The translations under genes were made by a program, and so were the position numbers. Positions 1 to 31,766 of a DNA stretch of 31,766 bases are shown piece by piece. The DNA is from a virus. The number at the start of each line of letters is the position of its first letter. Position 1 is the first letter of the stretch. Below the pieces are notes generated by a model. That model saw nothing but the letters and a program-made list of their open reading frames with translations, made no database searches and was not told the DNA's origin. Location of the stretch: positions 1 to 31,766 of IMG/VR virus record IMGVR_UViG_3300013103_000034; one strand, 5' to 3'.

Positions 1-79
1 TCATAGAATCTTCAGCTGAAGCGAGGTTTTCACTTAAACTATTGTTGATATTTAAAAATAGGTCTACAGAACCAGCCAT
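1..79 (-). CDS. 5' end of a leftward late gene, unknown product (partial)
   Basis: The leftward reading frame opens at an ATG at 79 and runs off the window edge, giving 26 residues starting MAGSVDLFLNINNS. A GGAG ribosome binding site lies 5 nt before the ATG and a late-type motif (GAAAAGATAA) lies 25 nt upstream. It follows the baseplate-hub-like gene at 126-2081 on the same strand, so a tail or baseplate role is likely by context. Too little protein is visible to name it. Confidence 0.6.
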   Translation of the reverse strand, partial: MAGSVDLFLNINNSLSENLASAEDSM

Positions 80-103
80 ATTTGCTCCAGGATGTTGTTT
101 CTA

Positions 104-113
104 TTATCTTTTC
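104..113 (-). promoter_or_regulatory. late-type promoter motif GAAAAGATAA
   Basis: One mismatch from the GTAAAGATAA motif found before many structural genes here. It is 25 nt before the ATG at 79 and would drive that gene. Confidence 0.5.
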
Positions 114-125
114 AATTAGAATTTA

Positions 126-2081
126 TTATGACAAATCTTCAATACCAGTAGTAGGATATCTCTGAACGTCTAGTGTTGTCTTAAATCCATTGCTCCCTAA
201 AGTATGAGTTATCTTCTTTATTAAATAATATCCAGTCAAATAACTAGGATTCAAAATCTTCTGATTAGATATGGATGTATTGTATTCATTATAATTTCTA
301 TAAACATTTAATCTTATATAGTATTGAAATGGTTGAAGGGTTGCATCGAACAAATAGAATGGATCTCCAAGAATTTCTACATTACCATAGAATATTCCTT
401 GGTTCATATTTTGTATTACTTTATTAGCAATAATATTAGCATTGCTATCTCCCGTATTTTCAACAACTTTATTAACAAGTGTAAAATTATTACTGTTTAA
501 TTGGTCATAGAAAGTTTCAGATACATTAGCTGGAGCTGAACCTTCATTTTCAGCAGCGCTTTCAGCTGGAGCTGATAATAAAACATCAACTTCATTTCCT
601 TTAACTATAATACTTTGGTTTAACTGAATAAAATCTAATTTATTTTTTACATTAAAGTTTGTGATGATACTTCTTGGAGAATTCATGTAATCGTAACTTC
701 TCACAAAACCTTGTTTTGTGTTATCTAATCTTCTATAGAAGAAACGAATAACTACAACAGTATCAGTTTTAGCACCTTTCTCAACATCCCAAGTTTGTTC
801 ATTAATAGAATAAGTATAAGGAATTGGTTCAAAGACTGTTGGGTCATATTTATTGTTTTTGTTATCAATAATCTCTTTGACTTTTTCTGCATCTGTTATA
901 TAAGTATTGTTTTCTTTGTTTCTAAGAATAGCAGGAACCTTGCTTATAAAATCATTAAGTAGTTCTTTTAATGACATGAATTCGTTTATAATATTAGAAG
1001 TTCTAACTCCGTTCTCATCAATTTCATATCTTGGTTCTCCTCCAAGAGACAAACTGATGTTTAACCACTTTGAACTTTCCTCTAAGTCTTTTCTGTCTTT
1101 ATCAGATAAATTTTCAGGAAAAGTATCTTCACCTTCTTTTGGCTCTACAGCCCATTGGATAGGTAAATCACTTGGTTCTCCATAATCAACATTTATTCCA
1201 ACATTTGCACTTCCTTCTGGAATTACTGGTTCTCCAACTATATTTCCAGTACTACCAGCAAGTGACGTATCTACTACCTGAACCCTTCCTCCGGTAGCTA
1301 AATACATTTGTTCAGCTATTCTCTTGAATAAAAATTGAGGGGTTCCTTTCATCAACGCAAAACGTTTAATTATTTTTGTTTTATCTAAAAAAGAATTAGA
1401 AATTGAAATACCTTCTACGTTTGCAACTAAACCTTTTTTCGTTAAGTTGAAGTTTAATCCCATCATCATAAAATAAATCCAAGGACTTTTTAAGTAAATG
1501 TTTCCATGATGGCCTTTTTTAGTTCTATCCTTCCATTCCGGAGAAGACATAAGAGCAGGTCTTTTTATTCTATCACTTTCAACTGGATCTGAATATCCAA
1601 ATCTAACACGAAAATTTATATTGTTGGAAGGATTAGGCATAAATTCTAAAATTGATTTAGCAGGAACTTTATCAAGTCTTTTAGTTGCTAAATCATTTCC
1701 ACCCTTTGTAGCGATAACTGATTTGATTACAATGTTTTCTAACCTTTCAAGGTCTTTATCGAATAGCTGCATACTACATTTAACAACACCACCGTTATCT
1801 TCTAGTGTTAAGTTCTCAAAGAAATTATCAAATTTTAAAGAACTTGTATCTCCAGATTTTGTAGGAGGAACATAATTAGAATTAGGTTTTCTAAAAGTAA
1901 CTGTAGTCCATTCATTAGTATCTGAAGGCTTAGCTTTTGAAAGATTTACTTCTTCTGTCGCTGTAATATTTGTTCTAAATTGAATTTCAACCCAAGGCGA
2001 CATAGGAAGAATACCATAAGTTGATAATTCTCCAGCACTTACGTGAAATGATTTTTCTGCTTTGAATATTGGTTTTGCCAT
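126..2081 (-). CDS. putative baseplate hub / tail hub protein (gp27- or late-control-D-like)
   Basis: A 651-residue soluble protein with no signal peptide or membrane segment. Its C-terminus (about residues 570-648) is rich in beta-type sequence, with a stretch of the form G-Y-Y-L-I-K-K-I-T-H followed by G-F-K-T-T-L-D-V-Q-R. That resembles the end of phage hub proteins such as T4 gp27 and P2 gpD, where the chain closes a ring around the central spike. The middle (about 290-350) is acidic and low in complexity. The ATG at 2081 has a GAGGA site 5 nt upstream and a late motif 15 nt upstream. Neighbouring genes look structural, which fits. The family call comes from pattern and length, not from an alignment; another baseplate protein is possible. 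Confidence 0.5.
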   Translation of the reverse strand: MAKPIFKAEKSFHVSAGELSTYGILPMSPWVEIQFRTNITATEEVNLSKAKPSDTNEWTTVTFRKPNSNYVPPTKSGDTSSLKFDNFFENLTLEDNGGVVKCSMQLFDKDLERLENIVIKSVIATKGGNDLATKRLDKVPAKSILEFMPNPSNNINFRVRFGYSDPVESDRIKRPALMSSPEWKDRTKKGHHGNIYLKSPWIYFMMMGLNFNLTKKGLVANVEGISISNSFLDKTKIIKRFALMKGTPQFLFKRIAEQMYLATGGRVQVVDTSLAGSTGNIVGEPVIPEGSANVGINVDYGEPSDLPIQWAVEPKEGEDTFPENLSDKDRKDLEESSKWLNISLSLGGEPRYEIDENGVRTSNIINEFMSLKELLNDFISKVPAILRNKENNTYITDAEKVKEIIDNKNNKYDPTVFEPIPYTYSINEQTWDVEKGAKTDTVVVIRFFYRRLDNTKQGFVRSYDYMNSPRSIITNFNVKNKLDFIQLNQSIIVKGNEVDVLLSAPAESAAENEGSAPANVSETFYDQLNSNNFTLVNKVVENTGDSNANIIANKVIQNMNQGIFYGNVEILGDPFYLFDATLQPFQYYIRLNVYRNYNEYNTSISNQKILNPSYLTGYYLIKKITHTLGSNGFKTTLDVQRYPTTGIEDLS

Positions 2082-2096
2082 TATGTTCCTCTATAG

Positions 2097-2106
2097 TTAT
2101 CTTTTC
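2097..2106 (-). promoter_or_regulatory. late-type promoter motif GAAAAGATAA
   Basis: It lies 15 nt upstream of the ATG at 2081, before the hub-like gene, with a GAGGA ribosome binding site in between. Confidence 0.55.
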
Positions 2107-2111
2107 ATTTT

Positions 2112-2121
2112 AGAAAGGTAA
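2112..2121 (+). promoter_or_regulatory. possible late-type motif AGAAAGGTAA
   Basis: A variant (GGTAA instead of GATAA) on the plus strand, 22 nt before the small gene at 2144. The same GGTAA form occurs at 3413-3422. Confidence 0.35.
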
Positions 2122-2143
2122 TGTTATATATAAGGAATACAAA

Positions 2144-2299
2144 ATGAAATTCAAAGATATAAAGAAAATGATTGGAGATAAAGTCTCCACCAAGAAACTC
2201 AAATCAATAATAGCAAAAATAACACCAGCAGATTTCAAAGCTGAAATGAAAAAGAAAAATGGTTCTATTCTTAACCTAATAAAGAAAAATATTAAATAA
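2144..2299 (+). CDS. small basic protein, unknown function (51 aa)
   Basis: ATG with a TAAGGA ribosome binding site 7 nt upstream. The product (MKFKDIKKMIGDKVS..., ending NLIKKNIK) is strongly lysine-rich and has no recognisable domain. The gene diverges from the hub-like gene and overlaps the 3' end of the convergent gene at 2292 by 8 nt. It has its own late-type motif. A DNA-binding or packaged small protein is possible from charge alone. The good ribosome site and clean fit between neighbours support a real gene. Confidence 0.55.
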   Translation: MKFKDIKKMIGDKVSTKKLKSIIAKITPADFKAEMKKKNGSILNLIKKNIK

Positions 2300-2915
2300 T
2301 TCTCTGCGTCGTCGCAGGTCTAGTCGCTGATACAGTTTGCCTGTGAATAGGAACAGAATTTAAAGTCTGATTTATTCTGTTAGATAATTCATCTTGTGAA
2401 TAAGCTATCTGAACACCCGTTAAGTTTTGCATCTGTGGTTCTAACGTTTTGTTTAATCCAACAATCCAAGGAAAGCTGGACGGGTAGATTAGTTTCCCTA
2501 AATGAGTAAATCCAGCGGAAACCATTCTTGGGTTTGCTATCATTGAAGTATGGTATCTTCTATATGCTGTTTTTATAATGTTAGGTCTATTTAATTTTAA
2601 AAATCTATAAAATAATCTTGGGTTCATCCGCTGATTACCTTTTTTAAGTAAATAAAGCATTCTGGCGAACCATGCTTTGTCTGAGTAATTTAAGTAGTTG
2701 GTATTTATACCATCAGTATAATGGCCTTGTTTAGTGACGAATCTTCTTTGCCCAGAATATAAAACAAAAATTAGAGGATTTGGGTCTATTTTATAGTTAG
2801 TATAACGCATTGAGTAAATGCATCCAAAGATGAGAGATTTGCCATTTGTACTTTGCATTGCGTATCTGCGATTTTTTAGTTTGGCTAAAATCCACCCGAT
2901 TACACCGCCTGCCAT
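2292..2915 (-). CDS. conserved-looking phage protein, function unknown (207 aa)
   Basis: A basic protein of 207 residues. Residues about 34-78 have the pattern S-M-R-Y-T-N-Y-K, then D-P-N-P-L-I-F-V-L-Y-S-G, then T-D-G-I-N-T-N-Y-L. I associate a similar layout (a sheet segment, a P-L-I/V-x-V-L segment, then a G-x-N-x-x-Y-L segment) with uncharacterised proteins of T4-like phages, from memory only. The C-terminus is polar (repeated Q, T and N) and probably disordered. It is in the leftward late cluster, after the 58-aa gene at 2923, which overlaps no residues of it but lies 7 nt upstream. No enzyme motif is visible. A virion or DNA-handling role is only a guess from context. Confidence 0.65.
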   Translation of the reverse strand: MAGGVIGWILAKLKNRRYAMQSTNGKSLIFGCIYSMRYTNYKIDPNPLIFVLYSGQRRFVTKQGHYTDGINTNYLNYSDKAWFARMLYLLKKGNQRMNPRLFYRFLKLNRPNIIKTAYRRYHTSMIANPRMVSAGFTHLGKLIYPSSFPWIVGLNKTLEPQMQNLTGVQIAYSQDELSNRINQTLNSVPIHRQTVSATRPATTQRII

Positions 2916-2922
2916 AATTTAC

Positions 2923-3099
2923 CTACTGAATTTGTTCTTTTAGTTCTATTATATAAGTGCCGTTACTTTTCATTGTTTTAATGAAACCCTTGTATTGATC
3001 TTTTGTTTCAAGATTGGCAACTTCTACAATACCAGAATCGGAATCTTTTTCTAAAAACTGCCAATCAGTTTTACCAATCTTGATGATAATGTCTTCCAT
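2923..3099 (-). CDS. small protein, unknown function (58 aa)
   Basis: ATG at 3099 overlaps the TAA stop of the upstream gene by one base (TAATG), a layout seen repeatedly in this genome, which suggests translational coupling. The product starts MEDIIIKIGKTDWQF and ends IIELKEQIQ; it is mixed-charge and has no recognised domain. It belongs to the leftward late operon 3353 to 2292. It is too short for a routine ORF length cutoff. Confidence 0.6.
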   Translation of the reverse strand: MEDIIIKIGKTDWQFLEKDSDSGIVEVANLETKDQYKGFIKTMKSNGTYIIELKEQIQ

Positions 3100-3353
3100 T
3101 ATCTCTTAGCCATACTTCTTCTTCGTTTGGCTGCAATTTGAGCTGCTTTACCTTTATTCTTTTTTGCTGCTTTTCTTGCGGCTCTTTTTCTTTTCTTTAT
3201 TTCAGATGTAGACATCTTTACTTCGGTTCTTTGGCCGTCTTTATTCTTGATTTTGTAGCCTTTTTTGGTTGAAGAATATTTTGTTTTCCAGTTTCCACCT
3301 CGGACTACTCTCTCTTTCTTTATCATTTCTAAAATGGTTCCTAATTTAGCCAT
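3099..3353 (-). CDS. small, very basic, probably DNA-associated protein (84 aa)
   Basis: Extremely rich in Lys, Arg and Ala, above all in the last 35 residues (KKRKRAARKAAKK..., ending RRRSMAKR). Near the middle is a short segment with G-Y-K-I-K-N-K-D-G. Such composition fits a nucleic-acid-binding or head-internal protein, as in basic small proteins of other large phages; this is inferred from composition only. The ATG at 3353 has an AGAGGCG site and a perfect late motif 27 nt upstream. It is the first gene of the leftward unit 3353-2292. Confidence 0.65.
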   Translation of the reverse strand: MAKLGTILEMIKKERVVRGGNWKTKYSSTKKGYKIKNKDGQRTEVKMSTSEIKKRKRAARKAAKKNKGKAAQIAAKRRRSMAKR

Positions 3354-3380
3354 ATAACGCCTCTTTACTAATTACTAAAG

Positions 3381-3390
3381 TTATCTTTAC
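3381..3390 (-). promoter_or_regulatory. late-type promoter motif GTAAAGATAA
   Basis: Perfect copy on the minus strand, 27 nt before the ATG at 3353. The gene at 3454 diverges from it. Confidence 0.6.
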
Positions 3391-3412
3391 GTTAAGTTTC
3401 TAACTTTGTCTT

Positions 3413-3422
3413 GTAAAGGTAA
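3413..3422 (+). promoter_or_regulatory. late-type promoter motif GTAAAGGTAA
   Basis: One mismatch from the late motif, on the plus strand, 31 nt before the ATG at 3454. With the copy at 3381-3390 it makes a divergent late promoter pair. Confidence 0.5.
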
Positions 3423-3453
3423 TAATGACGTATGATAGACGCAGGAGTTTAAG

Positions 3454-3957
3454 ATGAATATTACGCTTGGAAACTTACTTGAAGAAATAAAGTTCGGAAA
3501 AGAATTTGTTGATTCTAAGAACACAATAAAAACTATAAATACATTTATGGATGAAGATTATAATATTTTTTTAGCAGGACAAAGATCTTCTGCATTACTT
3601 GAAGAATGTGATATGAATAAATCTTTTAATAAAAAGCTTGGAAGAGCTGTAAGGAACTATACTGAGTTTGAGAATAAACTCATTGAAGGTAAAGAAGTTT
3701 CTTCTGTTTACGCAAAGATGAAAATTAATACAATCGTCGAAGATGTAAACGCAGCAATTATCGAACTTGACAAAAACCCAAAAGTTTTACGAGAATCTAA
3801 TAAAGACGCAATCTCAAAGATTATCGCCTCTCTTAGTTTCGGAGTTGAATTACTTGGTGAAAATACAATAACTGGAAGAAGAGACTTTAGAGAAGCAAAA
3901 CAAACACTTCAGGCATTTGTAGATAAAGAAGCAAGATTAATTAAAGAAAGTATGTAA
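3454..3957 (+). CDS. late protein of unknown function (167 aa)
   Basis: ATG with an AGGAG ribosome binding site 7 nt upstream and a late-type motif before it. The protein is mostly predicted helical with mixed charge and has no catalytic motif, signal peptide or membrane segment. It stands alone on the plus strand between leftward units and ends at a strong bidirectional terminator. A virion or assembly role is inferred only from the late motif and from its neighbours. Its N-terminus (MNITLGNLLEEIKFG) lacks the small residue after Glu seen at the candidate prohead cleavage sites elsewhere in this window. Confidence 0.65.
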   Translation: MNITLGNLLEEIKFGKEFVDSKNTIKTINTFMDEDYNIFLAGQRSSALLEECDMNKSFNKKLGRAVRNYTEFENKLIEGKEVSSVYAKMKINTIVEDVNAAIIELDKNPKVLRESNKDAISKIIASLSFGVELLGENTITGRRDFREAKQTLQAFVDKEARLIKESM

Positions 3958-3979
3958 AAATTTATTTAATATAGGCATT

Positions 3980-4009
3980 AAAAAAGACACTCAATTGAGT
4001 GTCTTTTTT
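3980..4009. terminator. bidirectional Rho-independent terminator
   Basis: A perfect 13-bp stem (A6 then GACACTC, loop AATT, then GAGTGTC and T6) between the convergent genes ending at 3957 and 4018. A and T tracts flank both sides, so it can work both ways. The same 30-nt sequence recurs at 22502-22531. Confidence 0.9.
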
Positions 4010-4017
4010 TTGGGTTG

Positions 4018-5871
4018 TTAAAAATTCACACTATTTAGTATGTCTTCTTTTAAGGTTTTTGTTAATGCTGATTTAGTTCGATTAACTCTACCTTGAACTG
4101 CTTGAGTTAATAAAGTCTGAACTCTTTCTTTATACTCTCTCAAGAATGTAGAATATAATTTTTTCTTAGCTTCCATTTGTTTTTCAATAGCTTCTAATCT
4201 TTTTTTAGTTTCAGGTGGAAGGTTCTTTCTTTTTCCAAGAGCTTTTGCTTTCTTTGCAGCCGCTGCGTATTTATCGGCAGTAACTCCATAAATTGCACTA
4301 TGTGGAATATTTGTAATTCCTTTGTGTCCACCAGACTTATCAAAGTCTTGTTTAAAGGTTTTGTTTAAAAGTGCTACTACTTCATTGGGTTTATCAAAAC
4401 CTCTTTTCTTTAATTCTGCAACAGTAAACATTTCGTCTTTAGCCATTGTCATAGCTTTCTTTCCAAGAGTAACTAAATCAATCTCTTCTGGTTCGAACTT
4501 TTTACCTTTAGCTTCTGCTGCTTTTTTAAACTTAGCGTAATAATCAGGTCTCATTGACATCTGCCAAAACTTCCAGAAATCTCTAATTTGTGCTGCAATT
4601 TTTGGATCTTCAAACGAAAGATATCTATTTCCTTTCATATCTTTTTGAACAGCAACGTTTTCGGTTTTTCTAAGAATACCGGGAGTATCTTTCTGAACTT
4701 CATTCATTAATTTCTTCCAACCTGGAATGATTAATTTCTTTTGTTCTTCTTTAGACATTGCTTTCCACTTGTCTTTACCAGCTTTTTTCTCAGCTGCTTT
4801 ACTTGAAACATTCCAAATTCTTGATTTTTCTTGTCTTGAAATTGGTTTGAATTTATCTTTTACGTCCCAAGGTGGCATATCAGCATCACCTGGATCTACT
4901 GATTTAAGTTCTGTTTTTCCATCATCATCAATATCAAGATTTTTCTTAACCTGTGATGTTCTATTTCTCAGTCCAAGTTCAGCTTCGGTAGGAGCTTCAC
5001 CTCTACCAGTTTCTTTGCCTTTTCTAAGCCTAAAGTTTTCGCCTGTTTTGTCTTTGTCGATTGCGATTTGCATTTGTTTAGGAGCAGTTTTATTAAAACT
5101 TTCAATTGCGGCCCAGTCTATTTCACCGGATGGTTTACCTTCATAAGCTTTAAGTAATTCAACTTGTTTTTTCTGAAGATCAACATGTTTCATAGTTTCT
5201 TTATAAATGTTTAAAACAGTTGGATGTTTAATTGCTTTTTGAATAATTGATTGAACAGCACCAGGATTTTTAGTTTTAGCACTTCTCATTAATTGATTTA
5301 CAATAGATGATGTGATAATAGCTAATCTTGTTTTTGCGTTCTGTGATCCATCTTTCTTTCCAAGCTCTTTCTGTAGGTAAATATTGGTGGAAACATTGTC
5401 TCCAAATTTTGCAGAGTCAACAGCAGTAATCGCTTTAAGGTCTGTGTTGTTCATAAACCCTCTAGCCATTTTACTTGAAATGTGCATTGCGTCTGAGCCA
5501 AAACTAGAGTCAAAGTTTTTTCCGGTAGAACTTTTTCTATCAGATGCATGATGATCTGATTGAATATCTATTTTCTTATCTGCGCCTTCCGCGTCAATGA
5601 ATCTATCAAAGTCAACCACAACATTAATTTGTCCAGGTCTCTTTTTCAACTTCTTCATTTGAGTTTTTTCATCATCTCTATCATGAAGTAATACGGTTTC
5701 TATTTTATCAACACCCTGTTTTTTTAACTGCATACCAATAGCAATCGCTGACATAAGTCCATCAAAATCATCATGGTGTAAAATTTTTGCTGATTTGGTT
5801 CCTTTTGGAACTCTAACCCCAGATTCTAGTAATAATATTTGCTCTTGATCAAGGATGCTTTTAAAGTCCAT
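4018..5871 (-). CDS. DHH-family phosphoesterase with a head-targeting-like leader
   Basis: A 617-residue protein. Residues 32-38 read HHDDFDG, residues 84-89 VVVDFD, and residues 105-108 SDHH. These are the metal-binding motifs of the DHH superfamily (RecJ, NrnA/pApA phosphodiesterase, pyrophosphatases), usually binding two Mn ions. A GGHKGITN segment at 514-521 resembles the GGH motif of the DHHA1 substrate-binding domain, but lies unusually far away, after about 400 residues of Lys/Glu-rich sequence. The first 16 residues end LLLE before Ser, like T4 prohead protease sites. It is the last gene of a leftward operon starting at 6970 and ends at a strong terminator. An exonuclease or (oligo/cyclic) nucleotide hydrolase is likely; the substrate cannot be told from sequence. 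Confidence 0.75.
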   Translation of the reverse strand: MDFKSILDQEQILLLESGVRVPKGTKSAKILHHDDFDGLMSAIAIGMQLKKQGVDKIETVLLHDRDDEKTQMKKLKKRPGQINVVVDFDRFIDAEGADKKIDIQSDHHASDRKSSTGKNFDSSFGSDAMHISSKMARGFMNNTDLKAITAVDSAKFGDNVSTNIYLQKELGKKDGSQNAKTRLAIITSSIVNQLMRSAKTKNPGAVQSIIQKAIKHPTVLNIYKETMKHVDLQKKQVELLKAYEGKPSGEIDWAAIESFNKTAPKQMQIAIDKDKTGENFRLRKGKETGRGEAPTEAELGLRNRTSQVKKNLDIDDDGKTELKSVDPGDADMPPWDVKDKFKPISRQEKSRIWNVSSKAAEKKAGKDKWKAMSKEEQKKLIIPGWKKLMNEVQKDTPGILRKTENVAVQKDMKGNRYLSFEDPKIAAQIRDFWKFWQMSMRPDYYAKFKKAAEAKGKKFEPEEIDLVTLGKKAMTMAKDEMFTVAELKKRGFDKPNEVVALLNKTFKQDFDKSGGHKGITNIPHSAIYGVTADKYAAAAKKAKALGKRKNLPPETKKRLEAIEKQMEAKKKLYSTFLREYKERVQTLLTQAVQGRVNRTKSALTKTLKEDILNSVNF

Positions 5872-5872
5872 T

Positions 5873-6088
5873 TTATTTATCCTTCTTCTCTAAGAGTTTA
5901 AGCAGAGTTTCAAAAGGCATATCAGTTTTAGCAATAACTCTTGTTCTACCATCTTCTAGCTTAATTGAAATAGAACCTTTAGGGTCTATTCTAATCATCG
6001 TATTTATTTCAGTTGGTTTTGCCACAGTTTTAAACTTTAGCTTATCTCTAACCAATTGTTTGAAATTAACCTTCGGTTTCTTCGCCAT
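5873..6088 (-). CDS. small basic protein, unknown function (71 aa)
   Basis: I chose the ATG at 6088 (MAKKPKVNFKQL) because an AAGGA site lies about 9 nt upstream; the frame is also open to earlier ATGs at 6094, 6097 and 6115, inside the preceding gene. The protein is basic, with an even strand-like middle (MIRIDPKGSISIKLEDG) and a helical Lys/Leu-rich end. No family recognised. It overlaps the 3' end of the gene at 6066 by about 20 nt and lies one base from the DHH gene, so the genes are likely coupled. Confidence 0.6.
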   Translation of the reverse strand: MAKKPKVNFKQLVRDKLKFKTVAKPTEINTMIRIDPKGSISIKLEDGRTRVIAKTDMPFETLLKLLEKKDK

Positions 6089-6440
6089 CGTCATCATCCT
6101 TTTCAACTTTAACAATAGTTATTTTAGCCTCTTCGCTAAAGTTCTTTTTGATTTCTGATTCTACTATAGCTAGTTTTTCCATAGCAATTTTATATAGTTT
6201 GGTTTTATTAACATCTTTTTGAGCTTCACTATCTTCAGGGTTAATATTACATCCCATTCCAATTCTGGATCTTATTCCAAGACCTGATTCAGCGTCTCTT
6301 TTTATCCATTGAAGTTCTCGTAATAAAACACCGAAAGCTCCAATTAATCTTGCTTCTGCGTTCATAGTTTTTACTTGACTAATTTCAGATTCCTTAAGCT
6401 GTAATCCTGAGTTCTGTTTCATTTCATTAAGTATACTCAT
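6066..6440 (-). CDS. acidic-tailed protein, unknown function (124 aa)
   Basis: The ATG at 6440 is preferred over the one at 6446, because the GGAG site sits directly against the earlier ATG and 6 nt from this one. The protein is mostly helical and ends with a strongly acidic tail (KDDDDGEETEG). No domain recognised. It is in the leftward operon between the 68-aa gene and the basic 71-aa gene. The acidic tail next to basic neighbours could suggest protein pairing, which is speculation. Confidence 0.6.
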   Translation of the reverse strand: MSILNEMKQNSGLQLKESEISQVKTMNAEARLIGAFGVLLRELQWIKRDAESGLGIRSRIGMGCNINPEDSEAQKDVNKTKLYKIAMEKLAIVESEIKKNFSEEAKITIVKVEKDDDDGEETEG

Positions 6441-6449
6441 GCACATCTC

Positions 6450-6656
6450 CTATCCAGTAACCTTTAGATTAAGGTTCATTAATTTTCTCATAGTATCTTC
6501 ATCTACATCATACATTTCTGCAAAACCATCAACTTCAGTATAATCAAAATCACTAATCATATCATTTATGAAACTTATATATTTTGGTTTAAGTTTCATA
6601 AATTCATCGTTTCCAACTTTTGACTTTTCTTGCATTTCTGTTATTAGTTTATTCAT
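6450..6656 (-). CDS. small acidic protein, unknown function (68 aa)
   Basis: The ATG at 6656 overlaps the stop of the upstream gene by one base (TAATG), so coupling is likely. The middle is acidic (ISDFDYTEVDGFAEMYDVDED) and the rest is helical. No family recognised. It belongs to the leftward operon 6970 to 4018. Confidence 0.6.
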   Translation of the reverse strand: MNKLITEMQEKSKVGNDEFMKLKPKYISFINDMISDFDYTEVDGFAEMYDVDEDTMRKLMNLNLKVTG

Positions 6657-6970
6657 TAAAACACCATTTCTTTGTTTTTATCGTCTATGTCTTGATCTTC
6701 ACTATCAACTTTTACTCTGATTTGAATTAAAGGAAGGATTCCATATTCTTCTGTCTTATGAAACTTACCAGTTTGTCTGACATCAGTTCTGGATTGCATC
6801 CCAATCCAATCTTCAAATCTCGAATAATCTTTAAGGGATTTCTCAAGAACATAGCGTTTTCCCTCGCCGTCTTTTGCAACAACTACAAGGCCGTTCTTAC
6901 CGTGTCCTTTAGAGAACCTGACGAGTTTTCCTGTCTGAGTTGTTTTATTTACAAATTCGTTTAAGGTCAT
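6656..6970 (-). CDS. small basic/beta protein, unknown function (104 aa)
   Basis: The start is uncertain. The frame is open to a TTG at 7036, but the ATG at 6970 (MTLNEFVNKTTQTG) gives the more ordinary N-terminus. A perfect late motif ends only 4 nt before that ATG and there is no clear Shine-Dalgarno site, so either the mRNA is leaderless or translation starts further upstream on another transcript. The protein has a GHGKNGLVVVAKDGEGKR stretch suggesting beta structure and is followed by an acidic C-terminus. First gene of the leftward operon that ends with the DHH gene. Function unknown. Confidence 0.55.
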   Translation of the reverse strand: MTLNEFVNKTTQTGKLVRFSKGHGKNGLVVVAKDGEGKRYVLEKSLKDYSRFEDWIGMQSRTDVRQTGKFHKTEEYGILPLIQIRVKVDSEDQDIDDKNKEMVF

Positions 6971-6974
6971 ATAT

Positions 6975-6984
6975 TTATCTTTAC
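6975..6984 (-). promoter_or_regulatory. late-type promoter motif GTAAAGATAA, unusually close to ATG
   Basis: Perfect motif copy on the minus strand, but only 4 nt from the ATG at 6970, where other copies sit 15-35 nt away. It would drive the 6970-4018 operon. Confidence 0.5.
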
Positions 6985-7012
6985 CTATGATTTTTAGTAT
7001 AACGCAAACAAG

Positions 7013-7101
7013 GCAATAAATTGCTCTCCAAACCAACAGGCAATATTTTGCCTGTTAATAATAAGCAACTTAGTAGTAGCTACTAAATGGCAATTTATTG
7101 C
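7013..7101. repeat. cluster of three GCAA-N4-TTGC palindromes plus a 12-nt palindrome
   Basis: GCAATAAATTGC at 7013-7024; a 9-bp hairpin AACAGGCAA-TATT-TTGCCTGTT at 7035-7056; TAGTAGCTACTA at 7074-7085; GCAATTTATTGC at 7090-7101. They fill the gap between two leftward genes and include the last codons of the gene at 7095. They may act as a terminator or processing site for that gene, or as binding sites. Confidence 0.55.
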
Positions 7102-7874
7102 TCTTTTTCGGTCTTGTTAGAAACTTTATCAAGACTTTCTAAAGCAAGAGCAGTATCAGCAATAAGTTTATTTTTTCTACCTTCTTTTTTTAATCTCTGA
7201 ATTAATTTAGTTGAAATAAGTCCACCAGTAACTGCACCACCTACACCAACAGTTTTCAGTAAGTCTTTATTAGTTGCTTTTATATTTTGGTCATTAGCAA
7301 AATTTGCAATACCTTTAATTCCTCTACCTAAAGCTCTATCAACTCCAAGATTACCAGTATCAGTAATTGCAGAATCAGGAACTCTACTATTTTTTAGGTT
7401 TGCTACTCTTGCGCCGATATTTGATTCAGCTCCTGCAAGTGCACCAGATGCCTGTAGTGATTGTAGTCCAAAAATTCCAGCAATAAGAATTGCTGCAATT
7501 ACTGCAACTCCACCAGCTACTGCGAGTGCTCGTTTCGTAGAATCTTTTTTTGCGATTTTAATTAATTTTCTAAACTGAACTTCTGCTAATTTATATTTAG
7601 CTTTCACCTCACCTTTTTCAGAACCTTTAGCTTTTTTAAATTCATTTTCTAAAATTTCAAAAGTATTTGCTACTTTAATTGCTTCATCATAAAGTGGTTT
7701 GAGTTCCTTTGCGGTTTTCATATCGCCTTTTTTCAAAAGCTTTTCTCTTTTTTGGTTTATGTATTTTGCTAATCTTTTAATCTTAGAACTATTTTTAAAG
7801 AATACAATTCCTTCAGAGATGTATTCAACTTCATCCACTCCAGCTATATCTCTGATTTCTTCGTATAAATTCAT
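7095..7874 (-). CDS. predicted internal head protein with a membrane-like segment (259 aa)
   Basis: The N-terminus (MNLYEEIRDIAGVDEVEYISE before Gly) resembles a capsid-targeting leader with a T4-type prohead cleavage site after Glu21. Next come a basic, helical region (30-115), a hydrophobic glycine/alanine/isoleucine segment at about 116-138 long enough to cross a membrane, a Gly/Ala/Asn-rich region, and a second shorter glycine-rich hydrophobic stretch at about 208-222. The ATG at 7874 has a GGAAG site and a perfect late motif 27 nt upstream. No family recognised. A packaged protein that reaches the host membrane at injection is one idea; a structural membrane-associated protein is another. 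Confidence 0.6.
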   Translation of the reverse strand: MNLYEEIRDIAGVDEVEYISEGIVFFKNSSKIKRLAKYINQKREKLLKKGDMKTAKELKPLYDEAIKVANTFEILENEFKKAKGSEKGEVKAKYKLAEVQFRKLIKIAKKDSTKRALAVAGGVAVIAAILIAGIFGLQSLQASGALAGAESNIGARVANLKNSRVPDSAITDTGNLGVDRALGRGIKGIANFANDQNIKATNKDLLKTVGVGGAVTGGLISTKLIQRLKKEGRKNKLIADTALALESLDKVSNKTEKEQ

Positions 7875-7901
7875 ATTTCACTTCCATATATTAGGTTACT
7901 A

Positions 7902-7911
7902 TTATCTTTAC
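7902..7911 (-). promoter_or_regulatory. late-type promoter motif GTAAAGATAA
   Basis: Perfect copy on the minus strand, 27 nt before the ATG at 7874; divergent from the 7980 gene. Confidence 0.6.
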
Positions 7912-7934
7912 TTTTGCCAAAATAGAAAAACATT

Positions 7935-7944
7935 GTTAAGATAT
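7935..7944 (+). promoter_or_regulatory. possible late-type motif GTTAAGATAT
   Basis: A two-mismatch form of the late motif, 35 nt before the ATG at 7980 and followed by AT-rich sequence and an AAGGAG site. Confidence 0.35.
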
Positions 7945-7979
7945 GTCATATATATAAAAGTATATAAGGAGAATTGTAA

Positions 7980-8834
7980 ATGGCAGAAGAAAAGCATGCT
8001 CCTCCAAAGGCACCTAAACTTGATTTAAGTAAAGTTCAGAATGTTCCATCCGGAGAGCGTAAAAAGAAAAAAGGTAAGTTTAATTTCACTGAAGCAGAAA
8101 TTACTCCACTTCCTTCAAGGGGAGTTCTCTACAAGAATGTAACAGCAGATGTAGATGTTCTTAATGGACAAATTCAAATGTATCCAATGACTGTAAAAGA
8201 TGAAGAAATTCTTTCTACAAGTAGATTCCTTAAAACAGGAGCTGCTACAAGAATGGTTATTGATAATTGTATTGCATCAGATATTGATGCAAGAGATATA
8301 CTTCTTTATGATAGTAACTATCTGTTATTTTTCCTGAGAGGTATTTCATATGGAAATGATTATAATTTTAAATTAAAGTGTGGTAATTCATCTTGCGGCA
8401 TGGAATTTGAACATACTGTAAAAATAGATGAATTAAAATTCGAAGAACTTCCAGAAGGTACAAAAGAACCTTTTGTAGTAACTCTTCCTAAGTGTGGATA
8501 CAAGGTGACTTTTGTTTTACCTCGCTTAGCACATTCAGAAGAAATTTACAATAGAAACAGAAATAGAAAGAAATCAACGACTTCTTCAGATCAGAGACTT
8601 GTTGATAATTTAATTGTAACTACAATCACAATTACTGATCCTGATGGGACTGAAGTTCCTGCTGGTGACTGGGAAGAGTTTTATGAATCTTTAATTGGAA
8701 TGGACAGAGCAGAACTAAAAGAAAAGGCAGATTTCTCAACTGGTGTTGATACTCTGGAGGGTGTTTCATGTCCATATTGTGAAACTGATTTCTCAGGTTC
8801 TATTCCAATAGGGGTAGAGTTTTTTCGGTTTTAA
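7980..8834 (+). CDS. gp26-like baseplate/tail-assembly protein (284 aa, zero-frame product)
   Basis: After a basic N-terminus, residues 43-51 (PLPSRGVLY) and the following domain resemble the T4-type baseplate hub assembly protein gp26 family. C134 and C139, then C264 and C267 (CPYC), form two cysteine pairs that could hold one zinc ion. In T4 the relative is needed to assemble the baseplate hub. An AAGGAG site precedes the ATG and a late-type motif lies further up. The zero frame stops at 8834, but a conserved-looking reading frame continues in +1, so a longer frameshifted product is likely (see 8824-9015). The position resembles that of tail-assembly chaperone genes that use frameshifting. 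Confidence 0.65.
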   Translation: MAEEKHAPPKAPKLDLSKVQNVPSGERKKKKGKFNFTEAEITPLPSRGVLYKNVTADVDVLNGQIQMYPMTVKDEEILSTSRFLKTGAATRMVIDNCIASDIDARDILLYDSNYLLFFLRGISYGNDYNFKLKCGNSSCGMEFEHTVKIDELKFEELPEGTKEPFVVTLPKCGYKVTFVLPRLAHSEEIYNRNRNRKKSTTSSDQRLVDNLIVTTITITDPDGTEVPAGDWEEFYESLIGMDRAELKEKADFSTGVDTLEGVSCPYCETDFSGSIPIGVEFFRF

Positions 8835-9015
8835 TGAAGCGAATATAAATCAGATACAAGAGAGTATTTTTTATTTAGTTAAGTGGGGGTTCACTTATTC
8901 CGAAATAAAAAATATGGAAATCCCTGAATATAATAAATATATTCAGATGCTTAATCAATACTACAAAGATAAGAAAGCTGCGGCAGATAAAGCTGCTGGC
9001 AAAAAAGGGAGTTAA
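8824..9015 (+). CDS. frameshift extension of the gp26-like protein (+1 or -2)
   Basis: A +1-frame stretch follows the gp26-like gene with no ATG, GTG or TTG in its first 27 codons. The zero frame reads GAG TTT TTT CGG TTT TAA. If tRNA-Phe slips from TTT (8823-8825) to TTC (8824-8826), translation continues GGT TTT AAT GAA for 62 more residues. The result is a 344-aa product with F-T-Y-S-E-I-K-N-M-E-I-P-E-Y near the middle of the extension. That pattern resembles the C-terminal parts of frameshifted tail-assembly chaperones. The TAA at 9013-9015 lies in the loop of the terminator. An independent short gene starting at ATG 8911 is the alternative. Confidence 0.55.
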   Translation, partial: FGFNEANINQIQESIFYLVKWGFTYSEIKNMEIPEYNKYIQMLNQYYKDKKAAADKAAGKKGS

Positions 9016-9030
9016 GGCTCCCTTTTTTGC
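8999..9030 (+). terminator. Rho-independent terminator
   Basis: A 13-bp stem GCAAAAAAGGGAG / CTCCCTTTTTTGC with loop TTAAGG, directly after the gp26-like region and directly before the next promoter. The A and T tracts would also allow some activity in the other direction. Confidence 0.85.
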
Positions 9031-9059
9031 TTGACAATAAAAGAATAATTTGGTAATAT
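9031..9059 (+). promoter_or_regulatory. early promoter cassette 1 (TTGACA-17-TAATAT)
   Basis: TTGACAATAAAAGAATAA cassette, -35 at 9031-9036 and -10 TAATAT at 9054-9059. The ATG at 9067 is 7 nt past the -10 box, so the mRNA would be nearly leaderless. Confidence 0.75.
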
Positions 9060-9066
9060 ACCTTAT

Positions 9067-9246
9067 ATGTTTGGACGAAAAGAAAAGAAAACAATCAACA
9101 TTCTCGTAAAAGCCTCTTGGGGTTTGAGAAAAGCTTACGAAGCAGATTTGATTGGTTTTAGTGTTTATAAAGATTTTTTTGACTACGCAGAAGATGAGAT
9201 AGATGAATTAAAAAAGACAATAAAAAGCTTGACAATAAAAGAATAA
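9067..9246 (+). CDS. small early protein, unknown function (59 aa)
   Basis: ATG directly after promoter cassette 1 with no Shine-Dalgarno site. The product (MFGRKEKKTINILVKA...) is basic at the start and acidic later (YAEDEIDELKK). The last codons (S-L-T-I-K-E-stop) are themselves the next copy of the TTGACA cassette, so the 3' end of the gene is a promoter sequence. No family recognised. Probably an early accessory or host-takeover protein, by position and promoter only. Confidence 0.55.
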   Translation: MFGRKEKKTINILVKASWGLRKAYEADLIGFSVYKDFFDYAEDEIDELKKTIKSLTIKE

Positions 9247-9251
9247 AGAGG
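9229..9251 (+). promoter_or_regulatory. degenerate copy of the early promoter cassette (no -10)
   Basis: TTGACAATAAAAGAATAA is present, but the -10 position (9252-9257) reads GAAAAA, so promoter activity is doubtful. It lies before the ATG at 9257, which has a GAGGG ribosome binding site instead. Confidence 0.5.
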
Positions 9252-9256
9252 GAAAA

Positions 9257-9529
9257 ATGAAACACGAAGAAATTATTAATGCATCAGACAGATTAGAGGA
9301 AGCTATTTCAAAGCTTGAAGTCATGACTAGGAAAATTGAGAGCACAGAGGCTCCCGTAAATGATTCAGAGAACGCTAAAAATGAAGCTAGTCTTTCTTTG
9401 GCGGATTTTCTTAATTCTCAGCCTGATGTTTTATGTAAATATACCGATGCGATATACGATATAAAAAACAGATTAGAACTAGCTTTATTTAGTGTTGATA
9501 TAATGGAAATAACAGCAAATAAAGCTTGA
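9257..9529 (+). CDS. small helical protein, unknown function (90 aa)
   Basis: ATG with an AGAGGG site about 5 nt upstream. The protein is acidic and predicted helical (SDRLEEAISKLEVMTRKIE...), with heptad-like spacing suggesting a coiled coil. Its TGA stop is inside the TTGACA of the next promoter cassette. It is probably transcribed from the promoter at 9031, since the cassette directly upstream lacks a -10 box. It precedes the gp32-like gene. No family recognised. Confidence 0.6.
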   Translation: MKHEEIINASDRLEEAISKLEVMTRKIESTEAPVNDSENAKNEASLSLADFLNSQPDVLCKYTDAIYDIKNRLELALFSVDIMEITANKA

Positions 9530-9554
9530 CAATAAAAGAATAATAGTGTATAAT
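9526..9554 (+). promoter_or_regulatory. early promoter cassette (TTGACA-17-TATAAT) for gp32-like gene
   Basis: -35 at 9526-9531, 17-nt spacer, -10 TATAAT at 9549-9554. The start point near 9561 leaves a leader of about 76 nt before the gp32-like ATG. Confidence 0.85.
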
Positions 9555-9560
9555 TAATTA

Positions 9561-9636
9561 CCCGAAAGGGAAAATAAAGAGCCCAGAAGTCCAAAACCCC
9601 ATTGGGATACCGACACAGAGGCAAGGAGAAAAACAC
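9561..9636 (+). promoter_or_regulatory. long structured leader of the gp32-like gene
   Basis: This leader is long for this genome, where many early mRNAs appear leaderless. It holds CCC-GAAA-GGG (a GNRA-type tetraloop hairpin), a CCCA...TGGG pairing, and an AAGGAG site. T4 gene 32 mRNA has a 5' structure at which gp32 represses its own translation; a similar role here is inferred. Confidence 0.4.
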
Positions 9637-10473
9637 ATGAATAAGACAGAAACCCAGGCTATGTTAGCCGCGATGGAAAGTGACAACAAAAAAGGCGCAA
9701 GTTCATATTGGAGCCCAGAGGCTGATGAAAATCAAATCAGATTTCTTCCTCCAGTAAAAGCAAATGGAGAAGTTCTTCCATATCATCATCACAAAGTGCA
9801 TTGGATTGATGGAACGCCTTACGAATGTATCGCTCAAACTTTTACTGATAAAAACGGAAAAGTTCACGAAGCTGAAGCATGTCCAGCATGTAAAACATCT
9901 AAAAAGTTTTATAAAATCGGAGAAAAAGATTCAGAGGAAAGAGAAATCGCTTATGATCTTTCCGGTAAGGATAGATATATTTTTAGAATCGTTGATCGTG
10001 CAAAAGATGAAAACTCAGTAACTACTCCTGAGTTTTATGAAGTTGGACCTACAATTTACAAGAAGTTCTTCGCAGTTATGAAGAGCGGTCGCTATGGTAA
10101 TATTGTTCATCCAAAAGAGGGTAGAGATTTTATTATTGACAAGCAGGGAACTGGTCGTAGAACAAATTACGATAATAGTGCTCCTGATCCTAATGTTACT
10201 CGTATTTTTGACAACGATGAAGATTTGATAAAAGTTCTTACATCTATTAAAGGAATGCCATATACTGATCTTATTGAATTCCCTACATCCGCAGCGATCA
10301 AAGAAGCTGTAGACGAATATCTTTCAGATGGAGTTTCAGAAAACTCCGCAGCAGTAACTGCAGCACCAAAACCTAAAGCAGTTGTTGCTCGGGTAGAAGT
10401 TGTTGAAACGCCTGCAAAAGCAGAAGAAGCTGATACAGATGCTGTAGATAGTATTCTTGCGGAATTTGAGTAA
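9637..10473 (+). CDS. 32: single-stranded DNA-binding protein (T4 gp32-like)
   Basis: A 278-residue protein. His residues at 50-55, C64, C82 and C85 (CPAC) match the His-Cys-Cys-Cys zinc site of T4 gp32. The core that follows is rich in Tyr, Phe, Lys and Arg (for example KDRYIFRIVDRAKDE and FYEVGPTIYKKFFAVM), as in the ssDNA-binding cleft. The C-terminus is a Pro/Ala linker followed by an acidic tip (DTDAVDSILAEFE), the usual contact for replication partners. It would coat single strands at the fork and work with the UvsX recombinase just downstream. It has a strong cassette promoter, a long leader and a strong terminator, so high separate expression is likely. Confidence 0.9.
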   Translation: MNKTETQAMLAAMESDNKKGASSYWSPEADENQIRFLPPVKANGEVLPYHHHKVHWIDGTPYECIAQTFTDKNGKVHEAEACPACKTSKKFYKIGEKDSEEREIAYDLSGKDRYIFRIVDRAKDENSVTTPEFYEVGPTIYKKFFAVMKSGRYGNIVHPKEGRDFIIDKQGTGRRTNYDNSAPDPNVTRIFDNDEDLIKVLTSIKGMPYTDLIEFPTSAAIKEAVDEYLSDGVSENSAAVTAAPKPKAVVARVEVVETPAKAEEADTDAVDSILAEFE

Positions 10474-10477
10474 AGTG

Positions 10478-10500
10478 AAAGGGGCTTCGGCCCCTTTTTT
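10478..10500 (+). terminator. Rho-independent terminator with a UUCG tetraloop
   Basis: AAAGGGGC-TTCG-GCCCC followed by a T run, directly after the gp32-like gene. Read-through is probably needed for uvsX, which shows no cassette promoter of its own. Confidence 0.9.
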
Positions 10501-10512
10501 TAAAGAGGGAAC

Positions 10513-11775
10513 ATGGCAAAAGTAAAAGAAACATCTATCTTTGAAGATTTAGATAAAACAATTCAAAAACAATTTGACAACATGATCGATTTATCTAAAG
10601 TTGATGGAAAAGTTAAAACTTGGTATTCAACAGGTATTTATGCTCTGAATTATGCTATGTCAAGAAATTTAAAGTTTGGAGTTCCAGCAGGAAGAATTAC
10701 TTCTTTTGATGGACTTTCCGGAACAGGTAAGTCTTTAATAGCTTCAACTATCATGAGAGATCCACAACTTGATATGATAATCATTCTTGAAACCGAAGGT
10801 GGAGGACACGCAAAAGAACTTATTGAGTTTGCAGGCGTAGATATTAATAAAGTAAGGATTTTAAAATCTCATACTTTTGGCAACTATAAAATAAATAAGA
10901 AAACAGGAAAAATTGAAGATGTTCCTGATAATAAATTTCCTGTTAAGAAAGAAACAGAAACCAGCCTTTTTGTAGAAGGTGCTACAAGGCAAGTAAAGAA
11001 AATTGTAAGCACCTTACAATTTAATCCCAAACTACAGAAGGCTAAAATCTTAGTTTTGTTAGATTCACTTGGAAATCTTCAATCAGTTCGAGAATTCGGT
11101 GGAACATCTGACATGGGTGCTCGCTCACAAGATGTTGGTAAGTTCTTTAGAACTTTTGATACTGCGTTTGAAAAATCAGAAATTGCTTTTGTATTTACTA
11201 ATAAGTTATATACAAATATAGGAAATATTTATGATCCTTGGAAAGCAACTGGTGGAGTTAACGCAGAGTATAATCCTTCTATAAGCGTAAGACTTTCTGA
11301 GTTGGCCGCTAACGATGAAGTCGCAGATAAAGATATGACTGCTGAAAAAGAAAGACGGAAAACTTCTCTTGGTAGTTCGTTAAAGTCTATTAGAGGAAAA
11401 ATTCAAAAATCTAGGTTTGGAACTGAAAATAGAAACGCTTGGTTCTTATTTGACTTTGCAGTTGGACCAGTTCAACACTCAGGTCTATTCACACTACTTA
11501 AAGATTTTGACATCATATATAAAACAGGTAGTAGATATTCAATTGATGGTTGGAATAAAGATACTTCATTTTATAAGAAAGACTTTATTGAGCTTCTATT
11601 AAAAGATGAAGAGAAAAATATTGATATATTTCAGAAGCTTCTTGAAGCTAAAGAAATTGAAATGAAAGAAGCAAAAAGACATATTCAAGTTAATGATATA
11701 GAAGAACTTGAAGATGACAATGAATATGAAACCTCAGAGATGATAACAGCAATGGAGAAAGAAAATGGCAGTTAA
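10513..11775 (+). CDS. uvsX: UvsX-like RecA-family recombinase
   Basis: A 420-residue protein with Walker A GLSGTGKS (67-74), a catalytic-type Glu region (ILETEGGG, about 91-98) and Walker B ILVLLD (179-184). The acidic C-terminus (IEELEDDNEYE) is typical of phage and bacterial recombinases. It would form ATP-dependent filaments on ssDNA and drive strand exchange in recombination-dependent replication. An AGAGGG site precedes the ATG. Its 3' end overlaps the GroES-like gene by 11 nt, which suggests coupling. The length is close to T4 UvsX (about 390) with a somewhat longer C-terminus. Confidence 0.92.
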   Translation: MAKVKETSIFEDLDKTIQKQFDNMIDLSKVDGKVKTWYSTGIYALNYAMSRNLKFGVPAGRITSFDGLSGTGKSLIASTIMRDPQLDMIIILETEGGGHAKELIEFAGVDINKVRILKSHTFGNYKINKKTGKIEDVPDNKFPVKKETETSLFVEGATRQVKKIVSTLQFNPKLQKAKILVLLDSLGNLQSVREFGGTSDMGARSQDVGKFFRTFDTAFEKSEIAFVFTNKLYTNIGNIYDPWKATGGVNAEYNPSISVRLSELAANDEVADKDMTAEKERRKTSLGSSLKSIRGKIQKSRFGTENRNAWFLFDFAVGPVQHSGLFTLLKDFDIIYKTGSRYSIDGWNKDTSFYKKDFIELLLKDEEKNIDIFQKLLEAKEIEMKEAKRHIQVNDIEELEDDNEYETSEMITAMEKENGS

Positions 11776-12079
11776 GAGTTTAAGAGCATTAGGAGAAATG
11801 GTAGTAATTAGGTTTGATCCAATACCAATGCAAAATAAAGTAACAAAAGCTGGAATTGAGATAGTTGGTTCAGCTGATGGACAAGTTTCTTATGATATAG
11901 TTATAGATACTATTGGAACTGATGTTAAAGATGATTGTGGTTTTAAGGTTGGAGATTGTGTTGTTGTAAATCAGCATGATGTAATGAAAATGGATGTTGA
12001 AAATCCTGATGATATTATGACTCCAATTACAAAAGGAATCACAAGAGCTAGTTCTATCTGGGCAGTTTACGACGCATAA
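11765..12079 (+). CDS. 31: GroES / T4 gp31-like co-chaperonin
   Basis: A 104-residue protein with the layout of a GroES fold. The N-terminal strands (RALGEMVVIRFDPI) are followed by a mobile-loop-like segment (NKVTKAGIEIVG, about 24-35), then V-I-D-T-I-G-T-D-V, G-D-C-V-V-V and a C-terminal strand (SSIWAVYDA). T4 gp31 replaces GroES so that GroEL can fold the major capsid protein; the same role is inferred. The ATG lies inside the end of uvsX with a GGAG site. GroES-like proteins diverge strongly in sequence, so the call rests on pattern and size. Confidence 0.75.
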   Translation: MAVKSLRALGEMVVIRFDPIPMQNKVTKAGIEIVGSADGQVSYDIVIDTIGTDVKDDCGFKVGDCVVVNQHDVMKMDVENPDDIMTPITKGITRASSIWAVYDA

Positions 12080-12081
12080 TA

Positions 12082-12414
12082 ATGTATGAATACAAAGTAA
12101 TTAAAGTAATTAAAGTTTATGATGGTGACACAATTACCCTCGAAATCGACTTAGGATTTGGAATAAGTAAAATTGATAGTTTTAGACTTGCAAATCTAAA
12201 TACCCCTGAAGTCAGAGGGGTGGAACGGCCAGAAGGTTTAATAGCAAGAGATTATTTAAGAGAAAGATTAGATACTTCTCTTGATGTTAAAGTTAAAACC
12301 ATAAAAGATAAACAGGGAAAATATGGAAGATATATCGCTGAGTTGTTTATTGATGGAATTAATATTAATAACGAGCTTATTGAAATTGGATTAGCTGAAG
12401 CGGTGCAGTATTAA
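12082..12414 (+). CDS. staphylococcal-nuclease-like (thermonuclease) protein
   Basis: A 110-residue single domain. DGDT at 14-17, R35, E43 (TPE) and R83 (GKYGRY) match the metal-binding and catalytic Asp, Arg35, Glu43 and Arg87 of the staphylococcal nuclease family. That family cuts DNA or RNA with calcium. There is no signal peptide, so the protein would act inside the host cell. The residue at the position of Asp40 is Asn, which may alter metal binding. It sits between the GroES-like gene and the UvsW-like gene with a TAATG overlap, so it is part of the replication/recombination operon. Host DNA or RNA breakdown, or processing of recombination intermediates, are possible roles. Confidence 0.85.
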   Translation: MYEYKVIKVIKVYDGDTITLEIDLGFGISKIDSFRLANLNTPEVRGVERPEGLIARDYLRERLDTSLDVKVKTIKDKQGKYGRYIAELFIDGININNELIEIGLAEAVQY

Positions 12415-13766
12415 TGAAAATATTAATCACCGATGCGTATATTGCTATCGGTGATATGACAAAAGAACAGATGGTTGATATTAAATCCATCTTTACTTTT
12501 AAAGACATGTCAAAAGCAATGACAGCAAATGGTTTTAATAAAAGAAAAGTTAAAACCATTTGTTTTGCCAAGCAAAAAGGAAAAGCACTTGTTTTAAGAA
12601 CTGGTTTCTTAAAAGAACTCTTTAACTTTATAAAAGATGAAAGTATCCCAGTTGAAAGCATACAAGATAAGAGAACTAAATTATTTAAAACAAAACTCTC
12701 AGATGATGAACTGAGAACATACTTCAATCCAAACTTTAAATATGTGTCTCATCAAATCAGAGCAATAAAAGCATTATTGAAAACTAATGTGGGAATTATA
12801 AAAGCCCCTACCTCTGCAGGTAAAACAGAAATAATAATTGCTCTTCTTAAAATTTCAAAACTTCCAACATTAATTTTAGTTGATAGTGTCTCATTAGCAA
12901 CTCAAACCCTTAAAAGGTTTCATGACGCTGATATTGATTGTGGCATTTGCCACGGAAAAGCAAAAATTAATGGATATCATACAATAGCTACAATAGGTTC
13001 ATATAAAAAACTCGGAGATTTAACCAAATATAAAATGGTTATAGTTGATGAGTGTCATATCGTTGGATCAGCTAGGTTTCAAGAATTCTTTGAAACAACT
13101 AATTATCCTTATAGATATGGGTTCTCAGCCACTCCTGATGGAAATGACAAATATCGTTATGCAACAATCAGACAACATATAGGTGGAGAGATTTCAGAAA
13201 TCTTTACGGAAGAGTTGATAGAAAATAAAGTAATGGTTGCACCAAAAATAAAATTCATTACAACAGATTGTCCTCCAACCCCTTCTTGGGACGCAGCTTA
13301 TGAAAAGTGTATTACAAAGAACGAAGCTAGAAACAAAAAAATAGTAGAAGTTGCTTTAGAACAAGATGTTCCTACACTTATTTTGTATAAAATTATTGAA
13401 CACGGAAAAATCCTCGGTGATAAAATACCGAACTCAATTGTCTTGTCTGGAACTGATAGCGATAAGGTTCGAGAAGATGCTATTGCTAAATTCAAATCTG
13501 GTGAAATACAATATCTTATTGCTTCTAATATATTCAAACAAGGTATTTCAATTAATAACATTGAAACTCTCATTAACGCATCAGGTGGAAAATCTAAAAT
13601 AGAAGTCCTACAAAAAATAGGACGTGCTCTAAGATTACATAAAGGAAAAGATTACGCATTAGTCTATGATTTTATGGATAAAGGAAATAGATATACAGAA
13701 AGGCATTCCCTTCAACGTGAAAACTTATATAGAAAAACTGGTTTTGATGACATAGAAGTTATGTAA
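12414..13766 (+). CDS. uvsW: UvsW-like superfamily 2 helicase
   Basis: A 450-residue protein with an N-terminal domain of about 110 residues, then helicase motif I APTSAGKTE (131-139), motif II DECH (212-215), motif III SAT (238-240) and motif VI QKIGRALRLHKGK (400-412). T4 UvsW unwinds branched DNA and R-loops and switches origin use to recombination-dependent replication. The order uvsX, groES-like, nuclease, uvsW fits that pathway. It starts with a TAATG overlap. Its TAA stop lies within the late-type motif for the next gene. It is shorter than T4 UvsW (587), mostly at the N-terminal side. Confidence 0.88.
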   Translation: MKILITDAYIAIGDMTKEQMVDIKSIFTFKDMSKAMTANGFNKRKVKTICFAKQKGKALVLRTGFLKELFNFIKDESIPVESIQDKRTKLFKTKLSDDELRTYFNPNFKYVSHQIRAIKALLKTNVGIIKAPTSAGKTEIIIALLKISKLPTLILVDSVSLATQTLKRFHDADIDCGICHGKAKINGYHTIATIGSYKKLGDLTKYKMVIVDECHIVGSARFQEFFETTNYPYRYGFSATPDGNDKYRYATIRQHIGGEISEIFTEELIENKVMVAPKIKFITTDCPPTPSWDAAYEKCITKNEARNKKIVEVALEQDVPTLILYKIIEHGKILGDKIPNSIVLSGTDSDKVREDAIAKFKSGEIQYLIASNIFKQGISINNIETLINASGGKSKIEVLQKIGRALRLHKGKDYALVYDFMDKGNRYTERHSLQRENLYRKTGFDDIEVM

Positions 13767-13772
13767 AGATAA
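13763..13772 (+). promoter_or_regulatory. late-type promoter motif GTAAAGATAA
   Basis: Perfect copy overlapping the stop codon of the uvsW-like gene, 25 nt before the ATG at 13798. Confidence 0.6.
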
Positions 13773-13797
13773 TTATAACTCATCGAAAGGAACTATA

Positions 13798-15765
13798 ATG
13801 CCTAAATTTGAAGATATTCTATTCACAGAATTAAAGACAGAAGATATAAAAGACGTAAATTTAGCAGAAGGTATTTTTCCAATGAATCCTCTTCTTGCTT
13901 TTTATACGTTTAAAAGAAACAGCTTAAAGAACCTCAAAAATATTAAGGGTGCTACTATAGGCAAGGTTAAAGAAAAAGGTAAGAAAACTAAAGCCGAACT
14001 AAAGAAAGGTGGAGAGAAACTAAGATCTACTTTAGATGCTGGTGGCGGAAAAGATCCCGACTCAACAGTTTATAGATTAACCAGAAAACAAGAAGAAGTT
14101 CTTTCAAAACTTCATGAGAAACATGGACCTAAATTTATTCAAGAACTTATGGATTTCAGAACTGGAGTTCTTGCTCCTTATCAAGTAATTAAAAGAACAG
14201 TTAAGAAAAATAAAATGCTTACTTCAACAGAAACTCTTGGTATGACAAAAGAACAATTTAAATCCGCTGTTGAGTCAGGACGAAGAAAGATTGAAGCTCG
14301 CGGAAATCGTTTTGATAAATTTGATGATTTAGAAGCAAATATTGAAAAACAAGAAAGATCAATCAAAGCACTTGAACAAGTAAGAGCTGGTATTAAAACA
14401 AATAAACAAATTCCTCCTACTATCCTTGAAAGAATACTTAAAGAGTATGATTTAGGGAAGAAAGAATTTGAATCCTATTCAATGAACGATTTAAAGAAAG
14501 CCTATTATGAAATAACAAAAAATGTTGATAGAATGGGTGAGATTGGTGCAGATGACGAAGGTGATGCATTAACTAAAGGACAAGAAATAAATAAACTTGT
14601 CCAGAAAAATATTAGACTGAGAAAAGGTATAGTTGCTAAAGATGACGCAGCGGAACGAATGAAGCTCAGATCAGCTGAATCTGAAGATGATTTAAAAGAA
14701 GATTATTTATATGAATACAAGATTGACTTAACTAAGAATAAAAATTTTAGATTGAGTAATGGTGGATTCAATTCTGCTCTTGGACTTTACTTTCTTAGAA
14801 AAGAAATAATGAGACAACTCAAACCAGAAAACAGAGATAGTATTTATAGACAAACTTATATGAAGATAGTTGATCAACTTATTGATGACGCTAAAAAAAG
14901 AAAAGCTGCTGCGGCAGCTAAAATTGTAAAAAACAAAGGTTCTGTTGAGTTTAACGAAAAAGAAAGAAAAATCTGGGAACTCAGACCATCCGTAAAAACC
15001 CAGTCTGGTGATATTAAAGACTACGTTCAGAAGCTTAAAGAAGAAGATTTCTTTAACCCTAAGTATTTTAAGAAATCTGATAAATTAACAGCTGCTGAGA
15101 AGAAAGTAGAGGCTGGTATTAAGAAGTTTGAGAGAAGTCTTAAAAAGAGAATCTCGCCGGAAGAGTATGCAGAGTTAAAAAAGTATAGACTAATAAATAA
15201 TCTTATTACAGTTGGAGAAATGAAGTCTCCAGATAAACTATTTAAATCTCAAGAAGAACTTAAATCAGAAATAAAAACAGATAAGAGAGAGTTCTTATCC
15301 GATGGTGAGTTTGAAAGAAAAATGAGAGAAATTTTAACTTCTGAATATGACTCTATTACAGACCTTAATAAAGCTAAGAAAGAAGCTCAAGAACTTATGG
15401 ATACTAAGAAAGAACAAGGTGATGATGACATTGCTGATGAGTTAGCTGGAGTATTAACTAAGATTAAAAATAGAAAGAATATTAAATCCGGAAAAATTGT
15501 TGGAAGTGAACTTGAATTAACAGACGTTGATCTTATTGATGCTGGATTAATTGAAAAAACTATTAAGACAATGTTGAAGAAAAACTACGAAGATGACGAT
15601 GAACTCAAAAGAGATCAAATCAGAATTAAGAGTATGGTTAAGAAGTATAAAGAAGAAGGTGGTGCAGACGCCGAAAGAAACATGGAAGAAATTGACTTCC
15701 TATTCAAAAAACTTTCAAGAAAAACTGGAACTTCTTCTGCTATAGCTGACGACGGTAACAACTAA
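13798..15765 (+). CDS. predicted packaged internal head protein (655 aa)
   Basis: The N-terminus (MPKFEDILFTELK...NLAE before Gly25) looks like a capsid-targeting leader with a T4-type prohead cleavage site after Glu24. The rest is Lys/Glu-rich, strongly helical sequence with repeated charged heptads, suggesting long coiled coils; no catalytic motif or membrane segment is seen. It has its own late-type motif and a GAAAGG ribosome binding site. It heads a three-gene late unit (13798, 15777, 16549) that ends before the small RNA region. Function unknown; injection with the DNA is inferred from the leader. Confidence 0.65.
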   Translation: MPKFEDILFTELKTEDIKDVNLAEGIFPMNPLLAFYTFKRNSLKNLKNIKGATIGKVKEKGKKTKAELKKGGEKLRSTLDAGGGKDPDSTVYRLTRKQEEVLSKLHEKHGPKFIQELMDFRTGVLAPYQVIKRTVKKNKMLTSTETLGMTKEQFKSAVESGRRKIEARGNRFDKFDDLEANIEKQERSIKALEQVRAGIKTNKQIPPTILERILKEYDLGKKEFESYSMNDLKKAYYEITKNVDRMGEIGADDEGDALTKGQEINKLVQKNIRLRKGIVAKDDAAERMKLRSAESEDDLKEDYLYEYKIDLTKNKNFRLSNGGFNSALGLYFLRKEIMRQLKPENRDSIYRQTYMKIVDQLIDDAKKRKAAAAAKIVKNKGSVEFNEKERKIWELRPSVKTQSGDIKDYVQKLKEEDFFNPKYFKKSDKLTAAEKKVEAGIKKFERSLKKRISPEEYAELKKYRLINNLITVGEMKSPDKLFKSQEELKSEIKTDKREFLSDGEFERKMREILTSEYDSITDLNKAKKEAQELMDTKKEQGDDDIADELAGVLTKIKNRKNIKSGKIVGSELELTDVDLIDAGLIEKTIKTMLKKNYEDDDELKRDQIRIKSMVKKYKEEGGADAERNMEEIDFLFKKLSRKTGTSSAIADDGNN

Positions 15766-15776
15766 GGAGCTGATAA

Positions 15777-16538
15777 ATGCCTTTTGTAAAAGGAGTTTGG
15801 GTAGAACCAACTAAACAAGGAAAACAAAAAATATCTCCTTCTCAAGTTAACATGCAGTTTCTTTTAGCTAGACCTGTAGGTAAAACCTATAGAGTGGTTC
15901 AGTCTTTAATGATTACCAATAATAAAGTCTTTGATCCAAGACCACTTCAGCTGAGAAATATTAATAAAAAATCTTTATATGATTCAATTATATCAAAGGT
16001 TGCACTTTATGATAGACCTTATATGAAACTCGTTAGTTTTACAACTACCAGAGCAACATTTGAATTTGATTGGAATAAATGGATTAGAGATGCTGTAGCT
16101 AACGTAAAACCTAATAATAGAATTTCAAAGTTTGAACAGAGATTTAAGTTTAAGAAACAAGTTCCAAGAATGATTTCTTTTTCTAATTCAAGATTAAATT
16201 TTGGTGAATTTTTAGTTAGAAAATTTAAAGAATATATGAGCAAGAATAGAAAAGATAGAGTTTGGTTTGATAGGTTTCTCCCTAGAGAGTTTGCCGGAAA
16301 AATTAGGACTAAATTATCCACTATGTTTGATTATGAATATGATTGGCAACAAAATGAAGTTGTAGCTAAGCTAAAAAATATTTATATAATGGGTATTTTA
16401 TTTGCTCTTGGTAATGAAATTGCAAAAGACAGAAGTAAACCTTATGTTAAGATTGACTTTGAAAAAACAGTTAAAAGAAAAGCAAGAAGATTTGACAGAA
16501 ATAAATGGGAAAGTTTCATAAAGAAACGATTCATATAA
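15777..16538 (+). CDS. basic late protein, unknown function (253 aa)
   Basis: A very basic, aromatic-rich protein (many Lys, Arg, Phe and Trp), for example RNRKDRVWFDRFLPREFAGK in outline, with no known motif. An AAGGAG site precedes the ATG, 11 nt after the preceding gene, so it belongs to the same late unit. Its charge suggests DNA contact in the head, but it has no obvious prohead-cleavage leader. Confidence 0.65.
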   Translation: MPFVKGVWVEPTKQGKQKISPSQVNMQFLLARPVGKTYRVVQSLMITNNKVFDPRPLQLRNINKKSLYDSIISKVALYDRPYMKLVSFTTTRATFEFDWNKWIRDAVANVKPNNRISKFEQRFKFKKQVPRMISFSNSRLNFGEFLVRKFKEYMSKNRKDRVWFDRFLPREFAGKIRTKLSTMFDYEYDWQQNEVVAKLKNIYIMGILFALGNEIAKDRSKPYVKIDFEKTVKRKARRFDRNKWESFIKKRFI

Positions 16539-16548
16539 GGATAAAACT

Positions 16549-16977
16549 ATGACTTTTGATGACAAAGAAAAACTCGCAAAAAAGATTCCAGAAAACTTAG
16601 GTATGTATATCCCGGCTGGAAATAGAGCAGTAAGAGATAAACTTATGGAACTTGGTTCGAAACTGCAGATTGCAGATACAGCTACTAAACGAGAACTTGC
16701 GATAAAGTATTTTTTAGGTAAATTAAACGACATTAATTCAAAACAAAGAATGGGCAATCCATCTGATCCAGGACATAAATCTGATTATATAACTAAGATA
16801 AAGGGAATAGTTAAAAAAATTTTAGTTCTTTATGAACTTCCTTATGAGTCTTACCAAAAGATTAGCTTTAATCCTATTGAAGATAAATGGACTTATAATG
16901 AAAAAATAGAGCGTAGTAATTTTTACAATAACAAGTTGAAAAAAAGTCTTAAAGAACATATATTGTTCAACGTTTAA
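16549..16977 (+). CDS. late protein, unknown function (142 aa)
   Basis: ATG 10 nt after the previous gene with an AAGGA site. The N-terminal half is helical and charged, and the middle contains GNPSDPGHKSDYITKIK. No family recognised. It is the last gene of the late unit and stops just before the promoter cassette at 16980. Confidence 0.6.
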   Translation: MTFDDKEKLAKKIPENLGMYIPAGNRAVRDKLMELGSKLQIADTATKRELAIKYFLGKLNDINSKQRMGNPSDPGHKSDYITKIKGIVKKILVLYELPYESYQKISFNPIEDKWTYNEKIERSNFYNNKLKKSLKEHILFNV

Positions 16978-16979
16978 AC

Positions 16980-17008
16980 TTGACAAAAAAAGAATAATAT
17001 ATTATAAT
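16980..17008 (+). promoter_or_regulatory. early promoter cassette (TTGACA-17-TATAAT) for a small RNA
   Basis: -35 at 16980-16985, 17-nt spacer, -10 TATAAT at 17003-17008. No gene follows; a terminator lies 34 nt past the -10 box. Confidence 0.8.
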
Positions 17009-17014
17009 TAATTA

Positions 17015-17071
17015 ATCGATACCCCCTACGTTGGTTATGCTGGGAACCGGATCAAAACGGTTCCCTTTTTT
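17015..17071 (+). ncRNA. candidate short phage RNA, about 57 nt
   Basis: A consensus promoter cassette and a strong terminator enclose a region with no gene and no ribosome binding site. The predicted RNA starts near 17015 and ends in the terminator T run. Its free 5' part is about 27 nt with a CCCCC stretch (17022-17026), and the rest is the terminator hairpin. The CCCCCU-type stretch could pair with AGGGGG-like sites; targets are unknown. Confidence 0.55.
17042..17071 (+). terminator. Rho-independent terminator of the small RNA
   Basis: Stem GGGAACCG / CGGTTCCC with loop GATCAAAA, then six Ts. Confidence 0.9.
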
Positions 17072-17077
17072 ACGCAC

Positions 17078-17103
17078 AAAAAACCCTTCCATTTCTGGAA
17101 GGG
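17078..17103 (-). terminator. Rho-independent terminator of the tail tube gene
   Basis: On the minus strand, stem CCCTTCCA / TGGAAGGG (loop GAAA) followed by T6. It lies 26 nt after the tail tube gene's stop and back to back with the small RNA terminator. Confidence 0.85.
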
Positions 17104-17128
17104 TGGAAGCGGGGAATTGAAGGGTTGA

Positions 17129-17668
17129 CTAGAATACAGGGGTAGTATCTTCGTCATTTCCTTTTATTGTATAATCATATTTGAATGTCACGGAACATTC
17201 AGAAATTGTGTCGTCATCGTAGGAAAAAGCATCTCCCCAAGAAACGTTTGTTGGCCAGACATAGTAAAGGTTCCAAAGTCTAACTACACCACCAGCTGGG
17301 TCTAATTGAGCCATTGTTGCCGAAGTGGAATACTGAGTTTTGAAATACATTTGTCCAGTAATAGGATTGTAAATTGATTGTGACCAATCGTAAAGGATTT
17401 GTCCGGAGGATTTAGATCCTGCGATATAATCGTAGAAGGTTGCTGCGAGATCGTTATAGGTAGGTTTTCCAGCAGTCCAAAATCTTTCATTTAATCTCTG
17501 GGCTTCAGTTGGATTAAAAGTAATATTAGGAACAGTTGCTGTGTGCATTGCGAAAGCTAATTCGGAAGGATCACCACCACCAGGAACTGCAGTAAACTGC
17601 ATAACGAAACGATTTTTCTTTAAAGGTTCTAAGGTTGAACTTTTACTTGTTGTTAATGATATAGCCAT
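17129..17668 (-). CDS. 19: tail tube protein (T4 gp19-like)
   Basis: A 179-residue protein with the layout of T4 gp19-family tube subunits. The N-terminus (PLKKNRFVMQF) is followed by P-N-I-T-F-N, then the long segment ending ISECSVTFKYDYT near the C-terminus, where the subunits join by beta strands. The subunits stack into the inner tube through which DNA passes. The ATG at 17668 has an AGGAG site; a weak late-type motif lies 32 nt upstream. It ends at a strong terminator. It is isolated from other tail genes in this window and transcribed leftward, consistent with a highly expressed single-gene unit. Confidence 0.85.
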   Translation of the reverse strand: MAISLTTSKSSTLEPLKKNRFVMQFTAVPGGGDPSELAFAMHTATVPNITFNPTEAQRLNERFWTAGKPTYNDLAATFYDYIAGSKSSGQILYDWSQSIYNPITGQMYFKTQYSTSATMAQLDPAGGVVRLWNLYYVWPTNVSWGDAFSYDDDTISECSVTFKYDYTIKGNDEDTTPVF

Positions 17669-17700
17669 TTATATCTCCTGAAAGTCTTATTATAATTAAC

Positions 17701-17710
17701 TTATCCTAAT
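17701..17710 (-). promoter_or_regulatory. possible late-type motif ATTAGGATAA
   Basis: A degenerate form of the late motif on the minus strand, 32 nt before the tail tube ATG. It abuts the plus-strand copy at 17711. Confidence 0.35.
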
Positions 17711-17720
17711 GTTAAGATAA
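17711..17720 (+). promoter_or_regulatory. possible late-type motif GTTAAGATAA
   Basis: One mismatch from the motif, on the plus strand, 40 nt before the GTG start of the HNH gene. Confidence 0.4.
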
Positions 17721-17760
17721 TTATAGTGAAAGTTATCAAAGAAAATTATTTGAGGACAAA

Positions 17761-18321
17761 GTGGATAGAAAAGAATACCTAAAAGAATATAAAGAATTAC
17801 ATAAAGAAGAGATAAAAGAGTATAAAAAATCTTGGTATCAAAGAAACAAAGAGAAAGTAAAGTCTCGCTCAAAAGAATACTATAAAGAAAATACAGAAAA
17901 AGTGAAAGAAAGAAATAAGTTTTATACTGACTTTAAGAATGAAAGTGATATGAATCATAGTATAAAATTAAATGTTCTTAGTCACATCAATACTGGAATA
18001 AGAAATGGTTGGTTTGAAAAAAGACTTGAACAGATGTTAGGATATTCTTCTTGGCAATTAGTTGAAAGACTTGAAGGTTTTTGGGAAAATAATATGACGT
18101 GGGATAATTATAAAACAAGTGGATGGCATATACATCACGTTATTCCAATGAAAGTGTTTAATTTTTATAATGAAGAAGAGATAAAAAAATGTTGGGATTT
18201 GAGAAACATATATCCATTATGGAACAAGGATAGACACACTGATATAGATTGGAAAGAAATAGATATATCAAAGTTGAATGATTTATTGCCAGACACTCTT
18301 TTGATGGAGGAATTAACGTGA
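17761..18321 (+). CDS. HNH homing endonuclease 1 (free-standing)
   Basis: A 186-residue protein. GTG start with a GAGG site 6 nt upstream. The N-terminal 60 residues are Lys/Glu/Tyr-rich and helical. The HNH core is WHIHHVIP (122-129), then W-D-L-R-N (145-149) and the W-N-K-D-R segment (154-158). The C-terminal LNDLLP pattern is shared with the other two HNH proteins in this window. It would cut DNA at or near its own insertion site and spread by repair. Its 3' end provides GGAGG for the next gene's GTG start. It lacks the N-terminal cysteine pairs of the other two. Confidence 0.85.
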   Translation: MDRKEYLKEYKELHKEEIKEYKKSWYQRNKEKVKSRSKEYYKENTEKVKERNKFYTDFKNESDMNHSIKLNVLSHINTGIRNGWFEKRLEQMLGYSSWQLVERLEGFWENNMTWDNYKTSGWHIHHVIPMKVFNFYNEEEIKKCWDLRNIYPLWNKDRHTDIDWKEIDISKLNDLLPDTLLMEELT

Positions 18322-18563
18322 GATTTAATACTATGGTTAAAAAGTTCGTTTATTTTTTAGAGGTAAAAAATGAATATAGTCAGCTGTATGCTGATATGAT
18401 TATAGAAAATGCTACTGCGTGGAATAAAGAATGGTTATTAGAAGAGCTAACAAGACAGATAAAAGTTTTTAAAGAATATGACGAACAACCAGATAAAGTA
18501 AATTTTAATTATCTGCCATTTTGCGAACAGTTTCTACAAGAAAGACCGAAGTTATTCAGTTGA
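18318..18563 (+). CDS. small protein, unknown function (81 aa)
   Basis: GTG start overlapping the TGA of the HNH gene (GTGA), with a GGAGG site 7 nt upstream inside the HNH gene. The protein is helical with several Trp and Tyr residues and has no recognised family. Its TGA stop is part of the TTGACA of the next promoter. It could be an early accessory gene now expressed through the HNH transcript. Confidence 0.6.
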   Translation: MRFNTMVKKFVYFLEVKNEYSQLYADMIIENATAWNKEWLLEELTRQIKVFKEYDEQPDKVNFNYLPFCEQFLQERPKLFS

Positions 18564-18588
18564 CAATAAAAGAATAATTGCATATAAT
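18560..18588 (+). promoter_or_regulatory. early promoter cassette (TTGACA-17-TATAAT)
   Basis: -35 at 18560-18565 containing the upstream gene's stop codon, -10 TATAAT at 18583-18588. Unlike most copies it is followed by a short leader with an AGGAG site. Confidence 0.85.
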
Positions 18589-18604
18589 AAAGTAGGAGAA
18601 AAAA

Positions 18605-18775
18605 ATGGACGAGATTACAAGATTAGAAGAAGCTATTGCGTTTGAGCAACAAAGGTTAGCTAATTTTATAGAAGAAGGTACAACTTCTTCCTCTGCGCTT
18701 CGTGATGTTTATTATGATATTATAAAAATGCAAGAAAAAATAAGGAGTCTTAGTGAAGGTATTGATAACGAGTGA
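18605..18775 (+). CDS. small early protein, unknown function (56 aa)
   Basis: ATG with a TAGGAG site 6 nt upstream, directly behind a promoter cassette. The protein (MDEITRLEEAIAFEQQRL...) is acidic and helical, possibly a coiled coil. It overlaps the GTG start of the gp47-like gene by 23 nt and carries that gene's AAGGAG site, so the two are coupled. Confidence 0.6.
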   Translation: MDEITRLEEAIAFEQQRLANFIEEGTTSSSALRDVYYDIIKMQEKIRSLSEGIDNE

Positions 18776-19730
18776 TTTACACATTCAATCAGGAATATAT
18801 ACAGACATTGGAATAGATTATATAGATTATCTATCGGAATACTGTAACGAATATGGGATAACAGACTTAATTATTGCTGGTGATATTTTTGAGAAATCAA
18901 GCAAGATTAATAATGATGCATTCATTCCATTGTTTTTTAAATTTATGGAGTTAAAGGAATCTGGTTTAAATATTACAATCGTATTAGGGAACCACGACAT
19001 TTACTCTGTTGACAATGATAGTTTAGTAGAAACGTTTGCTGTGTTTGGAAAAGTAATTAAGAATTTTGAACAAATTAAAATAGGTGGAAGGACAATAGAC
19101 TTTCTTCCTTATACTAAGGATGTTGATTTAGTCCCGAGTTCTGGAGATATTTTAATTACGCATCTTAGTATAGCAGATTTCTCTTTTGATAATAAGTTTC
19201 ACGTAAGTGAAAAAGCTGGAATGCCAAGAAAAATATTCGAAGGATACAACAAAGTATTCACAGGACATTTTCATAGACCACAAACCAAGGGAAACATTAT
19301 TTACATGGGTTCTCCATATCAAATGAACTTTGGCGAGATAGGACAAAGAAAAGGATTTGTTGTTTATGATTTAGAGTATGATGATTGGGAAAGAGTTTGG
19401 TATGAACAAGCTCCAATCTATAAGAAAATAACGGTTAATAATTTTCAAAACGAAGATGTAACTAATTGTTTTGTTCAAGTTGAAATAAAAGAAAAGATGG
19501 ATAATTACGTTCAATTAAAACACATTTTATATGAAAAAGGTGCTCTTATTGTATCTCCTAAATTTCTTGACTCCGAAGAAGAAATTACAGTTAATGAAGA
19601 AACGAAACTCGATATGAACTCTTCTGTTCCTGTAATGGTAAAAGAGTATATTCTTAATAGCATTGAGGCTACAGGAATTGACAATAAAGAGCTTGTTACA
19701 ATTTTTGATAAAGTGTTAGCAAGTATTTGA
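18753..19730 (+). CDS. 47: recombination nuclease subunit gp47 (SbcD/Mre11-like)
   Basis: A 325-residue calcineurin-like phosphoesterase. D8 and H10 (SDLH), GD at 43-44, GNHD at 79-82, ITH at 135-137 and GHFH at 171-174 are the two-metal site residues of the Mre11/SbcD family. It pairs with the SbcC/Rad50-like protein encoded downstream to resect DNA ends and make 3' tails for UvsX. The GTG start is set by AAGGAG 6 nt upstream. Its TGA stop is part of the next promoter's TTGACA. The length is close to T4 gp47 (339). Confidence 0.92.
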   Translation: MKVLITSDLHIQSGIYTDIGIDYIDYLSEYCNEYGITDLIIAGDIFEKSSKINNDAFIPLFFKFMELKESGLNITIVLGNHDIYSVDNDSLVETFAVFGKVIKNFEQIKIGGRTIDFLPYTKDVDLVPSSGDILITHLSIADFSFDNKFHVSEKAGMPRKIFEGYNKVFTGHFHRPQTKGNIIYMGSPYQMNFGEIGQRKGFVVYDLEYDDWERVWYEQAPIYKKITVNNFQNEDVTNCFVQVEIKEKMDNYVQLKHILYEKGALIVSPKFLDSEEEITVNEETKLDMNSSVPVMVKEYILNSIEATGIDNKELVTIFDKVLASI

Positions 19731-19755
19731 CAATAAAAGAATAATAAGTTATAAT
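19727..19755 (+). promoter_or_regulatory. early promoter cassette (TTGACA-17-TATAAT)
   Basis: -35 at 19727-19732 containing the gp47 stop, -10 TATAAT at 19750-19755, and the ATG 5 nt later at 19761, predicting a leaderless mRNA. Confidence 0.85.
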
Positions 19756-19760
19756 TAGAT

Positions 19761-19919
19761 ATGAAAACAACAAAAGGACGTTTGAAGTCCTTCCCAGTTA
19801 TATTTAGATACTTCTTAGAAGATACGATTATGATTAATCTAACGAAAGAGAAAGTAACAATTTTTTATGATGGGACTTACAAACAAACAAAAACAGGGCC
19901 AAGAGTTAAGAGGGGTTAA
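19761..19919 (+). CDS. small basic protein between gp47 and gp46 (52 aa)
   Basis: ATG 5 nt after the -10 box, with no ribosome binding site. The product (MKTTKGRLKSFPVIFRYF...) is basic with a beta-like middle and no recognised family. Its TAA overlaps the ATG of the gp46-like gene by one base, so it also couples that gene's translation. Its place between the two subunits of the nuclease complex resembles T4, where small genes such as 46.1 lie nearby, but no homology is claimed. Confidence 0.6.
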   Translation: MKTTKGRLKSFPVIFRYFLEDTIMINLTKEKVTIFYDGTYKQTKTGPRVKRG

Positions 19920-22093
19920 TGAAACTTCAATATGTAAAACTAAAAAACTTCAAGAGTTATCCAGACCAGGAAACAACTGTTGATTTGAGTTTTGACGGCA
20001 TCAAACTTTTAGTCGGAGAGAACGGTGATGGAAAATCAACCTTTTTCGATGCTATTATTTGGGCCATCTATGGAAAAAACAAGGACGGTGTTGATGGTGT
20101 TGTCAATCGCAAAACTAAAAAGGATTGTAAGGTTGAAGTTGGCTTTAAAGTTGGTTCGTCTAGCTATTCAATTGTTAGATATAGGAAGCACGAGACAAAT
20201 GGTAATAAACTATTATTCTTTAAGGGAACTAAAAATATTTCACAGCGAACAGCAGGAGCAACTCAAGAGCTTATTGATGGAATAATTGAGATACAATATA
20301 ATACAATGATATCATCTGTAGTATTATCATCTGAATTATATACATCGTTTCTTCGGTCTTCTCGCGCTGATAGATTAAAAACGTTTGAGTCTATTCTTTC
20401 TTTGAAAGAAATTACTTTATTCTACAATAAACTCAAGAAGTTAAAAGAACCGATTGATGAAAAAGTTAGTAAATTAAACTTAGATATTGATAAAACTTTT
20501 GTAGCTATTAAATCTCTATCTGATAATATAGATGAATATAAAGATGGTGTTAAAAAAACACTACTTGCTTTTAAATCCGAAAAGGAAGCCTTACAAGGTG
20601 AGGTATTTCAACTAACAAGCAAAATATCAGAATATGATAGTATTGATGTAGACAAAGAAATTAATAACAACGAAGCTTATGATATTATTATTAAGCGGAT
20701 AAAAGAAATCGATGAATTAATTCTAATTGATAAAGGGAAACTAACTGATATAAACAGTTTAGTTGCTCAACTTGAGGATTGTGAAGAACAGATAGATAAC
20801 TATCAACGAATTGATATTCAAAAAGAGCTTATTCAAAATAAAGAATATTCTGATATTAAAGCAAAAAACGAAAAGGTCAATACAGCAATTGTAAAACTCT
20901 CTGCTGGAATAGTTTTAACTGGACACCTTGATAAAAACATAAAAGCTTTTCAAGATAAAATTTGGAATTTAGAAAAAGAAATAAAGAACATTCAAGAACA
21001 TCTTGATACTTGTCCTACTTGTGGACAAGAAGTAGAAAGAGAATTAACGGAAAAACTAGTAGCAGATAAAAATATTGTTCTTGATGATGTAAAAGTAAGC
21101 CTTAAAAAAGAGAAAGAAACATTAGAAAATGATTTAATCAAAAATAAAGAGATAGATGATGCTATCAAGAAATTAAAAGGTATGGTATCTGAAGCAATTG
21201 AGCCTGTTCATAGTGTTGAAATATTGCATGCAATGAGTGGAAAGTTAAAGGATGAAAAAAATAGAAGTCTTCTTCTCAAAAAAGATATTGAAAACGCAGA
21301 AAGTAATAATAAAGAAATTGAAACAAGGCTATCAGCGTATAGAGCAGAAAAGAAAATTAATGTAGATAATAAGTCTGAGCCTGAATATCATACTATGTTC
21401 CTGAAAGATTTAAGGGAAAAAATTGTTCTTCTTAAAGATGAAGCTGAAGAGAAAAGACAGAATATTCTAACAATAGATGTTAAAGCTAAATCTTCGTATG
21501 ATAAAGGTTATATAGATAACACTCAGGTGACAATAAAAGAGTTAAAGAAAACATTAACAAAAACCGATAAGAAACTAAAAAAAGCTACTATTGAAAAAAA
21601 ACACTATGAAGCCTTATTAACTATTTTCTCAAATAAGGATAGTGGATTTAAAAAGTTCTTTATTAATAAGATGGTTAGTATTTTTAATGATAGGGTTAAT
21701 TTTTATCTTCCATTCTTTTTTGATGATGATGTTGAAGTTGATTTTGATAAGGACTTAAATGAAGTTATAAAGATAAATAAAGAGGAAGTAACGTTTGCAT
21801 CATTTAGTTCAGGACAAAAAACAAGGTTTGATATAGCTATATCATTCTCACTTTTCTTCATGGTAAAGATGTTCTTTTCATCAACTATAAATCTTTTAGT
21901 GTTTGATGAAATATTGGATATGAATTTAGACAAAAAGGGATTTAATTCTGTGTATGAGATTATAGAGAATTTAGGGGATTTCAATACAGTTTTTGTTGTA
22001 TCCCATCAAGAGTTTTATAAGGAGAAGTTTAATCATCATATTCATATAAAGCGTAATAGTAAAGGATTTAGTTATATTTACAACGAGGTGTAA
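19919..22093 (+). CDS. 46: recombination nuclease subunit gp46 (SbcC/Rad50-like)
   Basis: A 724-residue SMC-like ATPase. Walker A GENGDGKST (33-41) is followed by a long coiled-coil arm broken by the zinc hook CPTC (365-368). The second arm leads to the ABC signature SSGQ (630-633) and Walker B LLVFDE (659-664); the H-loop is in VVSHQE. It forms the ATPase and tether of the Mre11-Rad50-type complex with gp47. It is longer than T4 gp46 (about 560), mainly in the coiled coil. Start coupled to the small upstream gene (TAATG). The leaderless early promoter at 19727 drives both. Confidence 0.93.
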   Translation: MKLQYVKLKNFKSYPDQETTVDLSFDGIKLLVGENGDGKSTFFDAIIWAIYGKNKDGVDGVVNRKTKKDCKVEVGFKVGSSSYSIVRYRKHETNGNKLLFFKGTKNISQRTAGATQELIDGIIEIQYNTMISSVVLSSELYTSFLRSSRADRLKTFESILSLKEITLFYNKLKKLKEPIDEKVSKLNLDIDKTFVAIKSLSDNIDEYKDGVKKTLLAFKSEKEALQGEVFQLTSKISEYDSIDVDKEINNNEAYDIIIKRIKEIDELILIDKGKLTDINSLVAQLEDCEEQIDNYQRIDIQKELIQNKEYSDIKAKNEKVNTAIVKLSAGIVLTGHLDKNIKAFQDKIWNLEKEIKNIQEHLDTCPTCGQEVERELTEKLVADKNIVLDDVKVSLKKEKETLENDLIKNKEIDDAIKKLKGMVSEAIEPVHSVEILHAMSGKLKDEKNRSLLLKKDIENAESNNKEIETRLSAYRAEKKINVDNKSEPEYHTMFLKDLREKIVLLKDEAEEKRQNILTIDVKAKSSYDKGYIDNTQVTIKELKKTLTKTDKKLKKATIEKKHYEALLTIFSNKDSGFKKFFINKMVSIFNDRVNFYLPFFFDDDVEVDFDKDLNEVIKINKEEVTFASFSSGQKTRFDIAISFSLFFMVKMFFSSTINLLVFDEILDMNLDKKGFNSVYEIIENLGDFNTVFVVSHQEFYKEKFNHHIHIKRNSKGFSYIYNEV

Positions 22094-22094
22094 C

Positions 22095-22502
22095 ATGGAA
22101 AAACAAACTCCGCCAATGCAATTAATGGATGAAATTATAACAAAACATAATTTCATTGATGTAATGAAGAATACTTATGGTTTAGCAATTTTAACTAATG
22201 GATCTTTTGTTAAAATCTTAAATAATTTTGAAGGAATTTGTGAAACCTGGAAGCTCTTTAACGAAGCAATGGCTATGGATGATGTGGAAGCTCAACAAAG
22301 AATTCTCTTAGAAAATACTAGAGGTGGAATTATAGATACAGGAACTACAGTAATTGATATTCAAACAATAGCAACTATGTATCCTTTATATAGAATGACA
22401 CATGATAATGAAGAAGTAAAAAAAATAAATAAATTTAAAATGAATGAAATAGATAATTTTATTTACTGGGATCAAACGATGGGAGAAACAGAAGACGAAT
22501 AA
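22095..22502 (+). CDS. protein of unknown function downstream of gp46 (135 aa)
   Basis: ATG two bases after the gp46 stop, so the same transcript. The protein is acidic and mixed helix/strand; its C-terminus (DQTMGETEDE) is acidic. No family recognised. It ends at the bidirectional terminator 22502-22531. Confidence 0.65.
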   Translation: MEKQTPPMQLMDEIITKHNFIDVMKNTYGLAILTNGSFVKILNNFEGICETWKLFNEAMAMDDVEAQQRILLENTRGGIIDTGTTVIDIQTIATMYPLYRMTHDNEEVKKINKFKMNEIDNFIYWDQTMGETEDE

Positions 22503-22531
22503 AAAAAGACACTCAATTGAGTGTCTTTTTT
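22502..22531. terminator. bidirectional Rho-independent terminator, copy of 3980-4009
   Basis: The same 30-nt A6-GACACTC-AATT-GAGTGTC-T6 palindrome, again between two convergent genes (ends at 22502 and 22533). Confidence 0.9.
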
Positions 22532-22532
22532 G

Positions 22533-23921
22533 TTATTTTGCTTCTGATTGTCTTGGATATTTTTCAACTGGTATGTCTACTTTCGTAGGACTTTCACTTC
22601 CTCTCATTGTAGTTACATTTGGAGCTACTTTTCTTTTAACTAGTCGTCTTGCTTTATCAGCATCTGCTCTAGCTTTATCTCTTATTGCTTTTGCATCTGC
22701 AAGTATTTTAGCTTTTATTGCTGGATCGTCACTTTCTATAAATTCTTTTAGTCTTTTAGGTGCCCATTTTTTAATAATTGCGTCACTTACTTCTGATTTG
22801 ATTTTTGATTTTACTTTGTCTGTAGTTGATTTGATAATAGGTGCTGCAACTTTAGCACCTCGTTTAATTCCAGCTTCTGCAACTTTAGCTGCTGAACCTA
22901 GTTTTTGTTTTAAAATATTTGCTGTTCTTGATTGAGTGACTTTTTCAGTTCCTTTCTTTATAGCTGAAGCCGCTTCTTTAGCTCTTCCACCTATTCTTTC
23001 TATTACATTGTCCATTGATTTTAGTTGTGCTTTATTAGATGCTGCGTTTATAATTTGTTTTACTTGTCCTAGGTAATTTTGTGAGTTTGTTGTTGCTTTT
23101 AGTCTTGATGAGAAGTTTGAGAAGTTTGAATAACGTTGTTCTTCTTTTTTGATTGAGTTTATTTTTTTGTTGACCGCCTTTTCCATATCGGTGGCAACTT
23201 TTTTCATTTTCATTTTTTTAACATCATTAACTGCTTTTTCAGAAGCATCGTTAACTTTTTCTAACGCTGCAGCTAAAGCTTCTTCTGCTTGTTTAGCAAT
23301 GTTAGATGGACCTTTAGGGTCATCAGGATTTACTTTCTGAACCTTATTCATAGGTTTTGAAAGTCTCTGAGTTTCCTTACCTCTTTTAATTAAATCAGCG
23401 GTTTTTAAATCAAGTGCGTCAGATGTTTCTTTTTCGGCCTTAGGTGTTTCTTCCGTACTTTTAGGAGCCTCAGTTTCCGCTTTTGGAGCTTCAGATGTCT
23501 TAGGTGTTTCAGTAGGAGTTTCCTTCTTAGAAGTTTTTATAGATTTGATATAAGGTTTAGTTCCCTTTCTAACATTCTGAATAATAGGTAAATCGCCTAT
23601 TTTATCATCACCTTCTGGTGTAAGATTAAGACTATCAAGAATTTCTTTATCAGCTTTAGTTGGTTTTGAAGATAAAACATCAATCGCTAAAGCAAGGTTT
23701 CTATAATCTTCTGTGTTTGTGCTGACAACTTTCTCCATAGCTGTTTGTAGAAAGTCATCTTTAAGTTCTTTAGATGCTTTTTTAACTATATCAGCGGCTA
23801 AAGTTTTTGCAGCTTTGCTTGTTTTAAACGCTGCTCCGCTTTGACTGATCATATCATCAAACGAAACAGGAGTTGCAGCTTCGTCTATTTTGTTATTGTA
23901 AAATTCTTTAAAGGATACCAT
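22533..23921 (-). CDS. predicted packaged internal head protein (462 aa)
   Basis: The leader MVSFKEFYNNKIDE before Ala15 closely resembles T4 internal-protein leaders (MKTYQEFIAE before Ala), which direct proteins into the prohead and are removed by the prohead protease. The body is Lys/Ala/Glu-rich with a Pro/Thr/Glu repeat-like linker (about 135-165) and long helices. No catalytic motif seen. The ATG at 23921 has a GGAGA site and a perfect late motif 27 nt upstream. It ends at a strong terminator. Probably injected with the DNA, as T4 internal proteins are; what it does there is unknown. Confidence 0.7.
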   Translation of the reverse strand: MVSFKEFYNNKIDEAATPVSFDDMISQSGAAFKTSKAAKTLAADIVKKASKELKDDFLQTAMEKVVSTNTEDYRNLALAIDVLSSKPTKADKEILDSLNLTPEGDDKIGDLPIIQNVRKGTKPYIKSIKTSKKETPTETPKTSEAPKAETEAPKSTEETPKAEKETSDALDLKTADLIKRGKETQRLSKPMNKVQKVNPDDPKGPSNIAKQAEEALAAALEKVNDASEKAVNDVKKMKMKKVATDMEKAVNKKINSIKKEEQRYSNFSNFSSRLKATTNSQNYLGQVKQIINAASNKAQLKSMDNVIERIGGRAKEAASAIKKGTEKVTQSRTANILKQKLGSAAKVAEAGIKRGAKVAAPIIKSTTDKVKSKIKSEVSDAIIKKWAPKRLKEFIESDDPAIKAKILADAKAIRDKARADADKARRLVKRKVAPNVTTMRGSESPTKVDIPVEKYPRQSEAK

Positions 23922-23948
23922 GCGTATGTTCTCCGAGTATTGTTTATT

Positions 23949-23958
23949 TTATCTTTAC
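23949..23958 (-). promoter_or_regulatory. late-type promoter motif GTAAAGATAA
   Basis: Perfect copy on the minus strand, 27 nt before the ATG at 23921 and only 4 nt after the stop of HNH gene 2. Confidence 0.6.
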
Positions 23959-23962
23959 AGAG

Positions 23963-24592
23963 TTAAGATGGTAATAGGTCTTTTATATTGTAACCTTCTA
24001 TCAAACTCGTTATTATACTATCTTTTTTTGTTATATTATCTTTTGCTGATATTATTCTCAAGTTTCTTAAATTCCAACCTTTCTCTAAATACTCTTTTTC
24101 GTTTTTATATAAACTTTGTGGAATTATATGATCTATATGAAACTCTTTACCATTATCTAAAAAATATTCCCAAGTAACACCATCAGGTAAATTACTTTTC
24201 AGATGATTTAATAGATCCTCTTTAGAGTATCCTAATAAATCTAGTGTTTTTCTGCCATCTTTATTTATGTATTGTCTCATAGCTGATTTAATTCTATTTT
24301 TCATTTTTCTAAATGGATCGTCTTTAACTTTTTTTTGCCACTTTCTAACGGATTTTATTCGAACCTTTTTGTTTTGTTCGTAATATATTCTGCCATATTC
24401 TTTTTTGTCTTCACAAACTATGTTAGTTCTTTTATTTTTTTTAGTGATATGACTATTTTTTATATCATAGTAATTCTTTTGTTTTATAATAAAACAAGCT
24501 TTACAGTAATTTCTGTATCCATCTTTACTATCTTTCTGCTTATAAAATTCGTTAGTCTCTTTTGTTTTTTTACAGTTATTACATATTTTCAT
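23963..24592 (-). CDS. HNH homing endonuclease 2 (zinc-finger type)
   Basis: A 209-residue protein. C4-C7 and C30-C33 form an N-terminal zinc finger. The HNH core is FHIDHIIP (151-158), then W-N-L-R-N (173-177) and the A-K-D-N segment, and the C-terminus is IKDLLP. It resembles HNH gene 3 in the same window. A DNA-cutting mobile gene. It lies between the DnaE N-terminal gene and the predicted internal head protein, and its stop directly abuts the latter's late promoter. A late-type motif (GTAAAGGTAT) ends 4 nt before its ATG. Confidence 0.87.
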   Translation of the reverse strand: MKICNNCKKTKETNEFYKQKDSKDGYRNYCKACFIIKQKNYYDIKNSHITKKNKRTNIVCEDKKEYGRIYYEQNKKVRIKSVRKWQKKVKDDPFRKMKNRIKSAMRQYINKDGRKTLDLLGYSKEDLLNHLKSNLPDGVTWEYFLDNGKEFHIDHIIPQSLYKNEKEYLEKGWNLRNLRIISAKDNITKKDSIITSLIEGYNIKDLLPS

Positions 24593-24596
24593 AACT

Positions 24597-24606
24597 ATAC
24601 CTTTAC
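24597..24606 (-). promoter_or_regulatory. possible late-type motif GTAAAGGTAT, close to ATG
   Basis: A two-mismatch motif copy 4 nt before the HNH 2 ATG, the same tight spacing as at 6975-6984. Confidence 0.35.
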
Positions 24607-24629
24607 AAGTTATTCTTTACAAAAAAATA

Positions 24630-24658
24630 TTGACAATAAAAGAATAATAAGTTACAAT
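24630..24658 (+). promoter_or_regulatory. early promoter cassette (TTGACA-17-TACAAT)
   Basis: -35 at 24630-24635, -10 TACAAT at 24653-24658, and the ATG of the polymerase N-terminal gene 5 nt later at 24664, predicting a leaderless mRNA. Confidence 0.85.
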
Positions 24659-24663
24659 TAGAC

Positions 24664-25953
24664 ATGAGTTACTCACATTTACATCTTCATACACACATGG
24701 GATCAACCTTAGACGGAATAGGTTCATCTGAACAATATGCTAAATTAGCAAAAGAGCTTGGGCACCCAGCGATAGCTATAACAGATCACGGAAAAATGAA
24801 CGGGCATTACGAACATTATTTAGCGTGTAAGAAATACGGAATAAAACCAATCTTCGGAGTTGAAGCTTATGTTGAGTTTGAACTTGAAAGAACAGAAATA
24901 GTTAAAGAAAAAGAGAAGCGTGTTCGTAATAAGAATATGCATCTCGTTCTTCTTGCAAAAAACGAAATAGGTTATCATAACTTACTTAAACTAAACTACA
25001 TATCAAACTCAGATGAACAACATTATTATTACAAAAACCATATTCTACTTAAAGAACTTTTTAAACACAAGGAAGGAATTATTGTAGGAACTGCGTGTAT
25101 GGGTTCTCCATTTTCAAGATTACATATGGATGGAGAAGTTGAAAAATCAGAAAAACTTTTTAAACTATTCAAAGAACAATTCGGTGATGATTTTTACGCA
25201 GAGATACAACTAAATGAGATAACACATAGTATTGATAACTTCAAAGAAGGACAGAAATCTGTAAATGAATGGATTATTCACTTAGCTAAAAAATATGAAG
25301 TTCCAATAGTTTTAACTGGTGACGTTCATTATGCAACAAAAGGACTTGATAGAATACAAACACTTGCAATTGCAATTAGTCGTGGTGTAACTCTTAAAGA
25401 AATGGATTGGGATTTAGAAGGAAAGAGTTTATTCTATATGGATAAAAAAGACTTTCATCAATTCAATAAAGATTGGGGATATAATTATACAGATGAAGAG
25501 CTAGAAGAGTGGATGGATAATACTCAGTTAATTGTTGATAAATGTAGTTTTGAGTTCAAAGAGAGAAATAGATTGCTCCTTCCAACTTTTTCAGAAGATG
25601 ATGATAGTTTATTAATAACTGAAAGTAAGAAAGGTTTGATTGACAAGATGGGAGTTTCAGAGTGGTCTGAAGTTCCAGTGGAGTATCGTAAGAGATTAGG
25701 AAAAGAAGTTGAAATTATTCTCAGGAAAGGATTTGCTTCTTATATAATGATACTTTGGGATGTATTTAATTTTGCGAGAGATGAAGAAATAATGAGAGGC
25801 CCCGCGAGAGGCTCTGGTGGAGGTAGTCTTTTGTTGTTCGCTCTTGATATTTCAACATTAGATCCAATTAAATATGGACTTATTTTTGAAAGGTTTTTAA
25901 GTGATGAAAGAAGTGTGGATGTAGTTTATGATTATTTTGGAGAGGCAATATGA
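24664..25953 (+). CDS. dnaE: DNA polymerase III alpha, fragment 1: PHP and N-terminal palm
   Basis: A 429-residue protein. The PHP domain starts with HLHLHTH (5-11), TDHG (40-43) and GVEAY (65-69), the metal-binding motifs of this domain in bacterial DnaE. At 378-389 the nucleotide-binding loop of the palm reads RGPARGSGGGSL, followed by LDPIKYGLIFERFL (399-412). The chain ends 17 residues later with no sign of the catalytic DxDxD motif, which in one-piece DnaE follows about six residues after FERFL-x-x-E-R. That motif is in the gene at 28597. The gene is thus a natural-looking fragment whose stop (ATGA) overlaps the next gene's start. No intein motifs at the end. It must associate with the other fragments to be active. 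Confidence 0.88.
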   Translation: MSYSHLHLHTHMGSTLDGIGSSEQYAKLAKELGHPAIAITDHGKMNGHYEHYLACKKYGIKPIFGVEAYVEFELERTEIVKEKEKRVRNKNMHLVLLAKNEIGYHNLLKLNYISNSDEQHYYYKNHILLKELFKHKEGIIVGTACMGSPFSRLHMDGEVEKSEKLFKLFKEQFGDDFYAEIQLNEITHSIDNFKEGQKSVNEWIIHLAKKYEVPIVLTGDVHYATKGLDRIQTLAIAISRGVTLKEMDWDLEGKSLFYMDKKDFHQFNKDWGYNYTDEELEEWMDNTQLIVDKCSFEFKERNRLLLPTFSEDDDSLLITESKKGLIDKMGVSEWSEVPVEYRKRLGKEVEIILRKGFASYIMILWDVFNFARDEEIMRGPARGSGGGSLLLFALDISTLDPIKYGLIFERFLSDERSVDVVYDYFGEAI

Positions 25954-26225
25954 ATTTAATACACAAACAAGAGTTAGAGATTTATGATATAAATATTTTA
26001 CATTTACCTTATAATTCTAAAATATTAAAAGTAGCTGAGCAAGATGAAAAACTTATGGTTTGGTATATTTATGATTATAGTTATATTGAAAAAAAAGAAA
26101 AGCGTATTTTTTATATTTATGGAACTGGAAATCCCATTGATACTTATGATGTAAGAACAAGAGAACATATTGATACTATTCTTATGTCTAACGGATTAGT
26201 TTGGCATATTTTTCTAGCAGTTTAA
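25950..26225 (+). CDS. small conserved-looking phage protein (91 aa)
   Basis: The ATG overlaps the stop of the polymerase fragment (ATGA). The body (HLPYNSKILKVAEQDEKLMVWYIYDY, then IFYIYGTGNPI) matches, from memory, a family of small phage proteins (DUF7352-like) with strands of the form L-P-x-x-x-x-I-L-x-V and G-T-G-x-P-I. Function unknown in that family. It is a free gene inserted between polymerase fragments. Confidence 0.7.
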   Translation: MNLIHKQELEIYDINILHLPYNSKILKVAEQDEKLMVWYIYDYSYIEKKEKRIFYIYGTGNPIDTYDVRTREHIDTILMSNGLVWHIFLAV

Positions 26226-26235
26226 GTAAAGATAA
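26226..26235 (+). promoter_or_regulatory. late-type promoter motif GTAAAGATAA
   Basis: Perfect copy, 16 nt before the ATG at 26252 and directly after the previous stop. It is the only late motif in the polymerase region, and suggests late expression of the zinc-ribbon gene. Confidence 0.5.
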
Positions 26236-26251
26236 TATCAGTGAGGACGAG

Positions 26252-26530
26252 ATGACTAAAGAACTAAAAGTTAGATGCCGAGGTTGTGGTAAACCTTTTG
26301 ATGCAAGATTTGATATAAACGATCCTATGGATTATGCTTTTTGTCCAGTATGTAAGGAAGTTGTTGAAATCAACACTGGTTTGCACGGACAACTTAAGCC
26401 AAAACATGTTTTAGACAAAAGAAAGAAAGACAAAAAAATAAAAAAAGATAAAGAACTCAAAGATAAAAGAGAAAAAGATCTAATTAAATACTTAGAGAAG
26501 CTCGCTAAAGAAAAAGACAAAGATAAATAA
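26252..26530 (+). CDS. small zinc-ribbon protein with a charged helical tail (92 aa)
   Basis: I prefer the ATG at 26252, which has a GAGGA site, over the open start at 26201. C9-x2-C12 and C31-x2-C34 make a zinc ribbon, followed by a Lys/Asp-rich tail of about 40 residues (KDKKIKKDKELKDK...), probably an extended helix. No named family. The late motif in front suggests late expression. A nucleic-acid or RNA-polymerase-binding role is possible for a zinc ribbon, but not shown. Confidence 0.6.
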   Translation: MTKELKVRCRGCGKPFDARFDINDPMDYAFCPVCKEVVEINTGLHGQLKPKHVLDKRKKDKKIKKDKELKDKREKDLIKYLEKLAKEKDKDK

Positions 26531-26532
26531 TC

Positions 26533-26561
26533 TTGACAGAAAAAGAATAATAGTTTATACT
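26533..26561 (+). promoter_or_regulatory. early promoter cassette (TTGACA-17-TATACT)
   Basis: Variant spacer starting GAAAAAGAATAAT. -10 TATACT at 26556-26561, and the helicase ATG is 5 nt later at 26567. Confidence 0.8.
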
Positions 26562-26566
26562 TAGGT

Positions 26567-27886
26567 ATGACAGAAGAAGAAAAAACTGAACTAAGAAAAG
26601 TTGCTGAAAAATATCTCAAAGACTTTAATACCTTAGATTATGAACTCAACGATGAACTTAGAAAAGCTATTCTTATGGCAGAATTATCTGAGAAGAATTT
26701 AATTATCTCTGGAAGTGCCGGAACTGGCAAATCCACTTTTATAGAATTACTTCAATTAAACAGCAACAAGAATTATGTTATACTTGCCCCTACCGGAGTA
26801 GCCGCTGTGAATGTGGGTGGTGTTACTGTCCATTCATTTTTCAAATTTCCTCATGGTATCATAAATAAATACGCAGTCAATAAAAGTATCAAAGACCTCG
26901 TAATGAAACTCGACGCAATTATCATAGATGAAATTTCTATGGTTCGTGCAGATATGATGGACGCAATAGATTACCAGCTAAGAGTATTAACAGGAAATGC
27001 CGAGAAACCGTTTGGTGGAATTAAGATTATCGCAATTGGCGACTTATTCCAATTACCACCAATCGTTCAAAAGGGAAGTCCTGATGAGAAATACATTAGT
27101 GATAGTTTTTATTCTTCCTGGTTTTTCTCTGCACCAGATATCGGTAAATTCACTATTGTCGAATTGAAGAAAATCTATCGACAGAACGATGAAGAGTTTA
27201 GAGGTGTCCTTAATAAGATTAGGATTGGAAAACAATCTTGGAATGATTTAAAGTATATTAATCAACGAGTAGTAAAAGAAGAAGACTTCGGTAAAGATTA
27301 TGTTTATCTATCTACTACTAATAAAGTTGCTGATGAAATCAATCAAAATAAATTGAATGAACTTCCAGGAATTACTGAATATAAATACAGTAAAATATAT
27401 GGAACGTTTCCTCCATCAATGTATCCAACTCTTGATGTATTACAACTGAAGGTTGGTGCTCAAATAATGATGTTGAGAAACACACCTTGGTATTATAATG
27501 GTCAAGTTGGTTCTATAATTGCATTATCAAAAGACAACATCGCCGTTGAACTTGAAGATGGAAGTCAGTATTTTATTAATCCTGAAACTTGGTTTAATTA
27601 TGAATACGAATTGAAAGATGGAAAAATTCGAATGATTGAAAAGGGGTCTTTCGCTCAATATGCAATTAAACTAGCTTGGGCTATTACTATCCATAAAAGT
27701 CAAAGTAAAACATATAATAAAGTCTATATTGATTTAGGTAATGGTGCTTTTAGCGCTGGACAAACTTATGTTGCTCTTTCTCGATGTAAAACCCTTGGTG
27801 GTATTGGGTTGAAATATAAAGTGGATAAAAGGGATATCATTGTTGATAGAACTTTGAAAGAGTATTTTATGCCAAAATTAGCTTGA
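26567..27886 (+). CDS. Pif1/Dda-like superfamily 1 helicase
   Basis: A 439-residue protein. Walker A GSAGTGKS (49-56), motif Ia APTGVAAVNVGG (74-85), Walker B DEIS (121-124) and motif III GDLFQLPP (158-165). The C-terminal signature contains H-K-S-Q-S-K-T-Y and T-Y-V-A-L-S-R-C, typical of Pif1-family helicases. It would be a 5'-to-3' helicase at forks or D-loops, comparable in size and context to T4 Dda. It has its own leaderless early promoter. Its stop is inside the next promoter's TTGACA. It lies between the two polymerase fragments that carry parts of the palm. Confidence 0.88.
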   Translation: MTEEEKTELRKVAEKYLKDFNTLDYELNDELRKAILMAELSEKNLIISGSAGTGKSTFIELLQLNSNKNYVILAPTGVAAVNVGGVTVHSFFKFPHGIINKYAVNKSIKDLVMKLDAIIIDEISMVRADMMDAIDYQLRVLTGNAEKPFGGIKIIAIGDLFQLPPIVQKGSPDEKYISDSFYSSWFFSAPDIGKFTIVELKKIYRQNDEEFRGVLNKIRIGKQSWNDLKYINQRVVKEEDFGKDYVYLSTTNKVADEINQNKLNELPGITEYKYSKIYGTFPPSMYPTLDVLQLKVGAQIMMLRNTPWYYNGQVGSIIALSKDNIAVELEDGSQYFINPETWFNYEYELKDGKIRMIEKGSFAQYAIKLAWAITIHKSQSKTYNKVYIDLGNGAFSAGQTYVALSRCKTLGGIGLKYKVDKRDIIVDRTLKEYFMPKLA

Positions 27887-27911
27887 CAATAAAAGAATAA
27901 TAGAATATAAT
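27883..27911 (+). promoter_or_regulatory. early promoter cassette (TTGACA-17-TATAAT)
   Basis: -35 at 27883-27888 with the helicase stop inside, -10 TATAAT at 27906-27911, and the HNH 3 ATG 9 nt later. Confidence 0.85.
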
Positions 27912-27920
27912 TAGGTAAGA

Positions 27921-28616
27921 ATGAAAAAATGTAGTTTTTGCAAAAAAGAAAAACCTCTCGAAGATTTTGGAAAACTATCATCAAGTAAAGATGGATTAAA
28001 TTCAGCGTGCAAAATTTGTAGAAAAGAAATTAATATTAAAAGTTATGAAAAGGTTGGAAGAAAACAAAATACTGATAAACAAAAAGAAGCAATTAAAAAC
28101 TATAAAGCAAAATGGTTTCAAGATAATAAAAAGAGAATTAGAGAGAATATATTAACTGACGAGCAAAAAGTAAAAGTAAAAAAATATAAAGCTGATTGGT
28201 TTCAAGAAAATAAAAAAAGACTAAATAAGATTAATTTAATGAGAAGAAAAACTGAACCAAAAGTTAAAATAAATCATTTAATGTCTGGTGCTATCTTAAA
28301 GTGTTTAGGTAGAGATAAGAATGGAAATAAATGGACTGAAATAGTTGGATATACAGCAGAGGATTTATTAAATCATTTTGAAGTCGATGTAATACCAAAA
28401 GGGTATCATATAGACCATATCATTCCTATAAACGCTTATGATTATTCATCTATTGATGATGAATTTTTGAAGTGTTGGAACATTAGAAATTTAAGAATAA
28501 TTCCAGCTAAGGAAAATTTATCAAAGGGAGATAAACTTGACAAAAAGATGATAATTGAACATAATATAATAGACTTATTACCGAAGGAGGTAGTCTTTGA
28601 AGGACTGGACTTTTGA
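27921..28616 (+). CDS. HNH homing endonuclease 3 (zinc-finger type), inside the split polymerase
   Basis: A 231-residue protein. C4-C7 and C30-C33 form a zinc finger, followed by a Lys-rich helical linker and the HNH core YHIDHIIP (162-169), W-N-I-R-N (186-190 region) and A-K-E-N. The C-terminal region has IIDLLP. It is close in layout to HNH gene 2. Its end encodes AAGGAGG, the ribosome binding site for polymerase fragment 2, and it overlaps that gene by 20 nt. Homing of this gene is a plausible cause of the break in dnaE. Confidence 0.87.
   Translation: MKKCSFCKKEKPLEDFGKLSSSKDGLNSACKICRKEINIKSYEKVGRKQNTDKQKEAIKNYKAKWFQDNKKRIRENILTDEQKVKVKKYKADWFQENKKRLNKINLMRRKTEPKVKINHLMSGAILKCLGRDKNGNKWTEIVGYTAEDLLNHFEVDVIPKGYHIDHIIPINAYDYSSIDDEFLKCWNIRNLRIIPAKENLSKGDKLDKKMIIEHNIIDLLPKEVVFEGLDF
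28537..28565 (+). promoter_or_regulatory. candidate internal promoter TTGACA-17-CATAAT for polymerase fragment 2
   Basis: A diverged cassette-like sequence inside the HNH 3 gene; -10 CATAAT at 28560-28565, 31 nt before the TTG start at 28597. It may simply be coding sequence. Confidence 0.4.
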
Positions 28617-29672
28617 AGAATTAAAAAATACTTGTGATGAAGAGGTAAAAAAATATCCTCATCTTGAAAAAAAGTATAAAAAAGAACTTTCAATCGCCAA
28701 ACGTTTTTATAAAAATGGAAGAAATCTATATCAGGAACTAATAGACAAGAAAGATAAAATAGATACAAGATATATTATACCATACTTGTTAAAAATAACA
28801 GATACATGGATAGATAAAAATCCTGTTTATATTCAGGTTAGTTCTGGAGCCTCAGGTGGTAAGGCTTATGCCACCCGTTATAGAAATATAGCGTAAAAAA
28901 TGTTCTAAATTGTCGGGGAACTCCAGAGATGGACAATCCGCAGCGAAACCCGAAAGGGGACGTTCAACGACTATAATGGACTACCTAAACGTAAAGTCGT
29001 AGGTAAAGGGATAGTCTGATCTTGCTATATAATCTAAAAATAAAAAGCAAGCTAACATAAATGATAGATATAGATACTGATTGGCAGGGCGATGGACGAG
29101 AAAAAATCTACAATTATCTCAACAAAAAATACGGCAGCGAAAGAGTTCTCCACGTGGGAACGTTTTCTACGCTCGGACCTGCATCAGCGGCTAAGGATAT
29201 TCTCCGTGCAAATAGTATCGACTTTGGCAAATCTAATAAATTTACTAAAGTTCTTGAAAAACAGGAAACGTGGCAAGAAAACTTAGATAGAATAAAAGCA
29301 AACGATAAAGATAATTGGAAGTTTTATCTTGACAATAAAGAAGTTCTCGATGATGTTCCTCACCTTATCGGTAAAATCCGACAAAGTGGAAAACATGCTG
29401 GAGGAATTGTTGTAAGTGAGAAACCTATTTATAATTATATTCCAGTTGATAGAGTAAAAGGGGAAGTTGTAACAGCTTTTCCGGAGAGTGGAAGCAATAC
29501 TGTTCTTGATGAAATAGGTATTATTAAATATGATATATTAGGTATTTCAATTTTAGATGTTATGGCAGAAGCTATTGAAATGGTTGATGAAAAAATGTAT
29601 GAAATAGAAGAAGATGGAATTAGAAAAGTAGTTCCAGCTAGCTATATAGATAAGGAGATAGAGAAACTATAA
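28597..29672 (+). CDS. dnaE: DNA polymerase III alpha, fragment 2: catalytic palm (joined 28597-28860 and 29064-29672)
   Basis: Joined over the intron, this encodes 290 residues. The TTG start has a perfect AAGGAGG site 6 nt upstream. Exon 1 gives 88 residues that end SSGASGG; exon 2 continues IDIDTDW, so D90 and D92 match the E. coli metal-binding Asp401 and Asp403. KHAGG (198-202) and K-Y-D-I-L-G, with D245 matching Asp555, follow. All three catalytic aspartates are therefore here, while the PHP domain is in fragment 1 and the GIFQL motif in fragment 3. It stops after 290 residues, before the fingers. The first 80 residues have no match in E. coli DnaE and may be a lineage-specific insertion. 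Confidence 0.85.
28861..29063 (+). other. group I self-splicing intron, ORF-less (203 nt)
   Basis: The 5' exon ends GGTGGT, which pairs perfectly with GCCACC at 28870-28875, ending in the standard U-G wobble at the splice site (P1). P2 is CGTTATA-GAAA-TATAGCG. The core contains GTTCAACGACTAT (about 28962-28974) and ATAGTC (P7 partners), like T4 td, and a CTTGCT / AGCAAG stem near the 3' end. The intron ends at the G of TAACATAAATG (29063), as expected for the terminal guanosine. Splicing joins GGT to ATA in frame. An in-frame TAA at 28894-28896 would end the unspliced frame. Confidence 0.85.
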
Positions 29673-29890
29673 TGGGAATTAAAAATAAAGAAGTAATGCA
29701 ATTAATTAACAGCAAGACAAAAGAGATGGAAAAACATCTTAATGTAATAGAGGAAGAGCTACAAAAAGATGATGATAGATTTAAGAAAGCTGTCGTAGCT
29801 ATTTCATCAGGAAAAATTATGAAACTACATCAAGATATAGCATATTTTCTTGGCGTGTTCGATGACAATCCAAAGTATGAGGGAAATTAA
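29672..29890 (+). CDS. small helical protein, unknown function (72 aa)
   Basis: ATG overlaps the stop of polymerase fragment 2 (TAATG). The product (MGIKNKEVMQLINSKTKEMEKH...) is helical with possible coiled-coil spacing. Its own stop overlaps the start of the ligase gene. No family recognised. It lies between polymerase fragment 2 and ligase, so a replication role is possible but not shown. Confidence 0.6.
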   Translation: MGIKNKEVMQLINSKTKEMEKHLNVIEEELQKDDDRFKKAVVAISSGKIMKLHQDIAYFLGVFDDNPKYEGN

Positions 29891-31203
29891 TGCTTAAAGA
29901 ATTACAGGAAATGGTTGATGATTTAACATCAACAAATTCAAATAATGAAAAAATTGAAAGATTAGCTAAGTATGAAAATTTAAAGAAAATCATAAAGTAT
30001 GCTCATAATCCAATGATGCAATTTTATGTCACTTCCAAGACTGTAGAGAAATATGCTAAAACTAATAATAAAGTTAGTGATGAATGGACTAGTGTTGATG
30101 AAGAAGGTTTGTTTGATTTATTAGATAAATTAAGCACAAGAGAACTATCAGGGCATAATGCTCTTAATGCAGTTGAAAGCTATATTACTGGCTCAGGTAG
30201 AGAAGAATATAAAGATTTAATTTATTCTGTTATAGATAAAAACCTGAAAATAAGAATGAGTGATACTACTATCAACAAAGTATTTCCAGAATTAATTCCA
30301 GAGTTCAAAGTTCAACTAGCCGACAAAATTGATATAGATAAAATACCAGATTTCGAAAATGAAAAATGGTTTGCGTCAAGAAAGCTTGATGGTGTAAGAT
30401 GTATTACCATAGTGAAACAAGGAAGTGTTAAGTTTTATAGTAGAACCGGAAAGGAATTTACTACACTTGATTTAGTTCAAAAAGCAATTAGAAAAGAGTT
30501 AATAAGTTTATCTGGGTTGGACTTTGTTCTTGATGGTGAAATGTGTATTATTGATGAAAATGGTAATGAAGACTTCACAAGTATAATTAAAGTAATTCGT
30601 AAAAAAGATTATACTATTTTAAACCCAAGGTATAAAATTTTCGACTTCTTATCATTAAATGACTTCTTAAAGAAATCAAGTAATGAAGTTTTTTCATCTA
30701 GGTATAAAGTTTATAGCGAGATAAAATCTCCTTCTGGTATTCTTAGCCCTGTAGAACAAGTTTATATAGACAGTGCTAAAACTTTCAGTGAGTTGTCTGA
30801 GCAAGCAGATGAACTTGGATGGGAAGGACTTATCGTTAGAAAAGATGTTAAGTATGCAGGAAAACGTTCTAAGAATATGTTAAAAGTAAAACAGTTTCAC
30901 GAAGCTGAATATGAAGTTCAGGCAATAACTAGTGGAATGATTAGATTTATTTCAAAAGAAACCGGACTTGAAGAAGAAGAGATAATGCTTAGTAATGTGG
31001 TTATTGAGCATCTTGGAAATAATGTTGGGGTTGGTTCTGGATTTACCTTAGAACAACGTCAAAGTTTCTTTAAAAATCCGGATTTGATTATAGGAAAAAC
31101 CATAACAGTTAAATACTTTGAAGAAAGTCAGGATAAAGATGGTAATGTTTCTTTGAGGTTCCCTGTCGTAAAGCATATTTATGATGGAGCGAGGGAAGTT
31201 TAA
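29890..31203 (+). CDS. 30: ATP-dependent DNA ligase (T4 gp30-like)
   Basis: A 437-residue protein. The nucleophile K165 lies in KLDGVR (165-170, motif I), LDGEM is motif III (214-218), EGLIVRK motif IV (312-318) and LKVKQF motif V (331-336), followed by an OB-fold-like C-terminus ending near residue 437. It would seal nicks between Okazaki fragments and in recombination products. It is slightly shorter than T4 ligase (487). Start by TAATG overlap with the 72-aa gene, and its own stop overlaps the sigma-like gene in the same way, so the four genes from 28597 on are a coupled unit. Confidence 0.93.
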   Translation: MLKELQEMVDDLTSTNSNNEKIERLAKYENLKKIIKYAHNPMMQFYVTSKTVEKYAKTNNKVSDEWTSVDEEGLFDLLDKLSTRELSGHNALNAVESYITGSGREEYKDLIYSVIDKNLKIRMSDTTINKVFPELIPEFKVQLADKIDIDKIPDFENEKWFASRKLDGVRCITIVKQGSVKFYSRTGKEFTTLDLVQKAIRKELISLSGLDFVLDGEMCIIDENGNEDFTSIIKVIRKKDYTILNPRYKIFDFLSLNDFLKKSSNEVFSSRYKVYSEIKSPSGILSPVEQVYIDSAKTFSELSEQADELGWEGLIVRKDVKYAGKRSKNMLKVKQFHEAEYEVQAITSGMIRFISKETGLEEEEIMLSNVVIEHLGNNVGVGSGFTLEQRQSFFKNPDLIIGKTITVKYFEESQDKDGNVSLRFPVVKHIYDGAREV

Positions 31204-31589
31204 TGTTAGACATCAATAAAGATATTCTCAACGAGAAGTACAACGAAGGTGATATGGAATATTTTTTTGATAAGGCTAGTAAAATAGCGGACTTCGTACT
31301 AACAAAAACATACAAAGTATATGATACTGAAAAAAGAGCTGATATGGTTCAGGAGTGTCTTGAAAATCTTTGGAAGAAAGTTCAACAAGGCAAAGTTGAT
31401 GGCTCAAAAAACTTAATGAGTTTTGTTTGGCAAAACTCAACGTTTAGAATAAAAGAAATCCTAAGAAAAGAAAAAAATAGAAATCGCATTGCTCCTTTTA
31501 TTTCATATGATAATGATGAAATGGAATTTATGAAAGGAATTGATAGCAATAAATATGGAGAAGCAGAAATAGCTAAGATATTTATTTGA
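31203..31589 (+). CDS. 55: sigma-factor-like protein, candidate late sigma (gp55-like)
   Basis: A 128-residue protein. The middle (about 45-95) has the layout of sigma70 region 2: D-M-V-Q-E-C-L-E-N-L-W, then F-V-W-Q-N-S-T-F-R-I-K-E-I-L-R-K-E, a helix rich in aromatic and basic residues that in sigma factors contacts the core enzyme and the -10 element. There is no region 4, as in T4 gp55, which directs late transcription to TATAAATA. Here the matching target could be GTAAAGATAA. Start overlaps the ligase stop; its TGA is within the TTGACA of the next promoter. Similarity is weak and read by eye. Confidence 0.6.
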   Translation: MLDINKDILNEKYNEGDMEYFFDKASKIADFVLTKTYKVYDTEKRADMVQECLENLWKKVQQGKVDGSKNLMSFVWQNSTFRIKEILRKEKNRNRIAPFISYDNDEMEFMKGIDSNKYGEAEIAKIFI

Positions 31590-31614
31590 CAGAAAAAGAA
31601 TAATTAAGTATAAT
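31586..31614 (+). promoter_or_regulatory. early promoter cassette (TTGACA-17-TATAAT)
   Basis: GAAAAAGAATAAT variant, as at 26533. -10 TATAAT at 31609-31614, and the polymerase fragment 3 ATG is 5 nt later at 31620. Confidence 0.85.
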
Positions 31615-31619
31615 TAAAT

Positions 31620-31766
31620 ATGATAAAAGTAATTAGAGAAGTATCTAAACAAGATTTAAAGGATCACCTGTACGATTTAAATACAGATGATCCTAATATT
31701 TATGTTGAAGCTAATAATGATAATAGTATTGGTATCTTTCAGCTCAATGGAAATCTTGCACACGAA
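31620..31766 (+). CDS. dnaE: DNA polymerase III alpha, fragment 3: start of the region after the palm (partial)
   Basis: Open from the ATG at 31620 to the window end (49 residues). Residues about 35-42 (NSIGIFQL) match the G-x-x-x-V-F-Q-L-E-S region that follows the catalytic aspartates in DnaE (in E. coli, T-T-A-V-F-Q-L-E-S-R-G-M). It begins just where fragment 2 ends, so the three fragments tile the family without overlap. It has its own leaderless early promoter. The rest, presumably with fingers and C-terminal domains, lies outside the window. Confidence 0.7.
   Translation, partial: MIKVIREVSKQDLKDHLYDLNTDDPNIYVEANNDNSIGIFQLNGNLAHE

Follow-up and report, generated by a model that had tools for sequence, protein, structure and literature searches.

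Leader-bearing proteins of the window

At least five unrelated late proteins appear to carry short T4-type head-loading leaders in the viral DNA analysed here (the window, G000), which is the whole of the 31,766-base virus record IMG/VR IMGVR_UViG_3300013103_000034, a genome fragment, and their sequences make it quite probable that they are head-targeted virion proteins of the T4 type, cut by a gp21-like protease and loaded into the head. The preliminary description had counted four packaged proteins, and the leaders of these four (the 462-aa, DHH, 655-aa and 259-aa proteins) do lie where it placed them, in intact reading frames; the total of four did not stand, since a fifth leader gene is found at 6066-6440 on the minus strand. 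The genes and their leaders are as follows, with a slash marking the predicted cut here and below.

4018..5871, minus strand: DHH-type phosphoesterase, 617 aa, leader-bearing, with conserved DHH motifs
5824..5871, minus strand: DHH leader MDFKSILDQEQILLLE, predicted cut before Ser17, site conserved in 10 homologues
6066..6440, minus strand: fifth leader gene, overlooked in the preliminary description, 124 aa (126 aa from the ATG at 6446)
6390..6440, minus strand: 124-aa leader MSILNEMKQNSGLQLKE (LKE/S), predicted cut before Ser, site in all five orthologues
7095..7874, minus strand: 259-aa leader protein, predicted mature form 25.5 kDa, pI 10.1
7812..7874, minus strand: 259-aa leader MNLYEEIRDIAGVDEVEYISE, predicted cut before Gly22, E21-G22 invariant
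13798..15765, plus strand: 655-aa leader protein, predicted mature form 72.7 kDa, pI 9.4
13798..13869, plus strand: 655-aa leader MPKFEDILFTELKTEDIKDVNLAE, predicted cut before Gly25, site in eight orthologues
22533..23921, minus strand: 462-aa Lys/Ala-rich leader protein, predicted mature form 48.9 kDa, pI 9.8
23880..23921, minus strand: 462-aa leader MVSFKEFYNNKIDE, predicted cut before Ala15, with corresponding sites in homologues

The window appears to be a fragment of a T4-like myovirus that is a distant relative of T4. It encodes a tail tube protein, a baseplate hub protein, a DNA polymerase III alpha split into pieces and a UvsX with 26% identity to a cyanophage UvsX, an example of how far away the isolated T4-like phages are, and on a reading of the open reading frames UvsW-, gp46/47-, Dda- and ligase-like proteins may be added. 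Its nearest relatives are metagenomic contigs, mostly with 50-85% protein identity over core genes; they are G007 (201,184 bases), which is syntenic with the window, G002 (61,789 bases) and L002-L008, and L009 is more distant. The four leader proteins named in the preliminary description have no Pfam or PHROG match at E<=0.001 and none to T4 IPI, IPII, IPIII or Alt, a Pfam scan of the 124-aa protein gave no match at the same threshold, and a sequence-profile search of the PDB returned no match. The 655-aa protein, for which the AlphaFold2 model is all-helical and of low confidence, has no relative in the isolated phages searched or in bacterial or archaeal genome assemblies, and the 259-aa protein has a single strong hydrophobic segment (residues 117-135, hydropathy 2.66).

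Conservation of the predicted cut sites

The likeness to FIAE-A of T4 that had been pointed out for the leaders is borne out by the T4 proteins themselves, in that IPII and IPIII start MKTYQEFIAE/A and IPI has TITE/A. In the window [LI]xE[AGS] occurs at residues 8-32 of 6/38 proteins against 1.7 expected from the remainder of these sequences (P about 0.001), and the six are the five leader proteins and a 90-aa protein preceded by a TTGACA motif, where the match looks like chance. Calibration on T4 gave 21 proteins against 11.7 expected, among them IPI, IPII, IPIII, gp22, gp24 and gp68; taken bare, the motif thus carries information but also noise. In G007 it is weakly enriched (23 against 16.5 expected), and control motifs, for example [LI]xE with other residues after it, are likewise enriched near the N-termini, which are Glu-rich in this contig; the plain G007 count was for that reason dropped as strong evidence. 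A finer motif, [LI][NT]E[AGS], was seen 11 times against 2.3 expected and, having been picked post hoc, is supportive only.

The notion that the leaders are ordinary N-terminal helices, in which hydrophobic-x-Glu has arisen by chance in Glu-rich N-termini, is thus in agreement with the enrichment of generic Glu motifs in G007, but it fares poorly once conservation is considered and we regard it as highly improbable. Each window protein was aligned with its orthologues and every hydrophobic-x-Glu-Ala/Ser/Gly site was scored as kept or lost. The N-terminal site was kept in 5/5 orthologues for the DHH protein, 5/5 for the 124-aa, 3/3 for the 259-aa, 8/8 for the 655-aa and 3/4 for the 462-aa protein, while of the control sites elsewhere in the window proteins only 2/18 were fully kept (mean fraction 0.30), and this difference is the decisive sequence evidence that the sites go beyond chance. 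A conserved N-terminal site is furthermore absent from the non-head late proteins of the window (tail tube, hub and a 651-aa protein), and leaders of varied length stop at the same site.

The individual families bear this out in their own ways. The site reads [LIV]xE/G in all eight orthologues aligned with the 655-aa protein and LNE/S, LNE/A or INE/S in all five of the 124-aa protein, whereas four homologues of the 462-aa protein have INE/A, INE/A, LKE/A and LNE/N, the last of which indicates that the P1' residue is not strict. E21-G22 is invariant in 9/9 homologues and paralogues of the 259-aa protein, several leader-bearing paralogues being found in G007 and L041, and in this family leaders of 15-36 aa end in hydrophobic-x-Glu and give way to a conserved G[IL]xFFK-like start. 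The middle residue of the site varies freely (L, T, N, K, S, A, V, P or D), as it does under the T4 rule, and the leaders are 14-24 aa long in the window and 8-36 aa in homologues. A targeting peptide that a protease removes should leave just such a pattern, in which the leader varies but its final three residues and its boundary are fixed. Several leaders share another motif, MxLxEEIxxNxGxxLxE. The pI of the leader is 4.1-4.9 in four of the five proteins and 6.0 in the fifth, and that of the predicted mature protein is 9.4-10.1 in four of the five, the mature 124-aa protein being acidic (pI 4.9).

Prohead protease and capsid sites in the relatives

The T4-type prohead protease to which the preliminary description ascribed the cuts is not encoded in the window, a 31.8-kb fragment, and was found in its relatives. 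In G007 a Peptidase_S77 protein is encoded (E 4.6e-21; PHROG 'head maturation protease', E 3.7e-46), and among named proteins its closest relatives are cyanophage gp21s; an S77/gp21 protease is likewise found in L037-L039 and L047. His85 and Ser140, the proposed catalytic pair of T4 gp21, do not vary in an alignment of five relatives. The capsid proteins of the lineage have matching sites, which in G007 lie at or near the position to be expected: the Gp23 major capsid protein of G007 reads ...LLNEDELNE/APMTQSAVG..., with ELNE/A just ahead of the mature domain and a second LxE immediately before that site, and it is the first of the two that MAFFT aligns with LTE65 of T4. LNE/A is found in a second Gp23-like protein of G007 and also in G002, where it lies behind a late motif, and the major capsid proteins of L037-L039 have ELNE/AP, DINE/AP and ELNE/AP. 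Taken with the conserved leader sites and the late motifs described below, the lineage's S77/gp21 protease and capsid sites support the cleavage and head loading that had been proposed.

That scaffold and capsid proteins follow the same site rule also fits the view that the leader proteins are internal parts of the head or core, cut by the protease, not ejected, and serving in assembly as do the fragments of T4 gp22, gp67 and gp68, and the 462-aa protein, being low-complexity and basic, could indeed be a core protein. The core proteins of G007 have many internal sites and the leader proteins mostly few, the set of cargoes differs between relatives, and the catalytic motifs of the DHH protein are intact in divergent homologues, for which assembly would have no need. 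We therefore consider a purely internal role unlikely.

Predicted late expression

Late-type motifs had been reported upstream of the leader genes, and these are indeed present: the 259-, 655- and 462-aa genes each have TAAAG[AG]TAA at 34-36 nt upstream, the late motif GTAAAGATAA being found about 35 nt upstream of three leader genes. The motifs are located as follows.

6975..6983, minus strand: second late motif in the minus-strand cluster, 13 nt before a 104-aa gene, may be chance
7902..7910, minus strand: TAAAGATAA, late motif preceding the 259-aa gene and heading the minus-strand cluster through the DHH gene
13764..13772, plus strand: TAAAGATAA, late motif preceding the 655-aa gene, likewise present for the orthologues in L002, L004, L005, L007 and G007
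23949..23957, minus strand: TAAAGATAA, late motif preceding the 462-aa gene, likewise present in L004, L005 and G007

The 124-aa and DHH genes lie downstream in the late cluster of the 259-aa gene on the minus strand. Two classes of upstream motif can be told apart, a TTGACA type in front of non-structural genes, those of replication among them, and GTAAAG[AG]TAA, which late genes have about 35 nt ahead of them; in G007 the latter motif precedes several leader genes and the gene (47611-49560) for a 649-aa protein that we read as the tail sheath. The canonical T4 late promoter TATAAATA was rejected as the promoter of this lineage, since it is found upstream of only 6 G007 genes. Counted per transcription unit, 5/6 of the motif-bearing proteins of the window are late against 8/37 of the others (p 0.007). 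The corresponding association has p 0.01 directly upstream in G002 and is weak in G007, where the motif set is noisy (p 0.047 directly upstream, 0.23 per transcription unit). On these upstream motifs the leader genes are predicted to be expressed late.

The DHH phosphoesterase

The predicted mature DHH protein has 601 aa, a mass of 67.7 kDa and a pI of 9.75. Its HxDxDG, D, DHH, D152SA and GGH motifs are invariant across six divergent homologues, the invariant residues being H33, D35, D37, G38, D87, D106-H108, D152 and G514-H516, and the Pfam DHH profile matches with E 0.024 for the window protein and 9.4e-5 for the G007 homologue, both under the curated cut-off. The top Foldseek matches of a low-confidence model (pLDDT 56) are all RecJ or Cdc45 at E 1e-3, and on this fold comparison a cyclic-nucleotide phosphodiesterase would be no more likely than a RecJ-like nuclease. 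A search of isolated phages with the protein gave nothing beyond one weak match in a huge phage.

Ten homologues share the family site [LI]xE/[SAT]G, although their leaders range over 8-20 aa and are unrelated in sequence; they include MDFKSILDQEQILLLE/S, MDFSDILKNAKEEKLNE/S, MKKIEESISLIAKELLLNE/S, MTIEKYLTE/S and MNFDYLTE/T. Unlike one another in length and sequence, these leaders all reach [LI]xE immediately ahead of one conserved mature start. The SG[IV]R just past the cut is itself conserved and ESG and R20 are kept along with the domain, so the conservation could be partly structural. It might accordingly be argued that the protein works inside the cell as a RecJ-like repair nuclease and that its conserved N-terminal ESGIR is structural and unrelated to packaging, a view to which the Foldseek matches lend themselves, as does the huge-phage homologue, which has INEE at the position corresponding to the cut site. 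Against this stand the facts that the preceding residues vary while [LI]xE ends the leader in all ten homologues of the lineage, that two further leader genes belong to the same late cluster as the DHH gene, and that in contig L047 the DHH gene immediately follows the major capsid gene, an adjacency that, judged from gene order, is an independent tie to the head. A repair nuclease unconnected with packaging is thus decidedly unlikely.

Proposed route and possible functions

If the leader proteins are head-loaded as proposed, at least five unrelated proteins would be made late in infection, each with a leader that would draw it into the prohead core, as the capsid targeting sequence does for T4 internal proteins. 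The gp21-type (S77) protease would then cut between the Glu of the terminal hydrophobic-x-Glu and the Ala, Ser or Gly next to it, and the freed and mostly basic mature protein would stay in the head beside the DNA and probably be ejected into the host. By analogy with the T4 internal proteins and Alt, ejection together with the DNA appears fairly likely (PMC9026906).

The preliminary description had also brought up the use of this route by T4 IPI against host defence. No cargo resembles T4 IPI, and an anti-defence role of the cargoes is speculation; a role related to defence is possible, if doubtful, for at least the DHH protein. It is likewise no more than a tentative suggestion that a DHH/RecJ-like phosphoesterase, a membrane-segment protein and basic proteins are delivered from the head before phage gene expression and disarm nucleotide-signal or nucleic-acid defence at entry; on the same suggestion, shared leaders would allow unrelated cargoes to swap between relatives. 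Pfam shows no clear domain in the other leader proteins of G007, some of which might, from short motifs only, be read as ADP-ribosyltransferase-like, HAD-like or HExxH proteins, and a search for relatives of the 310-aa protein of G007 elsewhere found none.

Phage enzymes already present when the DNA enters are prime candidates for early host takeover or counter-defence, and the combination of leader, conserved cut site and late motif offers a sequence-only listing of head-loaded proteins in uncultured T4-like phages. It picks out families without Pfam or PHROG match, including a DHH phosphoesterase, as probable virion-delivered proteins.

Comparison with known systems

The route is that of the T4 internal proteins and as such already known, while the cargoes are new; a literature search turned up no description of these cargo families, among them a DHH enzyme that bears a leader of this kind. 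T4 internal proteins are basic, and the T4 cut rule is L/I-x-E with leaders of 10-19 aa (PMC9026906). As in IPI, IPII and IPIII, the leaders here are short and hydrophobic, carry aromatic or aliphatic side chains around positions 4 and 7 and end in L/I-x-E before a small residue, the mature proteins are mostly basic, and the lineage has a gp21-type protease. Unlike in the T4 internal proteins, several leaders have MxLxEEIxxNxGxxLxE in common, and the cargoes are larger (107-631 aa) and include the DHH enzyme and a membrane-segment family. T4 Alt, of about 76 kDa, is a large, head-carried and N-terminally cut enzyme similar in size to the DHH protein; Alt is an injected ADP-ribosyltransferase, whereas the window enzyme is a DHH phosphoesterase. 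The inner-body and ejection proteins of phiKZ and SPN3US are likewise many, head-loaded and processed C-terminal to Glu, but the phiKZ rule is S/A-x-E and that of the present lineage L/I/V-x-E, as in T4 (PMC9026906). Countering nucleotide-signal immunity is the role proposed for DHH-superfamily phosphodiesterases of jumbo phages (PMC7824862). The DHH gene of the window differs from these in having a head-packaging leader and a place in a late cluster, and its product would therefore be a virion-delivered enzyme.

Split genes and intervening sequences

DNA polymerase III alpha is encoded in the window by two genes, the second of which carries a Group I intron after ...SSGASGG:

24664-25953 (+), DNA polymerase III alpha, first part
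28597-29672 (+), DNA polymerase III alpha, second part
28851-29037 (+), Group I intron (60.5 bits against Rfam RF00028, for which the cut-off is 50)

The split falls at the site FERFLSDER / DIDTD, with two genes lying between the parts, one for a Dda-like helicase and one HNH-like, and the polymerase is divided in a similar way in two related metagenomic contigs, G002 and the syntenic G007, the latter having no intron at the window's intron point and an intein-like insertion further on. UvsX is furthermore 420 aa long in the window as opposed to 654 aa in L030 / G007 (155705-157669) and 716 aa in G002 (11780-13930), and in both cases the added length looks like an intein. An intein-like insert is also present in the G007 terminase (74434-77415).

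A candidate late sigma factor

The small conserved protein encoded at 31203-31589 (+) of the window shows weak sigma-70-like similarity to TIGR02937 (below cut-off at E 0.0018) and is a candidate for the late sigma factor that would recognise the GTAAAGATAA motif.

Leader-bearing proteins in related genomes

Among relatives of the leader-bearing DHH protein, that of contig L005 (2102-3958, -) has a second leader-like stretch, INNIRKNSGMLNE-N (hyphens mark predicted cut sites), close to its C-terminus, as if it had been fused with a leader-bearing gene. The DHH gene of contig L042 is disrupted by an in-frame stop near the first catalytic motif (~5980-6070), the remaining homologues being intact.

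Three additional leader-bearing proteins are encoded in G007:

82313-83245, leader-bearing protein
84674-85336, leader-bearing protein
180351-181814, leader-bearing protein

Read at the motif level only, one continues from LNE-G into an ADP-ribosyltransferase-like LYHKT start, another from LNE-G into a HAD-like DIDDTL motif, and the last from LNE-T into a zinc-protease-like HELTH motif.

Tandem paralogues, four genes in G007 (34575-36189) and seven in contig L037 (18635-21066), have the N-terminus MK[KI]R.GFVSNSSSSSF in common, which is a shared leader of another kind.

In T4 itself, the DNA end protector gp2 (gene 2, 31061-31885, -) begins with MAIFQIINE-S, an N-terminus that fits the rule of a leader followed by a predicted cut site.

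What the first reader, a model, noticed from the sequence alone, without database searches (positions are those of the whole stretch)
24664..31766. Replicative polymerase DnaE split over three genes with other genes in between
Seen: fragment 1 (24664-25953) ends after FERFL; fragment 2 (28597-29672, spliced) begins before and contains all three catalytic aspartates; fragment 3 (31620 on) begins just before GIFQL. The pieces follow the DnaE order with no repeated motif, and each has its own start signals. Known: in E. coli DnaE these motifs are in one chain. Inference: the enzyme assembles from three polypeptides, with breaks in the palm. No intein residues flank the breaks, so protein trans-splicing is unlikely, unlike the split DnaE of cyanobacteria. 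Separate promoters could let the ratio of fragments be set independently.
Basis: partly seen in the sequence, partly recalled or inferred. Interest (0 to 1): 0.92.

Follow-up and report, generated by a model that had tools for sequence, protein, structure and literature searches.

The report
Phage replicative polymerase in three genes
In this phage, and in a family of its relatives, the enzyme that copies the genome is made as three separate proteins from three separate genes and most likely works only when they assemble, a further-broken form of a kind of split enzyme that has a few known precedents.

Summary
Confirmed. The window encodes a family C replicative polymerase (DnaE) as three genes: f1 24664-25953 (PHP domain plus the nucleotide-binding part of the palm), f2 28597-29672 (all three catalytic aspartates, interrupted by a 203-nt group I intron at 28861-29063) and f3 31620 to the window end (fingers). 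A helicase, an HNH endonuclease, a ligase and other genes lie between them. The pieces map colinearly onto Taq and E. coli DnaE with nothing lost. At least nine relatives, down to about 45% identity, keep the same three genes, all under purifying selection. In one 208-kb contig f2 lies about 83 kb from f1 and f3 on the opposite strand. In two contigs f1 and f2 are naturally fused. Neither the 201-kb nor the 208-kb relative shows a second DnaE or a family A or B polymerase. The f1|f2 break falls in a low-confidence loop before a helical insert also present in one-piece phage DnaEs. No intein flanks either break here, but relatives carry split inteins inside f2 and f3. Best explanation: a non-covalent three-subunit DnaE produced by gene fission. 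Two-piece split DnaEs are already published or annotated, so this is a new variant of a known kind.

The parts
24630..24658 (+). promoter motif TTGACA-N17-TACAAT directly upstream of f1
24664..25953 (+). f1: DnaE N-terminal piece, PHP domain plus NTP-binding part of the palm to FERFLSDERS, with conserved tail VDVVYDYFGEAI
   Evidence: Pfam PF02811 and PF07733; Taq alpha 6-460 / E. coli 6-398; dN/dS about 0.12
25950..26225 (+). small ORF overlapping the f1 stop (ATGA); kept in L006 and L004
26252..26530 (+). small zinc-ribbon protein between f1 and f2
26533..26561 (+). promoter motif upstream of the helicase
26567..27886 (+). Dda/PIF1-like helicase gene between f1 and f2
27883..27911 (+). promoter motif upstream of the HNH gene and f2
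27921..28616 (+). HNH/endonuclease VII-like homing-type endonuclease directly upstream of f2
   Evidence: absent at this place in L003 and L005
28584..28590 (+). Shine-Dalgarno AAGGAGG of f2
   Evidence: sequence; conserved in L005 and L006
28597..28860 (+). f2 first exon (TTG start): helical insert module homologous to an insertion in one-piece phage DnaEs
28861..29063 (+). group I intron, 203 nt, no ORF; P1 GGUGGU/GCCACC
   Evidence: Rfam RF00028 60.5 bits; absent from L003, L005, L013, L014, present in L006
29064..29672 (+). f2 second exon: catalytic palm with all three aspartates, and thumb
   Evidence: PF07733; Taq 463-637 / E. coli 401-574; dN/dS about 0.13
29672..29890 (+). 72-aa ORF of unknown function, conserved between f2 and f3
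29890..31203 (+). ATP-dependent DNA ligase between f2 and f3 (in L005 too, absent there in L003 and L006)
31203..31589 (+). 128-aa protein resembling sigma-70 region 2; always just upstream of f3 where checked
   Evidence: TIGR02937 17.9 bits, below cut-off
31586..31614 (+). promoter motif upstream of f3, -10 ends 5 nt before the ATG
31620..31766 (+). f3: start of the DnaE C-terminal (fingers) piece, cut by the contig end
   Evidence: L003 f3 maps to Taq 648-1008

Best explanation
The three genes encode the subunits of one family C DNA polymerase. f1 supplies the PHP domain and the nucleotide-binding half of the palm, f2 the catalytic aspartates and thumb, f3 the fingers and C-terminal domains. 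Shown: the pieces are complete, colinear, selected and conserved as separate genes, and f1+f2 are fused in some relatives. Inferred: they are translated separately, f2 after cis-splicing of its group I intron, and assemble non-covalently into the phage replicase. Also inferred: the separation arose by gene fission at flexible loops, the f1|f2 break at the edge of an inserted helical module. Other genes and mobile endonucleases later filled the gaps.
For: Colinear mapping without loss. Catalytic motifs and PHP ligand motifs conserved. dN/dS about 0.12 for f1, 0.13 for the f2 core, 0.12 for f3. Same three genes in L003, L005, L006, L013, L014, L017, L018, L032 and the 208-kb contig. f1 and f2 are adjacent with an ATGA overlap in L014, fused in L035/L036, and f2 lies about 83 kb away on the other strand in the 208-kb contig. 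No second DnaE and no family A/B polymerase in the 201-kb and 208-kb contigs. The fused homologue is predicted as one DnaE fold (pLDDT 86, pTM 0.81; 2hpi E=1.7e-39), with the f1|f2 joint in a loop of pLDDT under 50. Precedents of split phage enzymes that reassemble: Aeromonas phage 25 43A/43B and Aeh1 NrdA (PMC2988022).
Against: No experiment. f3 is only 49 aa in this window. The two long contigs are not known to be complete, so a second polymerase could be missed. No sliding clamp was recognised (the second search had no working control). The complex of three chains was not modelled.
Confidence: 0.82

Rival explanations
1. The pieces are separate and conserved but do not form the replicase: for example a repair enzyme, or the host polymerase copies the phage genome.
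For: In jumbo group 2.2 phages a minimal split Pol III alpha accompanies a family B replicase (PMC7824862). No clamp gene was recognised.
Against: No family A or B polymerase was found in six relatives, including contigs of 201 and 208 kb. The pieces are full-length DnaE with PHP and sit with SSB, UvsX, helicase, SbcCD and ligase genes.
Confidence: 0.1
2. The three reading frames are joined at the RNA level, by very large or trans-splicing introns, into one DnaE mRNA.
For: f2 has a real group I intron. Bacillus phage G has DnaE ORFs that look intron-separated.
Against: Both ends of both breaks carry conserved residues beyond the DnaE core, with stop and start codons. ATGA overlap in L014, in-frame fusion in L035, f2 on the other strand 83 kb away in the 208-kb contig. 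No intron match in the gaps, though Rfam also missed an evident ORF-bearing intron in phage G.
Confidence: 0.04
3. The pieces are ligated by protein trans-splicing at the two breaks, as in cyanobacterial DnaE.
For: Relatives have split inteins inside f2 (L005) and f3 (L006, L018).
Against: No intein N- or C-terminal motif matched f1, L003 or L014 f2, or L003 or L013 f3. The termini lack the conserved Cys/Ser and His-Asn.
Confidence: 0.02
4. Decayed gene fragments, frameshifts or an assembly artefact.
For: Metagenomic contig; f3 truncated by the contig end.
Against: The same arrangement in contigs from several different metagenome datasets and in a genome-assembly contig (L098). Strong purifying selection.
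Confidence: 0.02

Closest known systems
Minimal split DNA polymerase III alpha of jumbo phage group 2.2 (Iyer et al. 2021, PMC7824862)
   Same: Phage family C polymerase encoded as separate, distantly located genes; break described between the NTP-binding and the Mg-binding parts, like f1|f2.
   Different: Two pieces, minimal, no PHP or other Pol III domains, and accompanied by a family B polymerase; here three pieces, full-length with PHP, and no family A/B polymerase found.
Two-gene DnaE of Cellulophaga phage phiST and Rossellomorea phage phiT1
   Same: phiST breaks at the f1|f2 site, phiT1 at the f2|f3 site.
   Different: Only one of the two breaks in each; adjacent or nearly adjacent genes; sequences only distantly related.
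Bacillus phage G gp329/gp331/gp339
   Same: DnaE in three annotated ORFs with an endonuclease and other genes between.
   Different: The ORFs look like intron exons without their own DnaE start extensions; gp329 also carries an intein; whether the second gap is an intron is unresolved.
T4-like split gene 43 (43A/43B) and split nrdA of Aeh1 (PMC2988022)
   Same: Phage enzyme fissioned next to homing endonucleases; non-covalent reassembly and activity reported.
   Different: Family B polymerase or ribonucleotide reductase, two pieces.
Cyanobacterial split DnaE and fractured genes with split inteins
   Same: DnaE in pieces; relatives L005, L006 and L018 have split inteins with a gap or free HNH ORF between halves.
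   Different: The two breaks studied here have no intein.

Membership tests
Family C DNA polymerase III alpha (DnaE) | PHP domain with metal-ligand motifs | tested here: met
   PF02811 E=1.7e-35; HxH, TDHG, GxExY, GTAC and GDVHY motifs conserved
Family C DNA polymerase III alpha (DnaE) | Three catalytic aspartates in the palm | tested here: met
   IDID and KYDIL in f2, aligned to E. coli 401-574
Family C DNA polymerase III alpha (DnaE) | Fingers and C-terminal domains | tested here: met
   f3 of relatives maps to Taq 648-1008; only 49 aa are present in the window itself
Family C DNA polymerase III alpha (DnaE) | DNA polymerase activity | not testable with these tools
   needs purified proteins
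Group I intron | Conserved catalytic core and P1 with U.G at the 5' splice site | tested here: met
   RF00028 60.5 bits over cut-off 50; P1 read from the sequence
Group I intron | Precise excision | tested here: inconclusive
   junction agrees with intron-less relatives; splicing itself not assayed
Intein-mediated split DnaE (cyanobacterial type) | N- and C-intein halves at the break | tested here: not met
   no intein model matched f1, f2 or f3
Minimal split Pol III alpha of jumbo group 2.2 | Lacks PHP and other Pol III domains | tested here: not met
   PHP present
Minimal split Pol III alpha of jumbo group 2.2 | Accompanied by a family B polymerase | tested here: not met
   no PF00136 match in six relatives; the window genome itself is incomplete

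The most novel reading that the evidence does not exclude
A replicative polymerase obliged to assemble from three independently expressed subunits, with one interface running through the catalytic centre, in a phage lineage where DnaE is repeatedly broken by fission, group I intron, cis inteins and split inteins. Some members would need four or more translated pieces plus protein trans-splicing, and in some cases a self-splicing RNA, to make one enzyme.
Probability: 0.6. Interest if true: 0.7.

Novelty: new variant of a known kind. Interest (0 to 1): 0.62.

Why it matters
It would show that a replicative polymerase can be cut between its nucleotide-binding site and its catalytic aspartates, and again before the fingers, and remain selected for over long divergence with genes up to tens of kilobases apart. 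The series one-piece with insert, fused, adjacent, interrupted and unlinked gives a natural record of gene fission. The tree and the helical insert suggest where a polymerase tolerates breakage. The pieces also give ready-made break points for a split family C polymerase.

Tried and rejected
Rfam 'gathering' search of the whole window missed the intron; a short-stretch search found it. First hhalign of the f2 insert against the one-piece insertion was weak (P 0.006); adding L025, L026, L067 and L098 made it clear (E 1.3e-6, score 38.8 against at most 15.7 in 100 column shuffles). The insert also resembles the helices before the GRGS motif (E 4e-4), a possible internal duplication not pursued. 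Grouping of the split clade with the insertion-bearing one-piece clade is neither supported nor rejected (AU p=0.23). The T4-type clamp search had no working control. The PF04466 terminase search gave nothing. Literature searches for 'split DNA polymerase' with DnaE found nothing; the key precedent came from the jumbo-phage review.

Full report
The observation. The window is a 31,766-base linear viral contig, a fragment. It holds three DnaE pieces in order on the + strand: f1 24664-25953, f2 28597-29672 and f3 from 31620 to the end. Profiles assign f1 to PHP plus the first part of the Pol III alpha NTPase domain, f2 to the rest of that domain, and the f3 stub to the fingers. Mapping to solved structures gives Taq 6-460, 463-637 and 648-1008 (E. 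coli 6-398, 401-574 and 592-902) for f1, f2 and the f3 of a relative, so nothing is lost or repeated.

The intron. f2 is interrupted by a group I intron, 28861-29063 (Rfam 60.5 bits). L003 and L005 lack it and read DSGA-IDVDSD and ASGG-IDIDTD straight through; L006 has a nearly identical intron of 202 nt at the same place. The intron sits directly before the catalytic aspartates.

Relatives. Scans of IMG/VR with f1, f2 and f3 brought in close (about 76-80% identical) and distant (about 42-55%) relatives. HMM mapping of all loci shows separate f1, f2 and f3 genes in L003, L005, L006, L013, L014, L017, L018 and L032. L004 and L007 end too early to tell. In L014 f1 and f2 overlap by ATGA. In L022/L024/L035/L036 (two contigs) f1 and f2 are one ORF of about 715 aa while f3 is separate. 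In the 207,680-base contig behind L023, f1 (199,756-201,027, minus) and f3 (197,493-199,079, minus) are together but f2 is at 113,445-114,290 on the plus strand, about 83 kb away. A contig in a Candidatus Nealsonbacteria MAG has the same f1|f2 break. The genes between the pieces vary: ligase and HNH genes come and go and the helicase is confined to the close relatives, while the 128-aa sigma-like protein stays next to f3 where checked.

Selection and sole polymerase. dN/dS is about 0.12 for f1, 0.13 for the f2 core, 0.12 for f3 and mostly 0.3-0.5 for the f2 N-terminal module. dS is near saturation, so these are rough. The 201-kb and 208-kb contigs each have one PHP match and one fingers match; in the 201-kb contig all Pol III palm matches are the known pieces; neither has a family A or B polymerase. 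The contigs may be incomplete.

Anatomy of the breaks. The first about 88 residues of f2 are absent from cellular DnaE. They are homologous to an insertion of about 105 residues between FERFLNPGR and PDVDTD in one-piece DnaEs of other viral contigs (hhalign E=1.3e-6). Predicted secondary structures agree: two long helices (18 and 19 residues in the fused L035 model, 17 and 19 in the one-piece L056 model) followed by short ones. In the L035 model the f1|f2 joint is a loop with pLDDT under 50 and the whole fold matches Pol III alpha. f1, f2 and f3 each carry conserved terminal extensions beyond the DnaE core; these may help docking (inference).

Evolution. On a 41-row tree all f1|f2-split taxa, including two-gene cases L025, L026 and L067, form one clade (96/80), and all f2|f3-split taxa of the viral contigs form a clade within it (100/100). 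By parsimony f1|f2 fission is old, f2|f3 fission later, and L035 a probable re-fusion (inference). The same gene set is a target of mobile elements: group I intron here and in L006; cis inteins in L012 f3, L014 f1 and L032 f3; split inteins with a free HNH ORF in L005 f2 and L006 f3, and a split intein at the L006 site in L018 f3. These split inteins are not at the two breaks, where no intein model matches.

Expression. A strong motif TTGACA-(N)AAAAAGAATAAT-N5-TATAAT precedes f1, the helicase, the HNH gene and f3, and occurs eight times in the window with none expected. The -10 box ends about 5 nt before the ATG of f3 and of the helicase, which suggests leaderless messages. f2 has no such motif; it has AAGGAGG and a TTG start and is probably co-transcribed from 27883. 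In L003 a TATAAT element does precede f2.

Comparison with the known. Iyer et al. (PMC7824862) describe a minimal two-piece Pol III alpha in jumbo phages, broken between the NTP-binding and Mg-binding parts, without PHP and beside a family B polymerase. phiST has f1 apart from f2+f3, phiT1 has f1+f2 apart from f3, and phage G has DnaE in three ORFs. Phage 25 43A/43B co-purify and are active (PMC2988022). So non-covalent reassembly of a split phage polymerase is an established kind. The three-gene full-length DnaE with both breaks conserved, and unlinked in one relative, is a variant I did not find described; the paper library is open-access only.

Verdict. The three-subunit reading is well supported by comparative evidence and untested by experiment.

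Noticed in passing
window 9526, 16980, 18560, 19727, 24630, 26533, 27883, 31586: Eight near-identical 29-nt promoter-like motifs TTGACA-(N)AAAAAGAATAAT-N5-TATAAT, all on the + strand and conserved in close relatives; the spacer is conserved too, and several end about 5 nt before an ATG, suggesting leaderless messages.
   Followed up: partly
window 31203-31589: 128-aa protein resembling only sigma-70 region 2, strongly conserved (dN about 0.13 against dS above 2) and next to f3 where checked; possibly a minimal phage sigma factor.
   Followed up: partly
window 23963-24592 (-) and 27921-28616 (+): Two related HNH/endonuclease VII-like proteins (33% identical) flank the f1-to-f2 region; one directly abuts f2.
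   Followed up: partly
L005 12880-15074; L006 16978-19788; L018 9486-12320: Split inteins inside f2 or f3, with a free-standing HNH ORF between the halves in L005 and L006: DnaE in four or more pieces.
   Followed up: partly
L096 (Bacillus phage G) 9246-20009: DnaE in gp329 (with an intein), gp331 and gp339, with a GIY-YIG gene and about 5 kb of other genes between; whether the second gap is an intron or a fission is unresolved.
   Followed up: partly
L098 (contig of a Candidatus Nealsonbacteria MAG): A relative with the same f1|f2 break sits in a CPR genome bin, a weak hint of host or a binning error.
   Followed up: no
window 28597-28860 and L042-L080 insertions: The helical insert weakly resembles the DnaE helices just before the GRGS motif (E 4e-4), possibly an internal duplication.
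   Followed up: partly
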